64,000 nucleotides of DNA, taken from assembly GCA_947494645.1 (NCBI GenBank), contig CANLVO010000002.1:490359-554358 (forward strand), given 5' to 3'. Source of the DNA: an uncultured Litoreibacter sp. GTDB taxonomy: Bacteria; Pseudomonadota; Alphaproteobacteria; Rhodobacterales; Rhodobacteraceae. The position numbers were made by a program, and so were the translations under genes. The notes beneath the pieces are model-generated. The model saw only the letters and a list, made by a program, of their open reading frames with translations, searched no databases and was not told where the DNA came from. Each line of letters opens with the position of its first letter. Position 1 is the first letter of the stretch. Below are positions 1 to 64,000 of the stretch, one piece after another.

Positions 1-315
1 ATGCCAGTTTATGACAATCTCAAGCGCGCTCTGGACAGCGCAGATGAAGCGCAGCGCGAAGCCGCGAAGGGCGTTTTCGAAGGGGTTGAGCTGACGTTGC
101 GGGAGCTGATCTCTGTCTTCGGGAAGCACAGAATCGAGCCTATTGTGCCTGAAGTGGGCGATAAGTTTGACCCGCAGCTACATCAAGCGATGTTCGAAGC
201 GCCCCTGCCGGATACCAAGGCGGGAGACATCATTCAGGTGATGACCGAAGGCTTCCTGATCCACGACCGGCTTCTTCGTGCCGCGCAAGTTGGGGTGTCA
301 TCCACCCCGGGCTAG
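1..315 (+). CDS. grpE: GrpE nucleotide exchange factor, C-terminal part
   Basis: This is the C-terminal 104 residues of GrpE, the nucleotide exchange factor that releases ADP from DnaK. The 5' part lies before the window, so the ATG at position 1 is an internal methionine. The segment starts in the long helix (VYDNLKRALD) and contains the C-terminal beta domain signature HQAMFEAPLPDTKAGDI followed by IIQVMTEGFLIHDRLLRAA, which is typical of the family. Its last 18 bases overlap the convergent 3' end of mutS. The partner genes dnaJ and dnaK lie 5 kb downstream on the other strand, so grpE is not co-transcribed with them here. Confidence 0.93.
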   Translation: MPVYDNLKRALDSADEAQREAAKGVFEGVELTLRELISVFGKHRIEPIVPEVGDKFDPQLHQAMFEAPLPDTKAGDIIQVMTEGFLIHDRLLRAAQVGVSSTPG

Positions 316-2952
316 GTCTTTCAGCTCGTACAACAATTGCAGCGCCTCGCGCGGCGTCAGCTCATCGGGAAGAACCTCTTCCAAGCGGCTGTCGACCAGC
401 GAGGTGCTTTGCGTTTGCGGCGCCGGTGTTGGCGTGGCTGAGAAAAGCGGCAGGTCGTCGATCAACGCTTTCGGGTTTGCGGCCCCTTCCCGCTCCCCTT
501 TTTCCAAGGCGTCCAACACCACGCGCGCACGTTCCACCACGGCGTCCGGCAATCCGGCCAGCTTCGCAACCTGAACGCCGTAGGATCTGTCCGCTGCGCC
601 CTTGCGCACCTCATGCAGGAAGATCACGTCGCCCTCCCACTCCTTCACGGCAACCGTGGCACAATCCACGCCGTCGAGTTTTGAGGCCAAAGCGGTCAGC
701 TCGTGGTAGTGCGTGGCAAACAGCGCGCGGCACGAATTTACGTCGTGCAGATGCTCCATCGTGGCCCAGGCGATGGACAGGCCATCATAGGTCGCCGTGC
801 CGCGCCCGATCTCGTCGAGAATCACCAATGCCCGCGGGTCCGCTTGGTTCAGGATCGCGGCGGTTTCGACCATTTCGACCATGAACGTTGATCGCCCACG
901 TGCCAGATCATCCGACGCTCCAACCCGGCTGAACAGTTGCGAAACCAACCCGATATGGGCGAAGAAGGCAGGCACATAAGACCCTATTTGGGCCAAAAGT
1001 GCGATAATTGCGTTCTGACGGAGGAAGGTCGACTTACCCGCCATGTTTGGCCCGGTCAGCAGCCAGATATTGGCATCGCCATCCTCCGCGCTCAGGTCGC
1101 ACGAGTTCGCGACGAAGGGCGCCCCGCTTTGCGCCTGCAAGGCCCGCTCAACCACCGGGTGCCGCGCATCGCGCACATCAAAGGCCCGGCTTTCATCAAT
1201 CTTGGGCCGGGTCCAGTTTTCGGCAGCGGCTAGATCCGCAAGACTCGCCGCAAGATCAATTTCGGACAACGCGTCAGAGGCCAGCGTCAGATTCGGCGCG
1301 TTTTCGTTCACAGCCTGGCAAAGCTCTTCGAATATCCGTTTCTCAATTTCAATTGCCCGCCCGCCGGCGTTCAGGATCTTGGTCTCAAGCTCTGACAGCT
1401 CAACGGTGGTGAACCGGACCTGATTGGCGGTCGTCTGGCGGTGGATGAATCGCTCTGACAGGGGCTCTGACAGCATCTTTTCCGCATGAGTGCTCGTGGT
1501 CTCGATAAAATAGCCAAGCACGTTGTTATGTTTGATCTTCAGGGCAGAGACGCCTGTCAGCTCGGAATACTCCGCCTGCATTTGCGCGATCACCTTGCGC
1601 CCCTCATCGCGCAGCGTTCGGACCTCTTCGAGCTCGGTATCATACGCCGCCGCGACAAACCCACCGTCCCGGGCCAAGAGCGGCGGTTCTGCGACCAACG
1701 CATCGGATAAAAGCGCGATCAAGGCGTCATGCCCTTTCAATGCGCCAACTGCGCGGTCGAGCATGCCGGGCAGAGACTGATCTGCGAGCTTTCCGTGCAA
1801 AAACAGACACTGTTCCAGCCCATTTCTGATCGATGCAAGATCACGAGGCCCTGCGCGTTCCAGTGATATCCGCGACAGGGCACGGTCGATATCCGGCACT
1901 TTACGCAGTGCATCTCTGGTCTCGTTCCGCACGGCAGCATCACCGACAAAAAACGCAACACCGTTTTGCCGCCCTTCCAAAGTTTCCAGGTGGGTCGAAG
2001 GGCTGGCGATCCGTCGATCCAGCAACCGGCTCCCAGCAGCTGTCATCGTCCGATCCACAACCGACATAAGCGAGCCGTCGCGACCACCTGACAACGCATG
2101 GGTTAGCTCCAGATTGCGCCGCGTGGCCGCGTCGATCTGCATGATGCGACCCGCTTCTTCCCGTACCGGCGGATTAAGCCGCGGCATCCGGCCTTTCTGC
2201 GTGATCTCAAGGTAGTCGAGCACGGCGCCCATTGCCGAGAGTTCAGCGCGCGAAAATTGTCCAAAGGCCTCAAGCGAGCCGACCTTGTAGAATTCCGTTA
2301 ACCGTTTCTCGGCTGACGTACTGTCAAAGCTCGCGCGGCTCAGCGGGATCGTCGCAACGCCCAGATCGGACGCCACGGTGTCGAGGTCGGTGAAGCTTGC
2401 TTCAGACAAAAGCAGCTCCTGCGGGGCCAATCGCGCAAGATCCGGACCAAGCCGCACGCTGGGGCATGGGGTGACGCGAAACACTCCGGTCGAGATATCG
2501 ACCCAAGCCAAAGCGGCCTCCCCCCGGATGTCGGAATAAGCGGCCAGAAAGTTGTTGCGCCGGGCGTCTAGCAAGCTGTCTTCGGTCAAGGTTCCTGGGG
2601 TGACAAGGCGGACAACATCCCGCCGAACCACTGATTTAGACCCTCTTTTCTTCGCTTCAGCCGGGTTTTCCATCTGTTCGCACACGGCGACGCGGAAGCC
2701 TTTTCGGATCAGTGACAGCAGGTAATTCTCAGCCGAATGCGCGGGCACCCCGCACATCGGAATGTCTTGGCCCAGATGCTTGCCGCGTTTGGTTAAGGCG
2801 ATGTCCAATGCTTCCGCCGCCGCGACCGCGTCGTCGAAAAACATCTCGTAGAAATCGCCCATGCGGTAGAACAGCAACGCATCCGGGTACTGGGATTTGA
2901 TCTCCAGAAATTGGGCCATCATCGGCGTAACTGATGCGCTGGTCGTGGCCAC
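298..2952 (-). CDS. mutS: DNA mismatch repair protein MutS
   Basis: The product is a full-length MutS of 884 residues, which recognises mismatches and starts methyl-directed repair with MutL in the cytoplasm. The N-terminus has the mismatch-contacting Phe-x-Glu region in GDFYEMFFDDA (about residues 32-42). The ATPase domain carries the Walker A LLTGPNMAGKSTFLRQ (about 660), a Walker B LVILDEIGRGT and the switch ATHYHEL. Length and domain order are normal. The start at 2952 gives the usual MutS N-terminus with MMAQFLEIKSQYPDALLFYR. It is divergent from maeB across about 125 bp and convergent with grpE. Confidence 0.97.
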   Translation of the reverse strand: MATTSASVTPMMAQFLEIKSQYPDALLFYRMGDFYEMFFDDAVAAAEALDIALTKRGKHLGQDIPMCGVPAHSAENYLLSLIRKGFRVAVCEQMENPAEAKKRGSKSVVRRDVVRLVTPGTLTEDSLLDARRNNFLAAYSDIRGEAALAWVDISTGVFRVTPCPSVRLGPDLARLAPQELLLSEASFTDLDTVASDLGVATIPLSRASFDSTSAEKRLTEFYKVGSLEAFGQFSRAELSAMGAVLDYLEITQKGRMPRLNPPVREEAGRIMQIDAATRRNLELTHALSGGRDGSLMSVVDRTMTAAGSRLLDRRIASPSTHLETLEGRQNGVAFFVGDAAVRNETRDALRKVPDIDRALSRISLERAGPRDLASIRNGLEQCLFLHGKLADQSLPGMLDRAVGALKGHDALIALLSDALVAEPPLLARDGGFVAAAYDTELEEVRTLRDEGRKVIAQMQAEYSELTGVSALKIKHNNVLGYFIETTSTHAEKMLSEPLSERFIHRQTTANQVRFTTVELSELETKILNAGGRAIEIEKRIFEELCQAVNENAPNLTLASDALSEIDLAASLADLAAAENWTRPKIDESRAFDVRDARHPVVERALQAQSGAPFVANSCDLSAEDGDANIWLLTGPNMAGKSTFLRQNAIIALLAQIGSYVPAFFAHIGLVSQLFSRVGASDDLARGRSTFMVEMVETAAILNQADPRALVILDEIGRGTATYDGLSIAWATMEHLHDVNSCRALFATHYHELTALASKLDGVDCATVAVKEWEGDVIFLHEVRKGAADRSYGVQVAKLAGLPDAVVERARVVLDALEKGEREGAANPKALIDDLPLFSATPTPAPQTQSTSLVDSRLEEVLPDELTPREALQLLYELKDLARGG

Positions 2953-3078
2953 GAATTCCCCCTGCGTGGTGTGTGCCGTTAAGTTTACAAACGCGCCTTC
3001 ACGGGGGAAAGGGCCAATCGGTTGTGCGTGCGCTTGGCTTGGTTAAAACTGCGTCTTGGCCCAATAGGAATCTGCGAC

Positions 3079-5337
3079 ATGAAAAAGAACAGCCGAGTCA
3101 CCGCCGAAGAGGCGCTTCGCTACCATCTCGAACCAAAGCCCGGCAAAATCGAGATCAGCGCATCGACACCGATGGCAACGCAACGCGACTTGTCGCTGGC
3201 CTATTCCCCCGGCGTTGCGGTCCCGGTGGAGGCCATTTCTGAGAACCCCGACACGGCCTATGATTACACGACAAAGGGCAACATGGTTGCTGTGATCACA
3301 AATGGCACAGCAATTCTGGGCCTTGGAAATCTAGGTGCGCTGGCGTCGAAACCGGTGATGGAAGGCAAGTCGGTGCTGTTCAAGCGTTTTGCTGATGTGA
3401 ACTCGATCGACATTGAGTTGGACACTGAAGATCCAGATGAATTCGTGCGCGCGGTAAGGTTAATGGGGCCGTCCTTTGGCGGCATTAACCTTGAGGACAT
3501 CAAGGCGCCCGAGTGTTTCATCATCGAGCAGCGTTTGCGCGAAGAAATGGACATCCCGGTCTTTCACGATGACCAGCACGGCACAGCGGTGATCTGTGCT
3601 GCGGGCCTGCTGAATGCGTTGTTTCTGACCGGCAAGAAGATCGAGGACGTCAAGATTGTTTTGAACGGTGCGGGGGCTGCTGGCATCGCTTGCGTCGAGC
3701 TGATCAAGGCAATGGGCGCGAAGCATGACAATTGTATTGCATGCGATACCAAGGGGGTCATTTACCAAGGGCGCACCGAGGGGATGAACCAATGGAAATC
3801 CGCCCATGCCGCCAAGACATCAGACCGCAGTTTGGAAGACGCAATGCGCGGCGCAGATGTGTTTCTCGGCGTGTCTGCCAAGGGCGCCGTGACGCCCGCG
3901 ATGGTCGCGTCTATGGCGGATAATCCGGTGATCTTTGCAATGGCGAACCCGGATCCTGAGATCACGCCAGAAGAGGCGCATGAGGTGCGCCAAGATGCAA
4001 TCGTTGCCACCGGTCGGTCTGATTACCCCAACCAAATCAACAATGTACTGTGTTTTCCCTATCTCTTCCGTGGTGCTTTGGACATTCGGGCACGGACCAT
4101 CAATGACACGATGAAGATCGCCTGCGCAGAGGCTTTGGCCAAGCTCGCGCGGGAAGACGTGCCGGACGAGGTCGCCATGGCCTACGGCCGCAAACTGACC
4201 TTCGGGCGGGACTATATCATCCCGGCGCCATTCGATCCGCGGCTGATCCATACGATCCCGCCAGCGGTTGCCAAAGCCGGGATCGACACGGCGGTATCGC
4301 GCAAACCAATTGTGGATTTTGAAGAATACGAGGCCTCTTTGCGGGCGCGTATGGATCCCACCGCGACGATGCTGGACGGGCTTTACAACCGCGCACGCAA
4401 GAGCCAGGCGCGGATGATTTTTGCGGAAGGCGACGACCCGCGTGTGCTGCGTGCGGCGGTGTCTTATCAGCGTTCAGGTTTGGGCGAAGCGTTGGTTGTC
4501 GGTCGTGAAGAAGATGTCCGCGAGAAGCTGGAGGCCGCCGGGTTGGAAGATGCCGTGCGCGAGCTGAAAGTGGTTAACGCCCGCAACTCGGAACACCTCG
4601 AAGCCTACAAGACCTTTCTCTATGACCGCCTGCAGCGCAAAGGCTACGACCACCAGGATGTGCACCGACTTGCGGCGCGTGACCGGCATGTCTTCTCTGC
4701 ACTGATGCTGGCGCATGGGCATGGCGACGGCTTGGTTACCGGGGCCACTCGGAAATCGGCGCATGTTCTTGGGCTGCTGAACCATGTTGTCGACATGGCC
4801 GAGAAAGACGGTGCCGTTGGTGTCACCGCGTTGCTTCTGAAGGGGCGTATTGTTCTGGTCTCCGACACGTTGGTGCATGAATGGCCCGATGAATATGACC
4901 TCGCCCGGATCGCCACCCGGGGCGCTGCGACGGCCAGATCCCTTGGGTTAGAGCCTCGTGTGGCCTTTGTCAGCTTCTCGACCTTTGGTTATCCGGTCAG
5001 CGAAAGGGCGGAGAAAATGGCGATGGCGCCCGAGGTGCTCAGCCATAGAGGCGTTGATTTCGAGTTCGACGGAGAGATGACCGTAGACGTCGCCTTGAAC
5101 CCGGATGTTCTGGCGCAGTACCCGTTCTGCAAACTCTCGGGGCCCGCGAATGTATTGGTGGTGCCAGCGCGTCACTCCGCCTCGATCTCGGTCAAGCTGA
5201 TGCAGGAGATGGCGGGCGCGACGGTGATCGGGCCGATCCTTAGCGGAATCGATCAGCCGATCCAGCTGTGCAGCACCACATCGACAGCGAATGACATTTT
5301 GAACATGGCGGTCATGTCGGCTTGCAAGGTGGGGTAG
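3079..5337 (+). CDS. maeB: NADP-dependent malic enzyme fused to phosphotransacetylase-like domain
   Basis: This is a MaeB-type malic enzyme of about 752 residues that decarboxylates malate to pyruvate and supplies NADPH. The N-terminal malic domain has the motif FHDDQHGTAV and a Rossmann NAD(P) site VLNGAGAAGIACVEL. The C-terminal half (from about residue 430) is a phosphotransacetylase-like domain (VTGATRKSAHVLGLL, KLSGPANVLVVPA); in this family it is regulatory and lacks proven transacetylase activity. I chose the ATG at 3079 because AGGAA ends 8 bases before it and the product then begins MKKNSRVTAEEAL, as in homologues. The open frame reaches back to 3022, but that extension looks non-coding. 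A strong hairpin follows directly. Confidence 0.94.
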   Translation: MKKNSRVTAEEALRYHLEPKPGKIEISASTPMATQRDLSLAYSPGVAVPVEAISENPDTAYDYTTKGNMVAVITNGTAILGLGNLGALASKPVMEGKSVLFKRFADVNSIDIELDTEDPDEFVRAVRLMGPSFGGINLEDIKAPECFIIEQRLREEMDIPVFHDDQHGTAVICAAGLLNALFLTGKKIEDVKIVLNGAGAAGIACVELIKAMGAKHDNCIACDTKGVIYQGRTEGMNQWKSAHAAKTSDRSLEDAMRGADVFLGVSAKGAVTPAMVASMADNPVIFAMANPDPEITPEEAHEVRQDAIVATGRSDYPNQINNVLCFPYLFRGALDIRARTINDTMKIACAEALAKLAREDVPDEVAMAYGRKLTFGRDYIIPAPFDPRLIHTIPPAVAKAGIDTAVSRKPIVDFEEYEASLRARMDPTATMLDGLYNRARKSQARMIFAEGDDPRVLRAAVSYQRSGLGEALVVGREEDVREKLEAAGLEDAVRELKVVNARNSEHLEAYKTFLYDRLQRKGYDHQDVHRLAARDRHVFSALMLAHGHGDGLVTGATRKSAHVLGLLNHVVDMAEKDGAVGVTALLLKGRIVLVSDTLVHEWPDEYDLARIATRGAATARSLGLEPRVAFVSFSTFGYPVSERAEKMAMAPEVLSHRGVDFEFDGEMTVDVALNPDVLAQYPFCKLSGPANVLVVPARHSASISVKLMQEMAGATVIGPILSGIDQPIQLCSTTSTANDILNMAVMSACKVG

Positions 5338-5359
5338 GCCGCCACAGACAGGCGGCCTA
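5335..5359. terminator. Bidirectional hairpin between maeB and dnaJ
   Basis: A perfect 9-bp inverted repeat, TAGGCCGCC / GGCGGCCTA, with a 7-base loop sits between the stop codons of the convergent genes maeB and dnaJ. Its left arm overlaps the maeB stop. There is no long T run, so it is a GC-rich terminator that could serve either strand. Confidence 0.6.
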
Positions 5360-5369
5360 AGGCGTCAGA

Positions 5370-6512
5370 TCACTCAGCGCCGCTGTCCCAGAATGACTTC
5401 ATCTTCTTGAAGAAGCCGGACAGCTCCGGGTTGTTCTCTTTGCTCATCTCTTCGAATTCGCGTAGCAGCTCTTTCTGCTTGCCCGTCAAATTGACGGGCG
5501 TTTCAACCGCAAGCTCGATGAACATGTCGCCCTGACCGCCGCCGCGCAAAGCGGGAATGCCCTTGGCGCGCAGCCGCATCTGGCGACCGGATTGGCTGCC
5601 CGCAGGAACTTTCACACGGGATTTTCCGCCATCAATGGTGGGCACCTCGATGTCGCCGCCAATCGCTGCAGTCGTCATCGAAACAGGGACGCGGCAATAA
5701 AGGTCGCTGCCGTCTCGTTCGAACAGCTGGTGCTTCTTCACGTCGATAAAGATGTACAGATCGCCTGACGGTCCGCCGCGCAGTCCCGCTTCGCCCTCAC
5801 CGGCCAAACGAATGCGCGTGCCGGTTTCAACGCCAGCTGGGATGTTCACGCTCAGCGAACGTTCCTTCTGTTGGCGGCCAGCGCCACCACAGGATTTGCA
5901 TGGGTTCTTGATGATCTGACCGACGCCTGAACAGGTTGGACAGGTGCGTTCCACCGTGAAGAACCCCTGCTGCGCGCGCACTTTGCCCATGCCCGAACAG
6001 GTCGGACAGGTCTGAGGTTCCGCCCCGCCTTCAGCGCCGCTGCCGTCGCAGGCGTCGCAAGATACGGAGGTCGGCACAGTGATGGATTTCTGTAGTCCGC
6101 TGAAGGCTTCTTCCAACGAGATTTGCAAATTGTAGCGCAGGTCCGAGCCACGCGAGGCACGTCCGCGCCCGCCGCGTTGCTGGCCGCCCATGAAATCGCC
6201 GAACAGGTCTTCGAACACATCCGAGAACGCACTGGAGAAATCGGCACCACCGGGACCACGCCCACCACCGCCGCCGCCCATGCCACCTTCGAACGCGGCA
6301 TGGCCGTAGCGGTCATAGGCCGCTTTCTTGTCGGCATCTTTCAGCACTTCATAGGCCTCGTTGGCCTCTTTGAACTGCTCTTCGGCTTTCGGGTTGTCCG
6401 AGTTGCGATCAGGGTGCAGCTCTTTCGCCTTTTGGCGGTAGGCCTTCTTCAGCTCTTCGGCGGAAGCCCCTTTTGAGGCGCCCAGCACCTCATAATAATC
6501 ACGTTTTGCCAT
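5370..6512 (-). CDS. dnaJ: Chaperone protein DnaJ
   Basis: The 380-residue product is a type I DnaJ, the J-domain co-chaperone that stimulates the ATPase of DnaK and delivers unfolded clients. It has the J domain ([23 protein letters not shown] in AKELHPDRN), a Gly-rich linker ([14 protein letters not shown]), four CxxCxGxG zinc-finger repeats ([32 protein letters not shown]) and the C-terminal substrate-binding domain. Length is normal. It lies 79 bp downstream of dnaK on the same strand and is probably transcribed with it from the heat-shock promoter, with a hairpin in the gap. Confidence 0.98.
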
Positions 6513-6538
6513 ATCTTTCGGTCTCCCCTGAAACCTGC

Positions 6539-6567
6539 GAGACCGGCCGCATGAATGGGCCGGCCTC
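6539..6567 (-). terminator. Hairpin in the dnaK-dnaJ gap (partial terminator or processing site)
   Basis: The arms GAGACCGGCC and GGCCGGCCTC pair around a 9-base loop with one mismatch. On the transcribed (minus) strand the hairpin lies just after the dnaK stop. It may reduce dnaJ transcription relative to dnaK or stabilise the upstream transcript. There is only a short T stretch, so complete termination is unlikely. Confidence 0.4.
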
Positions 6568-6591
6568 GTTTAGTTCAGGTTGTACTTGCGA

Positions 6592-8520
6592 TCACGCGCG
6601 TTTGTCTTCGTCGTCCAGGTCTTCAAAGTCGGCGTCGACAATGTCGTCATCCACGCCGCGTGGCGTGTCGTCAGGCTCGGCGTCGCCGTCCGAGGCAGCT
6701 GCCTCTTCCTGGCTGGCCTTGTAGATCGCTTCGCCCAGTTTCATGGACGCTTCAGAAAGGTTCTGAATGCCGCCTTTGATCTTGCCGGCGTCCTGGGTTT
6801 CCAGCGTTTCTTCCAGCGCTTTGATCGCCAGCTCGATAACCTCAACGGTCGAGCCGTCCACCTTGTCGCCGTGATCTTCGAGCGATTTCTTGGTGCCGTG
6901 GATCAGGCTTTCGGCTTGGTTGTTCGCCTCGACCAGTTCCTTCTTCTCGGCATCTGCTTCGGCGTTTGCCTCGGCGTCTTTCACCATTTGCTCGATATCC
7001 TCGTCGGACAGACCGCCCGAAGCTTGGATCGTGATCGCTTGCTCTTTGCCGGTGCCTTTGTCTTTGGCGCCGACCGACACGATGCCGTTGGCGTCGATGT
7101 CAAAGGTCACTTCGATCTGCGGCAGGCCGCGTGGTGCCGGTGGGATCTCTTCCAGGTTGAACTGGCCGAGGATCTTGTTGTCAGCAGCCATCTCACGCTC
7201 ACCTTGGAACACGCGGATCGTCACCGCGTTCTGGTTGTCCTCGGCGGTCGAGAAGATTTGCGACTTCTTCGTCGGGATCGTTGTGTTGCGGTCGATCAGG
7301 CGGGTGAACACGCCGCCCAAAGTTTCGATGCCCAGGGACAGCGGCGTTACGTCCAGAAGGACCACGTCTTTGACGTCGCCTTGCAGAACACCGGCTTGCA
7401 CAGCCGCGCCCATGGCAACAACCTCGTCCGGGTTCACGCCTTTGTTTGGCTCTTTGCCGAAGTATTTGGACACTTCTTCCACGACTTTCGGCATGCGGGT
7501 CATACCGCCAACCAAAACAATCTCGTCGATATCACTGATGGAAAGACCCGCGTCTTTGACGGCCTCTTTGCATGGTTTGATCGACGCTTTGATCAGGTCG
7601 CCCACAAGGCTTTCCAGTTTCGAGCGTGTCAGCTTCATCACCAAGTGCAGCGGCTGGCCGCCCTTGGGGTCCATGGAGATAAACGGCTGGTTGATCTCTG
7701 TTTGCTGGCTCGAAGACAGTTCGATCTTCGCTTTCTCGGCAGCTTCCTTAAGGCGCTGCAGCGCCATCTTGTCTTTGGTTAGGTCAACGCCGCCATTTTC
7801 CTTTTTGAACTCGTCAGCAAGGTAGGACACGATGCGCATGTCGAAGTCTTCACCACCCAAGAACGTGTCGCCATTGGTGGATTTTACTTCGAACAAGCCG
7901 TCGTCAATCTCCAGAATGGTGATATCGAACGTACCGCCACCAAGGTCATAGACCGCGATGGTTTTTGTTTCTTTCTTGTCGAGGCCATAGGCAAGTGCAG
8001 CCGCGGTTGGCTCGTTGATGATGCGCAGCACTTCGAGGCCGGCAATCTTACCGGCGTCCTTGGTGGCTTGGCGCTGGGCGTCGTTGAAGTAGGCTGGCAC
8101 AGTGATGACCGCTTGGGTCACGTCTTCGCCGAGGTAGCTTTCAGCGGTTTCTTTCATCTTTTGCAGGATGAACGCAGAGACTTGAGCAGGCGAATACTTG
8201 TCGCCACCGGCTTCGACCCATGCGTCGCCGTTGCCGCCGTCGACGATGTCGAACGGCATGTTCTTTTTGTCCTTGGCCAGATCCTTGTCGTCGAAACGAC
8301 GGCCGATCAGGCGCTTGACTGCAAAGACAGTGTTGGATGGGTTGGTGACGGCTTGGCGTTTGGCGGCTTGGCCGACCAGACGCTCGTCGTCTGTGAATGC
8401 GACAATCGATGGTGTCGTGCGCGCGCCTTCAGCGTTTTCGATAACGCGAGGCTGCGAGCCGTCCATGATTGCTACACAGGAGTTTGTTGTTCCGAGGTCA
8501 ATACCAATGACTTTGGCCAT
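6592..8520 (-). CDS. dnaK: Chaperone protein DnaK (Hsp70)
   Basis: The 642-residue product is DnaK, the ATP-dependent chaperone that binds exposed hydrophobic segments together with DnaJ and GrpE. The nucleotide-binding domain begins [20 protein letters not shown] and has the phosphate loop [14 protein letters not shown] and the signature [12 protein letters not shown]. The substrate-binding domain starts around residue 390 ([16 protein letters not shown]), and the acidic C-terminal tail ends in a normal EEVD-less alphaproteobacterial form. The gene is preceded by a sigma-32-type promoter and followed by dnaJ. The long open frames on the opposite strand are codon-bias artefacts. Confidence 0.99.
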
Positions 8521-8630
8521 GATGCAGGTCCTTCTTACTTGCGGCGATGTTGCGGAAGACAGACCCTTTATGGCCCCTGCCCTCCAATCCCAATGAACCG
8601 GGGATTGCTCCCCTATCGGAGTTCTGGCGG

Positions 8631-8660
8631 TATATAGGTGCGCGATTCAGGTGCTGCAAG
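8631..8660 (-). promoter_or_regulatory. Heat-shock (sigma-32) type promoter of dnaK-dnaJ
   Basis: Read on the minus strand, CTTG at 8660-8657 is followed after 18 bases by CCTATATA at 8638-8631. This fits the alphaproteobacterial RpoH consensus (CTTG, 17-18 bases, CYTATNT). It lies about 110-140 bp upstream of the dnaK start, leaving a leader of roughly 100 nt. No CIRCE inverted repeat is present, so control by sigma-32 rather than HrcA is the simpler reading. Confidence 0.65.
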
Positions 8661-8746
8661 GCGAACGGCCTCTGGAAATTGCGCAAAGAGCATAGAATTT
8701 GGCCAATTCCCTTGAGAGCCCCGCGATCTGTGGCTTCTATGCTCCT

Positions 8747-9373
8747 ATGACACCTGACCTGACCCTGCGCGGATTCCAGATTTACGAGCGGTTTCTCAAC
8801 GCTGATGCCCAGCAAAAGCTTGTGGAGAGATTGCGCAAAACAGCTGCGAGGACGCCGCCGTTTCAACCGGTTTTGCCCAGCGGCAGGCGGATGTCGGTGC
8901 GGATGACCTCTTTCGGGCGTTTGGGCTGGGTCGCCGACACCAAGGGCTACAGATATGCTGCGCATCACCCCAACGGCGCGCCTTGGCCTGCGATCCCGGA
9001 CGAAGTGCTGGAGATCTGGGATGCGGTCTCCGGTGTTAGCCGGGCGCCAGATTGCTGCCTGATGAACTACTACGCCGAAGACACCAAGATGGGGATGCAT
9101 CAAGACCGCGACGAGGGGGAGTTTCAGTGGCCCGTGGTGTCCGTCTCGCTGGGTGATGACGCGCTGTTTCGGATGGGAAATGTTACGCGCGGGGGTTCCA
9201 CGGAAAGCATTTGGCTGCGGTCGGGCGACGTGGTGGTGATGGGCGGCGACGCGCGGCTGGCCTATCACGGGGTGGACCGAATCGCGTTTGGCACCTCTCC
9301 GCTTCTGGCGAAAGGCGGCAGGCTCAACCTGACGTTGCGAGTGGTTGCTCCTACTTTCCAGCCGACCAGCTGA
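8747..9373 (+). CDS. alkB: AlkB-like 2-oxoglutarate/Fe(II)-dependent dioxygenase
   Basis: The product of about 208 residues belongs to the AlkB family, which oxidatively removes alkyl groups from 1-methyladenine and 3-methylcytosine in DNA or RNA. The iron site is visible as HQD in MGMHQDRDEGEFQWPVVSVS and a distal His in LAYHGVDRI, followed by the 2-oxoglutarate-binding Arg in RLNLTLRV. NYYAEDTKMGMHQDRDE is a typical family signature. I chose the ATG at 8747, which gives MTPDLTLRGFQIYERFL; upstream in-frame starts lack family similarity. Its 3' end overlaps the convergent ABC permease gene by 23 bases. Repair of nucleic acid is the likely role. Confidence 0.88.
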   Translation: MTPDLTLRGFQIYERFLNADAQQKLVERLRKTAARTPPFQPVLPSGRRMSVRMTSFGRLGWVADTKGYRYAAHHPNGAPWPAIPDEVLEIWDAVSGVSRAPDCCLMNYYAEDTKMGMHQDRDEGEFQWPVVSVSLGDDALFRMGNVTRGGSTESIWLRSGDVVVMGGDARLAYHGVDRIAFGTSPLLAKGGRLNLTLRVVAPTFQPTS

Positions 9374-10172
9374 TAGAGGCGTGTTTGCGGGTGTAAAACT
9401 CGCCCATCAATCCGACCATAATAAGCACGACCGTCACTGTGACTGGGTAGCTGATCGAACTGAAATGCGGGTTGTAATTGATGAAAGCAAAGCCCCGCGC
9501 CTGATCAATTGCGTGAAACAGCGGGTTCCAGTCGAAGAAGGCCAGAATGTAGCTCGGCATGGTGTTGGCCACGAACATCTTGCCCGACGCAATCATGTTG
9601 GCGCGGCTGTAGACCATGGTCAGCGTGCCCGCGAGGCCGGGGAACCACGGCTTGAGCGCCAGAAAGCACATCCCCACCGATACACCGGACGCCCAGGCCA
9701 GCAGGAACATCGCGACCGTCGGCACGGGCTTGTAGAAATAGACCGGGTACCAGGCGACATGGACGAAGAACAGGATCACCGCTGCCGACAGCACCTGGAT
9801 ATAAAGCGAGGACAGCGCCGAGGACATGATCGCAATCGCGGTGTTCATCGGCGCGTGTTTCATCATGGCGGAGGTCGGCCCCTCCGAGCCCATCACTGCG
9901 CCCACGGCCTTGGTGTGTGTCAGAAACAGGAAGATGCCCGACAGCAGATACAGGATGAAGTCGCCCCGGATGGCGTTGCCGCGCAGCCCGAGTACTGTGA
10001 ACATCATGTAGAACGCGCCCACGAAGACCAAGGTCTGCAATAGGTTCGACATCAGGCCCACCAGCGCATTGCTGTGGGTGCGGCGTACCTGCCGCACGGT
10101 CGAGACATAGACCAGCTCCATCAGCCCAAGAGCCGAGCGGAAATGGTTGTTGCGTTCTTGTGTCGTAAACAT
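9351..10172 (-). CDS. ABC-2 type polysaccharide export permease
   Basis: The 273-residue product is an integral membrane protein with about six hydrophobic segments and the layout of KpsM/Wzm/TagG permeases, which export capsule or LPS chains across the inner membrane. The N-terminus (RSALGLMELVYVSTVRQVRR) is the short cytoplasmic amphipathic region before TM1. The C-terminal motif FFDWNPLFHAIDQARGFAFI matches the 'NPL.H..E..R' region of the family. No KpsT-like ATPase is adjacent; the gene is divergent from cysQ-kdsB and lies at the edge of a glycosyltransferase cluster, which supports a role in surface polysaccharide export. The partner ATPase must be elsewhere. Confidence 0.83.
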   Translation of the reverse strand: MFTTQERNNHFRSALGLMELVYVSTVRQVRRTHSNALVGLMSNLLQTLVFVGAFYMMFTVLGLRGNAIRGDFILYLLSGIFLFLTHTKAVGAVMGSEGPTSAMMKHAPMNTAIAIMSSALSSLYIQVLSAAVILFFVHVAWYPVYFYKPVPTVAMFLLAWASGVSVGMCFLALKPWFPGLAGTLTMVYSRANMIASGKMFVANTMPSYILAFFDWNPLFHAIDQARGFAFINYNPHFSSISYPVTVTVVLIMVGLMGEFYTRKHASISWSAGK

Positions 10173-10291
10173 CGCACCGCCTGCGTTGATGGACCGGTGT
10201 CTGATCTTGGCGTCAGAAAACTTGCCGTTCCGTTAGCGACGGACCATAAGATGGCGCTACACGAGGCGCAATAGAAGGGCGAAAAAGCCGG

Positions 10292-11089
10292 ATGGATTAT
10301 CAAGAGTTTGCCGATGTCAGCCGGAAACTGGCCCTGGAGGCCGGCGATATCATCATGGATATCTACAATGCCGATGATTTCGAGGTGAAATCCAAGTCCG
10401 ATGACAGCCCGGTCACTGCCGCCGATGAGGCGGCTGATGCGCATATCTCCGCCGGGCTGGCCGCGGCGTTCCCGGATATGCTGGTGGTGACTGAGGAACA
10501 GGCCGCCTCCCACACGCAGTCGGCAAAGGACTTCATCATTGTCGACCCGCTCGACGGCACCAAGGAATTCATCAAGCGCCGTGGTGATTTCACGGTGAAC
10601 ATCGCGCTGGTCGAGGCAGGCGTCCCAGTGCGCGGCGTGGTCTATGCGCCTGCGCGGGGTCGGCTGTTCTACACAGATGCAAGTGGCGCTTCGCTCGAAG
10701 AAGCCGCGCCGTTCGACAAAGACAAGGCCGGGGCTGCCAATGCGATCAAGGTCAAGACACCTGACAACGATGCGCTGATCGTGGTGGCGTCTAAGTCGCA
10801 TCGCGATCAGGCCACGGATGACTACATCAACAAGTATAACGTGGCCGACATGACCGGCGCGGGATCGTCGCTGAAGTTCTGTCTGGTCGCCACGGGTGAG
10901 GCTGATCTTTACCCTCGGCTCGGACGCACCATGGAATGGGATACGGCGGCGGGTGACGCAGTGCTGCGCGGCGCGGGTGGCATGGTGATCCGGTTCGATG
11001 ACCACACACCGTTCACCTATGGCAAACCGATCTACGAGAACCCGTTCTTTATTGCCTACGCGCCGGGCGTGGATCTGAAAGCGTCCTGA
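10292..11089 (+). CDS. cysQ: 3'(2'),5'-bisphosphate nucleotidase CysQ
   Basis: The 265-residue product is an inositol-monophosphatase-fold enzyme of the CysQ type, which hydrolyses 3'-phosphoadenosine 5'-phosphate (PAP) to AMP. Metal-binding motifs are seen as the acidic EE in VVTEEQAA and DPLDGTKEFI (about residues 86-95); the second metal motif is EWDTAAGDAVLRGAGG near residue 215. PAP is the by-product of PAPS-dependent sulfotransferases, and a tandem sulfotransferase gene lies 9 kb downstream in the same cluster, so CysQ may support polysaccharide sulfation as well as sulfate assimilation. Its stop overlaps the kdsB start (TGATG), indicating an operon. Confidence 0.9.
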   Translation: MDYQEFADVSRKLALEAGDIIMDIYNADDFEVKSKSDDSPVTAADEAADAHISAGLAAAFPDMLVVTEEQAASHTQSAKDFIIVDPLDGTKEFIKRRGDFTVNIALVEAGVPVRGVVYAPARGRLFYTDASGASLEEAAPFDKDKAGAANAIKVKTPDNDALIVVASKSHRDQATDDYINKYNVADMTGAGSSLKFCLVATGEADLYPRLGRTMEWDTAAGDAVLRGAGGMVIRFDDHTPFTYGKPIYENPFFIAYAPGVDLKAS

Positions 11090-11889
11090 TGAAAACCGCG
11101 ATCATCATCCCGGCCCGATACGCCTCGACACGATATCCGGGCAAGCCGTTGGTGCCGCTGAAAGGCGCAACTGGGCAGGAACAGACCCTGATTGAGCGCT
11201 CTTGGCGCGCGGCTATGTCTGTCTCTGGTGTGGACCGGGTCGTGGTGGCCACAGATGATGATCGGATCAAAGACGCGTCGGAATCTTTCGGCGCAGAGGT
11301 GGTCATGACCTCGCCAGACTGCGCCAATGGCACGGAGCGCTGCGCGCAGGCGCATGAGGTAATGGGCGGCGGTTATGATATCGTGGTTAATCTGCAGGGT
11401 GACGCCCCGCTGACCCCGTCATGGTTTGTGGAGGATCTGATCGCGGGTCTCGCACAGGATAAAACAGCGATGGTTGCCACCCCTGTCCTGAAAACCGATG
11501 CTGATGCGCTGAACGGGTTCTTACAGGATCGCCGCGAAGGTCGGGTGGGTGGCACAACGGCTGTTTTCGACAAGAACCGCCACGCGCTCTATTTTTCGAA
11601 AGAGGTGATCCCCTTTACTTCCCGTACCTATCAGCCGGGTGAAGAGACGCCGGTCTTTCATCATGTGGGCGTCTACGCCTACCGCCCCGACCCGCTGGCT
11701 GCGTATCCGACTTGGGACACAGGGCCGTTGGAAACCCTCGAAGGGCTAGAGCAGCTTCGTTTCCTTGAAAACGGCCATTCCGTGCTGTGCATCGAGGTCG
11801 AAGCACGTGACCGGCAGTTCTGGGAGCTCAACAATCCCGAAGATGTTCCCCGCCTTGAACGCATGATGCAGGAGATGGGCGTGGCATGA
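11089..11889 (+). CDS. kdsB: 3-deoxy-manno-octulosonate cytidylyltransferase
   Basis: The 266-residue product is KdsB, which activates KDO with CTP to CMP-KDO for lipid A-core or capsule linker synthesis. The N-terminal nucleotide-binding motif IIPARYASTRYPGKPLVPL and the later NLQGDAPL are diagnostic. It overlaps cysQ by one base and the following glycosyltransferase by four (ATGA), so the three genes are translationally coupled. Another KDO-pathway gene, the arabinose-5-phosphate isomerase kpsF, is at 23.8-24.7 kb. The placement among capsule genes suggests CMP-KDO for a group 2-like capsule, though it could also serve LPS. Confidence 0.93.
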   Translation: MKTAIIIPARYASTRYPGKPLVPLKGATGQEQTLIERSWRAAMSVSGVDRVVVATDDDRIKDASESFGAEVVMTSPDCANGTERCAQAHEVMGGGYDIVVNLQGDAPLTPSWFVEDLIAGLAQDKTAMVATPVLKTDADALNGFLQDRREGRVGGTTAVFDKNRHALYFSKEVIPFTSRTYQPGEETPVFHHVGVYAYRPDPLAAYPTWDTGPLETLEGLEQLRFLENGHSVLCIEVEARDRQFWELNNPEDVPRLERMMQEMGVA

Positions 11890-13145
11890 CCGCCCCCGCG
11901 GCCCAAACGCCGCACCCTGCGGTCAGTGTCGTCATTGTCAGCCGACATCGCCCGCGTGAGCTACGCCGCTGCCTCACCGCCCTGCGCTTTCAATCCCTGC
12001 CCAGGTTCGAGGTTGTGGTTGTGGCCGATCCAGCTGCTGTTGAGGTGATTGCTGAGCTTGGGCTGTCTGAGCAGGTGAAACACGCAAGTTATGACCTGCC
12101 GAACATCTCTCAGGCGCGCAATATCGGCATCGGGCTGGCAGCAGGCGATGTTGTGGCCTTTATCGACGATGATGCGGTGGCAGAGCCCGTCTGGCTGGAG
12201 CGGCTTATTGTTCCGTTTCAGGAACCGATTCTCTCTGCTGCAGGGGGATTCGTTCTGGGTCGCAATGGGATAGACCTGCAATGGGGGGCCGAGATGGTCG
12301 GCCCCGACGGCGATTCTCGGCTGATCGAGATTTCAGGAGAAACCCGCCGCGAGGGTACCCCTGAAGGCGGTTTCAAGACCCATGGGACGAATTGCGCGTT
12401 CCGTCGCGACCGCTTGTGTCAGATGGGCGGGTTCGACGAGGCCTACCGGTTCTTTCTGGACGAGACCGACCTCAACCTTCGCATGGCACAACGCGGGTAT
12501 GTGACGGCCCTCATTCCAGACGCGGTGGTGCAGCATGGCTTTGCGCCCAGCATCCGTCGTCGCGCGGACCGGGTGCCGCTTAGCCTGTTCGAGGTCGGGG
12601 CCAGTCAGGCGTATTTCCTGCGGCGTCATGACCGCGACCTTGATCGGCTCGGCATGATCCGGGAAGATCATCGGCGATCTTTGCTGACTCACATGATTTC
12701 GGGCGGTTTAGAGCCTCAAATGGTGCGAAAACTACTCTCGGATTTTGACGACGGAGTGGCTGATGGACTGCAAAGACAAGGCGGCACGACCCCTTTGCCC
12801 CCGCCCCTTGCGCCCTTTCTGGCGTTTAAAGATCAGCCGCCAGGATACTCAATCGCAGTTTATGCGCCGCGCCGGCAGCAGCGTGATCTTTTCGCGGCAG
12901 CGAAAAAGGAGGCCGATCAAGGTGCGATCGTGACGGCCATGTCTTTTTCACGCAGCTCGCTGTTTCATCACAGATGGTTTCACCCTGACGGGTTCTGGGT
13001 CCAGACCGGCGGCCTGTTCGGAAAATCGCTGCGATCTGATCCTTACTTCAGGCGCTACAGCCTCGCGGAGCGTGCAGAACGCGAGCGCGCACTGCTCGCC
13101 AGATCACGGCTTTGCGACGAAGCTAAGGGTTTCGGTACCTTTTAA
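11886..13145 (+). CDS. Family 2 glycosyltransferase with extended C-terminus
   Basis: The 419-residue product has a GT-A fold of family GT2 in its first ~280 residues: SVVIVSRHRPRELRRCL (nucleotide-binding strand), the ISQARNIGIGLAAGD segment, the metal-binding FIDDDAVAE and the acceptor region FFLDETDLNLRMAQRG. The last ~130 residues match no domain I recognise. It should transfer a sugar from a nucleotide donor to a growing polysaccharide at the cytoplasmic membrane face. It overlaps kdsB by four bases. The donor and acceptor cannot be told from the sequence. Confidence 0.84.
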   Translation: MTAPAAQTPHPAVSVVIVSRHRPRELRRCLTALRFQSLPRFEVVVVADPAAVEVIAELGLSEQVKHASYDLPNISQARNIGIGLAAGDVVAFIDDDAVAEPVWLERLIVPFQEPILSAAGGFVLGRNGIDLQWGAEMVGPDGDSRLIEISGETRREGTPEGGFKTHGTNCAFRRDRLCQMGGFDEAYRFFLDETDLNLRMAQRGYVTALIPDAVVQHGFAPSIRRRADRVPLSLFEVGASQAYFLRRHDRDLDRLGMIREDHRRSLLTHMISGGLEPQMVRKLLSDFDDGVADGLQRQGGTTPLPPPLAPFLAFKDQPPGYSIAVYAPRRQQRDLFAAAKKEADQGAIVTAMSFSRSSLFHHRWFHPDGFWVQTGGLFGKSLRSDPYFRRYSLAERAERERALLARSRLCDEAKGFGTF

Positions 13146-13276
13146 ATTCCCCGTTGTGGCCTGTATATTGTCACCATACTCCGTCTAAACGTCACAAATT
13201 TGCCGTCATCGTATCCGATCAGAGGCATATCAACCGTTTCCAAATTGCGGCGTATCGATACCAACTTGAGGCTACT

Positions 13277-14170
13277 ATGACCGGTAAAGTAACAAAGGCT
13301 GTCTTCCCCGTGGCAGGGATGGGGACACGTTTTCTTCCTGCTACAAAGTCGATCCCGAAAGAGATCATGACCCTCGTGGACCGTCCGTTGATCCAATATG
13401 CGATCGACGAGGCGCGCGCCGCAGGCATCACAGAGTTCATATTTGTAACCTCGCGCGGCAAGGCTGCGCTTGAGGACTATTTCGACCACGCGCCAGAGCT
13501 GGAAAGCACACTTCAGCGTAAGGGCAAGACCGACATCCTGGACATGCTCCAGAACACTAATATGGAAAGCGGCGCGATTGCCTATGTGCGTCAGTACATG
13601 GCGCTTGGCCTTGGCCACGCCGTCTGGTGCGCCCGCCGCCTGATTGGCGACGAGCCTTTCGCGGTGATCCTGCCCGATGACGTGATCGCGGCGGACACAC
13701 CCTGCTTGCAGCAAATGGTCGAGGCCCATGCCGAGACAGGTGGCTGCATGGTTGCCGCGATGGAAGTGCCCGCTGACAAGGCCTCCGCCTACGGTGTGCT
13801 CGATATCAAAGACGACATGGGCTCCATCGTTGGGGTCAAAGGCATGGTTGAGAAACCCAAAAGGGAAGAAGCGCCGTCAAACCTCGCGGTGATCGGTCGC
13901 TATATCCTGACGCCAAACGTCTTGAAGAACCTCAACACGATCAAGGAAGGTGCAGGCGGTGAAATTCAGCTGACCGACGCCATTGCGCAAGAGATTGCGG
14001 AAGATCGCGACGTCTATGGCTACCGTTTCCGCGGTCAGCGGTATGATTGTGGGTCAAAAGCTGGTTATCTGCAGGCAACCGTTGCCTTTGGTCTGTCCAG
14101 GCCCGAGCTGCGGGACGAGTTTGGAAGCTACCTCGACGAGATGGCCTCCCTGCGCAACGCGGCGGAATAA
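13277..14170 (+). CDS. galU: UTP-glucose-1-phosphate uridylyltransferase
   Basis: The 297-residue product is GalU, which makes UDP-glucose from UTP and glucose 1-phosphate. The N-terminus FPVAGMGTRFLPATKSIPKE is the signature nucleotidyltransferase loop, and VEKPKREEAPSNLAVIGRYI is the conserved sugar-binding region. I chose the ATG at 13277, preceded by GAGG with a 5-base spacer, giving MTGKVTKAVFPVAG; the frame is open back to 13154 but that extension is not family-like. UDP-glucose feeds the downstream galE product and the ugd product at 43.7 kb. A gap of 131 bp to the previous gene may hold its own promoter. Confidence 0.95.
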   Translation: MTGKVTKAVFPVAGMGTRFLPATKSIPKEIMTLVDRPLIQYAIDEARAAGITEFIFVTSRGKAALEDYFDHAPELESTLQRKGKTDILDMLQNTNMESGAIAYVRQYMALGLGHAVWCARRLIGDEPFAVILPDDVIAADTPCLQQMVEAHAETGGCMVAAMEVPADKASAYGVLDIKDDMGSIVGVKGMVEKPKREEAPSNLAVIGRYILTPNVLKNLNTIKEGAGGEIQLTDAIAQEIAEDRDVYGYRFRGQRYDCGSKAGYLQATVAFGLSRPELRDEFGSYLDEMASLRNAAE

Positions 14171-14191
14171 CCTGCAAGGAACGACCCAAGT

Positions 14192-15175
14192 ATGAGCTCG
14201 GTTCTGGTCACTGGGGGTGCTGGCTATATCGGCTCCCACGCCTGTAAAGTGTTGGCCCAAAACGGTTTTACACCGGTCACCTTCGACAATCTCTCCACCG
14301 GATGGGAACAGGCCGTCAAGTTTGGCCCGTTCGAGCAGGGCGATTTGCAAGACCGCGCCCGGCTGGATGAGGTCTTTGACAAACACGAGCCTGTCGCCGT
14401 AATGCATTTTGCGGCGTTCAGCCAAGTCGGCGAGTCCATGTCTGACCCGGGCCTCTACTGGCGCAACAATGTCGGCGGTTCCCTCACCCTGATCGAGGCG
14501 GCGGTCGCGAGCGGCTGCCAGAACTTCGTGTTCTCTTCTACATGCGCCACATATGGCGAGCAGGACGGCGTTGCCCTGACCGAAGACAGCGCGCAGATGC
14601 CGATCAACGCCTACGGTGCATCAAAGCGGGCCATTGAAGACATCCTTACGAATTTCGAGGTCAGCCATGGCCTCAACCACGTGATCTTCCGCTACTTCAA
14701 CGTCGCGGGCGCCGACCCGGAGGGGGAGGTGGGCGAGTTCCACCAGCCAGAGACACATCTGATCCCCCTTGTCCTCGACGCCGTCGAGGGGAAGCGCGAC
14801 GCGTTGACGCTCTATGGCACCGATTACGACACACCCGACGGCACCTGTATTCGCGACTATGTCCATGTGATGGATCTCGTAGATGCGCATGTTTTGGGTC
14901 TAAACTGGCTGCTTGACGGCAAAGGCAGCGCCGCGTTCAACCTTGGCACCGGGACGGGTTTCTCCGTCCGCGAGGTCGTCAATGCAAGCGGCGCGATTAC
15001 CAACAAGCCTGTCCCTATGATCGAAGGTGAACGCCGGGCCGGGGATTGTACAAAGCTCGTTTCAGGCAGCGAGAAAGCTCGAAAACTTCTGGGCTGGGAC
15101 CCCAAGCGCTCCAAAATGGATGCGATGGTCCGCGACGCATGGCGCTGGCATCAAAATGGCCACTACGACCGCTAG
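14192..15175 (+). CDS. galE: UDP-glucose 4-epimerase
   Basis: The 327-residue product is GalE, an extended short-chain dehydrogenase that interconverts UDP-glucose and UDP-galactose using bound NAD. It shows the Rossmann motif VLVTGGAGYIGSHACKVL, the catalytic Ser/Thr region SSTCATYG and the YxxxK pair in NAYGASKRAIED. Length is normal. An AAGGAA Shine-Dalgarno lies upstream. It starts 21 bp after galU and its end overlaps the next glycosyltransferase start by 20 bases, so these genes form one transcription unit supplying UDP-galactose for polysaccharide synthesis. Confidence 0.93.
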   Translation: MSSVLVTGGAGYIGSHACKVLAQNGFTPVTFDNLSTGWEQAVKFGPFEQGDLQDRARLDEVFDKHEPVAVMHFAAFSQVGESMSDPGLYWRNNVGGSLTLIEAAVASGCQNFVFSSTCATYGEQDGVALTEDSAQMPINAYGASKRAIEDILTNFEVSHGLNHVIFRYFNVAGADPEGEVGEFHQPETHLIPLVLDAVEGKRDALTLYGTDYDTPDGTCIRDYVHVMDLVDAHVLGLNWLLDGKGSAAFNLGTGTGFSVREVVNASGAITNKPVPMIEGERRAGDCTKLVSGSEKARKLLGWDPKRSKMDAMVRDAWRWHQNGHYDR

Positions 15176-16400
15176 GTCATTCCCCGTCCTTCTGGACATA
15201 ACGCGGCTGACCAGCCGTGTTGGGCGCGGCCCGCATACCGGCATCGACCGGGTCGAGCTGGCTTACCTTAAATGGTGCCTGTCGACAAAGCCCGACCTAT
15301 GGGCTCTCGCCAAAGTCGCGGGCAGTTACGTGTTGTTGGACCGCGCTGGCGTTCAAGCGTTCCTCGACCGGGTCACTGGCGCAACCCCATGGGGTGGTCG
15401 CGACCTGCGGGCAGTTGTCGGTCTCAAAACCCCTTCCCCTCGCGGCGCGGCGGAATCTGATCTGCGGCGGTTGGCAAAACACCAAGGCGCGCTGAGCGAT
15501 CTGACGGCATCTTTCAAAACACTGGCCGCGGCAGACGCCGTATACCTCAACACCGGACATTCCAATATTTCAGAGTCGCTGTTCGAGGCCCTGAAGGGGG
15601 CAGGACTGAAGGTTGTGACCTTTCTACACGACCTGATCCCGCTCGAGTTTCCTGATCTGCAGCGCAAAGGGAGCGTTCCAAAGTTCGATCAGAAGGTTGC
15701 GATAATCGCACGTCAAAGTAATCTTGTGATCACAAATTCTAAAGTGTCAGCGGATGCAATCAAGGCAGAGGTCAATCGGCGGTCCGAAAGAGTTCCGGTG
15801 ACCCATGCTCACCTCGGCATTGATGTTCCCGACATCGAGTTGGACAGAAGAATCCAAGTTAGACCCTATTTTTTGACGATAGGAACAATAGAACCCCGCA
15901 AGAATCAAACTCTCCTGTTAGACATTTGGGAGGAGCTTGAGCAGGACCTTCTCGAAAGCGAAATGCCTGAGCTGCACATTATTGGCCAACGCGGTTGGGC
16001 GTCCGAGGATGTGATCACAAGGCTGGATAACCTGAAAAGCAACCCTTGGATCCATCAACATGAAAACATGAATGACGCCGCGCTATGGCCCCTGCTCGCC
16101 AATGCACACGGCCTGCTTTTCTCAAGCATCGCCGAAGGGTTCGGCTTGCCCTCTCTAGAGGCTGCGGCGCTTGGTACACCGGTTATCTGTGGCGATCTTG
16201 CCATTCACCTTGAGCTGTTGGGCGACTTCCCCGTTTACGTAGACCTGCAAGACCGATACCTTTGGAAAAAAACAATAATCGAGCACGCCGGGACAGAGCT
16301 AAGCAGCCTTCGAAACGCATGTGCGGACCTTAAGCCGCAGATACCAAGTTGGGACGCGCATTTCGCTCGTGTTAACCATGCAGTCACGGGGCTCGCCTAA
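15156..16400 (+). CDS. Family 4 glycosyltransferase (GT-B fold)
   Basis: The product of about 414 residues looks like a GT4 enzyme. The N-terminal part (LLDITRLTSRVGRGPHTGIDR) resembles alphaproteobacterial mannosyl/rhamnosyl-type transferases. The C-terminal donor domain has IGTIEPRKNQTLLLDIWEEL and the E-x7-E motif region SSIAEGFGLPSLEAAALGTP. I chose the ATG at 15156, inside the galE end, because the product then begins MATTTARSFPVLLDITRL. Codon use in the middle of the gene appears more A/T-rich than in its neighbours. The sugar transferred is unknown. Confidence 0.83.
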   Translation: MATTTARSFPVLLDITRLTSRVGRGPHTGIDRVELAYLKWCLSTKPDLWALAKVAGSYVLLDRAGVQAFLDRVTGATPWGGRDLRAVVGLKTPSPRGAAESDLRRLAKHQGALSDLTASFKTLAAADAVYLNTGHSNISESLFEALKGAGLKVVTFLHDLIPLEFPDLQRKGSVPKFDQKVAIIARQSNLVITNSKVSADAIKAEVNRRSERVPVTHAHLGIDVPDIELDRRIQVRPYFLTIGTIEPRKNQTLLLDIWEELEQDLLESEMPELHIIGQRGWASEDVITRLDNLKSNPWIHQHENMNDAALWPLLANAHGLLFSSIAEGFGLPSLEAAALGTPVICGDLAIHLELLGDFPVYVDLQDRYLWKKTIIEHAGTELSSLRNACADLKPQIPSWDAHFARVNHAVTGLA

Positions 16401-16433
16401 CATGACCCCGACAGGAGCACGGCCAGGACGCGT

Positions 16434-17444
16434 ATGGGTCTTCTGAAATCATATCGCCTGCGACTTGAACGTCGCCGTTGGCGTGCCCGGGCCTTCCGGA
16501 AGCGTCGCGAGCTGTCAGAACTGCGAAATCGCACGCAACAGATCGGAAGCAGCGACGTCTTGTTGTTCTGCACCTTGCGCAACGAACGTGTCCGTCTGCC
16601 CTATTTTCTCTCGTATTATCGTGAGCTTGGCGTCGATCACTTCTTTTTCGTGGATAACGGGTCAAGCGACGGGACGGCGGAATACCTCGCTGAACAGATG
16701 GATGTTTCCGTCTTTCATACAGAGGAAGGCTATAAGCGCGCGCGCTTTGGCGTGGACTGGTTGAATTGGCTGCAAATGCGCTATGCGCATGGCCACTGGT
16801 CGCTCACCGTCGATATTGACGAGTTTTTCGTCTATCCGTTCTGTGACACCCGCCCTATCCGCGCGTTAACTGACTGGCTTGATGCGTCCTCAGTCAAATC
16901 CTTCGGCACGATGCTGGTCGATATGTATCCCAAAGGCCCGATCGACGCCGCGACATATCGCGAGGGGGATGACCCGTTTGTCGTCTCACCATGGTTCGAC
17001 AGCGGCAATTACACGATCCAGAAGAATACGAAATACGGGAACCTGTGGATCCAGGGTGGCCCCCGTGCACGCGCTTTCTTTTACGACAATGCCGAACGCG
17101 CGCCTGCCATGAACAAGATCCCGCTGGTCAAGTGGAACCGCGCTTACGCCTATGTCAGTTCGACCCATATGCTGCTGCCGCGCGGGCTGAACCTCGTTTA
17201 TGACGAGTGGGGCGGGGAGAAGACATCAGGCTGCCTACTGCACGCGAAATTTCTCGATATCTTCAAGGAAAAATCCGCCGAAGAGATGGAGCGCAAACAG
17301 CACTTCGCCAATAGCCACGAGTATAAAGCCTATAATCAGGGTCTGTCTGACAGCCCGGACCTGTGGTGCCAATGGTCTGAGAAATACATCAACTGGCGCC
17401 AGCTCGAAATTCTTGGCCTCATGTCGAAAGGCAACTGGGCATGA
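16434..17444 (+). CDS. Family 2-like glycosyltransferase (Glyco_tranf_2_4 type)
   Basis: The 336-residue product has a basic N-terminal segment and then a GT-A-like domain: FCTLRNERVRLPYFLSYYRE, then HFFFVDNGSSDGTAEYL and the metal-binding VDIDEFFVYPF. This pattern is typical of the Glyco_tranf_2_4 family, widespread in Rhodobacteraceae surface polysaccharide clusters. Its stop overlaps the ATG of the next gene (ATGA). Specific substrates cannot be inferred. The close packing with the GT14 and sulfotransferase genes suggests a shared product. Confidence 0.8.
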   Translation: MGLLKSYRLRLERRRWRARAFRKRRELSELRNRTQQIGSSDVLLFCTLRNERVRLPYFLSYYRELGVDHFFFVDNGSSDGTAEYLAEQMDVSVFHTEEGYKRARFGVDWLNWLQMRYAHGHWSLTVDIDEFFVYPFCDTRPIRALTDWLDASSVKSFGTMLVDMYPKGPIDAATYREGDDPFVVSPWFDSGNYTIQKNTKYGNLWIQGGPRARAFFYDNAERAPAMNKIPLVKWNRAYAYVSSTHMLLPRGLNLVYDEWGGEKTSGCLLHAKFLDIFKEKSAEEMERKQHFANSHEYKAYNQGLSDSPDLWCQWSEKYINWRQLEILGLMSKGNWA

Positions 17445-19135
17445 GTGTTGGATTCATCATGCTCGTCCACGAAGCGCTCGACCGCGCAGCGCTTGTCGCC
17501 CGGCATTTCTGCGAGCACGGCAAGCCGGTGGTCATCCATGTCGACAAGCGTGTGGATGAAGACAACGCCAAATGGCTGAAGCAGAAACTCGCGGATTGCG
17601 CGCATGTCGTGTTTTGCGAGCGTCACGCCTGTGAGTGGGGCAGCTGGTCCATTGTCCAAGCGACCCAGACCGCCAGCATGGTAATGCTGGAGCGTTTCCC
17701 ACAGGTGCGTCACGTCATGCTTGCCAGCGGGTCTTGCCTGCCACTTCGCCCGGTCGACGAGCTGGAGCGTTACCTGTCAGATCGGCCGCGCACCGACTTC
17801 ATCGAGTCCGTGACCACTGACGAGGTCGACTGGACCGTTGGCGGTCTTAGCCAAGAACGCTTCATTTTGCGCTTCCCGTTCTCTTGGAAAAAGCACCGCC
17901 GCCTGTTTGACGCCTATGTCCGCATCCAGAGGGCGCTCAAATATGAGCGCAACATTCCCGACGGGCTGACTCCGCATCTTGGATCGCAATGGTGGTGTCT
18001 GACGCGACAGACCTTATCGGCCATTTTGCAAGACCCGCGCCGTGCCGAGTTTGACGTCTATTTCTCGCGGGTCTGGATCCCGGATGAGAGCTATTTTCAG
18101 ACGCTGGCAAGGCTCTATTCCAGCCAAATCGAGAGCAGATCGCTGACGTTGTCGAAGTTTGACTTCCAAGGAAAACCGCATGTGTTCTATGACGATCACC
18201 TGCAGCTTTTGCGCCGCTCCGACTGTTTCATGGCCCGTAAGATCTGGCCTCAGGCAGAAGGGTTGTTCCGCGCCTTTCTGACCCCGTCAGAGCGGCTGCA
18301 GAACGTTGTCGAGCCCAATCCGCTGAAGATCGACCGCCTCTTTGGCCGCGCCACGGAACGTCGTACCCGTGGGCGCTCCGGTCTCTACATGCAAGGCCGC
18401 TACCCCAATGAAGGGTGGGAAAATGGCAAGACGGCCGGTCGCTATTCTATCTTCGAAGGTTTCGACGACCTGTTCGAGAACTTCGATTCGTGGCTCGAAC
18501 GGCGCACCGGCAACCGCGTCCACCGCCACCTTTTCGCAGCCGACCGGGTCCAGTTTGCGGGCAACGTCCCGGTTTATAATGGCGGGCTGTCCGACAGCGC
18601 CGCGCTGCGTGACTACAACCCCGCGTCTTTCATCACCAACCTGACATGGAATACGCGAGGTGAGCATCAGTGCTTCATGTTCGGCCCGCATGACACGCAG
18701 GATATCGGCGAATTCCTCGCCTCTGACGGCAACGCGCATATCTCTGTGATCACAGGGGCTTGGGCGATCCCGCTTTTCCATTCGAATAGTAATTTTGCCG
18801 ACCTCCGCAAGGAGGCCGCGCGCCTGCAGCGCATTGAAGCCGCGCATCTGAACCTGTTGCGCACCGGGATGACCAAGGCGCGCGTCAGCATTTGGAGCCT
18901 CGCTGAGTTTATCGAAGATCCAATGGAAAAGCTGCAGATGATCCTCGATGAGCTTGGCGGCTCTGGCCAAAGACGGTTAACGGAAGTGCCGAAAATGGCC
19001 GATCTGACGGGGTTCGGCCAGTTCCTGCAAAACCTTAAGAATCAGGGCATGAGCCCGCATCTGATGGGGGACTTCCCGGTCATCGAGGGCGAAACCCGCA
19101 ATGACGGGTCGCAGCGCCCCTACCTGGTGAAATAG
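17441..19135 (+). CDS. GT14 (core-2/I-branching type) glycosyltransferase with uncharacterised C-terminal domain
   Basis: The 564-residue product has an N-terminal 'Branch' domain related to beta-1,6-N-acetylglucosaminyltransferases and xylosyltransferases: FIMLVHEALDRAALVARHFC, VVIHVDKRVDED, FPQVRHVMLASGSCLPLRP and a C-terminal acceptor part with RVWIPDESYFQTLAR. From about residue 280 there is a second, ~280-residue domain (for example TWNTRGEHQCFMFGPHDTQD) that I believe is one of the DUFs found fused to Branch domains in Rhodobacteraceae; its function is unknown. It overlaps the previous gene by 4 bases and the sulfotransferase start follows its stop directly. Confidence 0.8.
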   Translation: MSVGFIMLVHEALDRAALVARHFCEHGKPVVIHVDKRVDEDNAKWLKQKLADCAHVVFCERHACEWGSWSIVQATQTASMVMLERFPQVRHVMLASGSCLPLRPVDELERYLSDRPRTDFIESVTTDEVDWTVGGLSQERFILRFPFSWKKHRRLFDAYVRIQRALKYERNIPDGLTPHLGSQWWCLTRQTLSAILQDPRRAEFDVYFSRVWIPDESYFQTLARLYSSQIESRSLTLSKFDFQGKPHVFYDDHLQLLRRSDCFMARKIWPQAEGLFRAFLTPSERLQNVVEPNPLKIDRLFGRATERRTRGRSGLYMQGRYPNEGWENGKTAGRYSIFEGFDDLFENFDSWLERRTGNRVHRHLFAADRVQFAGNVPVYNGGLSDSAALRDYNPASFITNLTWNTRGEHQCFMFGPHDTQDIGEFLASDGNAHISVITGAWAIPLFHSNSNFADLRKEAARLQRIEAAHLNLLRTGMTKARVSIWSLAEFIEDPMEKLQMILDELGGSGQRRLTEVPKMADLTGFGQFLQNLKNQGMSPHLMGDFPVIEGETRNDGSQRPYLVK

Positions 19136-20560
19136 ATGGCCTTCACCTATTTCGCCATTTTCGCGGAGATGCGCACCGGCTCGAATTTCCTCGAGGCCAG
19201 CCTGAACAGCTTCGACGATCTTCACTGCTACGGGGAGGCCTACAACCCGCATTTTGTCGGGCATCACAACCGCTCCGAACTGTTTGGCATGGACCTTGCG
19301 CAGCGTGAGACCGCGCCACTGGGGTTGATCGAAAAAATGAAGGCGAACACGGACGGCCTGCCCGGCTTTCGGTTCTTCAACGATCATGACCCACGCGTTC
19401 TGTCGCATGCGCTGGCGGACCCGGACTGCGCGAAGATCATTCTGACGCGTAACCCGCTGGACAGCTACGTGTCCCTGAAAATCGCGGCAGAGACCGGGCA
19501 GTGGAAACTGGCCGATGCCAAGCAACGGCGTGAGGCAAAAATCACCTTTGACCTTGCAGAGTTTCAGGACCAGCTGGAAGAAAAACGCAGCTTTCAAAGA
19601 ACCCTGCTGAGAGGTCTGCAAACCAGCGGCCAGACCGCCTTTTATTTGGCCTACGAGGATATCGGTGACACTGATGTGCTGAATGGTTTGGCGTCCTATC
19701 TTGGTTCCACAGATCAGATCGCCGCGGCGGCTCGATCGACCAAGAAGCAGAACCCCAGCGACCTGGAAGAAAAAGTGTCTAACTATGCGGAAATGGTCAG
19801 ATCATTAAGCTCGATCGACCACTTCAACCTCAACGAGACCCCGAATTTTGAGCCACGCAGAGGGCCCGGTGTCCCCGGTTTCTACACCGCAAAAGAGGCG
19901 CCGCTCTTGTTCATTCCGCTTGGTGCTGGCCCAAAGTCACAGGTGCTGAATTGGTTGGCCGCGGTTGATGGAACATCGGTTGAAACCCTGCCAACAGGCC
20001 TGAGTCAGAAAGAGCTGCGTCAGTGGAAAAAGGCGCGTCCCGGTCATCGCAGCTTTGCTATTCTCAGACACCCACTGGCCCGCGCGCATCACGCATTTTG
20101 CACATATATTTTGCCCAAGGGCGACGATAACTTCCAAGACCTTCGCCGGATCGTGTGCAAGAAGTACGGGGTTGGTATTCCGCTTAACGGCGATCTCACT
20201 GACTATTCCGTCGCTGACCACAAGGCGGCCTTCGGGCAGTTCCTGAAGTTCCTGAAAGCCAACCTTGCCGGCCAGACGAGCATTCGGATTGATGCCGCCT
20301 GGGCCACGCAATCCGCACAGATCGAGGCTGCAGCGCAAGTGCTTGTGCCGGATATCGTGATCCGCGAAGAAGACGCCCCCGCGCAGCTGTCCCGGCTGAC
20401 AAAGGATCTTGGCATCAAAGGCGCAAAGCTAAAGCCCGAGCCGGAAGATACGCCCTATAGCCTTGCAGATATCCATGACGCCAAGCTGGAAAAGCTGTGC
20501 TTCCAGACGTACCGCAAGGACTACATTAATTTCGGGTTTGCAGACTGGTCAGAGTCTTAA
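19136..20560 (+). CDS. NodH-like sulfotransferase with two tandem sulfotransferase-like halves
   Basis: The 474-residue product looks like two sulfotransferase-fold units in one chain. The first half has a PAPS 5'-phosphosulfate loop EMRTGSNFLE (residues 11-20) and a 3'-phosphate motif IILTRNPLDSYVSLKIA (about 101-117). The second half has LLFIPLGAGPKSQVLNWLA (about 257-275), in the place of the usual IPKTAGTS loop but degenerate, then FAILRHPLARAHHAFCTYI (about 307-325) and a CFQTYRKDYINFGF end typical of Sulfotransfer_2 proteins. It should add sulfate to a polysaccharide or glycolipid. The second active site may be inactive. The stop overlaps the convergent ptsN stop. Confidence 0.75.
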   Translation: MAFTYFAIFAEMRTGSNFLEASLNSFDDLHCYGEAYNPHFVGHHNRSELFGMDLAQRETAPLGLIEKMKANTDGLPGFRFFNDHDPRVLSHALADPDCAKIILTRNPLDSYVSLKIAAETGQWKLADAKQRREAKITFDLAEFQDQLEEKRSFQRTLLRGLQTSGQTAFYLAYEDIGDTDVLNGLASYLGSTDQIAAAARSTKKQNPSDLEEKVSNYAEMVRSLSSIDHFNLNETPNFEPRRGPGVPGFYTAKEAPLLFIPLGAGPKSQVLNWLAAVDGTSVETLPTGLSQKELRQWKKARPGHRSFAILRHPLARAHHAFCTYILPKGDDNFQDLRRIVCKKYGVGIPLNGDLTDYSVADHKAAFGQFLKFLKANLAGQTSIRIDAAWATQSAQIEAAAQVLVPDIVIREEDAPAQLSRLTKDLGIKGAKLKPEPEDTPYSLADIHDAKLEKLCFQTYRKDYINFGFADWSES

Positions 20561-21021
20561 GCCGCCTGACTGTTCTCCGAGTCGGTCAGAATGGTAAACA
20601 GTGTCATCGGATCATCATTGGCCCGCAGTTTGGCGCAGTTCTGGCTCATCCGCATCGTCCGCGAGACCAAGGCCAGCGCCTTCAGATGCTCGACACCCGC
20701 ATTCGTTGGGGCCAGAAGGCAGAAAAACAGATCAACCGGCTGGCGATCCGAGGCATCGAAATCAACCGGTTTGTCCAAACGCAAGAATACGGCCACGACT
20801 TTGTCCAGCTCGTCCAGACGCGCATGGGGCAGGGCGACGCCTTGGCCCACACCAGTAGGGCCAAGGTTCTCACGTTCCTGCAACGCTTCCAGCACAACTG
20901 ATTGAGGCAGGTCGTAGCTCGCAGCTGCTTGCTCAGCCAGCTCCTGAAACAGGCGTTTCTTGCTGGAAACAGTGGAGATGCTCCTGACAGAATCAGGTTT
21001 CAGTATCTCATTGATCGTCAT
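20557..21021 (-). CDS. ptsN: Nitrogen-regulatory PTS enzyme IIA (EIIA-Ntr)
   Basis: The 154-residue product is EIIA-Ntr, a cytoplasmic phosphocarrier that links the nitrogen PTS to regulation of potassium uptake, stress and sometimes surface functions. The phosphorylated His lies in GVGQGVALPHARLDEL (about residue 66). It starts MTINEILKPDSVRSI, normal for alphaproteobacteria. It lies 30 bp downstream of hpf on the same strand, the classic hpf-ptsN pair. No sugar EIIB/EIIC genes are near, as expected for the nitrogen PTS. Confidence 0.93.
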   Translation of the reverse strand: MTINEILKPDSVRSISTVSSKKRLFQELAEQAAASYDLPQSVVLEALQERENLGPTGVGQGVALPHARLDELDKVVAVFLRLDKPVDFDASDRQPVDLFFCLLAPTNAGVEHLKALALVSRTMRMSQNCAKLRANDDPMTLFTILTDSENSQAA

Positions 21022-21051
21022 GGCCGCTCTCTGAAACGCGGCACGGAACCG

Positions 21052-21627
21052 CTATTGTCTACTTGAGGGATCGATCCAGCCGATATTGCCGTCGTCACGC
21101 CGATACACGACGTTAATCCCTTGGTTTCCCTCATTGCGAAACACCAACACTGGTGCTGTCGCCAATTCCATCTGCATAACAGCTTCACCGACAGAAAGGG
21201 AGGGAATGTTCGTTTCCATTTCAGCAACAATCATGGGCTGAAGGGATTCGGGTTCGCTCTCTTCCGTCTCGGCTGTACCCGCGAGGATATACGAGGATGC
21301 CTGAGAAAGTTCAACTGGTTGTGAGCGTTCCTTGTGATGATCTTTCAATCTGCGTTTGTAGCGTCGCAGCTGTTTGTCCATTTTCTCGGAACAACTATCA
21401 AATGCGGCATAGATCTCGTTCTCGTGGGCCTTGGCCTGCGCGGTCAGCCCGGTGCTCAGGTGCACTGTGGCTTCGCAGACGTTCTCATGCCCGCTTTTTG
21501 AAAACACCACCGTCGCATCAGTTGGACGTCCGGCATATTTGCCAAGCATCTCCGACAGCTCCTGCTGCACGTGGGTTTGAAGGGCTTCCCCGATATCGAT
21601 CTGTTTGCCGCTTATCTGATAGCGCAT
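21052..21627 (-). CDS. hpf: Long-form ribosome hibernation promoting factor
   Basis: The 191-residue product is a long HPF: an N-terminal sigma-54 modulation/S30AE domain (MRYQISGKQIDIGEALQTHV, with the basic KQLRRYKRRLKDHHK) and a C-terminal dimerisation domain ending NVVYRRDDGNIGWIDP. Long HPF forms 100S ribosome dimers in stationary phase. I chose the ATG at 21627; the frame runs upstream to 21681 but that part is not family-like. It precedes ptsN. In many proteobacteria rpoN lies immediately upstream, between lptB and hpf; here there is only a 254-bp gap with an inverted repeat. Confidence 0.93.
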   Translation of the reverse strand: MRYQISGKQIDIGEALQTHVQQELSEMLGKYAGRPTDATVVFSKSGHENVCEATVHLSTGLTAQAKAHENEIYAAFDSCSEKMDKQLRRYKRRLKDHHKERSQPVELSQASSYILAGTAETEESEPESLQPMIVAEMETNIPSLSVGEAVMQMELATAPVLVFRNEGNQGINVVYRRDDGNIGWIDPSSRQ

Positions 21628-21819
21628 GGCGTCTCCTTGCTGAGAATGGCGGATCTCACCCGGCAAGCCGAGGTCATCCATCCGAGGGGGTTGAGCGATG
21701 ACATGCGCCCAATCATGTGGGGCGGTCGCAGTAGGCCATTTTCGTCAGGCGTGGCCAAACCCAAAGAGGTTTGCGATGTCATCTCACATATTTGGCGGCA
21801 GGAGAGGGGCGTCTGTCAA

Positions 21820-21885
21820 CTGAGTCTTTTTGTACAATTTGGGTTTTGAGGGTCTGAGATGTACCCCAATTTGTACAAAACTCAG
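21820..21885. repeat. Long inverted repeat at the end of lptB
   Basis: CTGAGTCTTTTTGTACAATT with the following TGGG on one side, and the inverse of CTGAGTTTTGTACAAATTGG on the other, form arms of about 22 bases around a roughly 20-base loop. Each arm contains TTGTACAA, itself a palindrome. The right arm covers the lptB stop codon (21882-21884). It could be the terminator of the lptB transcription unit, although no T run follows, or a paired binding site upstream of hpf. The remaining intergenic sequence to 21627 shows nothing recognisable. Confidence 0.5.
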
Positions 21886-22643
21886 GAAATGCGGAAATTC
21901 TGGCCCAGGTAAACACGTCTCACGTTTTCGTCCTTCACGACCTCTTCCGTCGTACCGCTCATCAAAACGTGGCCGTCATGCAGGATGTATGCACGGTCGA
22001 CGATCTCTAGGGTTTCGCGGACATTATGATCCGTGATCAACACCCCGATCCCGCGCTGTTTGAGGTCCGCAACAAGGCCACGGATCTCACCAACAGCGAT
22101 TGGGTCAACCCCGGCAAAGGGCTCATCCAGCAGCAGATATTTCGGGTCCGCAGCCAGACAACGGGCAATCTCCGCGCGGCGTCTTTCACCCCCCGACAGC
22201 GACAGGGCAGGGGCCCGCCGCAAGTGCCCAATGGAAAACTCGTTGAGCAGTTCTTCCAGCCGTTCGCGCCGTTTGGTGCGGTCTTTGATTGCAATTTCGA
22301 GGATAGCGAGGATGTTGTCCTCGACGCTAAGTCCCCGAAAAATAGACATTTCCTGGGGTAAGTAGCCGATACCCATCTTTGCGCGCCGATACATCGGCAA
22401 AAGCGTTACATCGCGCCCGTCGATGGTCACCGTGCCCGCCTCAGGTGTCACCAGCCCGGCGATGGAGTAAAAGCACGTTGTCTTGCCCGACCCGTTCGGA
22501 CCAAGCAAAGCCACCACTTCACCCCGCGCCAGATCAATGGAGACGTCACGGATCACTGGCCGGCGCTTGTAGCTCTTGCGCAGCCCATGGATCTTCAGCC
22601 CAGAAGAGCCATCCGTCACTGTCAGATCAGGCTTTCCGGTCAT
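21882..22643 (-). CDS. lptB: LPS export ABC transporter ATP-binding protein LptB
   Basis: The 253-residue product is LptB, the cytoplasmic ATPase that with LptF/LptG extracts LPS from the inner membrane. Motifs are Walker A LLGPNGSGKTTCFYSI, Q-loop GYLPQEMSIFRGLS, signature LSLSGGERRRAEIARCL, Walker B YLLLDEPFAGVDPI and the switch His in LITDHNVRETLEI. The YLPQE..IFR pattern separates LptB from the Liv ATPases further right. Its start shares one base with the lptA stop (TGATG). It is the last gene of the kpsF-lptC-lptA-lptB unit. Confidence 0.96.
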   Translation of the reverse strand: MTGKPDLTVTDGSSGLKIHGLRKSYKRRPVIRDVSIDLARGEVVALLGPNGSGKTTCFYSIAGLVTPEAGTVTIDGRDVTLLPMYRRAKMGIGYLPQEMSIFRGLSVEDNILAILEIAIKDRTKRRERLEELLNEFSIGHLRRAPALSLSGGERRRAEIARCLAADPKYLLLDEPFAGVDPIAVGEIRGLVADLKQRGIGVLITDHNVRETLEIVDRAYILHDGHVLMSGTTEEVVKDENVRRVYLGQNFRIS

Positions 22644-23152
22644 CAGTTGTTCCCACCGGTTTGAAAGATCGTCTTTACGCGCCCGGTCATCCGTCCTTGG
22701 CCGGTCTCAAGATCAACGGTCAACTTCTCCCCCGACAGCGCATTCGCCCCTTGGGTCAGTATCACATCGCCCGTCATCACAATCTCAGCCGCACTCACGG
22801 AGTACACAGCATCGCGGGATTCCGCTGCTTCACCACCGTTGACCAAGGTTACACCGCCACTTGCGATGATCTGGTCGATGTCGCCGGTTTGCTGGCCATT
22901 CTGGGTGGCGTATTTGACTTGGACGCGGGCGGCGCTCAGGCGCATCTCGCCTTGGCCTGCGACCACGTTTCCGCTGAACACGGCTTGACCGGATTGCTGG
23001 TCAACGGTCAGCTCATCTGCAGTGATTTCAACGGGTTGGCTGGCATCATGCTTCAGGCCACCAAAGGCGACACTCGCGCCTTGCGCCAGTAGACCCGTGC
23101 TCAGACAGGCGGCAAATATAAGACCCAAAGCAGGCCGCAGCACTATGTTCAT
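22643..23152 (-). CDS. lptA: Periplasmic LPS bridge protein LptA
   Basis: The 169-residue product has a signal peptide (MNIVLRPALGLIFAACLSTG, cleavage near LLAQGAS) and an OstA-like beta-jellyroll domain: PVEITADELTVDQQSGQAVF, then SGNVVAGQGEMRLSAARVQV. LptA polymerises into the bridge that carries LPS across the periplasm. It overlaps lptB by one base and lies 8 bp after lptC, so the order lptC-lptA-lptB is a normal operon. Confidence 0.93.
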   Translation of the reverse strand: MNIVLRPALGLIFAACLSTGLLAQGASVAFGGLKHDASQPVEITADELTVDQQSGQAVFSGNVVAGQGEMRLSAARVQVKYATQNGQQTGDIDQIIASGGVTLVNGGEAAESRDAVYSVSAAEIVMTGDVILTQGANALSGEKLTVDLETGQGRMTGRVKTIFQTGGNN

Positions 23153-23160
23153 GTCGCCCT

Positions 23161-23760
23161 CTAATTGCTGGGTTGATATACCAGCTTAACACCATTTTTC
23201 AAAACAAGAAGCTGAGAGCCGTCCGTGGCAGTCAGCTCCATCCGTCCAGCCTCCAACGTGCCCGTCGGCCCCGACCCGCTGACAGGCCCCGGCGAGACCA
23301 ACCCTGTGCGCTCCAGATCCGCGATCAGCATGTCTGAGCGCAACACATATCCAGTCGAGGTCGTCAGTCGGACGTCGCCCGTCAAATCCATGCTGTCCGT
23401 GTCGCCGTCATAAACTGCATCCTGCGACATCACCATGAACTGCGTGCCAGAGGTGGTCACGATCTCTGCGGAAACCTCAGTCGCAGCCATGCGTCGCGGG
23501 TTTGTCATATCGGGCAGGGCTGTTTCTGCGGTGACGGTGATGGTCGATCCGTCGGATGTCACACCAGAGAATTTCGGTGCCATGAGGCGCTGCTCGCGCG
23601 CAATCTGCTCGACGTCTATTTCAGCAAACGGGATGGCGTCTTCTGGGTTAATTGTCCGCGAAAACAAGAACATAGTAGACAACAAAGCAAGTGCCAGCAG
23701 GGGCAATGTGATCTTTGCAAACTGCACGAAGCGAGAATATGCGTTGTCCGCGACCGCCAT
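23161..23760 (-). CDS. lptC: LPS export protein LptC
   Basis: The 199-residue product has one N-terminal membrane anchor (about residues 14-34, FAKITLPLLALALLSTMFLF) followed by a periplasmic beta-rich domain, the architecture of LptC, which passes LPS from LptBFG to LptA. LptC sequences are divergent, and the call rests on topology, length and the lptC-lptA-lptB gene order. It lies one base downstream of the isomerase gene kpsF. Confidence 0.88.
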   Translation of the reverse strand: MAVADNAYSRFVQFAKITLPLLALALLSTMFLFSRTINPEDAIPFAEIDVEQIAREQRLMAPKFSGVTSDGSTITVTAETALPDMTNPRRMAATEVSAEIVTTSGTQFMVMSQDAVYDGDTDSMDLTGDVRLTTSTGYVLRSDMLIADLERTGLVSPGPVSGSGPTGTLEAGRMELTATDGSQLLVLKNGVKLVYQPSN

Positions 23761-23761
23761 C

Positions 23762-24739
23762 TCAGACTACGCCAGCCCGTAGGCAATCTTGTACTTTGAT
23801 CAATCCAAGCGGCTCTGTATGCGCGCCGTCTTCGGTGACAAACAGGCAGGTCACGCTCAGCTCATCCATCATGCTGACAGCGCGCTCTGCCAGCTCACCC
23901 CGGCCGATGGTCTTGGGGTCAGTAGTCATAACAGTTTCTGCCACCTGATCGAGCAACCCCGACATGTGCCTGCGCAGGTCACCATCGGTGATAACCCCGG
24001 CCAAAGTACCATCCTCATTGAGAACCCCAACGACGCCGAAGCCTTTCTTGCTGATCTCAATCAACGCCTCCGGCATAGGGGTATCGCGCTCACAGGTAGG
24101 CAGATCGGCCCCCGAATGCATGAGTGACGCAACCGTTGCCAGTCGGGCACCAAGCTTACCGCCTGGGTGGAACTCGCGGAAATTCTCGGGCGTGAATTTG
24201 CGGTGTTCCATCATGGTGATGGCCAAGGCATCCCCAAGTGCGAGCGTCATTGTGGTCGAGGTGGTTGGTACAACGCCAGTATCGCAGGCTTCCTCAGCCG
24301 CGGGCAGCAGAAGGGCTACGTCTGACTGTTTCATCAGCGTCGAACCCGCCTTACTGGCAATGCCAATCAGTGGGATGTTGAATCTGCGTGTGTGCGCGAT
24401 AACGTCCGATAATTCGGGTGTTTCGCCTGAGTTTGACAGGACCAGCGCAACGTCTCCTGCGGCCATCATGCCCAGATCACCGTGGCTTGCCTCTGCAGGA
24501 TGAACGAAATGCGCAGGGGCTCCAGTAGAGGCAAAAGTCGCCGCAATCTTGCGTGCGATGTGGCCGGACTTACCCATGCCGCTGACGATCAAACGACCCT
24601 TGGCCGCCAGCATCAGGTTGACGGCTTGAACGAAATTCTCGTCCAAAGCGCCCGCAAGTGCAGTCAATGCGTCAGCCTCCCGAGAGATCACCCGGCGGCC
24701 AGTCTTGAGGAATTCTGTATCGGTCATGTGCGTCGACAT
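23762..24739 (-). CDS. kpsF: Arabinose-5-phosphate isomerase (KpsF/KdsD)
   Basis: The 325-residue product has an N-terminal SIS sugar-isomerase domain (LIVSGMGKSGHIARKIAATF, FVHPAEASHGDLGMMAAGD, VLSNSGETPELSDVI) and two C-terminal CBS domains (the second near VMTTDPKTIGRGELAERAVS). It converts ribulose 5-phosphate to arabinose 5-phosphate, the first committed step to KDO. The position before lptCAB ties KDO synthesis to LPS transport. It is preceded by rnd with a 9-bp gap. Confidence 0.93.
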   Translation of the reverse strand: MSTHMTDTEFLKTGRRVISREADALTALAGALDENFVQAVNLMLAAKGRLIVSGMGKSGHIARKIAATFASTGAPAHFVHPAEASHGDLGMMAAGDVALVLSNSGETPELSDVIAHTRRFNIPLIGIASKAGSTLMKQSDVALLLPAAEEACDTGVVPTTSTTMTLALGDALAITMMEHRKFTPENFREFHPGGKLGARLATVASLMHSGADLPTCERDTPMPEALIEISKKGFGVVGVLNEDGTLAGVITDGDLRRHMSGLLDQVAETVMTTDPKTIGRGELAERAVSMMDELSVTCLFVTEDGAHTEPLGLIKVQDCLRAGVV

Positions 24740-24748
24740 GCCTCTTAC

Positions 24749-25360
24749 TTAATGTGCGAAGATATCAATGTCAGGCCAACCGGCAAGATCCAGCCCAGCG
24801 CGGGTCGGAAGGAAGTCAAAGCAAGCTTGTGCAACCTCCATCCGTCCTTCGCGTTCCAACATGGCGTTCAGCTTGTCGCGCAGCCCATGCAGGTACAGAA
24901 CGTCGGAGGCAGCATAGTCGATCTGCGCTTGCGTCAGCGTGTCAGCGCCCCAATCACTAGATTGTTGCAGTTTGGAAATGTCGATGCCTTCCAGTTCATG
25001 CAGCAGGTTCTTCAGCCCGTGCCGGTCTGTGTAGGTGCGCACGAGCTTGGAGGCGATCTTTGTGCAGTAAACAGGCTCTGTTACAGCCCCAAACGCGTTC
25101 TGTAGCGCGGCGATGTCGAACCGCCCGAAGTGGAATAGTTTCAATACATCTGGGTCGGTAAGCATCTTGCAAAGGTTTGGCGCTTCAGTCTGACCCTTTG
25201 CCACCTGCACAAGATGCGCGTTGCCGTCGCCGCCGGACATCTGGATCACGCAAAGGCGGTCGCGGTGAGGGTTCAGGCCCATCGTTTCGCAGTCAATCGC
25301 GACGATAGGGCCAAGATCAAGGTCATCCGGCAGATCGCCGTGATAGAGAGTATTTGCCAT
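24749..25360 (-). CDS. rnd: Ribonuclease D, short form
   Basis: The 203-residue product is a DEDDy 3'-5' exonuclease. Exo I is VAIDCETMGLNPHRDRL, Exo II is LFHFGRFDIAALQNAFG, and Exo III carries YAASDVLYLHGLRDKL. It lacks the HRDC domains of E. coli RNase D, which is usual for the short alphaproteobacterial type. It probably trims tRNA or other stable RNA 3' ends. The gene starts 78 bp after livF on the same strand; that gap may hold its promoter. Confidence 0.92.
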   Translation of the reverse strand: MANTLYHGDLPDDLDLGPIVAIDCETMGLNPHRDRLCVIQMSGGDGNAHLVQVAKGQTEAPNLCKMLTDPDVLKLFHFGRFDIAALQNAFGAVTEPVYCTKIASKLVRTYTDRHGLKNLLHELEGIDISKLQQSSDWGADTLTQAQIDYAASDVLYLHGLRDKLNAMLEREGRMEVAQACFDFLPTRAGLDLAGWPDIDIFAH

Positions 25361-25438
25361 ATACGTTGGTCCTGCCTGCTGTGTTGCGACCGCAATAGTG
25401 GCTTTGAACCTTTATATCAACAAAACCCGAACCACAGG

Positions 25439-26140
25439 TCATGCGGCCAAATAGGCATCCCTGATCTCAGGGTGTGAATTCAGTTCTTTCAAAGTGCCGC
25501 TATAGACCTGTGCGCCGCTTTCGATGATGACGGCCAGATCAGCGACTGCTTGGGCGAAATGCAGGTTCTGCTCTGACAACAGCACCGTCAGGCCTTCAGA
25601 TTTCAGCTGCTGGATGACCTTAGCCATCTGCTCGACAATAACTGGCGCCACGCCTTCGCTAGGCTCGTCAAGCAGGATGAAAGACGGGTTACCCATGAGC
25701 GTACGGGCGATGGTCAGCATTTGTTGCTCCCCGCCAGACAGTGCCTTGCCGCGGTTGGAACGGCGCTCAGCGAGATTGGGAAAGAGGTCGAAGAGCATGT
25801 CTTCTGTCCAAGTCACCGCGCCTTCGCGAGGGGGCTGTTTGCCGACCAGAAGGTTCTCGCTGACAGTAAGATCGGTGAAAATTCTGCGCTCCTCAGGGAC
25901 ATAACCAATCCCGAGCTTGGCGATCTTGTGTGGGGGCAGGGCAGTGATGCCTTGACCGTTGAATGTGATCGACCCGGAAGCGGGGCGCACAAGTTGCATG
26001 ATGGATTTTATGGTCGTCGTTTTGCCCGCACCATTGCGGCCCAGAAGGGCGATGACATTGCCATGTGGGACGGACAAGGTTAGGTCGCGCAAAACATGCG
26101 CCTTGCCATAGAAACTATTGATATTGTCGACTTCAAGCAT
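25439..26140 (-). CDS. Liv-type ABC transporter ATP-binding protein (LivF-like)
   Basis: The 233-residue product is the second ATPase of a branched-chain-amino-acid-type (HAAT) importer. It has Walker A LLGRNGAGKTTTIKSI, a Q-loop GYVPEERRIFTDLTV, the signature KALSGGEQQMLTIARTL, and Walker B FILLDEPSEGVAPV. I chose the ATG at 26140 (MLEVDNINSFYGKAHVLRDL), which overlaps the upstream ATPase gene by 8 bases; upstream in-frame starts are inside that gene. Such transporters also carry aromatic and heterocyclic acids, and the position beside ring-degradation genes suggests that role rather than leucine transport. Confidence 0.93.
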   Translation of the reverse strand: MLEVDNINSFYGKAHVLRDLTLSVPHGNVIALLGRNGAGKTTTIKSIMQLVRPASGSITFNGQGITALPPHKIAKLGIGYVPEERRIFTDLTVSENLLVGKQPPREGAVTWTEDMLFDLFPNLAERRSNRGKALSGGEQQMLTIARTLMGNPSFILLDEPSEGVAPVIVEQMAKVIQQLKSEGLTVLLSEQNLHFAQAVADLAVIIESGAQVYSGTLKELNSHPEIRDAYLAA

Positions 26141-26909
26141 CTGCACCCTCCTCGGCATCAAAGAGCGTGCCGCCACCAAGATAGACCTCTTGGACCAGCG
26201 GGCTGTTTCTGATCTCAGTTGCGTTGCCCTCAGCGATCAGCTTGCCACGGTTTAGCACCATGATGCGGTGCGAATGGGCGAAGACCACGTCCATGTCATG
26301 CTCTGTAAACAGCACGCTGACGCCGCGGTCTTCGACGATCTTGGCGGTGAGCTCCATCAGGGCAACACGTTCTTTTGGGGCCATCCCAGCAGTCGGTTCG
26401 TCCATCAGCAAGAGTTGTGGATCATGGGCAAGCGCTATGGAAAGCTCCATGCGTTTCAGGTCGCCATAGGCAAGCACGGCGCAGTGGCGATCTGCCTGCG
26501 CGGCCATGCCGACCATGTCGAGCAGTTCCATTGCCTTTTCGCGATACATCTTGTGGGCGAACGGCAGGAACTTGAAGACATCGCCGTTGTGCGACAGCAG
26601 GGCCATTTGCACATTCTCGATAACGGTCATGGAGCTGTAGGTCGAAGTGATCTGAAAAGTACGCCCAACGCCTTTGCGCCAAATCTGTCTGGGAGAAAGT
26701 CCGTTGATACGTTCGCCGCCCAGAAAGACTTCGCCCGATGTCGGAGGCAGCTGCCCCATTAACATGTTAAAACAGGTGCTTTTGCCCGCGCCATTTGGAC
26801 CGATCAAAGCAAGCAGTTCGCCCTTCTGCAGCTGAAAGGAGACATCGTCGACAGCCACCAACCCACCGAAGGCTTTCGTCAGCCCCTTGGTTTCAAGAAC
26901 GACGCTCAT
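26133..26909 (-). CDS. Liv-type ABC transporter ATP-binding protein (LivG-like)
   Basis: The 258-residue product is the first ATPase of the importer: Walker A LIGPNGAGKSTCFNMLMG, the LivG-type insertion with IWRKGVGRTFQITSTYSSMT, the signature-equivalent AYGDLKRMELSIALAHDP, and Walker B LLLMDEPTAGMAPKER. Its start overlaps the permease stop by 4 bases (ATGA), and its end overlaps the LivF-like start. The signature loop, AYGDLK instead of LSGGQ-like, is the normal LivG variant. Confidence 0.93.
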   Translation of the reverse strand: MSVVLETKGLTKAFGGLVAVDDVSFQLQKGELLALIGPNGAGKSTCFNMLMGQLPPTSGEVFLGGERINGLSPRQIWRKGVGRTFQITSTYSSMTVIENVQMALLSHNGDVFKFLPFAHKMYREKAMELLDMVGMAAQADRHCAVLAYGDLKRMELSIALAHDPQLLLMDEPTAGMAPKERVALMELTAKIVEDRGVSVLFTEHDMDVVFAHSHRIMVLNRGKLIAEGNATEIRNSPLVQEVYLGGGTLFDAEEGADA

Positions 26910-28765
26910 GAATGTTTCCCCTGTTTCAGGACGTTCATTCGAATGGCCGCCTTTCTGATTGACCCGACGATGCCTTGCGGGGCAACGATGACCACGAAAA
27001 TGATCAGAAGCCCCATGACAAGGCGCCAGTACTCGAACCGGGTGAGCAGGTCTTCAACGCCTTTGAAGAAAGCGGCCCCCGCGACGCCACCCGCCAGCGT
27101 TTTAACTCCGCCGAGGAAGACGACGATGAGGGCGTCGAAGCTGCGGGCGATCTCCAGCTCGTTGGGAAAGACGCTGCCTTTGGAGAAGACAAACAGTGCG
27201 CCAGCCAGTCCGCCCATTAATCCAGCAAAGCCGAACGCGAGCAGCTGGACTCTCTGTGTGTTGATGCCCGTAGATTCTGCCTGACGCTTGCTGTCCCGCG
27301 CGGCCCGAAGCGCGTAGCCAAAGGGCGAATGCGCGACGTGGCGCAGGACCAGAATGCCGCCCACAGAGAATATTAGAGCGAAGTAGAAGAAGGCTGTCGT
27401 GCTGTTCAGCCAATCGGACGGCCAAATATTGACCAGCCCATCATCGCCGCCGGTGACGCTACCCCACTGGAACACGAGGCTCCACAGCAGTTGTGCAAAT
27501 GCGAGGGTAAGCATCGCGAAATAGACGCCGGTCAGGCGGAGGCAAACCCAACCAATGGCAAGAGCTGCAAGCCCGGCTCCAAGTGGAGCAAGGATGAAGG
27601 CCAGCTCCATCGGACTGTTTGCGTGAGTCACGAGAAGTGCCGCGATGTATGCGCCGCCGCCGTAGTAAGCGGCATGGCCGAAACTGACCAAACCACCAAG
27701 GCCCAGCAGGAAATGCAGGCTAGCCGCAAAGAGGCAGAAAATCAGGATGTCCGTTGTCAGAACCATCGCGAAGGATGACCCGAACAAGGGCAGCAGTGCG
27801 AGAAGCGCTAGGCCCACCATCACGATCAGGCGGACGTTGGTTGAGGCCGGTTTGATCGGCAGCTCTGGTTCGCCCACTTGTCCGTGTTCGCCTGCAACTT
27901 CCTCGCGCCCGAACAGGCCATAGGGGCGGATCATCAGCACCACGACCATGACGACGAACATCAGGACGAGCGTGGATTGGGGCAGGTAGGTTACTCCAAA
28001 CACGTTCAACACAGAGATAATAACTGCCGCAAGATACGCGCCGGGAAGGGAGCCCATGCCGCCGATCACGACCACCACGAAGACCGGGGCAAGGATATGG
28101 AAATCCATCAGTAGGTCGGCACCGCCCTTGGGTAACTGAAGTGCTCCGCCGAGGCCAGCAAGCGCGGAGCCCAAAGCGAAAACGCCAGTGAAGAGCACCG
28201 CCTGATTAACGCCGAGGGCACCGACCATCTCGCGGTCTTGGGTGGCGGCTCGGACCAGAACTCCGACGCGGGTTTGTGTGATCAGATACCATAGCGCCAG
28301 CGCAATGAAGGGCGTGATGGCAAGGAGAACGATGTCATATTTGGGGATGGGCTCGCCCATTATCCGGTAGACACCGCGCAGGCCGGGCGCCCGTGGACCA
28401 AGCAGATCTTCGGGGCCCCAGATAATGAGCGTCAGGTCCTGAATGACCAGGATGACCCCAAAGGTGGCAACCAGTTGAAACAGTTCTGGTGCGCGGTAGA
28501 CCGGTCGTAGAACCAGCACTTCGATGAGGACCCCGATAATTCCAACGACGACGCCCGCAAGCAGGATTGCGCCCCAGAACCCGACGGCCCCGGGCAGTGT
28601 CTGCATGAAGGAATAGCCGACATAGGCCCCAAGCATGTAGAGGCTGCCATGGGCGAAGTTCACGATACGGGTGACGCCAAAAATCAGGGAAAGACCGCAG
28701 GCAACGAGGAAAAGGGAGCTTGCGTTTGCCAGCCCTGTCAGCAGTTGCGCGACAAAGAATTCCAT
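26906..28765 (-). CDS. Fused LivH-LivM type ABC transporter permease
   Basis: The 619-residue product joins both permease halves of a Liv-type importer in one chain. Residues 1 to about 290 are LivH-like (MEFFVAQLLTGLANASSLFL, GLSLIFGVTRIVNFAHGSLY). A hydrophilic linker with REEVAGEHGQVGEPELP follows, then a LivM-like half from about residue 310 (GLGGLVSFGHAAYYGGGAYI, STGINTQRVQLLAFGFAGLM). Most bacteria encode the two halves separately. It is followed by both ATPase genes and preceded, 72 bp upstream, by the binding-protein gene, giving a complete transporter. Confidence 0.93.
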   Translation of the reverse strand: MEFFVAQLLTGLANASSLFLVACGLSLIFGVTRIVNFAHGSLYMLGAYVGYSFMQTLPGAVGFWGAILLAGVVVGIIGVLIEVLVLRPVYRAPELFQLVATFGVILVIQDLTLIIWGPEDLLGPRAPGLRGVYRIMGEPIPKYDIVLLAITPFIALALWYLITQTRVGVLVRAATQDREMVGALGVNQAVLFTGVFALGSALAGLGGALQLPKGGADLLMDFHILAPVFVVVVIGGMGSLPGAYLAAVIISVLNVFGVTYLPQSTLVLMFVVMVVVLMIRPYGLFGREEVAGEHGQVGEPELPIKPASTNVRLIVMVGLALLALLPLFGSSFAMVLTTDILIFCLFAASLHFLLGLGGLVSFGHAAYYGGGAYIAALLVTHANSPMELAFILAPLGAGLAALAIGWVCLRLTGVYFAMLTLAFAQLLWSLVFQWGSVTGGDDGLVNIWPSDWLNSTTAFFYFALIFSVGGILVLRHVAHSPFGYALRAARDSKRQAESTGINTQRVQLLAFGFAGLMGGLAGALFVFSKGSVFPNELEIARSFDALIVVFLGGVKTLAGGVAGAAFFKGVEDLLTRFEYWRLVMGLLIIFVVIVAPQGIVGSIRKAAIRMNVLKQGKHS

Positions 28766-28837
28766 AGCGGCCTGTCTCGGACTTGTTGGGAGGTTCTGAT
28801 GCCCGGCAAACGATCCGGCCGGGCATCAGTGGAAAGA

Positions 28838-30043
28838 TTACTCTGCTGGGCGCAGTTTCGAGACTTCCTCGTCAGACGGCAGATAGTTCGCCCCGTCTTT
28901 GTACTCCCAATCAACCATAACACCTTTGCCGTCACTTAAGGCTGTGGTGCCTACATAGGCTCCCATGGTCGACTGGTTGTCGATTGCGCGGAACACAATG
29001 TCACCCATTGCAGAGGCAACGGGCAGCCCTTCAAAAGCTTCGCGGATCGCTTCTGTTTCTGTGGAGCCCGCTTTTTCAAGAGCAGCCACAATGGACTGGA
29101 CGGTCATGTAGCCCACGATTGAGCCAAGGCGTGGGTAGTCATCGTAACGGGCCTGATAGGCAGCAACAAATTCACCGGCTGGGCCATCTTCCAGATCGTA
29201 CCAGGGGAAACCTGTTACCGTCCAACCTTCCGGGGCTTCGTCGCCAAGCGGGTCGAGGTATTCAGGCTCGCCCGACAGAAGGCCGTAAACGTTTCTGCCC
29301 TCAAAGAGTCCTCGATCGGTGCCGTCGCGGACAAACTTTGCAAGGTCTGGGCCGAAGGTCACGTTGTAGATCGCATCTGGTTTTGCACGCTCAAGTGCCT
29401 GCACCTCGGCGCCCGCGTCGATCTTGAAGAGGGCTGGCCATTGCTCTGCCACGAACTCCGCGTCAGGCTTTAGTTTCAGTAGGTTTTCCTTGAACGCAGC
29501 CACGGCGTCTTTGCCATAGGCGTAGTTGGGGGCAATTGTCGCAAATCGCTTAGCGTCGGTTTTCGCGGCGGCCTCAGCGAGCATAGCGGCTTGCATGAAG
29601 GTCGAAGAGCGCAGGCGGAAGGTGTACTTGTTCCCGGCTCCCCAGACGAGCGAGTCTGCCAGTGGCTCAGAAGCTAGGTAGACATACCCTTTCTCACCAG
29701 CGAAGGATGAGATTGCGAGGCCAACGTTGGACAGGATCGTCCCGGTGAGCATTACGGCACCGTCGCGGGTCATCAGCTCTTCGGCGATCTTGACCGCCTC
29801 GCCGGGTTCGCCCTGGTCATCGCGAAAGATAAACTCGAGGGGTTTCCCAAGTACACCGCCTGCGGCGTTGGTTTCTTCAAGCGCCAGCTCGATCCCCTGC
29901 TTGTAGGGGCCGGCAAAGGCCGCGAGGCGTTTGTAGTGGTTGATTTCACCGATCTTGATGGTGTCTTGCGCAAAGGTTGCAAGCGGCATCGCGGCCAAAA
30001 CGGCCGTCGCGATCATCGCCTTCAGGAATGTCTTTCGTTGCAT
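28838..30043 (-). CDS. Liv-type ABC transporter substrate-binding protein
   Basis: The 401-residue product is a periplasmic binding protein of the Peripla_BP_6 (LivJ) class. It has a signal peptide MQRKTFLKAMIATAVLAAMP with cleavage after TFAQ, then IKIGEINHYKRLAAFAGPYK and the family pattern GVLGKPLEFIFRDDQGEPGE. I placed the start at 30043, where GGAGA precedes the ATG by about 9 bases; the open frame extends to 30352 but overlaps the Rieske gene. It lies 41 bp after the Rieske gene, so it is probably in the same transcript. The ligand is unknown; a pyridine carboxylate or related ring acid is inferred from context. Confidence 0.92.
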   Translation of the reverse strand: MQRKTFLKAMIATAVLAAMPLATFAQDTIKIGEINHYKRLAAFAGPYKQGIELALEETNAAGGVLGKPLEFIFRDDQGEPGEAVKIAEELMTRDGAVMLTGTILSNVGLAISSFAGEKGYVYLASEPLADSLVWGAGNKYTFRLRSSTFMQAAMLAEAAAKTDAKRFATIAPNYAYGKDAVAAFKENLLKLKPDAEFVAEQWPALFKIDAGAEVQALERAKPDAIYNVTFGPDLAKFVRDGTDRGLFEGRNVYGLLSGEPEYLDPLGDEAPEGWTVTGFPWYDLEDGPAGEFVAAYQARYDDYPRLGSIVGYMTVQSIVAALEKAGSTETEAIREAFEGLPVASAMGDIVFRAIDNQSTMGAYVGTTALSDGKGVMVDWEYKDGANYLPSDEEVSKLRPAE

Positions 30044-30084
30044 GAGTAGGGTCTCCGATATGTTGGAATTACTCCGACTGTTGA

Positions 30085-31152
30085 TCAGTCGTGTTGTATG
30101 AAGCTCGCCCCGATTGGCGCGCCTAGGTCTTGTGTGGCCTCGGATGCAATCAGATCGCGGATACGTTTGCGATAGACTGTTGGGCCTTTGTCGATGGCCA
30201 CCCGTATGGGTCTGCGTCGCTGCGGCTGTTGTTCCGAGTCGTGCACGGCCTCCAAGATCTCCTTGTCTTCTGCAAAAGCCGTTTTGAACATCGCATCCAT
30301 CTGCGCAGAGGCGTCCTCGTCCCCAATAGATGTGTTTCGAAGATGCATCCAATGGTCGATGGTGTAATCCTCGCGCACAGGGGTGACAAAGTGAAGTGCG
30401 AAGATGCGAACGCCACGGTCCCGCTCGTCCTCAGGGCAATTCAATTTTGTATCGATGCTGCCAAAATCGATCACGGCGGTCGAGGGCAAGTGTAGGTCGT
30501 AATAGTGCCACCTATCTACATGGCCGTCGAAACCGCCGAACTTCTGAAAGAACCCGATGGGCGGGGCGTCACGGATCCAACGCCATGCAGAGATAACCTC
30601 ACCGCTGGTCGAAACATGTACCGGGACGTTTTCGCTTGCTGCGTTGCCCAAGGTTGTTGGGTGCACAAAACTGACATGGGCAGGATCAACCAGATTTTCC
30701 GCCACGTTGAGATAATTCGACTTGATGTGGAGCGCCTCGCCGTGATGGGCATGCCAACCGGGCTGAGTGAACTCTGGCAGATCAAAGATTTCCGCGGGGT
30801 CGGCAAGATCAGGATCACCCATCCAGACCCACACGATGCCGTGACGTTCCTCGACGGGGAAGGCTTCGACATATGCGCTTTTTGGGGTGTTTTCTTGACC
30901 TGGAACACGCACACATTGCCCGGCGCCGTCAAAGGTCATGCCGTGATAGCCGCACTGGATTGTGTCGTCGATCCGCTTGCCTTTCGACAAGGGCAGAAGG
31001 CGGTGCGGGCAACGGTCTTCGAGCGCTCTCACGGCACCGCCGGCTTCGCGAAACATGACGAGGCGTTGCCCAGTAATTTCGAGCGCCAGAAGGGGTTCCC
31101 CGAAGTCTCTGGACCAGCCAGCGACATACCAAGCATTTCGTACGAAGCTCAT
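30085..31152 (-). CDS. VanA-type Rieske non-haem iron oxygenase
   Basis: The 355-residue product is the oxygenase component of a two-part Rieske system related to vanillate O-demethylase and other demethylases. The N-terminal Rieske domain has C48-x-H50 (CPHRL) and C67-x2-H70 (CGYHG). The catalytic domain holds the bridging Asp and iron His ligands in NVAENLVDPAHVSFVH (D156, H159, H164). VanA relatives remove O- or N-methyl groups or hydroxylate rings. No ferredoxin reductase partner is in the window. Its place between the enamidase gene and the importer genes implies a step in the same pathway. A role in N-demethylation of a methylated pyridine acid is possible but unproven. Confidence 0.9.
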   Translation of the reverse strand: MSFVRNAWYVAGWSRDFGEPLLALEITGQRLVMFREAGGAVRALEDRCPHRLLPLSKGKRIDDTIQCGYHGMTFDGAGQCVRVPGQENTPKSAYVEAFPVEERHGIVWVWMGDPDLADPAEIFDLPEFTQPGWHAHHGEALHIKSNYLNVAENLVDPAHVSFVHPTTLGNAASENVPVHVSTSGEVISAWRWIRDAPPIGFFQKFGGFDGHVDRWHYYDLHLPSTAVIDFGSIDTKLNCPEDERDRGVRIFALHFVTPVREDYTIDHWMHLRNTSIGDEDASAQMDAMFKTAFAEDKEILEAVHDSEQQPQRRRPIRVAIDKGPTVYRKRIRDLIASEATQDLGAPIGASFIQHD

Positions 31153-31303
31153 GTTTTAGTGGCTCCCCATGCCAGTGTTTCCCGAAAATTGAGGCGTAAT
31201 AACAGTCAGCCTGTCAAACAGTTTCTCAAAAATACGACAGAAAATTTATTGGTACACACTCAGGTTTAGCCATGTATTCCTCATGAATCGCGTAGTTCCC
31301 TTG

Positions 31304-31319
31304 CTTGTATGCTATCATA
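31304..31319. promoter_or_regulatory. Putative operator, copy upstream of the Rieske gene
   Basis: CTTGTATGCTATCATA matches the palindromic motif TTTGTATGCTAACAAA seen in front of the enamidase gene at 12 of 16 positions. It overlaps the enamidase stop codon and lies about 150 bp upstream of the Rieske start in the same intergenic gap. A TTGACA box on the minus strand lies between it and the gene (31212-31217), without a convincing -10 box. Confidence 0.4.
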
Positions 31320-32490
31320 TCACCACCTCCGGTAAGTTTTGTGCAGGTGGTGTGTTTCGGCTGCGATGACTGCATATTTCGCCGTCGATGATCATCATGC
31401 CGACACCTGGCAAATTCCCCAGCTGCACCGATTCCAGAATGTTTTGTCCGGGTGCGTGTTGCGCCTGATCCATCAGCACAAAATCAGCGCTGTAGCCTAT
31501 CTCCATGAGGCCTACGTCCAGTGCGCGCTGGCGGGCGGTGTTACCATTTGCAAAGCAGAACGCAACTTCGGCGGGTACATTTCCTAGGCTTGAGAGCATC
31601 GCCACCATACGCATGATACCAAGCGGCTGTACCCCTGACCCGGCCGGGCCATCGGTTCCGAGAATGATCTGGTCAAGCTTGTCCAACTCGCGCGCAGTGT
31701 TGAGCGTCAGAAGTGCGGCCCGCTCGTTGCCGTTATGGACGATCTCGAGCCCTTTGGTGCAGTTTTCGCAGAGACATACGATCTGGTCGTCGGGCAAGGC
31801 AGAGTGGCCACCGTTGATATGACCGACAACGTCTGTTCCGGTTTCCAGTACCATGTCGGCGTCAATCAATCCCGAACCGGGAATGGAGGGGCCACCCGTA
31901 TGGATTGTGGACTGTATTCCGTATTTACGTGCCCAATTGACCATCTGGTTGGCGGTCTTTCCGTCTTTGACTGTGCCTAGTCCAACCTCGCCCAAGTATT
32001 TCACGCCCGCATCTGCGAGCTCTTTGAAGTCGTGCTCCTCCATACCGTGCTCGATGACAGGGGCACCTGCCAGAACCTTGACACCCGACGGGCGGAAGTT
32101 CTCGTACCAACGCTGTGCGGCAATCGCCATCGCCTTTAGCCCTACAATGTCTTTGGGTCGCCCGGGCATATGGACTTCACCAGCCGAGATCATCGTCGTG
32201 ACGCCGCCATGCAAAGTGGAATCGATCCAATGCAACTGCTGCTGACGCGGGGTGTAGTCGCCCACGACCGGGTGGATATGGCTGTCTATGAGACCGGGAG
32301 CAATCGTCGCACCATTTGCGTTGACTTGCGTTGTTGCCCCTTCGGTGTCGAGATCCTTTTCATACCCAAAAGCAGAGATCTTGCCGTCTTCGGCAATTAC
32401 GCAATCGCCATCAGCAATTGGAGCTTCCATCTTGCCGGTGAGAATCAAGCCTATGTTTCTAATGACCAGTTTCTTCGTCGGATTGCTCAT
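31315..32490 (-). CDS. ena: Enamidase homologue (6-oxo-1,4,5,6-tetrahydronicotinate amidohydrolase type)
   Basis: The 391-residue product belongs to the amidohydrolase superfamily and closely resembles, as I recall the sequence, the enamidase of Eubacterium barkeri, which hydrolyses 6-oxo-1,4,5,6-tetrahydronicotinate to 2-formylglutarate and ammonia with a Fe-Zn centre. Shared stretches include GDYTPRQ, LHGGVTTMISAG and GEVGLGT. The expected ligands are present: H71 and H73 (DSHIHP), E168 (GEVGL), H197 (IHTGG), H224 (GHINGG) and D280 (GTDGPAGSG). Length matches the family. It is divergent from the MarR gene and preceded by a palindrome 25-40 bp before the start. Exact substrate is inferred. 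Confidence 0.88.
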   Translation of the reverse strand: MSNPTKKLVIRNIGLILTGKMEAPIADGDCVIAEDGKISAFGYEKDLDTEGATTQVNANGATIAPGLIDSHIHPVVGDYTPRQQQLHWIDSTLHGGVTTMISAGEVHMPGRPKDIVGLKAMAIAAQRWYENFRPSGVKVLAGAPVIEHGMEEHDFKELADAGVKYLGEVGLGTVKDGKTANQMVNWARKYGIQSTIHTGGPSIPGSGLIDADMVLETGTDVVGHINGGHSALPDDQIVCLCENCTKGLEIVHNGNERAALLTLNTARELDKLDQIILGTDGPAGSGVQPLGIMRMVAMLSSLGNVPAEVAFCFANGNTARQRALDVGLMEIGYSADFVLMDQAQHAPGQNILESVQLGNLPGVGMMIIDGEICSHRSRNTPPAQNLPEVVI

Positions 32491-32514
32491 CTCGGACCCC
32501 CTCCCTCATTGGTG

Positions 32515-32530
32515 TTTGTATGCTAACAAA
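32515..32530. promoter_or_regulatory. Putative operator upstream of the enamidase gene
   Basis: TTTGTATGCTAACAAA is an imperfect palindrome with outer arms TTTGT / ACAAA. It lies 25-40 bp upstream of the enamidase start in the 161-bp gap shared with the divergent MarR gene. Similar sequences occur in front of the molybdenum hydroxylase genes and the Rieske gene, which is the reason for the call. The divergent MarR protein is the natural candidate to bind it. Confidence 0.5.
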
Positions 32531-32651
32531 ATTGCCTCTGCTGTCTACTTTTCTCAAGCGGTCGCCGCATGTTCATTGCGCCGCCAACCCTTATCGCTGA
32601 ACATAGGCTCACAAGTTCAGGCATTATGCACCACGAGAAAGCATCGTTGAT

Positions 32652-33077
32652 TTGAAAGAGACAAACGGGACATACAAGCTCGACGAGCAGGTCGGCTACC
32701 TGATGCGGTTGGCCAACCAACGGCATTCGGCTTTGTTTCAAGAGGTCGTGCCTTGGGACCTTACGCCTACGCAATTTGCCGCTTTGATGAAGCTTGCGGA
32801 ATTGGGTGAGTGTTCGCAGAACGAACTGGGACGTCGCACAGCTATGGACGTTGCGACCATCAAGGGCGTTGTCGAGCGGCTTCGCAAGAAAGGGTTGGTG
32901 GACGTGAGGTCTGACCCGAAGGACAAGAGAAGGGCGGTTCTTTCGATTTCCGAAGGGAGCATTTCATCCATTCCTGAGCTCATGGAAGCGGGCCAGAAAA
33001 TTTCCAATCTGACACTATCACCATTGAGCGCAGCCGAGCAAAAATCGTTTCTGAAGCTGCTCAGAAAGCTTGGGTAA
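32652..33077 (+). CDS. MarR family transcriptional regulator
   Basis: The 141-residue product is a winged-helix MarR protein. It has the dimerisation helix KLDEQVGYLMRLANQRHSAL, the recognition region GECSQNELGRRTAMDVATIK followed by GVVERLRKKG, and the wing DVRSDPKDKRRAVLSIS. It starts with TTG at 32652. MarR proteins of catabolic loci often repress and are released by a pathway intermediate. It stands at the centre of the divergent locus, next to three similar palindromes, so it is the likely local regulator. The effector is unknown. Confidence 0.9.
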   Translation: MKETNGTYKLDEQVGYLMRLANQRHSALFQEVVPWDLTPTQFAALMKLAELGECSQNELGRRTAMDVATIKGVVERLRKKGLVDVRSDPKDKRRAVLSISEGSISSIPELMEAGQKISNLTLSPLSAAEQKSFLKLLRKLG

Positions 33078-33135
33078 GAAGCAATTTGCTCAGATGAACA
33101 AAGCAATTGACTCATCTTGAAAGCCGCTGCTAGCG

Positions 33136-33151
33136 TTTGTGTACTAACGAT
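33136..33151. promoter_or_regulatory. Putative operator upstream of the molybdenum hydroxylase genes
   Basis: TTTGTGTACTAACGAT matches TTTGTATGCTAACAAA at 12 of 16 positions, including the TTTGT and CTAAC cores. It lies 20 bp before the TTG start of the FAD subunit gene, within the 93-bp gap after the MarR gene. The position suggests control of the right-hand operon separately from the regulator gene. Confidence 0.45.
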
Positions 33152-33170
33152 TTGTGCGGAGAGGCCTGTT

Positions 33171-34010
33171 TTGCCATATTTGGCTCCTACCAATCGGGAC
33201 GAAGCGTTCCGCTTTCTCCAAAGCCACCGCCCCAAGATTATTGCAGGGTGTACGGACTATTACCCGAGCCTGAAGCAAGGCGAGGTTGATGAAAACCTGC
33301 TGGATATCACGCAACTCGACGGCCTCAGAGGTATCACTCGTCTTCCGGATGGCTGGCGCATTGGCGCGGCCACAACGTGGACGGACATCGTGCAAGCTGA
33401 TCTACCACCTGCATTCGACGCGCTGAAAGCTGCGGCGCTTGAGGTTGGGTCGGTTCAAATTCAGAACCAAGCAACAGTGGTTGGAAATCTTTGCAACGCG
33501 TCTCCGGCTGCAGACGGGGTGCCGCCTCTTTTGGTACTCAATGCCGAGATCGAGATCGACTCGCCTACTGGCAACCGACAGGTTCCTTTGGATCAGTTTA
33601 TTGTCGGTGTGCGGCAGGTTGATTTGCAAGGAGACGAGATAGTCTCTGCCATCCTCGTTCCTGACATTTCTGAGCAAGCGCAGAGCAGTTTTTCTAAGCT
33701 CGGTTCTCGGACGCATCTGGTTATTTCGATTGCTATGGTCGCGGTCGTGGTGAAGCCTAACGCAGGTAGGATAGAAGATGTCCGGATCGCAGTTGGAAGC
33801 TGCTCTCCCGTTGCCCAGCGGTTGTCTGACTTAGAGAAGCGTCTTGTGGGGCTGTCAATCGATGACGTGACCCGGTTTGAGTTTTCGCAAGACGATGCGT
33901 TGGCGGTATTGTCCCCGATTTCAGATGTCCGGGGGTCCGCCGAGTATCGTGTCGATGTTGTCGGTGAAATGTGTCGGCGTGCCGTCCTTGATGCGTGCAG
34001 CAGGGGCTGA
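33171..34010 (+). CDS. FAD-binding subunit of a xanthine-dehydrogenase-family molybdenum hydroxylase
   Basis: The 279-residue product is the medium (FAD) subunit of a molybdenum hydroxylase. It carries the two flavin-binding loops IIAGCTDYYPSL (about residues 23-34) and QIQNQATVVGNLCNASPAAD (about 96-115), followed by a CO_deh_flav_C-type domain. I chose the TTG at 33171 because GGAGAGG lies 6 bases upstream and the product then begins PYLAPTNRDEAFRFL; the frame is open back to 33117. FAD passes electrons from the 2Fe-2S clusters of the next gene product to NAD or another acceptor. The next gene starts 3 bases after its stop. Confidence 0.88.
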   Translation: MPYLAPTNRDEAFRFLQSHRPKIIAGCTDYYPSLKQGEVDENLLDITQLDGLRGITRLPDGWRIGAATTWTDIVQADLPPAFDALKAAALEVGSVQIQNQATVVGNLCNASPAADGVPPLLVLNAEIEIDSPTGNRQVPLDQFIVGVRQVDLQGDEIVSAILVPDISEQAQSSFSKLGSRTHLVISIAMVAVVVKPNAGRIEDVRIAVGSCSPVAQRLSDLEKRLVGLSIDDVTRFEFSQDDALAVLSPISDVRGSAEYRVDVVGEMCRRAVLDACSRG

Positions 34011-34013
34011 GTG

Positions 34014-36752
34014 ATGGACGCGCACAACACAGAGGCAGGTTTAAGTTTCCAGTTGAATGGCGAGGCGGTGCAAGTTGTGCCATCGCCCGGCGAACGTCTA
34101 TCCGAGACCCTTCGCGAACGGCTTGATGCCCGGGATGTCAAGATCGGGTGCAATGCGGGGGACTGTGGTGCGTGTTCAGTTCTGGTGAATGGCGAGATGG
34201 TTTGCGCCTGCCTCATGCCGGTGCAAAAGGTGGCGGGTCAGCGGGTCGATACCGTCTCCGGTTTGGTGAAAACCGACTCTGTGGCAAAAGGGTTGGCAGA
34301 ACGCTTTCAAGATCATGGTGCGGCGCAGTGCGGCGTCTGTACGCCGGGCATGATGGTCTGCGCTGTCGCCTTGCTGCGCGAAGAAGAGAATCCAAGTGAG
34401 GCACAGGTGCAGGCAGCCCTTGGTGGTGTGCTGTGCCGATGCACCGGATACCGCAAGATTATAGACGCTGTACGCGGAGTGCCTGTATCGCTGGACGAAA
34501 CTGCGGACGCAGGTTCTGCGATCCGTCGGGTTGACGGTGCGCCCAAAGTCGAAGGGACCGAGGTTTTTGGCGACGACGTTGCCCCTGCTGGAACGCTTGA
34601 AATCAAGGTTATCAGGTCTCCGTATCCGCATGCGTCATTCTCATTTGGCAATCTTGAGGAATGGCGCGAGACACGCGGGTTCGAAGCTGTTTTAACGGCT
34701 GATGATGTCCCCGGCGTGAACAAGTTTGGCGTTATTCCAGATTTTGCTGATCAACCGGTCTTTGCTGAGGGTGTCGCGCGCTTCCGAGGGGAGGCGGTGG
34801 GCGCTGTGATCGGCAACCCAGAGGTCATACGTGAGTTGCGACCTGAAGAGTTTCCGGTGGGATGGACAGAGCTTGAGAGCGTCAGTGACGTCGTTTCGGC
34901 CCGCAAAGACATCGCGCCGCAACTGCATCAAGACCGCACACGGAATGAGATGTGTCGTGGGTTTGTGAAATGTGGTGACGCGGATGCTGCGCTAGCGCAG
35001 GCTGATGTCATCGTTGAAGGCGCGTTTACGACAGGCTTTGTGGAGCATGGCTATATCGAGCCCGAGGCCGGGTTCGCAGAAATCGTGGATGGACGGGTCG
35101 AGATTCACGTCTGCACGCAAGCCCCAATGATGAACCTTGACGCGTTGGAGGCTATCTTGGGTATGGATCGCTCCAAGATACGTATTCTGCCGACGGCGGT
35201 AGGGGGCGGGTTTGGCTCGAAGTTAGACCTTTCTGTTCAACCGTTTCTGGCTCTGGGTGCTCTAAAGACCTGCCGGCCAGTTAGGCTCACCTATTCGCGA
35301 ACAGAGTCGCTGCAATCGACCACCAAACGGCATCCTGCGGATATCCGGCTAAAGATTGGCGCCACAAAGGATGGCAAACTCTCGGGCCTGACGTTTGATG
35401 GCGTGTTTAACACTGGCGCCTATGCATCTTGGGGGCCGACTGTTGCCAACCGTGTTCCTGTTCATGCGTCTGGACCATACAGAATTTCTGACTACCGGGC
35501 TGAGGCCAAAGGGGTCCACACCCATTGCCCGCCTGCGGGGGCGTTTCGTGGCTTTGGCGTACCGCAGTCGGGGATCGCTCAAGAATCCCTGTTTGATGAG
35601 CTGGCCGAAAAACTTGACATGGACCCGCTCGAGTTTCGGATATTGAACGCTCTAGATGATGGCGTGCCGACTGTATGTGGTCAGGTTTTTGAGCAAGGCG
35701 TCGGGATCAAAGCCTGTCTGGAGGCTTTGCGACCTGCTTGGGAAACCGAACGTGCTAGAGCGGACAGGTTCAACGTCGATGCAGCAGGCTCATTTCGCCG
35801 CGGCGTCGGGTTGGCGGCAGGATGGTATGGATGCGGAAACACCTCTTTGCCGAACCCATCCAGCATCAAAGCGGGGATCAAGGCGGACGGTACCGTGATT
35901 CTGCATCAGGGTGCTGTTGATATCGGGCAGGGCTCGAACACCGTCGTGTCGCAGATATTCGCGACCGCTCTGGGTGTTTCGGTCGACTCACTTACTCTTG
36001 TTGGCGCTGATACGGATGAGACGCCGGATGCAGGAAAGACCTCGGCTTCTCGCCAAACATTTGTGTCGGGCAATGCCGCGCTGCGAACGGGGGAGACGTT
36101 GCGAGGCAAAATCCTCCGTGATGTGAACGCGTCCGAGGATGCTGCGTTAAAATTTGGTGGCGGGATGATTGTCGTCTCGGACGGAGACAAGGAGCACCAA
36201 ATAGACCTGAAAAAGCTGAGCGTGGATCGAGACGGATACGTTTATACATCGACGGAACAATACGACCCGCCGATCAAACCGCTGGATGAGAATGGTCAGG
36301 GAGCGCCCTATGCTCAGTATGGATATGCAGCCCAGCTAGCGGTGATCGAGGTGGACGAGGCGCTGGGAACCATCAAGCCGATCAAGTTCGTTGCCGCGCA
36401 TGACGTAGGCAAGGCGATAAACCCGATGCTTGTGGAAGGTCAGGTTCAAGGCGGTATTGCGCAGGGGTTGGGGATGGCATTGATGGAAGAATACCTGCCG
36501 GGCCGTACGGAAAACCTTCATGACTACCTGATCCCAACAATTGGTGACGTTCCACCGATCCAAACCCTCATTATCGAAGTGCCAGACGCCCACGGCCCAT
36601 ATGGCGCAAAAGGGTTGGGTGAGCACGTGCTGATCCCGACCGCGCCTGCGCTGTTGAACGCGATAAAGCACGCGAGCAACGTTCGAATGTACTCGGTCCC
36701 GGTCACCCCATCGAAGCTGCGGCAAGCCATCAAGGAAAGAGATAATGGCTGA
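34014..36752 (+). CDS. Molybdenum hydroxylase, fused 2Fe-2S and molybdopterin subunits
   Basis: The product of about 912 residues fuses the small iron-sulfur subunit to the large catalytic subunit of a xanthine-dehydrogenase-family enzyme. Residues 1 to about 160 hold the plant-type cluster (GCNAGDCGACSVLVNGEMVC) and the second cluster (QCGVCTPGMM, LCRCTGYRKII). The rest is the molybdopterin part, with the loops AVGGGFGSKLDL, GAFRGFGVPQ, GQGSNTVVSQIF and HDVGKAINPMLVEGQVQGG, and the active-site Glu in GAKGLGEHV. It likely hydroxylates a pyridine ring next to nitrogen, as nicotinate dehydrogenase does. ATG at 34014 follows a GTG at 34011; either may start. It overlaps the next gene by 8 bases. 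Confidence 0.87.
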   Translation: MDAHNTEAGLSFQLNGEAVQVVPSPGERLSETLRERLDARDVKIGCNAGDCGACSVLVNGEMVCACLMPVQKVAGQRVDTVSGLVKTDSVAKGLAERFQDHGAAQCGVCTPGMMVCAVALLREEENPSEAQVQAALGGVLCRCTGYRKIIDAVRGVPVSLDETADAGSAIRRVDGAPKVEGTEVFGDDVAPAGTLEIKVIRSPYPHASFSFGNLEEWRETRGFEAVLTADDVPGVNKFGVIPDFADQPVFAEGVARFRGEAVGAVIGNPEVIRELRPEEFPVGWTELESVSDVVSARKDIAPQLHQDRTRNEMCRGFVKCGDADAALAQADVIVEGAFTTGFVEHGYIEPEAGFAEIVDGRVEIHVCTQAPMMNLDALEAILGMDRSKIRILPTAVGGGFGSKLDLSVQPFLALGALKTCRPVRLTYSRTESLQSTTKRHPADIRLKIGATKDGKLSGLTFDGVFNTGAYASWGPTVANRVPVHASGPYRISDYRAEAKGVHTHCPPAGAFRGFGVPQSGIAQESLFDELAEKLDMDPLEFRILNALDDGVPTVCGQVFEQGVGIKACLEALRPAWETERARADRFNVDAAGSFRRGVGLAAGWYGCGNTSLPNPSSIKAGIKADGTVILHQGAVDIGQGSNTVVSQIFATALGVSVDSLTLVGADTDETPDAGKTSASRQTFVSGNAALRTGETLRGKILRDVNASEDAALKFGGGMIVVSDGDKEHQIDLKKLSVDRDGYVYTSTEQYDPPIKPLDENGQGAPYAQYGYAAQLAVIEVDEALGTIKPIKFVAAHDVGKAINPMLVEGQVQGGIAQGLGMALMEEYLPGRTENLHDYLIPTIGDVPPIQTLIIEVPDAHGPYGAKGLGEHVLIPTAPALLNAIKHASNVRMYSVPVTPSKLRQAIKERDNG

Positions 36753-38226
36753 GAAACCCCGTACCAAGCCAGACAAGATCCGCTGCGATGCCTGCCCTGT
36801 CTTGTGCTACATCGCTGAAGGCCGGGCGGGTGCCTGTGATCGCTACGCCAACCATGCGGGAGAGTTGGTGCGGTTGGATCCTCTGACGATCATCGAGAAC
36901 TCGATTGAGAGTGGGGCGAAAGCTGTCTCATTCCTGCAAGGCGAGGATTGGGATGGCGATCTTGTGCACAGCAAGCGTCCCTTTGTTACGGCTGTTGGTG
37001 CTGGTACGACCTACCCTGACTACAAGCCTGCGCCTTTCATCGTCAGTCAGATGGTCGATGACGCCGACATGGTGACCATCGTGACCGAAGGTATTTTCAG
37101 CTACTGCGGCGTGAAGGTGAAGATCGACACAGACCGATTTCTGGGCCATGAGCGAGACGTCGTAAGCGTGAAGGGCGAGCCCGTTGGGCATGTGACCACC
37201 AGCGAATACGGTTCCAAGATGCTGTCTTTAGGCGGAGTGGAACACCTGACCGGCGGCAGTAAGAAAGAAGGTCGCGTGACCTGTGATACCTTGCTCAAGC
37301 TATGCAATGGCGAAGCAGTTGAGCTGGATATTGCCGGTGGTATTTCCGTCGTGGTTCAGGCGGGACATGCGCCTATCGTAAACGGCGTCGAAGAAAAACT
37401 GATGCGTGTAGGCTGCGGGTCTGCAACGATTGGCATGTTCGCTTCGCAATGGGTCGATCATGTTGATGAAGTGATTGTGATCGATGATCATATCACCGGG
37501 GTGCTGTCAGAACATCAGGCCGGGAAGATGCTGGATGTCCCTCCTACAGGGATCAAGGTTAATGGTCGCAGGTCCACTCCGGGTCGTTACTTTCAGGTAG
37601 CAGAGCCTGGAACCGGCTGGGGTGGCACTGACGTGGACGATCCATTGACCGTCCTTAAGCCCGCTGATCCGAAAGTCGCTTGGCCGGGTCTGCGTCTCTT
37701 GATGGTTTCCACAACCGGTGAACAGCACGGATATTTTCAGCTGGATGAAGACCTGCAACCGCAGCCTGCGGACCTGCCCGACGCTTTGCAGCAGTCGGTG
37801 GATCGTATTGCCGAGAATTGCGAGCCTTCTGTCTGCTCGGTTTTGTTTATGGGCGGGGCAGGTGGGTCGCTTCGGTCCGGTGTGACAGAGAATCCTGTGA
37901 AACTGACAAACTCCGTAAAGGATTCGCTGACCCATGTATCGTGCGGTGGTGCCAACGCGTTTGTCTGGCCAGGGGGCGGAATTACGGTGATGGCAGACGT
38001 TCTGGATATGCCCTCAAATTCCTTCGGTTATGTGCCGACGCCAGCTTTGGTGGCACCAATCGAATTCACCATGCGTCTGTCCGACTATGTCGCGCTGGGT
38101 GGGCATGCAGATCACGTCAAACCGATTGATGAGGTTCTATCTCCGGACGTGCGGCGGGTAAGCCAGATCGACCCTGAGGCTGATCCAACTTCGCATCATA
38201 ATTACCGCTGGAAGACGGAGGGCTAA
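36745..38226 (+). CDS. hnr: 6-hydroxynicotinate reductase homologue
   Basis: The 493-residue product resembles 6-hydroxynicotinate reductase (Hnr), which in Eubacterium barkeri reduces 6-hydroxynicotinate to 6-oxo-1,4,5,6-tetrahydronicotinate and carries covalent flavin, one 2Fe-2S and two 4Fe-4S clusters. Here an N-terminal Cys set C14-x2-C17-x3-C21-x9-C31 (CDACPVLCYIAEGRAGACDR) could bind one cluster; further Cys are at 121, 180, 187 and 224. No standard ApbE flavinylation motif is obvious. It is coupled to the molybdenum subunit gene by an 8-base overlap. The assignment comes from remembered family similarity plus the adjacent enamidase and hydroxylase genes. The electron donor is unknown. 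Confidence 0.82.
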   Translation: MAEKPRTKPDKIRCDACPVLCYIAEGRAGACDRYANHAGELVRLDPLTIIENSIESGAKAVSFLQGEDWDGDLVHSKRPFVTAVGAGTTYPDYKPAPFIVSQMVDDADMVTIVTEGIFSYCGVKVKIDTDRFLGHERDVVSVKGEPVGHVTTSEYGSKMLSLGGVEHLTGGSKKEGRVTCDTLLKLCNGEAVELDIAGGISVVVQAGHAPIVNGVEEKLMRVGCGSATIGMFASQWVDHVDEVIVIDDHITGVLSEHQAGKMLDVPPTGIKVNGRRSTPGRYFQVAEPGTGWGGTDVDDPLTVLKPADPKVAWPGLRLLMVSTTGEQHGYFQLDEDLQPQPADLPDALQQSVDRIAENCEPSVCSVLFMGGAGGSLRSGVTENPVKLTNSVKDSLTHVSCGGANAFVWPGGGITVMADVLDMPSNSFGYVPTPALVAPIEFTMRLSDYVALGGHADHVKPIDEVLSPDVRRVSQIDPEADPTSHHNYRWKTEG

Positions 38227-38231
38227 TCGAA

Positions 38232-39110
38232 ATGCAACCTCCTATCGTGCGACTACTCGGGTCAGGAGATCGCCTGCATTTGCAGCATGGTCCGATTGAC
38301 CTGATTGTCGGTGCGGAGGGGCCAATGGCTGGCTCGAGAGAGCAGGCCTTTAGGGCGGCTGCCATGCGTTTTGAGACAATTCTTGATGGGCTTGTGGTTG
38401 ATTTGGACCGGCATCGGCAGCGTTTGATGCCCGAAACGCCGCAGCCTCAAGACCGAGTTGCGAGTCGAATGTATCGTGCAGCGGGTTCATTTTGCGATCA
38501 GACATTTCTGACACCAATGATCGCTGTAGCCGGTGCAGTGGCTGACGAAATTCTGGATGCGATGCGCGCCGCTGTTCCCCTTACCCGCGCCTATGTCAAT
38601 AATGGTGGAGATATTGCGGTGCACCTAACTTCGGGCACCCGGTTCTCGGTCGCGATGGCGCAAGTGGATGGCGCTGACCTGGGCCGCATCCGGATCTCAG
38701 GCCGTCAAGGCGTTGGTGGCATTGCGACAAGCGGGGCGGACGGTCGTAGTCATTCGCTTGGGATTGCTGATAGCGTGACAGTTCTGGCTGAAACCGCCGC
38801 ACAAGCAGATGTTGCGGCAACGTTAGTTGCGAACTCGGTTGATTTGCCTGACCATCCTGGAGTGCTGCGTCAGCCAGCTTGCGCGCTTCAACCCGACAGT
38901 GATCTTGGATCACGGAAGGTCGTCGTAAGGGTTCCAGCCCTGTCGAAGCCAGATCGTGAATGGGCGCTGCGGGCTGGTCGAGAACTCGCGCAGTCATTTC
39001 TTGAAGCAGGACATATCAAGGGGGCGGCCTTGTTTCTTCAGGGTGATGTCAAGATGCTAGGCGAGTGCCATTCCCAATACTTTACTAAGTCGGAGTTAGA
39101 ACATGCCTGA
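38232..39110 (+). CDS. UPF0280 family protein (ApbE superfamily)
   Basis: The 292-residue product belongs to UPF0280 (COG2122), which shares the fold of ApbE, the FAD:protein FMN transferase. The region RAYVNNGGDIAVHLTSG resembles the ApbE core 'NxGGD' and GGIATSGADGRSHSLGIADS resembles its 'GxATSG' loop. It starts 5 bases after hnr and overlaps the next gene by 8. Because the Hnr of E. barkeri has covalent flavin, this protein may attach flavin to the reductase; that is inference from fold and position. No biochemical function is established for UPF0280 as far as I know. Confidence 0.82.
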   Translation: MQPPIVRLLGSGDRLHLQHGPIDLIVGAEGPMAGSREQAFRAAAMRFETILDGLVVDLDRHRQRLMPETPQPQDRVASRMYRAAGSFCDQTFLTPMIAVAGAVADEILDAMRAAVPLTRAYVNNGGDIAVHLTSGTRFSVAMAQVDGADLGRIRISGRQGVGGIATSGADGRSHSLGIADSVTVLAETAAQADVAATLVANSVDLPDHPGVLRQPACALQPDSDLGSRKVVVRVPALSKPDREWALRAGRELAQSFLEAGHIKGAALFLQGDVKMLGECHSQYFTKSELEHA

Positions 39111-39684
39111 GCTTGAGGTTCGAAAGTCGATCCTAACGATTGAAGAGATTTTCCATGAGGGCGGACCCGTCGCTGACGAACCCTTGCTGCGGGGTGCCAG
39201 TTTCGCTGTTATCCGAAACCCATTTGCGGGAAGCTATGAAGCTAACATCCAAGCCTTTATGGACGATTTGCGCCCTCTCGGTTTGCAACTGGCCCAGCGG
39301 TTGGCGGAGGCGCTGGGTGGTGCTGGAAATATCGAGGGATATGGAAAAGGATCTTTGGTCGGGGCGGCGGGTGAGTTGGAGCACGGCGCACTTTGGCATG
39401 CCCCAGGCGGATACGCGATGCGTGAGGTGATAGGTGGCACGAAGGCGATTGTGCCCTCCACCAAAAAGGTAGGGGCGGTTGGCAGTCGACTGGACGTTCC
39501 GATCACTCATATCAACGCGTCCTATGTGAGGAGCCATTTTGACAGCATGGAGATTGGCATCAACGATGCACCGCGCGCAGACGAGCTGTTGTTCGCGTTG
39601 GTCATGATGACAGGCGCACGGATACATAATCGGGCTGGCGGGCTGGAGGCGTCCGAAATCAATGGAGAGGACGGTCTGAGATGA
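39103..39684 (+). CDS. AA_synth (DUF1185-type) family protein 1
   Basis: The 193-residue product belongs to the AA_synth family, named for amino acid synthesis but without a known reaction. Conserved parts are AVIRNPFAGSY, GYGKGSLVGAAGELEHGAL, IVPSTKKVGAVGSRLDVPI, and YVRSHFDSMEIGINDAPRAD, ending INGEDGLR. There is no signal peptide. It overlaps the UPF0280 gene by 8 bases and the second AA_synth gene by 4 (ATGA), so the three are coupled. The pair may form one complex; a role in the ring-degradation pathway is inferred only from position. Confidence 0.82.
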   Translation: MPELEVRKSILTIEEIFHEGGPVADEPLLRGASFAVIRNPFAGSYEANIQAFMDDLRPLGLQLAQRLAEALGGAGNIEGYGKGSLVGAAGELEHGALWHAPGGYAMREVIGGTKAIVPSTKKVGAVGSRLDVPITHINASYVRSHFDSMEIGINDAPRADELLFALVMMTGARIHNRAGGLEASEINGEDGLR

Positions 39685-40265
39685 AGGCGCGTATTAGGAA
39701 GATTGGTGTTTGGATTGAGGAAACCCACATTGAAGGCGGCAAGAGCATCAGCCCCCCAACGCGGAAGGCTGTAGCAGCCGCGGTAATTGAAAACCCACAT
39801 GCTGGAAAGTTCGTGGAGGACCTCGCAGATCTAATGGAAGTTGGTGCGGAACTTGGTGGACTGCTTGGTGACCGGGCTGTCGCTGCGCTCGGTATTGCCC
39901 CGTCAGAGGCAGAGAGCTACGGCAAAGCGGCCATGGTTGGCGAGAATGGTGAGTTGGAACACGCGGCGGCACTGCTACACCCGAAAATGGGGGCGCCTTT
40001 GCGTATTGCTGTTGAAAAGGGCGCGGCTCTGGTCCCGTCATCCAAGAAACGAGGCGGCTTGGGTCAAGACCTCGACATCCCCCTCGGCCATAAGGACGCT
40101 GCCTATGTCCGGTCGCATTTCGACGCCGTTGAAATCCGGTTCAATGACGCTCCGCGGCCCAACGAAATTCTCGTGGCGATTGCAGTGACCGATAGTGGTC
40201 GACCATTACCGCGCGTTGGCGGGTTGACCCATGAGGACGCGATTGGCGAGGATGGGCTGCGCTAA
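39681..40265 (+). CDS. AA_synth (DUF1185-type) family protein 2
   Basis: The 194-residue product is a diverged paralogue of the preceding protein. Both share the ELEHA/G segment, VPSSKKRGGLGQDLDIPLG, YVRSHFDAVEIRFNDAPRPN and the C-terminal GEDGLR, while the N-terminal thirds differ. It is the last gene of the right-hand operon; a weak inverted repeat (GAAAGC / GCTTTC, 40277-40300) lies in the gap to the convergent repeat-protein gene. Tandem, unequal paralogues with an ATGA overlap suggest a heteromer. Confidence 0.82.
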   Translation: MKARIRKIGVWIEETHIEGGKSISPPTRKAVAAAVIENPHAGKFVEDLADLMEVGAELGGLLGDRAVAALGIAPSEAESYGKAAMVGENGELEHAAALLHPKMGAPLRIAVEKGAALVPSSKKRGGLGQDLDIPLGHKDAAYVRSHFDAVEIRFNDAPRPNEILVAIAVTDSGRPLPRVGGLTHEDAIGEDGLR

Positions 40266-40285
40266 GTAAATTTTCTGAAAGCAAG

Positions 40286-41221
40286 CTACTCAAAGCTTTC
40301 GCTGATCAGATTGTCGTTGCTGTCGTAGACGCGAGCGTGGACGTCCCAGCTTTCGACGTCGTCGACATCAAAGAGCAGCAACTGATAGTTGGTGTCATCA
40401 TAGGTGGTGGTCTTCCTGAAAAGGTCACCATCAGCATCGCGGTTTTCGATGATCACGTCCCAGCTTGAGCTGTCCTCTGTATCGAGGATGACGCGTGTGC
40501 TAGCGCCCGTATCGCTCGTGGTCAGTTTGTCGAACATGTTGCCATTTGCGTTGGAAAGTTCTCGGATCGTGTCCCAATTGGCCGCATCGTTTGGGTCGAG
40601 GATAAGACGTAGCTGGGTCCCGTCATCATAGTTGGTGCGTTTGTCGTAAAGTGTACCGGTATCATCCCTTAGTTCGACGACTGTGTCCCACACTTCTGTA
40701 CCCTCTGTGTCGAAGATCAGCCGTTGTGAGGTTCCTGTGTCGTAGTTAAAGCGCTTGTCGTAGAGCATCCCTGCGGCATCGCGAAACTCTTCTACGGTCT
40801 GCCAAGTGTTCTCGTCGTTCACATCAATGATAGTGCGAAGCTCGGTTCCGTTGTCGTAGATCACTCGTTTGTCATGCAGCTCACTGTTTGAATTCCGGTC
40901 TTCGATAATCTGATGCCAAACACTAATTTCGTCAGTATCGTTGATCAGTCTTCTGCTGGTGCCTGTATCATAAACAACGATTTGTTCGGTCAACTCGTTC
41001 TCTTCGCTTAGGTGGCGTGTGAAGCTGTCCCAGCTTCTGGTGTCACCGGGATCATATGTAACTTCTAGGGAATTGCCGTTGTCGAAAAACTGGCTGAGAC
41101 CAGTGCGCTGGTTGTTGTCATCAAATTCTTCAATCTGTCGGTCCCAGGTCTGCTCTCCTGATACGTCGAACTGCGTGACAGATCGGGTCATGTCATCATT
41201 GAGCTGGTTCAACCGGGTGAC
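40286..41221 (-). pseudogene. Tandem-repeat acidic protein, 5' end removed at an IS junction
   Basis: About 310 residues remain of a protein made of eight repeats of about 38 residues, each like YDTGTSQRLIFDTEGTEVWD followed by TVVELRDDTGTLYDKRTN. Each repeat has one Trp, a DTGT-like turn and a DKR-like end; the whole is acidic, suggesting a secreted or surface calcium-binding-type repeat region, but I know no function. The frame runs without a stop up to the IS end at 41221/41222 and stops three codons inside the IS, so the native N-terminus is missing. A TTG at 41210-41212 could allow reinitiation, but it has no clear Shine-Dalgarno site. Confidence 0.7.
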
Positions 41222-41276
41222 TGTCCGTTGTCAGGGTTTTTGGGGCCAATGGCGGCCTAAACTAAGAGAGAGTTTG
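41222..41276. repeat. Left terminal inverted repeat of the IS3-family element
   Basis: The 55-base end pairs imperfectly with the right end. The shared blocks are TGTC, GTCAG, TGGG, CCAA and CTAAGAGAG followed by GTTTG. Its outer base marks the junction with the truncated repeat-protein gene. Confidence 0.8.
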
Positions 41277-41295
41277 GCTCATCTGATTGGTTTGA

Positions 41296-42276
41296 TTATG
41301 CGGCGTGCTGGCGGTGATGCAAGCGCCGCGCTTCGAGTGTCTTACGTTTGATCCTTTCGCGTTGTTTGAGAATGGCTTTGTCCCGCCCGAAGTAGACGTC
41401 GGCGGGTGTGACGTTGTTGATGCTCTCATGATAGCGCTGGTGATTGTAGTGGTCGACGAAGGCTGCGATCTGGGCTTCGAGGTCACCCGGCAGGAAGTAG
41501 TTTTCCAACAAGATGCGGTTCTTGAGCGTTTGGTGCCAGCGTTCGATCTTGCCTTGAGTCTGAGGGTGATACGGCGCGCCGCGCGAGTGCTTCATGCCCT
41601 TGTCTTGCAGCCATTCCGCTAAGTCACCAGAGACATAACTCGAGCCGTTGTCGCTGAGCAGACGTGGCTTGTGAACGACGTGAACCTGATCGCAGCCTGA
41701 AGCTTGCAGCGCTAAGTCGAGGGTGTCCGTCACGTCTTCTGCCCGCATGTTGGTGCAGAGCTTCCAGGAGACGATGTAGCGGCTGTAATCGTCTAGAACC
41801 GTGCTGAGGTAAAACCAGCCCCATCCGAGGACCTTGATGTAGGTGAAGTCTGTTTGCCACAGCTGGTTGATCCCAGTTGTCTTATCTTTGAACTCATTCG
41901 CGGCCTTCAGGACGATGAACGCCGGGCTGGTGATCAGATCATGGGCTTTGAGCGTGCGGTACACAGTAGATTCTGACACAAAATAGCGCTCCTGATCCGT
42001 AAATGTGACGGCCAGCTCACGTGGTGACAGTTCGGTCTCCTGCAACGCCAGATTGACGACCTTGCGCTTCACATCCGTCGGAACACGGTTCCAGACGTGC
42101 TTTGGCTTGGGAGATTGATCCTGCAATCCGGCCTCACCGCGCTGCAGATATCGGTCGTACCAGCGATAGAACGTGGTGCGGGGAATGCCCAGCTTGTCCA
42201 AAGTCCGACGCGCCGACAGATGGCTTTCTTCGACCAGCCGGATGATCTCTAACTTCTCTGATGCAGGGTACCTCAT
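41296..42276 (-). CDS. IS3-family transposase OrfB (integrase core)
   Basis: The 326-residue product has an N-terminal helix-turn-helix (LIRLVEESHLSARRTLDKLG-type, from residue 12) and an rve integrase core. DDE residues are visible as WQTDFTYIKV (D), LLSDNGSSYVSG (D) and QTQGKIERWHQTLKNRI (E). The start ATG overlaps the orfA stop by 4 bases. It appears intact and could be active, alone or as an OrfAB fusion made by frameshifting. Confidence 0.93.
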   Translation of the reverse strand: MRYPASEKLEIIRLVEESHLSARRTLDKLGIPRTTFYRWYDRYLQRGEAGLQDQSPKPKHVWNRVPTDVKRKVVNLALQETELSPRELAVTFTDQERYFVSESTVYRTLKAHDLITSPAFIVLKAANEFKDKTTGINQLWQTDFTYIKVLGWGWFYLSTVLDDYSRYIVSWKLCTNMRAEDVTDTLDLALQASGCDQVHVVHKPRLLSDNGSSYVSGDLAEWLQDKGMKHSRGAPYHPQTQGKIERWHQTLKNRILLENYFLPGDLEAQIAAFVDHYNHQRYHESINNVTPADVYFGRDKAILKQRERIKRKTLEARRLHHRQHAA

Positions 42277-42638
42277 TCGTGGTCGCCCCCATCGCCTATC
42301 ATGCTTTTTTTGAGAAGGCGGAGTTCAAGCGTCTGCTCCGCGACGACCTCTTTGAGATCCTTTGCCTCCCGACGCAGTTCCTTGACCTCATCTGTGGTCG
42401 CAGCCCGCGCTGTGTCACCAGCGAGCCGCTTCTTCCCAGCTTCCATGAAGTCCTTGGACCACTTGTAATAGATACCCTGCGATATCCCTTCGCGGCGGCA
42501 CAGCTCGGCAATGCTGTCTTCGCCGCGCAGGCCATCCAGCACGATCCGGATCTTCTCTTCGGATGAATAATGTTTGCGCGTGGCGCGCTTAATGTCTTTG
42601 ACGATCTTTTCGCCAGGGCTCTTCGTTGTCTTTCTCAT
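42273..42638 (-). CDS. IS3-family transposase OrfA
   Basis: The 121-residue product has a transposase_8-type helix-turn-helix (YSSEEKIRIVLDGLRGEDSI, then ELCRREGISQGIYYKWSKDF) and a C-terminal coiled-coil with KDLKEVVAEQTLELRLLKK. I chose the ATG at 42638, preceded by AAGGAG with a 7-base spacing, over the open frame back to 42686. Near its end is A7G (42311-42305 on the minus strand); a -1 slip there continues without a stop into orfB. Confidence 0.9.
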   Translation of the reverse strand: MRKTTKSPGEKIVKDIKRATRKHYSSEEKIRIVLDGLRGEDSIAELCRREGISQGIYYKWSKDFMEAGKKRLAGDTARAATTDEVKELRREAKDLKEVVAEQTLELRLLKKSMIGDGGDHE

Positions 42639-42668
42639 CGTCCACTCCTTGGTGGCTACGATGAGCAA

Positions 42669-42724
42669 CAAACCCTCTCTTAGCAAATACCGCTATTTGG
42701 ACCCATAGGCGCTGACGTCAGACA
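42669..42724. repeat. Right terminal inverted repeat of the IS3-family element
   Basis: The 56-base end is the inverted counterpart of the left terminus. The outer end ...GACGTCAGACA is at 42724, only 52 bases before the KpsM-like start codon. Confidence 0.8.
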
Positions 42725-42776
42725 ATTTCGATTACATTAACCATACCGTTAACTCCGGCAGCTACGTTCGGGTGCC

Positions 42777-43586
42777 ATGAACGCACCGATTTCAGAAATA
42801 AGCGCGGCTCCCCGTGGTCGTGTACCTTTCCAGACCTTGCGGGTGATATTTGCTTTGATGATCCGAGAGATGGGAACGAGCTTCGGACGATCCTCTCTGG
42901 GCTATTTTTGGGCCATATTAGAGCCTGTTGGGATCATTATTGTCTTTACCATTGCGTTCTCGATCATCTTCAAACAGCCACCACTTGGGTCAAGTTTTCC
43001 GCTGTTCTACGCGACTGGATATCTGCCATTCGGGATTTACAATGCAAGCCAAAGCAAGATCTCCGTTGCGCTCACTCAGAACAAGGCATTGATGTTCTTC
43101 CCAGCGGTAACCTACATGGACGTGATCTTAGCGCGGTTTGCCTTGATATCTCTGACAGAGCTTACGGTCAGCGTTTTGCTATTCACCGGTCTTTTGATCC
43201 ATGCAGATATTCACGTGGTCGCAAATCTGACTTATGTATTCATTGCGCTCGGCATGGCGATCCTACTGGGCACGTCTGTCGGCCTGATGAACGCCACTTT
43301 GTTCGAGATCTTCCCGTCTTGGCGGACAATCTGGAAAATCCTAAGCCGCCCGATGTTCTTTATTTCCGCCGTATTCTACCTGTTTGATACGCTGCCAGGC
43401 TACATTCAGTCAATTTTGTGGTGGAACCCTTTGGTGCACATTATTGGCACGCTGCGCGTTGGCATTTTTCCTGAGTACGAAGGAGCCTATATTTCTTGGC
43501 TCTACGTCATGATCCTAGCGCTTTCGCTGATGGCGATCGGGTTGGTAAACCTGCGAACGTCAAACAAGTTCATCATCAACAACTAG
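42777..43586 (+). CDS. ABC-2 type polysaccharide export permease (KpsM/Wzm family)
   Basis: The 269-residue product has about six membrane segments and clear KpsM-family motifs: VIFALMIREMGTSFGRSSLG, LGYFWAILEPVGIIIVFTI, FYATGYLPFGIYN and the C-terminal LWWNPLVHIIGTLRVGIFPE. It would export a capsule-type chain with a KpsT ATPase, which is not adjacent. Only 52 bp separate its start from the IS end, with no strong Shine-Dalgarno or promoter visible, so the native upstream region may have been lost. The ugd and rfb genes downstream are likely suppliers of the exported sugar chain. Confidence 0.86.
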   Translation: MNAPISEISAAPRGRVPFQTLRVIFALMIREMGTSFGRSSLGYFWAILEPVGIIIVFTIAFSIIFKQPPLGSSFPLFYATGYLPFGIYNASQSKISVALTQNKALMFFPAVTYMDVILARFALISLTELTVSVLLFTGLLIHADIHVVANLTYVFIALGMAILLGTSVGLMNATLFEIFPSWRTIWKILSRPMFFISAVFYLFDTLPGYIQSILWWNPLVHIIGTLRVGIFPEYEGAYISWLYVMILALSLMAIGLVNLRTSNKFIINN

Positions 43587-43672
43587 CCTTTTGCAGGCCA
43601 CATATTTGCAATAGTGAAGCGCCAGTAAGGCGTACGCAGCCCCCATGGGACTGGTAAAAAAGGATATTGGTA

Positions 43673-44995
43673 GTGAAAATCGCAATGATTGGGACTGGTT
43701 ATGTCGGCCTTGTTTCCGGGGTGTGTTTCTCGGATTTTGGTCACGACGTGGTCTGTGTCGACAAGGATCCGAACAAGATCGATACGTTGAACAAGGGTGA
43801 GGTGCCGATTTACGAACCCGGCCTCGACGTTCTGATGCAAAAGAACGTTGATGCAGGACGGCTCACTTTCACAACTGAGCTGGTTGAGGCCGTAGATGGA
43901 GCTGATGCTGTTTTCATTGCTGTGGGTACTCCCACACGCCGTGGGGATGGTCACGCGGATCTGACTTTTGTCTATGCAGCGGCAGAGGAGATCGCCAAGG
44001 CTGTGACAGGCTATACGGTGATTGTCACGAAATCGACGGTCCCCCTGGGGACAAACCGAAAAGTTGCCGACGTGGTGGCCAACGCCGCCCCGGATCTTGA
44101 ATTCGATGTAGCCTCAAACCCTGAATTCTTGCGCGAAGGCGCCGCGATTGACGACTTTATGAAACCTGATCGTGTTGTCGTCGGCGTTGAAACGGACCGC
44201 GCCGCTGGTGTGATGCAGGACATTTATCGTCCACTTTATCTGCGGGACTTCCCGATCATGACCACTGATCTAGAAAGCGCGGAAATGATCAAGTACGCGG
44301 CCAATGCGTTTCTTGCGACCAAGATTACTTTCATCAATGAAATTGCTGCACTTTGCGAAAAAACAGGTGCGGATGTGAAAGCTGTGTCCAAAGGCATGGG
44401 TCTTGACGGTCGCATTGGGAACAAGTTTCTGCATGCGGGTCCTGGCTATGGCGGGTCTTGCTTTCCGAAGGACACGAGCGCTCTGGCCCGGATTGGACAG
44501 GAGCATGCCTCTCCGATGCAGATCACCGAAGCTGTTATGCGGGTCAACGAAGGCGTGAAGGCTCGAATGATCGAAAAACTGCGTGACCTTTGCGGTGGCA
44601 GCTTCAATGGGAAACGGTTTGCGGTTCTGGGTGTCACTTTCAAGCCCAACACGGATGACATGCGGGATGCTCCCTCCCTGACAATTGTCCCCGCGCTTGT
44701 GGGTGGCGGTGCCAAGGTGAACGTGGTCGATCCGCAAGGCCATCACGAAGGTGAAGCCTTGCTGCCCGGGGTGGAATGGCATGGTGATCCTTACCAAGCA
44801 GCATCTGGCGCAGATGTGCTTGTTTTGCTGACAGAGTGGAATGAGTTCCGCGCGTTAGATCTTGAGCGCATCGCCGGCAGCATGTCCGTTCCACGAATGG
44901 CAGACCTGCGTAACATTTACTCGGCTCAAGATGCTGAGAAAGCCGGGTTTAAGTCATACTGTTGCGTTGGCCGACCAGACTTTGACGCAGAATAG
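43673..44995 (+). CDS. ugd: UDP-glucose 6-dehydrogenase
   Basis: The 440-residue product oxidises UDP-glucose to UDP-glucuronate with two NAD. It has the N-terminal Rossmann motif KIAMIGTGYVGLVSGVCFSD, the central ESAEMIKYAANAFLATKITF helix, and the catalytic Cys in GPGYGGSCFPKD. I chose the GTG at 43673, 8 bases after AAGGA; a TTG at 43667 is also in frame. UDP-glucuronate is a common capsule precursor, and its substrate is made by the GalU encoded at 13.3 kb. Confidence 0.95.
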   Translation: MKIAMIGTGYVGLVSGVCFSDFGHDVVCVDKDPNKIDTLNKGEVPIYEPGLDVLMQKNVDAGRLTFTTELVEAVDGADAVFIAVGTPTRRGDGHADLTFVYAAAEEIAKAVTGYTVIVTKSTVPLGTNRKVADVVANAAPDLEFDVASNPEFLREGAAIDDFMKPDRVVVGVETDRAAGVMQDIYRPLYLRDFPIMTTDLESAEMIKYAANAFLATKITFINEIAALCEKTGADVKAVSKGMGLDGRIGNKFLHAGPGYGGSCFPKDTSALARIGQEHASPMQITEAVMRVNEGVKARMIEKLRDLCGGSFNGKRFAVLGVTFKPNTDDMRDAPSLTIVPALVGGGAKVNVVDPQGHHEGEALLPGVEWHGDPYQAASGADVLVLLTEWNEFRALDLERIAGSMSVPRMADLRNIYSAQDAEKAGFKSYCCVGRPDFDAE

Positions 44996-45158
44996 GGACG
45001 GAAACGGTCAAGCCGAAGCAACGAAGACGCCTTCGATTTACTGTTTAATTTCAGAAACGTGATGGGAAGCGATACTCGGCTGCAAGCTGGCTTATGACGG
45101 GTGACTTGGCGTTTCGACGCTGATACATCTCCCACGCAATACGTTATGGAGACTGATT

Positions 45159-45713
45159 GTGCAGGTTGAAAAGACAGCGTTGGACGGAGTCGTGGTTCTG
45201 ACCCCACGTAGATTCGGCGACGACCGAGGCTTCTTTACTGAAGTTTGGAACAAACCCGCGCTTCGAGAGCTCGGGATTGATGTTGATTTCGTGCAGGACA
45301 ACCACTCCTACTCCGCACCTAAAGGCACCGTTAGGGGGCTACATTTCCAAGCACCACCGCACGCCCAAGACAAGCTGGTCCGGTGCGGCGCCGGAGCTGT
45401 GATGGATGTTGCTGTGGATATCCGCAAGAATTCGGATACATACGGAAAATGGGTAGCGGTTGAGTTGTCTTGGGAGAACGGCAAGCAGCTGTTTGTGCCA
45501 AGAGGGTTCCTTCATGGCTTTGTGACACTGCAGCCAGACTCAGAGTTGCTGTACAAGTGCTCCGACGTCTATGCGCCTGACTGCGAGGGCTCGGTCCATT
45601 TTGCCAGCGAGACTCTTGGCATTGATTGGGGCATAAAGCCTGACGAGGCAATCCTGTCGGGCAAGGATGCGGACGCTATCCCGTTCTCGGAATTCGAGTC
45701 TCCGTTTCAGTGA
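45159..45713 (+). CDS. rfbC: dTDP-4-dehydrorhamnose 3,5-epimerase
   Basis: The 184-residue product is RfbC/RmlC, the cupin-fold epimerase of dTDP-L-rhamnose synthesis. Motifs are PRRFGDDRGFFTEVWN, DNHSYSAPKGTVRGLHFQAP (with the catalytic His) and FVPRGFLHGFVTL. It starts with GTG at 45159 behind a GGAGA site. A 163-bp gap to ugd, with no recognisable element, may hold a promoter for the rfbCBDA genes. Confidence 0.95.
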   Translation: MQVEKTALDGVVVLTPRRFGDDRGFFTEVWNKPALRELGIDVDFVQDNHSYSAPKGTVRGLHFQAPPHAQDKLVRCGAGAVMDVAVDIRKNSDTYGKWVAVELSWENGKQLFVPRGFLHGFVTLQPDSELLYKCSDVYAPDCEGSVHFASETLGIDWGIKPDEAILSGKDADAIPFSEFESPFQ

Positions 45714-45734
45714 GTAAGTAAAGGTATTCGTGTA

Positions 45735-46772
45735 ATGAAGATTTTAGTTACAGGCGGCGCAGGATTCATTGGATCGGCGGTTGTACGGCAGGCGATCCGA
45801 GATGGGCACGAGGTCGTGAACCTTGATGCGCTGACATATGCGGCTTGTTTGGAGAATGTCGCATCAGTTGCAAATGAGAAGAACTACGTCCTTGAAGAAG
45901 CTGATATTCGGCAGGCGACAGAGGTGCGTCGGATTTTTGCGGAGCATAAGCCCGATGCTGTCATGCATTTGGCCGCTGAAAGTCACGTGGACCGATCCAT
46001 CGATGGGCCGAAAGAGTTCCTAGATACGAATATCATGGGTACTTTTACGATGCTGCACGAAGCGTTGGCTTATTGGGAAGCGGCAGGCCGGCCTTCAGGC
46101 TTCCGTTTTCACCATATTTCCACGGATGAGGTCTATGGAACGCTAGGTGATACCGGGCAGTTTACGGAAGACACTCCTTATGCTCCGAACAGTCCTTACT
46201 CCGCGTCAAAGGCAGCATCAGATCATCTGGTACGTGCTTGGGGTGAAACGTATGGTCTGCCATTCGTTCTGACCAATTGTTCGAATAATTACGGTCCGTA
46301 CCACTTTCCGGAAAAATTGATCCCTGTGGTCATTTTGAATGCGTTGGCGGGCAGAGATATCCCTGTCTATGGCAAGGGAGAGAACGTGCGTGACTGGCTC
46401 TATGTCGAAGATCATGCAGATGCTTTGCTAACTGTCTTGCAGAAAGGTGAAAACGGTCGGACCTACAACATCGGTGGAGAAAACGAAGCACGAAACATTG
46501 ATATCGTGACGATGATTTGCGGTCTGCTTGACGAAATGCGGCCCAAAGACCGACCTCACGCAGAGCAGATTACGTATGTAAAGGACCGTCCAGGTCACGA
46601 CTTACGCTATGCGATCGATCCAGAGCGGATCCGCTCAGAATTGGGTTGGAGGCCGTCTGTTACGCTAGAGCAGGGACTAAGAAAAACAGTCGAATGGTAT
46701 CTTGAGAACGAGGACTGGTGGCGCGCGCTGGAGAACCGGGACGGGGTCGGAAAACGCCTCGGTGAAGGCTAG
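45735..46772 (+). CDS. rfbB: dTDP-glucose 4,6-dehydratase
   Basis: The 345-residue product is RfbB/RmlB, an extended short-chain dehydrogenase that converts dTDP-glucose to the 4-keto-6-deoxy sugar. It shows [19 protein letters not shown], the active-site [11 protein letters not shown] and the [15 protein letters not shown] pair. An AAAGG site precedes the ATG. It lies 21 bp after rfbC and 5 bp before rfbD. Confidence 0.95.
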
Positions 46773-46777
46773 GCGCA

Positions 46778-47632
46778 ATGTCGGAAGTCCTCGTTTTTGG
46801 CAAGAATGGCCAGGTCGCGACAGAACTGTCAGAGATGGATGGAACCGTTTGCGTAGGCCGTGATGTGGCCGACTTATCTGACCCTGATGCTTGCGCTGCC
46901 GTAATAACGGAGCGGTCACCTAACGCGGTGGTCAACGCGGCGGCCTATACTGCTGTTGATCGGGCTGAAGAGGAAGAACCCCTCGCCAACATAGTGAATG
47001 GCGAAGCGCCAGCGGCGATGGCTTTGGCTTGCGCTGCGCTGGATATCCCCTTCGTCCATATATCTACTGACTATGTGCTGAACGGGCAGGGCAGTTTACC
47101 TCACAAACCTGACGCCATTCCTGCGCCATTGAACGCCTATGGCCGCAGCAAGCTGCTCGGTGAGAACGCAATCCAGCGGGCAGGTGGTCGGTATTGCATT
47201 CTTCGAACGTCATGGGTGTTTTCGCCCCACGGTGCAAACTTTCTGAAGACGATGTTGCGATTGGCAGAGAGCCGCGAAGCTCTGTCAGTCGTAGGTGATC
47301 AAATTGGTGGACCAACTTCTGCTCGAAAAATTGCGTTGGCGTGCCTCAAGGCTGCGTCTGGACTCGGTGGTCCAGACGGCCGTAGAAAATCTGGTATATA
47401 TCATTTCTCAGGCACCCCTGATGTCAGCTGGGCAGGTTTTGCGCGGAACATCTTCGATCAAGCGGGCCATAGCGTTGAGGTAACTGATATTCCGACAGCC
47501 GATTACCCGACACCAGCCCGGCGACCATTGAACTCTAGATTGAACTGCGACCGAACTCTGGAGGTCTTTGGTATCAAGCAACCGGACTGGCGGGACGATG
47601 TGGCAGAGACTCTGCAGCGGCTGAGAAACTGA
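46778..47632 (+). CDS. rfbD: dTDP-4-dehydrorhamnose reductase
   Basis: The 284-residue product is RfbD/RmlD, the last step to dTDP-L-rhamnose. It begins SEVLVFGKNGQVATELSEM with the Rossmann motif and has the YxxxK site NAYGRSKLLGENAI, preceded by FVHISTDYVLNG. Length is normal. Confidence 0.94.
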   Translation: MSEVLVFGKNGQVATELSEMDGTVCVGRDVADLSDPDACAAVITERSPNAVVNAAAYTAVDRAEEEEPLANIVNGEAPAAMALACAALDIPFVHISTDYVLNGQGSLPHKPDAIPAPLNAYGRSKLLGENAIQRAGGRYCILRTSWVFSPHGANFLKTMLRLAESREALSVVGDQIGGPTSARKIALACLKAASGLGGPDGRRKSGIYHFSGTPDVSWAGFARNIFDQAGHSVEVTDIPTADYPTPARRPLNSRLNCDRTLEVFGIKQPDWRDDVAETLQRLRN

Positions 47633-47713
47633 CACGGCCTTGCCCTAATATCGCCAATCATAGCTGATTGAAGCTACTCTAAATGAGTATGAAACCAGTA
47701 AGAGACAGAGCAA

Positions 47714-48583
47714 ATGAGCGATCGTAAAGGCATCATATTGGCGGGGGGGTCCGGAACCCGTCTCTACCCGATTACTCAGGGTGTTTCCAAGCAACTGATG
47801 CCAATCTACGACAAACCGATGATCTACTACCCGCTGAGCGTCTTGATGCTCGCTGGTATCCGCGAGATCGCGGTGATTACCACCCCCGAGGATCAAGGTC
47901 AGTTCAAGCGTTTACTCGGCGACGGGTCGCAATGGGGCGTTACGCTAACTTTCATTGTGCAACCAAGTCCCGACGGGCTGGCCCAAGCTTATCTTCTGGC
48001 AGAGGATTTCTTGGACGGTGCTCCAAGCGCGATGGTTCTTGGCGATAACATCTTCTTTGGACACGGTTTGCCGGAACTACTGGCGGAAGCCAACAAAGTT
48101 ACCCAAGGCGGTACAGTCTTTGGTTACCGGGTGACCGATCCCGAACGCTACGGCGTGGTTGGGATGGATGAAACAGGCAAAGTCGTTGAGATTATCGAGA
48201 AGCCTGAGGTTCCACCGAGCAACTATGCGGTGACTGGTCTCTACTTCTTAGACGGTACCGCGCCGGATCGTGCGCGTTCTATTGAACCATCTGATAGGGG
48301 CGAACTGGAAATTACTTCACTTCTGGAAACCTACCTCAACGACGAAGAATTGACAGTGCAACGGATGGGGCGTGGGTTTGCTTGGTTGGATACCGGAACC
48401 CATGCTAGCCTTCTGGACGCCGGAAATTTCGTGCGCACCCTTCAGTCTCGTCAGGGCTTGCAAACCGGGTGCCCAGAAGAAATCGCTTTCGAGAATAAGT
48501 GGATTACCGAAGAGCAACTCCTAGCTCGTGCGGAGTTGTTCAAGAAGTCTGATTACGGCAAGTATCTCAAGAGCCTCGCATAG
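47714..48583 (+). CDS. rfbA: Glucose-1-phosphate thymidylyltransferase
   Basis: The 289-residue product is RfbA/RmlA, which makes dTDP-glucose. The signature KGIILAGGSGTRLYPITQGV and the following KQLMPIYDKPMIYYPLS are clear. It completes the rfbCBDA set, so the cell can make dTDP-L-rhamnose for the surface polysaccharide. Its end is 4 bases from the convergent BKACE gene. Confidence 0.96.
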   Translation: MSDRKGIILAGGSGTRLYPITQGVSKQLMPIYDKPMIYYPLSVLMLAGIREIAVITTPEDQGQFKRLLGDGSQWGVTLTFIVQPSPDGLAQAYLLAEDFLDGAPSAMVLGDNIFFGHGLPELLAEANKVTQGGTVFGYRVTDPERYGVVGMDETGKVVEIIEKPEVPPSNYAVTGLYFLDGTAPDRARSIEPSDRGELEITSLLETYLNDEELTVQRMGRGFAWLDTGTHASLLDAGNFVRTLQSRQGLQTGCPEEIAFENKWITEEQLLARAELFKKSDYGKYLKSLA

Positions 48584-48587
48584 CTAC

Positions 48588-49430
48588 TCATTGCAGCGGC
48601 GTTGCCAAAATTTCCCGCGCCTGCTGCCAAGTGGCGACCGGGCGATCGTATTTCGAGCAAAGCTCAGCAGTGCGTGCTACCAACGCGGCGTTTGACGGGG
48701 CCAATGTATGTTTGTCCAACCGAACGTTATCCTCAAGACCCGTCCGCGTATGACCGCCCGCGGCGATTGCCCATTCACTCACCTGAAGTTGTCCCGCGCC
48801 AATACCCGCTGCGCACCAATGCGCTTTGGGAGCCCGCGTTGTCATGACGGAGACGTAGAAATCGAAAACTGCTTTGTCGACGGGCATGGCATTCTTAACG
48901 CCCATCACGAATTGAACGTAGAGACTTCCAAAAAGTACGCCCTCATCATGTAGCTTTATGGCTTGCAGAATGTGACTCAGATCGAAGGCCTCGATCTCTG
49001 GCGTAACTTCAAATGTCTGCATCTCCGAGGATAGCCATTCGATCAACTCAGGGCTGTTTTCATAGACTCGCTTCGGGAAATTACATGACCCAACCGAGAG
49101 CGACGCCATGTCGGGTCGCAAGTGCAACATGCCCCCGCGTTCTCTACCCGCACCAGACCGACCACCTGTCGAAAACTGGACGATCATGCCGGGACAGTGT
49201 TTCTCCAACCCCTCCTTTAACGCCGCAAATTTCTCTGGGTCCGAGCTCGGCGTCTGATCGTCATTGCGAACGTGGCAATGCGCAATACTTGCGCCGGCCT
49301 CAAATGCGGCTTGAGTGCTTTCAATCTGTTCGGAGACGGTGATCGGAACTGCTGGGTTATCAGCTTTGGTCGGAACCGAACCGGTAATCGCGACGCAGAT
49401 TATGCAGGGCATCGTCATATTAGAACTCAC
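48588..49430 (-). CDS. Beta-keto acid cleavage enzyme (BKACE, DUF849 family)
   Basis: The 280-residue product is a TIM-barrel, zinc-dependent BKACE, the family of 3-keto-5-aminohexanoate cleavage enzyme. These condense a beta-keto acid with acetyl-CoA to give acetoacetate and a new CoA ester. Visible motifs are CVAITGSVPTKADNPAVPIT, the metal-binding AHCHVRNDDQTP and the late metal-ligand region AGGHTRTGLEDN. The start overlaps the pcaG stop by 4 bases (ATGA). In a protocatechuate operon, 3-oxoadipate is a plausible substrate, giving succinyl-CoA and acetoacetate; this is inference. Confidence 0.87.
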   Translation of the reverse strand: MSSNMTMPCIICVAITGSVPTKADNPAVPITVSEQIESTQAAFEAGASIAHCHVRNDDQTPSSDPEKFAALKEGLEKHCPGMIVQFSTGGRSGAGRERGGMLHLRPDMASLSVGSCNFPKRVYENSPELIEWLSSEMQTFEVTPEIEAFDLSHILQAIKLHDEGVLFGSLYVQFVMGVKNAMPVDKAVFDFYVSVMTTRAPKAHWCAAGIGAGQLQVSEWAIAAGGHTRTGLEDNVRLDKHTLAPSNAALVARTAELCSKYDRPVATWQQAREILATPLQ

Positions 49431-50023
49431 ATGTCAAAGAAAATGGTCTCATGCTCGCCTTGTAGATGAATGTTGAACAGGTAGGTCCGATCTTCCTGCT
49501 TTTTTGCCATCAACGTAGGGATGCGGCTCTTGTGCTCAATCTTCGATAGAATCGGATCAGCGGCATTGGCCTCGTCTTCGTCCTCAAAATAGAGACGGGT
49601 ATGCAGGCCAACGTTGATGCCGCGCGCGACGACCCAAATCGTCACATGCGGGGCTTGTGGTTGTCCGTCAAGATACGGGACTTTTCCTGGCTTGACGGTA
49701 TCGAAACGAAACTGGCCGGTCTCCATGTCGACGGCGCTTCGCCCCCAGCCGGTGAAATTCGGATCCCCGGATGCCACTGCTCCGTCCGCATCAGCCTGCC
49801 AGATTTCGACCATCGCATCTTGTAGGACCTTCCCAGTTCCATCAAAGACATGCCCGATAATAGTTATCTCTTCACCCTTAACGGGCCCTTTCTTCATGCT
49901 CGCGCCGAGATCTTCGTCATACATCCCAGCCATCTCGGCAAAATTGGGCGTACAGCCAATGTGCACATAAGGCCCAGCGGTCTGGGACGGTGTCTCCGGC
50001 AATAGCTTCTGTTTGGAGCTCAT
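49427..50023 (-). CDS. pcaG: Protocatechuate 3,4-dioxygenase alpha subunit
   Basis: The 198-residue product is the alpha subunit of the intradiol dioxygenase that opens protocatechuate to 3-carboxy-cis,cis-muconate. The N-terminus has ETPSQTAGPYVHIGCTPNFA, and DAMVEIWQADADGAVASGDP is the dioxygenase C signature. It lacks the full iron ligand set, as expected for alpha. It begins one base after the pcaH stop. Confidence 0.95.
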   Translation of the reverse strand: MSSKQKLLPETPSQTAGPYVHIGCTPNFAEMAGMYDEDLGASMKKGPVKGEEITIIGHVFDGTGKVLQDAMVEIWQADADGAVASGDPNFTGWGRSAVDMETGQFRFDTVKPGKVPYLDGQPQAPHVTIWVVARGINVGLHTRLYFEDEDEANAADPILSKIEHKSRIPTLMAKKQEDRTYLFNIHLQGEHETIFFDM

Positions 50024-50024
50024 C

Positions 50025-50762
50025 TCACAGACCTTCCCAGCGGTTCTCGAAGAAGGTTTGTCGCCTGCCGCGCAGCACGATGTCGAACGTGTATACGCGC
50101 GCGTCCATCGGCACCGCCTCGGCCATGTTCAATGTGGCTATGAGCGATTCAATTGCTTCTTTGTGATCAATGCTGCCGACAATAGGACATTGCAAGATCA
50201 TTGGATCACCTTCGAAATACATCTGGGTGATGAGACGCTGCGAGAATGCATGACCGATGAGAGAGAAGTGGATATGCGCGGGCCGCCAGTCGACCATGCC
50301 ATTTGGCCAAGGATAAGGGCCAGGTGTGACGGTGCGAAATTCGTAGGCTCCGTCCCCATCAGTGATTGTTCGCCCACACCCGCCAAAATTTGGATCAAGA
50401 GGAGCCTGATATCCTTCGTTTTTGTGACGATACCGGCCGCCCGCATTTGCCTGCCAAATTTCAATCAGACAATTGGGAACTGGGCGTCCGTGCTGGTCAA
50501 TGACACGGCCCCTTACAATGATGCGGGGGCCAAGAGCCATTTCTCCGGTTTTCGCGAAATTGAGAATAAGATCGTTATCCAGCGGGCCTAACATATCATG
50601 ACCGAAGTCAGGGCCGGATTGCTCACCCAGGCCGCCAGGAAACGACAAAAGCGCTTTCTGCGGAGATCGCGTCACGGAGGTCTTATAGGCTGGCGTCAAT
50701 GCGTCCGGATGCCAGCTACGATCACGAGGCAAAAAACCAGCATTGTCAGGCAGCTGTTTCAT
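50025..50762 (-). CDS. pcaH: Protocatechuate 3,4-dioxygenase beta subunit
   Basis: The 245-residue product is the catalytic, iron-binding beta subunit. The Tyr and His ligand region appears as [20 protein letters not shown], and [20 protein letters not shown] matches the family signature. Its start overlaps the pcaC end by 4 bases. Together PcaGH form the active enzyme. Confidence 0.96.
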
Positions 50763-51139
50763 GACCCTTCTTTCATTTCAGCGAAGGTCTCTTTAGCCAG
50801 CTTCAGGGCGTGGTTTGCTTTCGGCACACCTGCATAAATTGCGACGTGCTGAAACGCTTCAATAACATCTTGTTCGCTCGCACCGGTTCGAGCTGTGGCG
50901 CGGATATGCATGGGGATTTCGTCGAAATTTCCTGTTGCCGCGAGCAAGGCTAAAGTCAGCATAGACCTTTCCCGTAAGCTGATCGCATCGCTCGCCCAAA
51001 CCGTGCCCCAAGCCGTTTCGGTAATCAGAGACTGAAAAGCGTCGTCCAGAGACGTCCTGGCGGCCTCAGCACGGTCCACGTGGGAGTCCCCAAGGACAGC
51101 ACGACGGGTCTTCATGCCGACAGCATAACGGTCACTCAT
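50759..51139 (-). CDS. pcaC: 4-carboxymuconolactone decarboxylase
   Basis: The 126-residue product is PcaC, an AhpD-fold enzyme that decarboxylates 4-carboxymuconolactone to 3-oxoadipate enol-lactone. Motifs are [20 protein letters not shown] and [21 protein letters not shown] chose the ATG at 51139 ([17 protein letters not shown]); the frame extends into pobA upstream. The next enzymes of the route, PcaB and PcaD, are not in the window. Confidence 0.95.
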
Positions 51140-51164
51140 GACAGTGTTCCTTCCATCATTTCCG

Positions 51165-52334
51165 TCAGTATGGCAGGCCAACGTAGTTTTGCGCCAGCAC
51201 TGCTTGTGCATTGGTGTTGGATTGCAGGAAATCGATTTCTGCTTGTTGCATACGAAAGTCGAAATCGCTTTGCCCCGGGAACCTATGCAGCAGAGAAGTC
51301 ATCCACCAACTGAACCGCTCTGCCTTCCAGACTCGGGCCAACGCCTTCTGCGAGTAAGTGTCGATACCTTCGGTCTCTCCCGTGTCATAAAGCTGGATTA
51401 GGCCCTGACTGAGATAGTGTACATCGCTTGCCGCAGTATTGAGCCCTTTGGCTCCGGTTGGCGGTACGATGTGCGCGGCGTCACCGCAGAGGAATAGGCG
51501 CCCCCACCGCATTGGTTCACTGACAAAAGATCGCAATGGAACAATCGATTTTTCAATAGATGGTCCAGTAACCAACGTTTCCGCATATTCTTGAGGGACG
51601 CGCTTTTTTAGGGCCTTCCAAAAGGCGCTATCCGTCCAATTGTCAGGACTGTCGTCAAGGGCGCACTGAATATAGTATCGGCTTAGGTTTTCATTGCGCA
51701 TCGAGCAGAGGGCAAATCCGGCATCTGAGCTGGCATAGATCAGCTCTTCGTGGACAGGTGGTGTTTCCGAGAGAACCCCTAGCCATCCAAACGGATAGAC
51801 CTTCTCATATTCGCGACGCACGCCATCTGGGATCGTCTTGCGACTGACGCCGTGAAAGCCGTCGCATCCGACGACATAGTCGCATTCTATTCGATGCTCT
51901 TGTCCACCAGCCACATAGCTGACGCTGGGGGTTTCGCTGATTGCCCCATTAATCTGTACGTTCTCAACATTGAAAATCATCTCCGCCTGCATCGCTTCGC
52001 GGGCGGCGTACAGGTCGCGGGTTACTTCGGTTTGTCCGTACACGGTGACGGATGCATTCGTATGCTTGGCAAAATCGATCCGTATCTGAGTGTCGCCATA
52101 AGATATGACAGTACCGTCATGCACATAACCTTCGGTATCAACTCGATCACCAACGCCTGCTTTGTGCAGCTGGCTGACTAACCCGGCCTCCAGCACCCCG
52201 GCGCGGATACGGCTGAGGACGTAAGCTTTCGTTTTTCGTTCCAGCGTTACTGTAGCGATGCCTTGCTGCTGCAGCAGTTGGCCGAGCAGCAGACCTGACG
52301 GCCCGCCGCCGATAATGGCGACCTGTGTACGCAT
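51165..52334 (-). CDS. pobA: 4-hydroxybenzoate 3-monooxygenase
   Basis: The 389-residue product is PobA, the flavoprotein that converts 4-hydroxybenzoate to protocatechuate with NADPH and oxygen. The FAD motif is VAIIGGGPSGLLLGQLLQQQ, and the second flavin motif is LFLCGDAAHIVPPTGAKGLN. It is the first gene of the pob-pca operon, 25 bp before pcaC. A palindrome lies about 50 bp upstream. Confidence 0.95.
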   Translation of the reverse strand: MRTQVAIIGGGPSGLLLGQLLQQQGIATVTLERKTKAYVLSRIRAGVLEAGLVSQLHKAGVGDRVDTEGYVHDGTVISYGDTQIRIDFAKHTNASVTVYGQTEVTRDLYAAREAMQAEMIFNVENVQINGAISETPSVSYVAGGQEHRIECDYVVGCDGFHGVSRKTIPDGVRREYEKVYPFGWLGVLSETPPVHEELIYASSDAGFALCSMRNENLSRYYIQCALDDSPDNWTDSAFWKALKKRVPQEYAETLVTGPSIEKSIVPLRSFVSEPMRWGRLFLCGDAAHIVPPTGAKGLNTAASDVHYLSQGLIQLYDTGETEGIDTYSQKALARVWKAERFSWWMTSLLHRFPGQSDFDFRMQQAEIDFLQSNTNAQAVLAQNYVGLPY

Positions 52335-52381
52335 TTTCGTCCTCCCAGAGTAGGTTAGCTACTTCTTGGGTGTCATGTAAG

Positions 52382-52403
52382 TTTCAGAACTAAAGTTCTG
52401 GAA
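52382..52403. promoter_or_regulatory. Palindrome between pobA and the Rieske-glutamate synthase gene
   Basis: TTTCAGAAC-TAAA-GTTCTGGAA is a 9-bp inverted repeat with one mismatch, 48-69 bp upstream of pobA in the 219-bp divergent gap. It is a good candidate operator for the pob-pca operon or for both genes. No regulator gene is adjacent, so the binding protein is unknown. The rest of the gap shows no clear element. Confidence 0.5.
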
Positions 52404-52553
52404 GATACAATCCGACCGAGTCCGGTTTAAGCGCCGAAACAGGCCATAGATTCACGGTCGCCTTTCCTGCAAGGTGCTGGAAACGCAAAGTGATTGTCAT
52501 GGGAGAACCAGCACAATCGCATCCTGCCGCTAGACTTCAATGTGAGGGCCCAA

Positions 52554-54164
52554 ATGAATAAGACCGTGATTTTCAAGAGCAGCGAACTCGCCGACAGGAC
52601 GCCGGAATATGCAATTGTCGGTGAAGTGGACTTGGTCGTGGTCCGTTTTGACGACGAAATCTCCGTGTTCTATGGCCGCTGTCTGCACCGAGGTGCGCTG
52701 ATGTCGGACGGTCATGTCCGTGGTAATGACCTGATCTGCGGTGTTCATAACTGGGACTATCGGTTGGACAGCGGCGTTTCTGCCTATGCCAATGACGAAA
52801 AGCTTCCCAAATTTAAATCATGGACCGAAGGTAATGACATTTGCGTAGATGCGGACGAAATCAATGCGTGGGGCTACGCCAACCCACAACCTTATAACCG
52901 TGAGGCTTATCTGGGCCTATACGCCGACCCAAGCCATGGGACGGATGAAGAACCGTATAATGGCATGATCCAGAATTATGCCAAGAACGGCCTGACGAAA
53001 ACGGGTCACCATGGCATTGTTGATTCGATGGGTGTCCCGCGGCATCAGCTGCCCGATTGGGACGATATTCAGTTGCTCACAGCACAATTGGCAAAACCAC
53101 CTTTGCTTGACGATGATCCTGTCGGCACAGAAGTAATAATAGGCCCAAATGCGCAAAAGCCGCTGAGACTCGAAATTCCGTTGTTTGTGTCCGACATGAG
53201 CTTCGGCGCGCTCTCCGAGTCGGCCAAGGTGGCTTTGGCCCGTGGCGCTGAACTTGCTGGCACCGGCATTTGCTCTGGCGAAGGGGGCATGCTGCCCGAG
53301 GAACAAGCAGAGAATTCCAGATACTTTTACGAACTCGCCTCGGCGCGGTTCGGGTTTGACTGGGATAAGTTGGAGCGTGTGCAGGCCTTCCACTTCAAAG
53401 GCGGCCAGGGAGCAAAGACGGGCACCGGAGGGCATCTTCCCGGAAACAAGGTGAAGGGCAAGATCGCGGAGGTTCGTGGATTGGAAGAAGGCACTGATGC
53501 GATATCTCCATCTCGGTTCCCGGAGTGGACAGACACCGGCGAGATCAAGGAATTTGCTGATGAGGTCCGTGACCGAACAGGCGGCATTCCAATTGGCTAC
53601 AAACTTTCGGCTCAGCACATCGAAAACGATATCGATGCGGCCCTCGCGATCGGGGTCGACTACATCATTCTGGACGGGCGCGGAGGTGGAACAGGAGCTG
53701 CGCCAATCATATTCCGCGACAATATCTCTGTGCCGACAATCCCTGCCTTGGCACGCGCGCGTCGACACTTGGACAAGTTGGGGCGCAAGGATATCTCGCT
53801 GGTCATTACGGGCGGACTTCGTAAACCTGCGGATTTCATCAAAGCCATGGCGCTTGGCGCTGACGCGATTGCTGTTTCGAACTCTGCAATGCAGGCGATT
53901 GGTTGCCTTGCGATGCGGGCCTGTCACACCAACAATTGCCCGGTTGGAATTGCCACTCAAAAACCCCACTTGGTCAGTCGCTTGATCGCTGACAACTCTG
54001 CCAAGCAACTGGCAAACTTCTTCAATGCTTCGGTTGAGCTTATGCAGGTAATGGCACGGGCCTGCGGGCACGATCATCTGAACAAATTTGATCATGGCGA
54101 CCTGACCACATGGAAGCGCGACATGGCCGATATCTCAGGTGTCGCTTTTGGCGGCGTGAGCTAG
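52554..54164 (+). CDS. Rieske domain fused to FMN-binding glutamate synthase domain
   Basis: The 536-residue product has an N-terminal Rieske domain (CLHRGALM with C43 and H45; ICGVHNW with C62 and H65) joined to a glutamate-synthase-type FMN barrel. The latter shows FVSDMSFGALSESAKVALAR, GICSGEGGMLPEEQAENSRY, IILDGRGGGTGAAP and the 3Fe-4S-type Cys set GCLAMRACHTNNCPVGIAT. There is no glutaminase domain. Homologues are often called glutamate synthase-related; the reaction is unknown to me. It could be an oxidoreductase with a separate amine donor. I chose the ATG at 52554 behind GAGGG; the frame is open to 52494. Confidence 0.85.
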   Translation: MNKTVIFKSSELADRTPEYAIVGEVDLVVVRFDDEISVFYGRCLHRGALMSDGHVRGNDLICGVHNWDYRLDSGVSAYANDEKLPKFKSWTEGNDICVDADEINAWGYANPQPYNREAYLGLYADPSHGTDEEPYNGMIQNYAKNGLTKTGHHGIVDSMGVPRHQLPDWDDIQLLTAQLAKPPLLDDDPVGTEVIIGPNAQKPLRLEIPLFVSDMSFGALSESAKVALARGAELAGTGICSGEGGMLPEEQAENSRYFYELASARFGFDWDKLERVQAFHFKGGQGAKTGTGGHLPGNKVKGKIAEVRGLEEGTDAISPSRFPEWTDTGEIKEFADEVRDRTGGIPIGYKLSAQHIENDIDAALAIGVDYIILDGRGGGTGAAPIIFRDNISVPTIPALARARRHLDKLGRKDISLVITGGLRKPADFIKAMALGADAIAVSNSAMQAIGCLAMRACHTNNCPVGIATQKPHLVSRLIADNSAKQLANFFNASVELMQVMARACGHDHLNKFDHGDLTTWKRDMADISGVAFGGVS

Positions 54165-54239
54165 GCTGACCTCTGTGAAGTCACTTAAGTTCACAGCTGT
54201 CCTGTCGATAGGACCACTTCTCATGTTTTCTTGGAAATT

Positions 54240-54325
54240 TGGTGCCCAGGAGAGGACTCGAACCTCCACACCGTTGCCAGTACTAGCACCTGAAGCTAGC
54301 GCGTCTACCATTCCGCCACCTGGGC
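54240..54325 (-). tRNA. tRNA-Leu (anticodon CAG)
   Basis: On the minus strand the 86-base sequence folds as a class II tRNA: acceptor GCCCAGG / CCTGGGC, discriminator A and encoded CCA, a D-loop with GGAATGGTAGACG, anticodon stem CTAGC / GCTAG around loop TTCAGGT, a variable arm, and the T arm GGTTCGAGTCC. The anticodon CAG reads the CUG codon, frequent in this genome. Confidence 0.95.
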
Positions 54326-54467
54326 AGGTGTCGTGGAGGCGGTGATTAAGCGGGGTTTGGCCCCCTGTCAACGGGATTCGGGCGTAGCCAGGGCTTGAAA
54401 TGAATCTTGTCTGGCCTGAGTGGTCCCGGTAAAGCTCAACCAAGCCATTTCGAAGAGGTCACTGCCC

Positions 54468-55445
54468 ATGTCCAAGCTCGCAACCGTCTACGGCGGATCA
54501 GGATTTGTCGGACGCTACATCGTGCGTCGACTTGCGAAAGCCGGTTGGCGTGTGCGCGTTGCAGTGCGCCGCCCGAATGAGGCGATTTTCCTAAAGCCAT
54601 ACGGTACGGTCGGCCAGGTTGAGCCGGTTTTTTGCAACATCCGTGACGACGCATCTGTTCGGTTGGTCATGGAGGGATCGGACGTCGTCGTGAATTGTGT
54701 TGGCACTTTTGACAAGCGGGGTCGAAATAACTTTGACGCCGTACAAGACGAGGGTGCGACGCGAATTGCAGCGATTGCCTCTGAATTGGGTGTATCGCGA
54801 CTGGTGCATATTTCAGCAATCGGAGCCGATGCAGAGGGCGAGACATTCTATATGCGCTCAAAAGGGCGGGGCGAAGCTGGCATTCTCGAACATTTTCCGA
54901 CTGCGACGATCCTCCGACCATCGGTCGTGTTTGGCCCTGAGGATGCCTTCTTTAACCGTTTTGCCTCGATGTCGCGCCTCGGTCCTATTCTGCCAGTGAT
55001 TGGCGCTGAAACGAAGTTTCAGCCGGTTTATGTCGATGACGTCGCGCAGGCTGCAATGGCAGGTATCGAAGGGGCTTCGGGAGTATTTGAGCTTGGGGGG
55101 CCGGATACACAGACATTCCGCGAGCTGATGCATGAGATGCTAGATGTCATCCGCCGTCGCCGCATGGTTGTGAATGTGCCGTTCTTTATCGCGGGCATTA
55201 TGGGGGCGTCTTTCGACTTCATGAGCCTCTTGTCAGGAGGGCTGCTGAAGGGGCCAGTGACAAAAGATCAGGTGATCAGTCTGAAATACGACAATGTGGT
55301 TGGGCCTGATGCGCGCGGTCTCGCTGACCTCGGGGTCGAAGCAACCGCGATGGAGAGCATCCTGCCTTCGTACCTTTGGCGTTTTCGGCCATCTGGGCAG
55401 TATGACGCGATTAAGGAATCGGCGAAGAACCTGCGCGCGGATTAA
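54468..55445 (+). CDS. Complex I NDUFA9-like NAD(P)-binding protein
   Basis: The 325-residue product is an atypical short-chain dehydrogenase like the 39-kDa NDUFA9 subunit of mitochondrial complex I. It has ATVYGGSGFVGRYIVRRLAK and the family pattern VVNCVGTFDKRGRNNFDAV and LVHISAIGADAEG. In alphaproteobacteria it is an accessory protein thought to bind NADPH; its function is not settled. I chose the ATG at 54468. Its end overlaps the convergent uppP stop by 4 bases. Confidence 0.9.
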   Translation: MSKLATVYGGSGFVGRYIVRRLAKAGWRVRVAVRRPNEAIFLKPYGTVGQVEPVFCNIRDDASVRLVMEGSDVVVNCVGTFDKRGRNNFDAVQDEGATRIAAIASELGVSRLVHISAIGADAEGETFYMRSKGRGEAGILEHFPTATILRPSVVFGPEDAFFNRFASMSRLGPILPVIGAETKFQPVYVDDVAQAAMAGIEGASGVFELGGPDTQTFRELMHEMLDVIRRRRMVVNVPFFIAGIMGASFDFMSLLSGGLLKGPVTKDQVISLKYDNVVGPDARGLADLGVEATAMESILPSYLWRFRPSGQYDAIKESAKNLRAD

Positions 55446-56245
55446 CTGTAGGCGTAGACCAGCAGGACAACTCCGAGCGCGATGCGGTAGATTACATACG
55501 GTGTGAAACTGACCGATCTCAGCAAGCGCATCATCAGAGTGAGCGCGAAAAGGGCCGCAACGAACGACAGTAGCGCCGCAACGGCCGCGTCTTTTGCCAG
55601 CGCCGCGTTGGCCTCGCCAGCAACCTCAAGACCAAGGACCAGACCCGAGGCCAAAATCGTCGGGATAGACATGAGCATCGCGAGTTTGGCGGCGTCTTCT
55701 CGGGCATACCCCAGTGCCCTTGCGCCCGAGATCGTTGCCCCAGAGCGTGAGGTCCCCGGGATCAGCGCAATGGCCTGCCATAAGCCCATGATGAAAGCAT
55801 GTTTCATCGACCATTGCTGCGCTTTACGTTCGACCTCGCCCTTCTGATCTGTCCAATACAGAACAAGGCCAAAAATCAACATCGTCCAGCCGATCAACGC
55901 GACAGAGCGCAAGTAGGCGTCAAAGCCTGTGAGCTTCAGGAAGCCTCCAAACAAGAGGACCGGTACGGTTGCAATGATAAGAAGCATCGCCAGCCAAGCG
56001 CCCTGCGTGTCGACCTTGCCTCGCATAAGTCTAGGAACGCCAGATGCGGCAACCCTTACGTCTTTCTGGAAATAAAGCATGACCGCGAAGAGCGTCCCGA
56101 CATGGACGGCAATGTCGATCATTTGGCCTTGGTCCTCCATACCGGTCAACGACGGCAAAAGAATCAGGTGACCTGAGGAGCTAACCGGCAGGAATTCTGT
56201 AATGCCTTGGATCAGGGCGACGAGGATGAGATGAAAAAGCGACAT
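55442..56245 (-). CDS. uppP: Undecaprenyl-diphosphatase
   Basis: The 267-residue product is UppP (BacA type), a membrane enzyme that recycles undecaprenyl diphosphate for peptidoglycan and polysaccharide synthesis. The two active-site regions are IQGITEFLPVSSSGHLILLP and LIPGTSRSGATISGARALG, with about eight membrane segments. I chose the ATG at 56245; an upstream frame runs to 56287. It supports the same lipid carrier cycle used by surface polysaccharide genes. Confidence 0.95.
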   Translation of the reverse strand: MSLFHLILVALIQGITEFLPVSSSGHLILLPSLTGMEDQGQMIDIAVHVGTLFAVMLYFQKDVRVAASGVPRLMRGKVDTQGAWLAMLLIIATVPVLLFGGFLKLTGFDAYLRSVALIGWTMLIFGLVLYWTDQKGEVERKAQQWSMKHAFIMGLWQAIALIPGTSRSGATISGARALGYAREDAAKLAMLMSIPTILASGLVLGLEVAGEANAALAKDAAVAALLSFVAALFALTLMMRLLRSVSFTPYVIYRIALGVVLLVYAYS

Positions 56246-56356
56246 TTCGCGTATTGGTCCTTTGGCAATCGCGGCCACCCTAAACATCTGGAATCAAATG
56301 CAAAGAATAGATTTATGCCCATATCGGACCTAGAATCATTGATTGAAGGCATGAAA

Positions 56357-56386
56357 TTGACCCTGGCAAGTGAAAGAATCTACATA
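56357..56386 (+). promoter_or_regulatory. Possible sigma-70 promoter upstream of gltD
   Basis: TTGACC and TACATA are separated by 18 bases in an AT-rich stretch about 70-100 bp before the gltD start. The match is moderate, and the rest of the 213-bp gap between uppP and gltD shows no other strong element. Confidence 0.3.
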
Positions 56387-56458
56387 TAGGTCATAAATAT
56401 TGACTTTTATTTACTCTGACTCGCCCTTATGAAGGTGTTTCCGACGTTGGAGGGACCG

Positions 56459-57892
56459 ATGGCAAAAGAGCCTATGCTAAAATTTGTGTCTGTCGAAAGA
56501 GACATGCCCGAAAAACGGCCGCCAGATTTGCGGAAGGCTGATTTTCAGGAGATCTATGCAGAATATGCTGAAGCAAAGGCCGAAGAGCAATCGAGCCGAT
56601 GCAGTCAATGCGGTGTACCGTATTGCCAGTCGCATTGCCCTCTCCATAACAACATCCCAGACTGGCTGCGTCTGACTGCACAGGGTCGCCTGCAAGAGGC
56701 CTATGAGGTCAGTCAGGCGACCAATACGTTCCCGGAGATTTGTGGTCGAATTTGCCCACAGGATCGCCTTTGCGAAGGCAACTGCGTGATCGAGCAGTCG
56801 GGGCATGGCACGGTCACGATTGGCTCCGTCGAGAAATACATAACTGACACCGCTTGGGAGAACGGCTGGGTCAAGCCTGCCTCGCCCGCCTACGAACGTA
56901 CCGAGAGCGTTGGAGTTATTGGTGCAGGTCCCGGTGGCCTTGCCGCCGCTGATCGACTGCGTCGCGCAGGTGTGCAGGTCACTGTTTATGACCGTTACGA
57001 CCGTGCTGGCGGCCTGCTGACCTATGGGATACCGGGCTTCAAACTAGAAAAAGATGTCGTGATGAAGCGCGTCGACCAGCTTGAGCAAGGCGGGGTGAAC
57101 TTCCAGCTCGAATGCAATGTCGGAGAAGACATCTCTTTCGCCGCGCTCCGTGAAAAGCATGATGCAATTCTCATCGCGACCGGGGTGTACAAATCCCGTG
57201 ATCTTCCCGCACCCGGAGCGGACGCGACAGGGATCGTACGTGCGATAGATTTTTTGACGGCGTCCAATCGCAAGAGCTTTGGAGACTCTGTCCATGAGTT
57301 TGACAACGGGGAGCTAAACGCTGAAGGCAAGCGAGTTGTCGTCATAGGCGGCGGCGACACCGCAATGGATTGCGTGAGGACCGCTATTCGCCAAGGCGCG
57401 AAATCCGTCAAATGCCTCTATCGCCGCGACAAGGCAAATATGCCCGGCTCGCAACGCGAAGTCGAAAACGCTATCGAGGAAGGCGTTGAGTTTGTCTGGC
57501 TCACTGCCCCCGCCGGGTTTGAAGGTGACGCCGTGTCGGGTGTCAAAGTCAGCAAGATGCGCCTTGGTCAACCCGACGTAACCGGACGTCAAAGCCCAGA
57601 AATTATTGAGGGTGCTGATTATGTCGAAGGCGCCGATCTTGTGATCAAGGCACTTGGATTCGAACCAGAAGAACTCGTCGCCCTGTGGGATGTTCCTGAA
57701 TTGGCCGTAACCCGTTGGGGCACCGTTAAGGCAGACTTCCACACCCACGAGACCAACCTGCCTGGCGTTTACGCCTGTGGTGACATTCAACGCGGCGCAA
57801 GCCTTGTGGTTTGGGCCATCCGTGACGGTCGCGAAGCAGCAGATGCCATTATCGACCAGATCAATGCGGCAGCGTCTGTCGCGGCAGAATAG
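56459..57892 (+). CDS. gltD: Glutamate synthase small subunit
   Basis: The 477-residue product is GltD, which passes electrons from NADPH through FAD to GltB. The N-terminal 4Fe-4S Cys are in SRCSQCGVPYCQSHCPLHNN and CGRICPQDRLCEGNC; the FAD motif is GVIGAGPGGLAAADRLRRAG, and the NADPH motif is VVVIGGGDTAMDCVRTAI. I chose the ATG at 56459 behind GGAGG; the frame is open to 56429. It lies 57 bp before gltB. Confidence 0.95.
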   Translation: MAKEPMLKFVSVERDMPEKRPPDLRKADFQEIYAEYAEAKAEEQSSRCSQCGVPYCQSHCPLHNNIPDWLRLTAQGRLQEAYEVSQATNTFPEICGRICPQDRLCEGNCVIEQSGHGTVTIGSVEKYITDTAWENGWVKPASPAYERTESVGVIGAGPGGLAAADRLRRAGVQVTVYDRYDRAGGLLTYGIPGFKLEKDVVMKRVDQLEQGGVNFQLECNVGEDISFAALREKHDAILIATGVYKSRDLPAPGADATGIVRAIDFLTASNRKSFGDSVHEFDNGELNAEGKRVVVIGGGDTAMDCVRTAIRQGAKSVKCLYRRDKANMPGSQREVENAIEEGVEFVWLTAPAGFEGDAVSGVKVSKMRLGQPDVTGRQSPEIIEGADYVEGADLVIKALGFEPEELVALWDVPELAVTRWGTVKADFHTHETNLPGVYACGDIQRGASLVVWAIRDGREAADAIIDQINAAASVAAE

Positions 57893-57949
57893 ACGATACT
57901 GATCGGGTTGCGCAGGCATCCGAATTGTCACCCTAAATGGAGAAAAGAC

Positions 57950-60900
57950 ATGACCAAATTTGATGAAACTTGGGTGGCTCAGGAAGAAGAAAAACGCGCT
58001 TGGATGTCGCAAAACAGCCTCTATCGCGACGTTGATGAGCACGCGTCCTGTGGCGTCGGACTGGTCGTCTCGATTGACGGCAAAAAGTCCCGCAAAGTCG
58101 TCGAGAATGGGATCAATGCGCTGAAAGCCGTTTGGCACCGCGGGGCAGTGGATGCAGATGGCAAGACGGGCGATGGCGCAGGCATTCACGTGCAAATCCC
58201 CGTACCCTTCTTTCACGACCAGATTGAACGCACCGGACATACACCCAACAAAGACGAGATGATTGCAGTTGGTCAGGTCTTCCTGCCGCGAACCGATTTT
58301 GGCGCGCAAGAGGCCTGCCGGACTATTGTCGAGACCGAAGTTCTGCGGATGGGTTACCGCATTTATGGCTGGCGCCATGTGCCCGTGAACGTGTCCTGCT
58401 TGGGCGACAAAGCAAATGCCACACGACCCGAGATTGAACAGATTCTGATATCGAACTCCAAGGGCGTCGAAGAAGAGGCGTTCGAGCGCGAGCTTTACGT
58501 CATCCGCCGTCGGATTGAGAAAGCAGCCGCATCGCTGAAGGAACTCTATATCTGTTCCCTTAGCTGCCGTTCGATCATCTACAAAGGCATGATGCTGGCC
58601 GAGCAGGTAGCTGATTTTTACCCCGACCTGATGGATGAACGATTTGAAAGCGCCTTTGCGATCTATCATCAGCGCTACTCCACAAACACTTTCCCGCAAT
58701 GGTGGCTCGCACAGCCGTTTCGGATGCTCGCTCATAATGGCGAGATCAATACGCTTAAGGGCAACCTGAACTGGATGAAGAGCCACGAAATCCGTATGGC
58801 CTCCGGCGCTTTCGGTGACATGGCGGAAGATATCAAGCCCATTGTAGCCGCTGGCTCCTCGGACTCCGCGGCGCTCGATTCGGTCTTCGAAGTATTGGTC
58901 CGTGCAGGGCGTTCTGCTCCTATGGCGAAGACAATGCTCGTTCCTGAGGCGTGGTCCCAACAAGCGGTTGATATGCCTGAGGCTTGGCAAGACATGTATT
59001 CGTACTGCAACTCGGTAATGGAGCCTTGGGACGGTCCTGCTGCGCTGGCGATGACTGATGGTCGTTGGGTTTGCGCTGGTTTGGATCGTAACGGACTTCG
59101 CCCGATGCGCTATGCCGTGACAGGTGATGGTCTGCTGATTGCTGGATCTGAAACCGGGATGGTGCCGTTTGATGAGGCAACAGTGCGGGAGAAAGGTGCA
59201 CTTGGACCAGGCCAGATGATCGGCGTGCATATGGGCAAAGGCCAGCTATTTCATGATGAAGAGCTGAAGAACAAAATGTCCGCTGCCCTTCCGTTTGGTG
59301 AATGGTGCTCCCGGATCACGCACCTTGATGAGATCACCTTGGATGTGAAGGAGGAGGCTCTCTTCTCCGGCGCCGAGCTGCGCAAACGTCAGATTGCTGC
59401 AGGTTACTCCGTCGAAGAGCTTGAGCAGATACTGGCCCCGATGGCTGAGGACGGCAAAGAAACGCTTGCATCCATGGGCGATGATACGCCCTCGGCGGTT
59501 CTGTCCAAAAAATACCGCCCTCTGAGCCATTTCTTCCGTCAGGCTTTCTCTCAGGTGACCAATCCACCGATCGATAGTTTGCGCGAGTTTCGGGTGATGA
59601 GCCTGAAGACTCGGTTCGGTAACTTGAAAAACGTTCTGGACGAAGACTCGAGCCAAACAGAAATTCTTGTTCTCGACAGCCCGTTCGTCGGTAACGCGCA
59701 ATTCGATAAGCTCACGGAGCAATTCAACGCGGACATGGTGCTGATCGACTGTACGTTTGAGGCTGGCGACGGCGCGTTACGCGGTGCTCTAGATCGAATA
59801 CGGGCAGAGGCGGAGGACGCCGTCCGCTCAGGCGCTGGCCATATCGTTCTGACCGACCAGCATCAAAGCGAAAACAGAGTTGCCACCCCGATGATCTTGG
59901 CGACCTCTGCGGTCCATGCTTGGCTAACCGCCAAGGGATTGCGGACGTTCTGCTCGCTTAACGTCCGTTCCGCCGAATGTGTCGACCCTCACTATTTTGC
60001 AGTCTTGATTGGATGCGGAGCAACAACAGTAAACGCCTATTTGGCAGAGGACTCTTTGGCAGACCGGATCGAACGTGGCTTGCTGGACTGTTCTCTCACT
60101 GAGGCCGTCGCTCGTTACCGCAATGCAATTGACCAAGGTCTGCTGAAAATCATGGCGAAGATGGGGATATCCGTGATTTCCTCTTACCGTGGTGGTTTGA
60201 ACTTCGAGGCCGTTGGTCTGTCCCGAGCGATGGTCAACGAGTTTTTCCCCGGTATGCAATCTCGCATCTCCGGCATCGGTGTCACCGGCATCCAGGCCAA
60301 GGCTGTTGAAGTACATCAGCTTGGCTGGCGTGGCGGACAGGACGTTTTGCCAATCGGTGGTTTTTACAAGGCCCGCAGGACTGGCGAGAAACATGCTTGG
60401 GAAGCACAGACCATGCATATGCTTCAGGCTGCCTGTGCGCGGGCGAGTTATGACATGTGGAAGCAGTTTAGCCAGACGATGAAGGCCAATCCGCCTATTC
60501 ATCTGCGCGATCTGCTGGACATCAAACCCATGGGGGAGCCGATTGCCATTGAAGAGGTGGAATCCATCACCTCCATCCGCAAGCGTTTCGTGACGCCCGG
60601 CATGTCGCTTGGCGCGCTGAGCCCAGAGGCGCATAAGACTTTAAACGTAGCAATGAACCGCATCGGTGCGAAATCCGACAGCGGTGAGGGCGGCGAAGAT
60701 CCGGCGCATTTTGTGCCGGAGCCAAATGGCGACAATCCCTCGGCTAAAATCAAACAGGTGGCCTCGGGTCGTTTCGGTGTGACAGCGGAATACCTCAACC
60801 ATTGTGAAGAGCTTGAGATCAAGGTCGCGCAGGGGGCGAAACCTGGTGAAGGTGGTCAACTGCCTGGTATGAAGGTCACAAAGCTGATCGCTCGACTGCG

Positions 60901-62476
60901 GCATTCGACCGAAGGGGTCACACTGATTTCTCCGCCGCCGCACCACGACATTTATTCCATCGAGGACCTCGCGCAGCTGATCTACGACCTCAAGCAAATC
61001 AACCCGCGCTGCAAGGTAACGGTCAAGCTGGTTGCGGCCTCAGGCGTTGGGACGATTGCTGCCGGGGTGGCGAAGGCGAAGGCCGATGTCATCCTGATCT
61101 CCGGCCATAACGGCGGGACAGGGGCTTCGCCTGCGACCTCGATCAAATATGCGGGCCTGCCATGGGAGATGGGACTGACCGAAGCGCATCAGGTTCTTGC
61201 AATGAACAACCTGCGCGAACGTATCACTTTGCGCACCGATGGCGGTTTGCGCACCGGGCGTGACATTGTCATGGCGGCGATGATGGGGGCGGAAGAATAC
61301 GGCATTGGCACCGCGGCTCTCATCGCGATGGGTTGCATCATGGTGCGTCAGTGCCAGTCGAACACTTGTCCTGTGGGCGTCTGCACGCAGGACGAAGAGC
61401 TGCGGGCGAAGTTCACAGGCAATGCGGACAAGGTAGTAAACCTGATCACGTTCTATGCGCAGGAGGTTCGAGAGATCCTCGCTTCTATCGGGGCGCGGTC
61501 CTTGGACGACGTGATCGGCCGGGCGGATCTGCTCACTCAGGTTTCGCGCGGGTCGGCCCATCTGGATGATCTTGATCTGAATCCGTTACTAATCACTGTC
61601 GATGGAGCACATTCGATCAACTACGACCGGATGAAACCTCGCAATGAGGTGCCGGACACTTTGGACGCGGAGATCGTGAAGGATGCGCAGCCGTTCCTGA
61701 AGGACGGTGAGAAGATGCAGCTGTCTTATGCGGTTCAAAACACGCTGCGGACGATTGGGACGCGGACATCCAGCCATATCGTTGGGCGGTTCGGGATGCG
61801 GAACGATCTGCAGCCGGATCATCTGACGGTGAAGCTGACCGGATCGGCCGGGCAGGCACTTGGGGCGTTTGCGGCTCCGGGGCTGAAGCTGGAGGTGTTT
61901 GGTGACGCGAATGACTACGTAGGCAAGGGGCTGTCTGGTGGACGCATCGTGGTGCGGCCAGCGCAGGAGAGCCCGTTGATCGCGGCGGACAATACGATTA
62001 TCGGGAACACCGTACTCTACGGTGCGACGGCGGGTCATTTGTTTGCGGCAGGCCGGGCGGGAGAGCGGTTTGCTGTTCGGAACTCGGGGGCCAGCGTGGT
62101 GATCGAGGGCTGCGGGACCAATGGCTGCGAGTATATGACCGGTGGTGTCGCGGTGATCCTTGGGTCTATCGGAGCCAACTTCGGGGCCGGGATGACGGGC
62201 GGGATGGCCTATCTCTATGATCCTGAGGGGAAGGCGGCGGAGCTGATCAATATGGAGACATTGGTCACTTGTCCGGTGACGGTTGACCATTGGGAGGATC
62301 AGCTGCGCGGCTTGATTGAAGCTCATGTGGCGGAGACGGGTAGCGTGAAGGCTGACCGGATTTTGCAGGAGTGGGACACCGAGAAAACGAAGTTCGTTCA
62401 GGTCTGCCCAATTGAAATGCTCTCCCGGATCCCGGCTCCGTTGAGCTTTGAGGAAGAGGCCATTCCCGCGGAATGA
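57950..62476 (+). CDS. gltB: Glutamate synthase large subunit
   Basis: The 1508-residue product is GltB, which makes two glutamate from glutamine and 2-oxoglutarate. The N-terminal nucleophile Cys34 (HASCGVGLVVSIDG) is exposed after removal of a short prepeptide. The central FMN domain has DSGEGGEDPAHFVPEPNGDN and GGTGASPATSIKYAG; the 3Fe-4S Cys are in CIMVRQCQSNTCPVGVC; the C-terminal GXGXG domain has GGVAVILGSIGANFGAGMTG. I chose the ATG at 57950 with GGAGAAAAG upstream. Glutamate supply links it with nitrogen released by ring degradation. Length is normal. Confidence 0.97.
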   Translation: MTKFDETWVAQEEEKRAWMSQNSLYRDVDEHASCGVGLVVSIDGKKSRKVVENGINALKAVWHRGAVDADGKTGDGAGIHVQIPVPFFHDQIERTGHTPNKDEMIAVGQVFLPRTDFGAQEACRTIVETEVLRMGYRIYGWRHVPVNVSCLGDKANATRPEIEQILISNSKGVEEEAFERELYVIRRRIEKAAASLKELYICSLSCRSIIYKGMMLAEQVADFYPDLMDERFESAFAIYHQRYSTNTFPQWWLAQPFRMLAHNGEINTLKGNLNWMKSHEIRMASGAFGDMAEDIKPIVAAGSSDSAALDSVFEVLVRAGRSAPMAKTMLVPEAWSQQAVDMPEAWQDMYSYCNSVMEPWDGPAALAMTDGRWVCAGLDRNGLRPMRYAVTGDGLLIAGSETGMVPFDEATVREKGALGPGQMIGVHMGKGQLFHDEELKNKMSAALPFGEWCSRITHLDEITLDVKEEALFSGAELRKRQIAAGYSVEELEQILAPMAEDGKETLASMGDDTPSAVLSKKYRPLSHFFRQAFSQVTNPPIDSLREFRVMSLKTRFGNLKNVLDEDSSQTEILVLDSPFVGNAQFDKLTEQFNADMVLIDCTFEAGDGALRGALDRIRAEAEDAVRSGAGHIVLTDQHQSENRVATPMILATSAVHAWLTAKGLRTFCSLNVRSAECVDPHYFAVLIGCGATTVNAYLAEDSLADRIERGLLDCSLTEAVARYRNAIDQGLLKIMAKMGISVISSYRGGLNFEAVGLSRAMVNEFFPGMQSRISGIGVTGIQAKAVEVHQLGWRGGQDVLPIGGFYKARRTGEKHAWEAQTMHMLQAACARASYDMWKQFSQTMKANPPIHLRDLLDIKPMGEPIAIEEVESITSIRKRFVTPGMSLGALSPEAHKTLNVAMNRIGAKSDSGEGGEDPAHFVPEPNGDNPSAKIKQVASGRFGVTAEYLNHCEELEIKVAQGAKPGEGGQLPGMKVTKLIARLRHSTEGVTLISPPPHHDIYSIEDLAQLIYDLKQINPRCKVTVKLVAASGVGTIAAGVAKAKADVILISGHNGGTGASPATSIKYAGLPWEMGLTEAHQVLAMNNLRERITLRTDGGLRTGRDIVMAAMMGAEEYGIGTAALIAMGCIMVRQCQSNTCPVGVCTQDEELRAKFTGNADKVVNLITFYAQEVREILASIGARSLDDVIGRADLLTQVSRGSAHLDDLDLNPLLITVDGAHSINYDRMKPRNEVPDTLDAEIVKDAQPFLKDGEKMQLSYAVQNTLRTIGTRTSSHIVGRFGMRNDLQPDHLTVKLTGSAGQALGAFAAPGLKLEVFGDANDYVGKGLSGGRIVVRPAQESPLIAADNTIIGNTVLYGATAGHLFAAGRAGERFAVRNSGASVVIEGCGTNGCEYMTGGVAVILGSIGANFGAGMTGGMAYLYDPEGKAAELINMETLVTCPVTVDHWEDQLRGLIEAHVAETGSVKADRILQEWDTEKTKFVQVCPIEMLSRIPAPLSFEEEAIPAE

Positions 62477-62531
62477 CGCTAATTGGCACGGTGCGGCGCA
62501 TGCGCCGCCATAGCCTAAGTCATTGAAAAAG

Positions 62532-62570
62532 AAAGGTTAACGCGGATTTGTTAGGTCCGTGTTAACCTTT
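62532..62570. terminator. Long hairpin after gltB
   Basis: AAAGGTTAACGCGGA and TCCGTGTTAACCTTT form a 15-bp inverted repeat with one mismatch and a 9-base loop, between convergent gltB and the secreted-protein gene. It can end transcription from either side, though no long T run follows. Confidence 0.65.
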
Positions 62571-62588
62571 GGAAGCCCATTGATTTTA

Positions 62589-63059
62589 TCAGTTGTTGAG
62601 ACGCTCGCAGGCGCCGCCTTGGGCGCAGTTTTCGACGCGTTTGGTGTCTTCTTGCGACGGCTCCTGGAAGGCGAAGCCATAGCAAGGGCCCACGTCAAAG
62701 ATCAGCTTCTCATTATTCTGGTTCTCGACAAAAGCGATGTAGTCAGTTTCCGGCTGAAGGTCGGCGCACCATGACGCCTCGCAGCGCAGATTCACTTCGA
62801 CGGGAGCGGAGACCTGCTGTGTGAAACCCGAGCCGGTCAAAAGGCGTCCGTCAAACGTGGCCTCGATTGTTCTGGTCTGCGGCTCGTCTGTTTTTGGTGG
62901 TGCGGTGAAAGCAAATTTGCCTTTGAGCACGACGTAGGACAATTCTGATGCAGCAGCGGTCTGAAAGGCTTCTGCAACATCTGGTTTCAGACAGGACAAA
63001 GCCGTTGCCTGATTTACGGAGAGTGCGGTAAGCACGGCGGCTGTAAGGATTTTTCTCAT
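62589..63059 (-). CDS. Small secreted protein of unknown function
   Basis: The 156-residue product has a signal peptide (MRKILTAAVLTALSVNQATA) and then LSCLKPDVAEAFQTAAASEL. It has six cysteines outside the signal (near 23, 113, 117, 144, 149 region), suggesting disulfides in the periplasm. I recognise no domain; its length and C-terminal VENCAQGGACERL are like conserved hypothetical proteins of Rhodobacteraceae. It lies downstream of rppH on the same strand after a gap of about 100 bp. Confidence 0.7.
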   Translation of the reverse strand: MRKILTAAVLTALSVNQATALSCLKPDVAEAFQTAAASELSYVVLKGKFAFTAPPKTDEPQTRTIEATFDGRLLTGSGFTQQVSAPVEVNLRCEASWCADLQPETDYIAFVENQNNEKLIFDVGPCYGFAFQEPSQEDTKRVENCAQGGACERLNN

Positions 63060-63158
63060 GGGAGCAGTGTGATCCTGTGCTGCGTCGGCCTCAACTCACA
63101 TTTGCGTCTGAGGCGCTGCCCTGCGGAATTCAGCCAATAAAAGACGGTGAGGCGAGGC

Positions 63159-63653
63159 TTAGCAGTCCGCGAGGATCACAGGTCGAAATTCGTCTATGAC
63201 CTGGGCATATGTGTCGCGCTTGAAGGGAACGATATTGTCCAGAAGCGTGTCGAGTTCCATCCATTGCCACGTGGAAAACTCCGGCTCTTCCGTTTCAATA
63301 TTGATGTCGCTGTCATCGCCATTGAACCGCAGCAGGAAGTATTTCTGCATCTGGCCACGGAACTTGCCTTTCCAGAGCTTTGGCACAAGCTCATGGGGTA
63401 GGTCGTAAGGCATCCAATCGACGGTTTCCGCAAGAACAGACACTTTCTCAGACGTCAGTCCTGTCTCTTCTTCCAGTTCTCGCAGCGCGGCGTCTCGTGG
63501 GTCTTCGCCTTTATCGATCCCGCCTTGCGGCATTTGCCAAGCGGGCCCGGGGCTGTCGATGCGTTGAGCGGCAAAGACCTTGCCGTCCCTGTTTACAACC
63601 ATCAGGCCGACACAGGGACGGTAGGGAAGCTTTTCAATTTGCTCTGGGGTCAC
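63159..63653 (-). CDS. rppH: RNA pyrophosphohydrolase (Nudix)
   Basis: The 164-residue product is RppH, which removes pyrophosphate from 5' ends of mRNA and starts decay. The Nudix box is [20 protein letters not shown] followed by TG, within a [20 protein letters not shown] fold. The start overlaps the protease stop by 4 bases. Linkage of rppH and ctpA is common in alphaproteobacteria. Confidence 0.94.
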
Positions 63654-64000
63654 TCGCCGTTCGCATTTGCGATTGCGGAGAGACCTTTGAGGATATCGAG
63701 CGCATAAGCGAGCTGGTAATCCTCTTCGCGAAGCTCTGCGGCGGCTTCGGCTTTCTCACGCTCTTCCTCGATGATTTGACGCTCGGCTTCGCTTACGTCG
63801 TCATTTGACAAGGAGCCGCGCAAATCCGCTTCGGAGCGGTTTGGCCGTGCTGCGTTCTCTTCTTCGGTCTCTTCCTCGGCAGCCGGATCGCGGCGGGGTT
63901 GTACCACAATGATATCAGGAGCAACGCCAAGCGCCTGAATAGAGCGACCTGACGGGGTGTAGTAGCGCGATGTCGTCAGACGCATTGCGCCGTCGCCACG
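63650..64000 (-). CDS. ctpA: Carboxy-terminal processing protease CtpA, C-terminal part
   Basis: The last 116 or so residues of an S41 family periplasmic protease run off the right edge. The fragment [20 protein letters not shown] and APDIIVV is typical of the end of the S41 catalytic domain. It is followed by an acidic, charged tail ([20 protein letters not shown]) and a helical end ([18 protein letters not shown]) found in alphaproteobacterial CtpA. The catalytic Ser and Lys lie outside the window. Confidence 0.88.

Follow-up and report, generated by a model that had tools for sequence, protein, structure and literature searches.

Which substrate is served by a locus that joins the reductive core of a nicotinate pathway to a Rieske oxygenase and an importer of its own? 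The question is raised by positions 25439 to 40265 of the window, i.e. the whole stretch of 64,000 nucleotides of DNA analysed here. A preliminary description had proposed, from ten genes, that the locus breaks down a pyridine carboxylate reductively and that a Rieske oxygenase and a dedicated importer are coupled to this catabolism. We counted 13 ORFs, and the genes it had named were all intact ORFs in their places, supported by profiles or homologues. Both parts of the proposal were supported, and the coupling recurs in Rhodobacterales and in a few other groups. The features of the locus are as follows.

25439..26179, minus strand: LivF-type ABC ATPase of the importer (PF00005, E 3.8e-31)
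26133..26909, minus strand: LivG-type ABC ATPase (PF00005 and BCA_ABC_TP_C)
26906..28765, minus strand: fused LivH-LivM permease, 619 aa (PF02653, two BPD_transp_2 stretches)
28838..30043, minus strand: periplasmic substrate-binding protein of the importer (Peripla_BP_6, E 2.3e-60; PDB 3i45, E 8.6e-143)
30085..31152, minus strand: Rieske oxygenase, VanA type (VanA_C, E 1.9e-47; Rieske, E 1.8e-19)
31302..31315, minus strand: weak operator-like 14-mer ATAGCATACAAGCA upstream of the Rieske gene, first spotted by eye
31315..32490, minus strand: enamidase homologue, ring opening (PDB 2vun, E 5.9e-103)
32513..32526, minus strand: weak operator-like 14-mer TTAGCATACAAACA between the enamidase and MarR genes
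32652..33077, plus strand: MarR-family regulator (MarR_2, E 2.1e-13)
33117..34010, plus strand: FAD subunit of the Mo hydroxylase (FAD_binding_5, E 3.5e-38)
34011..36752, plus strand: Mo hydroxylase, 2Fe-2S and molybdopterin domains fused (Fer2_2, MoCoBD_1, MoCoBD_2)
36745..38226, plus strand: Hnr, the 6-hydroxynicotinate reductase homologue (annotated relatives at 62-74% identity; 52-row alignment)
38232..39110, plus strand: UPF0280 protein, ApbE fold (NF003322, E 3.5e-108, above the cut-off)
39103..39684, plus strand: AA_synth (DUF1185) protein 1 (PF06684, E 2.3e-67)
39681..40265, plus strand: AA_synth (DUF1185) protein 2 (PF06684, E 1.4e-71; PDB 2qtp, E 5e-96)

We consider it on the whole probable that the locus encodes a nicotinate pathway of the aerobic, reductive type known from Azorhizobium and Bradyrhizobium, to which the Rieske oxygenase and the importer add upstream steps for a modified nicotinate. 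The core pathway is already known; the novelty is the cassette, in which the Rieske oxygenase is accompanied by a Liv importer of its own. Clusters from Azorhizobium caulinodans, Bradyrhizobium japonicum, Rhodopseudomonas palustris and strain SG-6C, the last of which degrades nicotinate and 6-hydroxynicotinate, were published in 2012; these aerobic clusters combine a hydroxylase, Hnr and enamidase with an ABC transporter and two conserved proteins of unknown function, and drain to glutarate (PMC3511419). The first three steps, the ABC transporter, the two unknown proteins and the glutarate exit are common to these clusters and the window, and the two unknown proteins are presumably UPF0280 and AA_synth. 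The idea that the three steps are odd in an aerobe was thus rejected, and the claim that the known pathway lacks an importer and AA_synth-like extras is at most true of the anaerobe. Besides Hnr (70% identical to that of the window) and enamidase (74%), two Bradyrhizobium loci (L093 and L095) contain NicB, UPF0280, AA_synth, Liv genes and FNR; unlike the window, they have no Rieske gene, a hydroxylase of the NicB type and a binding protein of another clade. Among the matches listed in our literature search there was no Rieske-linked nicotinate locus; this is weak evidence, the search having covered only a minority of subscription papers and no bioRxiv preprints.

The Hnr and enamidase steps are also shared with the nicotinate fermentation of Eubacterium barkeri. 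Unlike E. barkeri, the window carries the Mo and 2Fe-2S domains in one chain, with one FAD subunit. This Mo hydroxylase chain of 913 aa matches the nicotinate dehydrogenase chains 3hrd_A, B and D, both molybdopterin chains of E. barkeri (3hrd_A and B) being matched by the single chain, so that the two-chain make-up is not found here; the make-up is also other than that of NicB. Residues 7-387 of the enamidase homologue match the E. barkeri enamidase 2vun, and the six positions HxH, Glu, His, His and Asp, which we take to be the metal ligands, are kept at the expected places, in agreement with the preliminary description. The Hnr homologue gave no Pfam or NCBIfam match at E 0.001 and has no solved relative by sequence, and in a fold search with its model (pLDDT 73.5) none of 396 matches was at E 0.001 or better, the flavin site not being located structurally. 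A protein 62-74% identical to it occurs in 26 plasmid records, 17 of which carry the annotation '6-hydroxynicotinate reductase'. The stretch SLRxGVTxNPV, including T381, is invariant in the 52-row alignment, and position 378 is A rather than S in 48 of the rows. On the basis of the invariant SLRxGVT, which we take to be only loosely like the acceptor motif of ApbE, T381 is proposed as a candidate flavin acceptor.

UPF0280 would place the covalent flavin on Hnr. Of 398 Pseudomonadota genomes, 32 have both proteins and the others neither, and no ApbE was found in the genome of the window. The family is named 'hypothetical protein' in NCBIfam, and the window protein had no Pfam match at E 0.001, the ApbE model included. 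Its structural model (pLDDT 93.1), when searched with Foldseek, retrieved 2o34 and ApbE/FmnB proteins (7esc, E 3.6e-5; 6nxi, E 2e-4; prob 1.0), and hhalign aligned UPF0280 with ApbE over 94 columns (prob 92, E 5.7e-7). The fold and the NGGD, ATSG and ADxxAT motifs are common to UPF0280 and the flavin transferases ApbE, FmnB and Ftp; unlike those of the latter, the UPF0280 gene adjoins that of its proposed target. The Asp and Thr aligned with ADxxAT of ApbE are invariant in 37 of 37 UPF0280 rows, in which NGGD is also conserved, with a single exception at the N. Although all 13 aligned ApbE proteins share an invariant His, this residue has no conserved counterpart in UPF0280; at window residue 174 the 37 rows show L (16), H (12), F (6), Q (2) and M (1). 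UPF0280 probably flavinylates Hnr, although the catalytic His of ApbE is not kept. That loss and the lack of a Pfam match would agree with a flavin-binding or chaperone-like partner of Hnr without catalysis, a possibility which we hold to be less probable in view of the invariant Asp and Thr and the nearly complete NGGD. As a flavin transferase, UPF0280 would explain covalent flavin attachment in a genome without ApbE, and its match with Hnr across genomes gives this family a testable function.

The preliminary description had proposed a search for co-occurrence of the genes. We compared 80 distinct Hnr loci, with 6 kb on each side of Hnr and repeats removed, and found the co-occurrence to be beyond chance. 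UPF0280 was present in 78 of the 80 and at least one AA_synth likewise in 78. Enamidase occurred in 51 loci and a lactamase-like HyuAB pair in 18, with no locus holding both; the stretch seen in the remaining 11 held neither, which counts against the best explanation. Rieske was found in 27 of the 80, and the fused Mo subunit lay within the 6 kb flanks in 26 of these 27 Rieske loci, the NicB type in none. At the level of whole genomes, Rieske was present in 17 and Hnr in 92 of 248 genomes of the family; 16 of the 17 also had Hnr (Fisher p 6e-7), and in 11 of these 16 the two genes lay at most 6 kb apart on one contig. Sulfitobacter pontiacus and Sagittula stellata are culturable carriers of Rieske. 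In one genome (G245), where Hnr had no match, a 65%-identical Rieske is neighboured by a reductase-like ORF and TctA/TctC; the Rieske substrate therefore need not be a nicotinate.

In the Rieske protein, C48, H50, C67, H70, N153, D156, H159 and H164, presumably the cluster and iron ligands, are each conserved in 32 or more of 33 rows. The nearest solved chains are DdmC (E 1.8e-43), 7qwt and SxtDIOX, and the VanA_C domain as well as the Rieske and iron ligand residues are common to the window protein and VanA/DdmC-type Rieske demethylases. Unlike in VanA systems, there was no VanB-type reductase among the scanned ORFs of the locus; one FNR homologue is present elsewhere in the genome. A demethylase of the VanA type and a hydroxylase cannot be told apart at the level of sequence.

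The importer genes follow the Rieske gene in most Rieske-bearing relatives. The ORF of the binding protein was listed to 30352, its likely ATG start being at 30043; in its PDB match 3i45 the ligand is presumably nicotinic acid. Of 34 distinct Rieske loci, 31 carry the binding protein. No Liv cassette lies near Rieske in L105, L120 and L124, and one locus (L092) has the importer without Rieske. The window binding protein groups with those of Rieske loci, in a clade apart from that of the published-type clusters. The Rieske label changed 2-3 times on the binding-protein trees, as against 11 times each on the trees of Hnr (85 rows) and of the enamidase and 12 times on that of the Mo subunit; few changes on the former and many on the latter make the cassette and the core look like separable modules. 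The binding-protein trees omit duplicate copies, and one of them also omits rows of the Hyp470 type (see below) and L066, L024, L049, L017 and L091 where present. Between 28 Rieske-clade and 10 non-Rieske binding proteins, 11 positions differ, each residue being at least 90% conserved, in a list that further omits L053, L073 and L097 (Rieske) and L092 (non-Rieske). The changes include INSY to INHY and GTFLS to GTILS. In L053, a deep-branching binding protein from a Rieske locus, several of the 11 positions still have the residue of the non-Rieske proteins, with S and T at the first two.

Ring opening in the Acinetobacter Tgn pathway of trigonelline degradation is oxidative, unlike that in the window, which would be reductive and hydrolytic. 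AA_synth occurs in 55 genomes of the family without Hnr and is therefore not confined to the nicotinate pathway. PDB 2qtp, a close relative of AA_synth protein 2, is presumably SPO0826, whose structure is given with one other in PMC2954203. In the Tgn pathway a DUF1185 relative is used near a semialdehyde step, as we propose for the window; TgnF, an AA_synth relative, is said to stimulate a semialdehyde dehydrogenase, whereas the DUF1185 protein of the citing study itself gave no stimulation (PMC7913881). Neither 2-formylglutarate reductase nor the later E. barkeri genes were found among the 20 ORFs scanned (24749-46772), and no methyleneglutarate branch as in E. barkeri was seen in the locus. 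The absence of the reductase from the locus, as originally described, thus holds good, but the exit of the product, which had been left as an open question, is probably not novel, a glutarate exit in aerobes having been published (PMC3511419). The genome has a glutaryl-CoA dehydrogenase (GCDH; 3gnc, E 7.8e-181) and a homologue of succinate-glutarate CoA-transferase (448 bits, below the cut-off of 750). A GCDH homologue was present in 6 of 126 stretches searched, many of them short. In one relative (L019), with Hnr 85% identical to that of the window, the core is followed by an acyl-CoA dehydrogenase 80% identical to the GCDH of the window genome, by an aldehyde dehydrogenase and by ETF-QO. These comparisons correct the view of the importer, AA_synth and exit as foreign to the pathway.

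While the gene families, their conservation, the module structure and the presence of downstream enzymes are read directly from the sequences, we infer the reactions, the substrate and the roles of AA_synth and UPF0280. The Liv-type importer would take up a modified nicotinate, and the Rieske oxygenase would remove or alter the modification, our first guess for the substrate of both being trigonelline (N-methylnicotinate), N-demethylated to nicotinate and formaldehyde. The Mo hydroxylase would yield 6-hydroxynicotinate, which Hnr, an iron-sulphur flavoprotein fed by ferredoxin, would reduce to 1,4,5,6-tetrahydro-6-oxonicotinate, and the enamidase would open the ring to give 2-formylglutarate and ammonia. 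The two AA_synth proteins may assist the unstable formyl acid towards glutarate semialdehyde, and glutarate would be channelled via glutaryl-CoA and crotonyl-CoA by enzymes coded elsewhere.

If plain nicotinate were the substrate, Rieske would be a side activity or serve a rare second substrate. The closeness of the core enzymes to those of published-type loci and the greater number of Hnr loci without Rieske (present in 27 of 80) agree with this, but the binding protein changes along with Rieske, and Hnr accompanies Rieske in 16 of 17 genomes, which makes it improbable. Homarine (N-methylpicolinate) is a marine pyridine betaine and marine Rhodobacterales account for many of the named loci, so homarine or picolinate might be considered, with Rieske demethylating homarine and the core shifted to the 2-carboxylate series. 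The identities of the enamidase and Hnr to the Bradyrhizobium-locus proteins speak against such a shift, and a different ring-opening product would be expected, for which no gene was seen in the locus; we hold this reading to be rather remote. Nor do we give much credence to a reversed order, in which trigonelline is first oxidised by the Mo hydroxylase and the resulting N-methyl-6-oxonicotinate is N-demethylated by Rieske, giving 6-hydroxynicotinate. The chemistry is plausible for enzymes of the aldehyde-oxidase type and would suit the near-constant fused Mo subunit of Rieske loci, but the Mo subunit tree mixes Rieske and non-Rieske loci, as would be expected if the Mo substrate were the same in the two groups.

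Riboflavin catabolism, which also employs a Mo hydroxylase and a Rieske enzyme, was considered and dropped: the passages of PMC12746152 consulted describe quinoxaline chemistry and a ring dioxygenase built of alpha and beta subunits, and make no mention of 'amino acid synthesis'.

Pyridine betaines such as trigonelline are sources of carbon and nitrogen in the sea. With the modified nicotinate pathway as the preferred reading, it is conceivable, though we put it forward tentatively, that marine Rhodobacterales have a second, reductive trigonelline route (importer, Rieske N-demethylation, Mo hydroxylase, Hnr and hydrolytic opening) in which UPF0280 is a single-client transferase of ApbE fold that matures Hnr. 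If so, Rieske and the binding protein would form a marker cassette by which bacterial sinks of pyridine betaines could be followed through genome sequences and expression data.

Regarding the operator-like repeats, at least two matches at the same limit (up to 2 mismatches) were obtained in 13 of 100 shuffles, and copies in relatives were patchy. The two perfect 14-mer matches are no independent test because they were found by eye. Hyp470 proteins gave no Pfam match (three members) and no NCBIfam match (two members). They were present in 11 of the 80 Hnr loci, never alongside Rieske, and their consensus resembles a membrane protein.

Within 25439-40265 of the window we found 13 intact ORFs, all assigned to the gene families named in the preliminary description:

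25439-40265, minus strand: LivF, LivG, fused LivHM permease, periplasmic binding protein, VanA-type Rieske oxygenase and enamidase homologue
25439-40265, plus strand: MarR, hydroxylase FAD subunit, fused 2Fe-2S/Mo subunit, 6-hydroxynicotinate reductase homologue (Hnr), UPF0280 and two AA_synth proteins

The enamidase homologue matched the solved E. barkeri enzyme 2vun over nearly its full length (E 5.9e-103). Assignment of the putative Hnr rests on the annotation of its relatives, on synteny and on the 42% identity between the Hnr proteins of strain SG-6C and E. barkeri given in PMC3511419. The core of the locus (Mo hydroxylase, Hnr and enamidase) is already known and not new. According to the same paper, an aerobic reductive nicotinate cluster has been published for A. 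caulinodans and other proteobacteria, and SG-6C degrades both nicotinate and 6-hydroxynicotinate. The new element here is the cassette of a Rieske oxygenase and its importer added to that core.

Our locus survey comprised 80 named loci kept from at least 593 relatives, with 10 plasmid loci and further genome loci. At 80 distinct loci having at least 6 kb on either side of Hnr, the gene set did recur: UPF0280 was present at 78, at least one AA_synth gene at 78 and enamidase at 51. HyuAB was found at 18 of these loci, neither ring opener at 11 and both at none. Caprolactamase-like HyuAB pairs replace enamidase, for example, at loci L010, L011, L012, L013 and L016. HyuAB is a reasonable substitute ring opener, since the L010 pair scored best against caprolactamase models, yet under their cut-offs. 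The Bradyrhizobium loci L093 and L095 have no Rieske gene; present there are NicB, Hnr, UPF0280, AA_synth, enamidase, FNR and Liv genes. Some Hnr matches were interrupted. In one genome (G282:C1:2969811-2971261) the match fell in two adjoining stretches (profile positions 8-242 and 242-486) whose open frames differ in length, either a split gene or a frameshift. Stop codons inside the match, five in G034 and one TGA each in G202, G157 and G194, indicate either decayed genes or sequence errors.

Among 248 family genomes, about one per genus, Hnr was found in 92 and a close Rieske homologue (E 1e-100 or better) in 17, of which 16 also carried Hnr (p 6e-7). The two genes lay within 6 kb of each other in 11 of the 16 genomes, about 16 kb apart in G243 and on separate contigs in four. 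In the sole Rieske genome without Hnr (G245), the Rieske protein is 65% identical and is possibly the same kind of oxygenase serving another pathway. Its gene adjoins a FAD/NAD/2Fe-2S reductase-like ORF and TctA/TctC. The binding protein was present at 31 of 34 distinct Rieske loci (38 minus four duplicate copies) and absent from the stretch examined at L105, L120 and L124, the last being the Rieske locus of G245. One locus (L092) had the importer without the Rieske gene. When presence of Rieske, judged by the content of the fetched stretch only, was mapped on trees, it changed 3 times on the binding-protein tree (59 rows) and twice when Hyp470-type and divergent rows were left out (43 rows). 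The core trees required many more changes: 11 for Hnr (85 rows), 12 for Mo (65 rows) and 11 for enamidase (53 rows), of which well-supported branches force 5, 9 and 6, respectively. Cassette and core thus look like separable modules, apparently joined or lost several times. The window binding protein clusters with those of G018, G118, L043 and G243; the window Hnr, its own genus aside, is nearest to Roseovarius and Aliiroseovarius loci, whose fetched stretches have no Rieske gene.

Three groups of binding proteins were seen: mostly Rieske-linked, Bradyrhizobium-type, and mostly associated with the membrane-like protein Hyp470, the first two being mutually close. The nearest solved chain to the window protein, PDB 3i45 (E 8.6e-143), groups with the Bradyrhizobium type (99/94). 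Eleven positions, each at least 90% conserved within its group, separate 28 Rieske-group from 10 other binding proteins; two examples are the S of INSY, replaced by H in the Rieske group, and the F of GTFLS, replaced there by I. At 9 of the 11 positions 3i45 carries the non-Rieske residue, which is also retained at some of them by the protein of Rieske locus L053, a deep branch. The loops carrying these residues presumably face the ligand, by analogy with other Liv-type proteins. Uptake of a modified nicotinate and its conversion by the oxygenase would account for the pairing of an altered importer with an added oxygenase, both feeding an unchanged core. Our first guess is trigonelline, because some Rieske enzymes N-demethylate and nicotinate would be yielded in one step; methylxanthine demethylases were among the weaker matches of the window Rieske protein to solved chains. 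Hyp470 (about 450-490 aa) was seen at L009, L010, L013, L029, L042 (fragment), L046, L050-L052, L058, L065, L068 and L069. Its consensus is hydrophobic, three scanned members had no Pfam match, and its gene neighbours a Liv importer of a third type close to Hnr. At the 80 Hnr loci, Hyp470 occurred at 11 and Rieske at 27, with no overlap.

UPF0280 follows Hnr closely. The 248 family genomes included 91 with UPF0280, 92 with Hnr and 90 with both; of the three exceptions, two (G152, G175) have a match located where a contig ends, and the third (G028) is incomplete, its Hnr being partial. Among 398 Pseudomonadota genomes the same 32 carried each gene; these fall in 16 of 213 genera and therefore represent fewer than 32 independent cases. 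The UPF0280 profile was built from Hnr loci alone and possibly missed distant members lacking Hnr, though it nonetheless found 2o34 (E 4e-12). The predicted structure of the window protein, a confident model (pLDDT 93.1), matched 2o34 first (1.1e-9), then the flavin transferases ApbE, FmnB and Ftp (from 3.6e-5). Profile comparison with 13 ApbE proteins gave a probability of 92 (E 5.7e-7), spanning NGGD, ATSG and ADxxAT. The window genome had no ApbE (PF02424) match in a search where 16 of 26 genomes had one; ApbE and Hnr do occur together in some of the 26, e.g. G022 and G023. E. barkeri Hnr reportedly carries a covalently bound flavin (Alhapel 2006). Co-occurrence, fold, lack of a genomic ApbE and this covalent flavin are most simply explained if UPF0280 attaches the flavin of Hnr; the ApbE His, unconserved in UPF0280, counts against this. 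SLRxGVTxNPV, including T381, is invariant in 52 of 52 Hnr rows, and T381 is a candidate flavin acceptor.

The preliminary description had the product leaving by a route different from the known scheme. The exit is probably not new: in PMC3511419 glutarate is the exit route in A. caulinodans, and the window genome encodes a glutaryl-CoA dehydrogenase (GCDH; E 7.8e-181 against 3gnc). Another protein of this genome has succinate-glutarate CoA-transferase as its best NCBIfam match (448 bits, under the 750 cut-off). At L019, where Hnr shares 85% identity with that of the window, ETF-QO, FNR, an acyl-CoA dehydrogenase and an aldehyde dehydrogenase are encoded after the core, and the acyl-CoA dehydrogenase shares 80% identity with the GCDH of the window genome; GCDH homologues were present in 6 of 126 searched stretches, one being a fragment. 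Therefore, 2-formylglutarate most likely would lose CO2 to give glutarate semialdehyde and end as glutaryl-CoA, as published for Azorhizobium. PMC7913881 states that, in the trigonelline pathway of Acinetobacter, the AA_synth relative TgnF stimulates the oxidation of succinate semialdehyde, and that no such stimulation was demonstrable for the homologue studied there, HcdD. The TgnF claim suggests that AA_synth proteins may act on formyl-dicarboxylate or semialdehyde intermediates; AA_synth without Hnr in 55 of 248 family genomes counts against this. Downstream of the Roseovarius aestuarii core (L018:15410-19294) lie genes of a TRAP-type transporter (NMT1_3, DctM), which may be a further importer, and one for quinolinate phosphoribosyltransferase, which may provide a link to salvage.

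A 14-mer, WTAGCATACAARCA, is common to 31302-31315, upstream of Rieske, and 32513-32526, upstream of enamidase, and is a possible MarR operator; its matches were equalled in 13 of 100 shuffles at the same mismatch limit. At 40286-41212 (minus strand) lies a 308-aa ORF whose translation, inspected by eye, shows repeats of D-, T- and W-rich segments. Pfam and PHROG gave no match for it, and no tandem repeat was found in its DNA. Directly past the locus, a transposase pair (rve and HTH_Tnp_1 domains; 41296-42686) is followed by an ABC-2 exporter gene and UDP-sugar genes.
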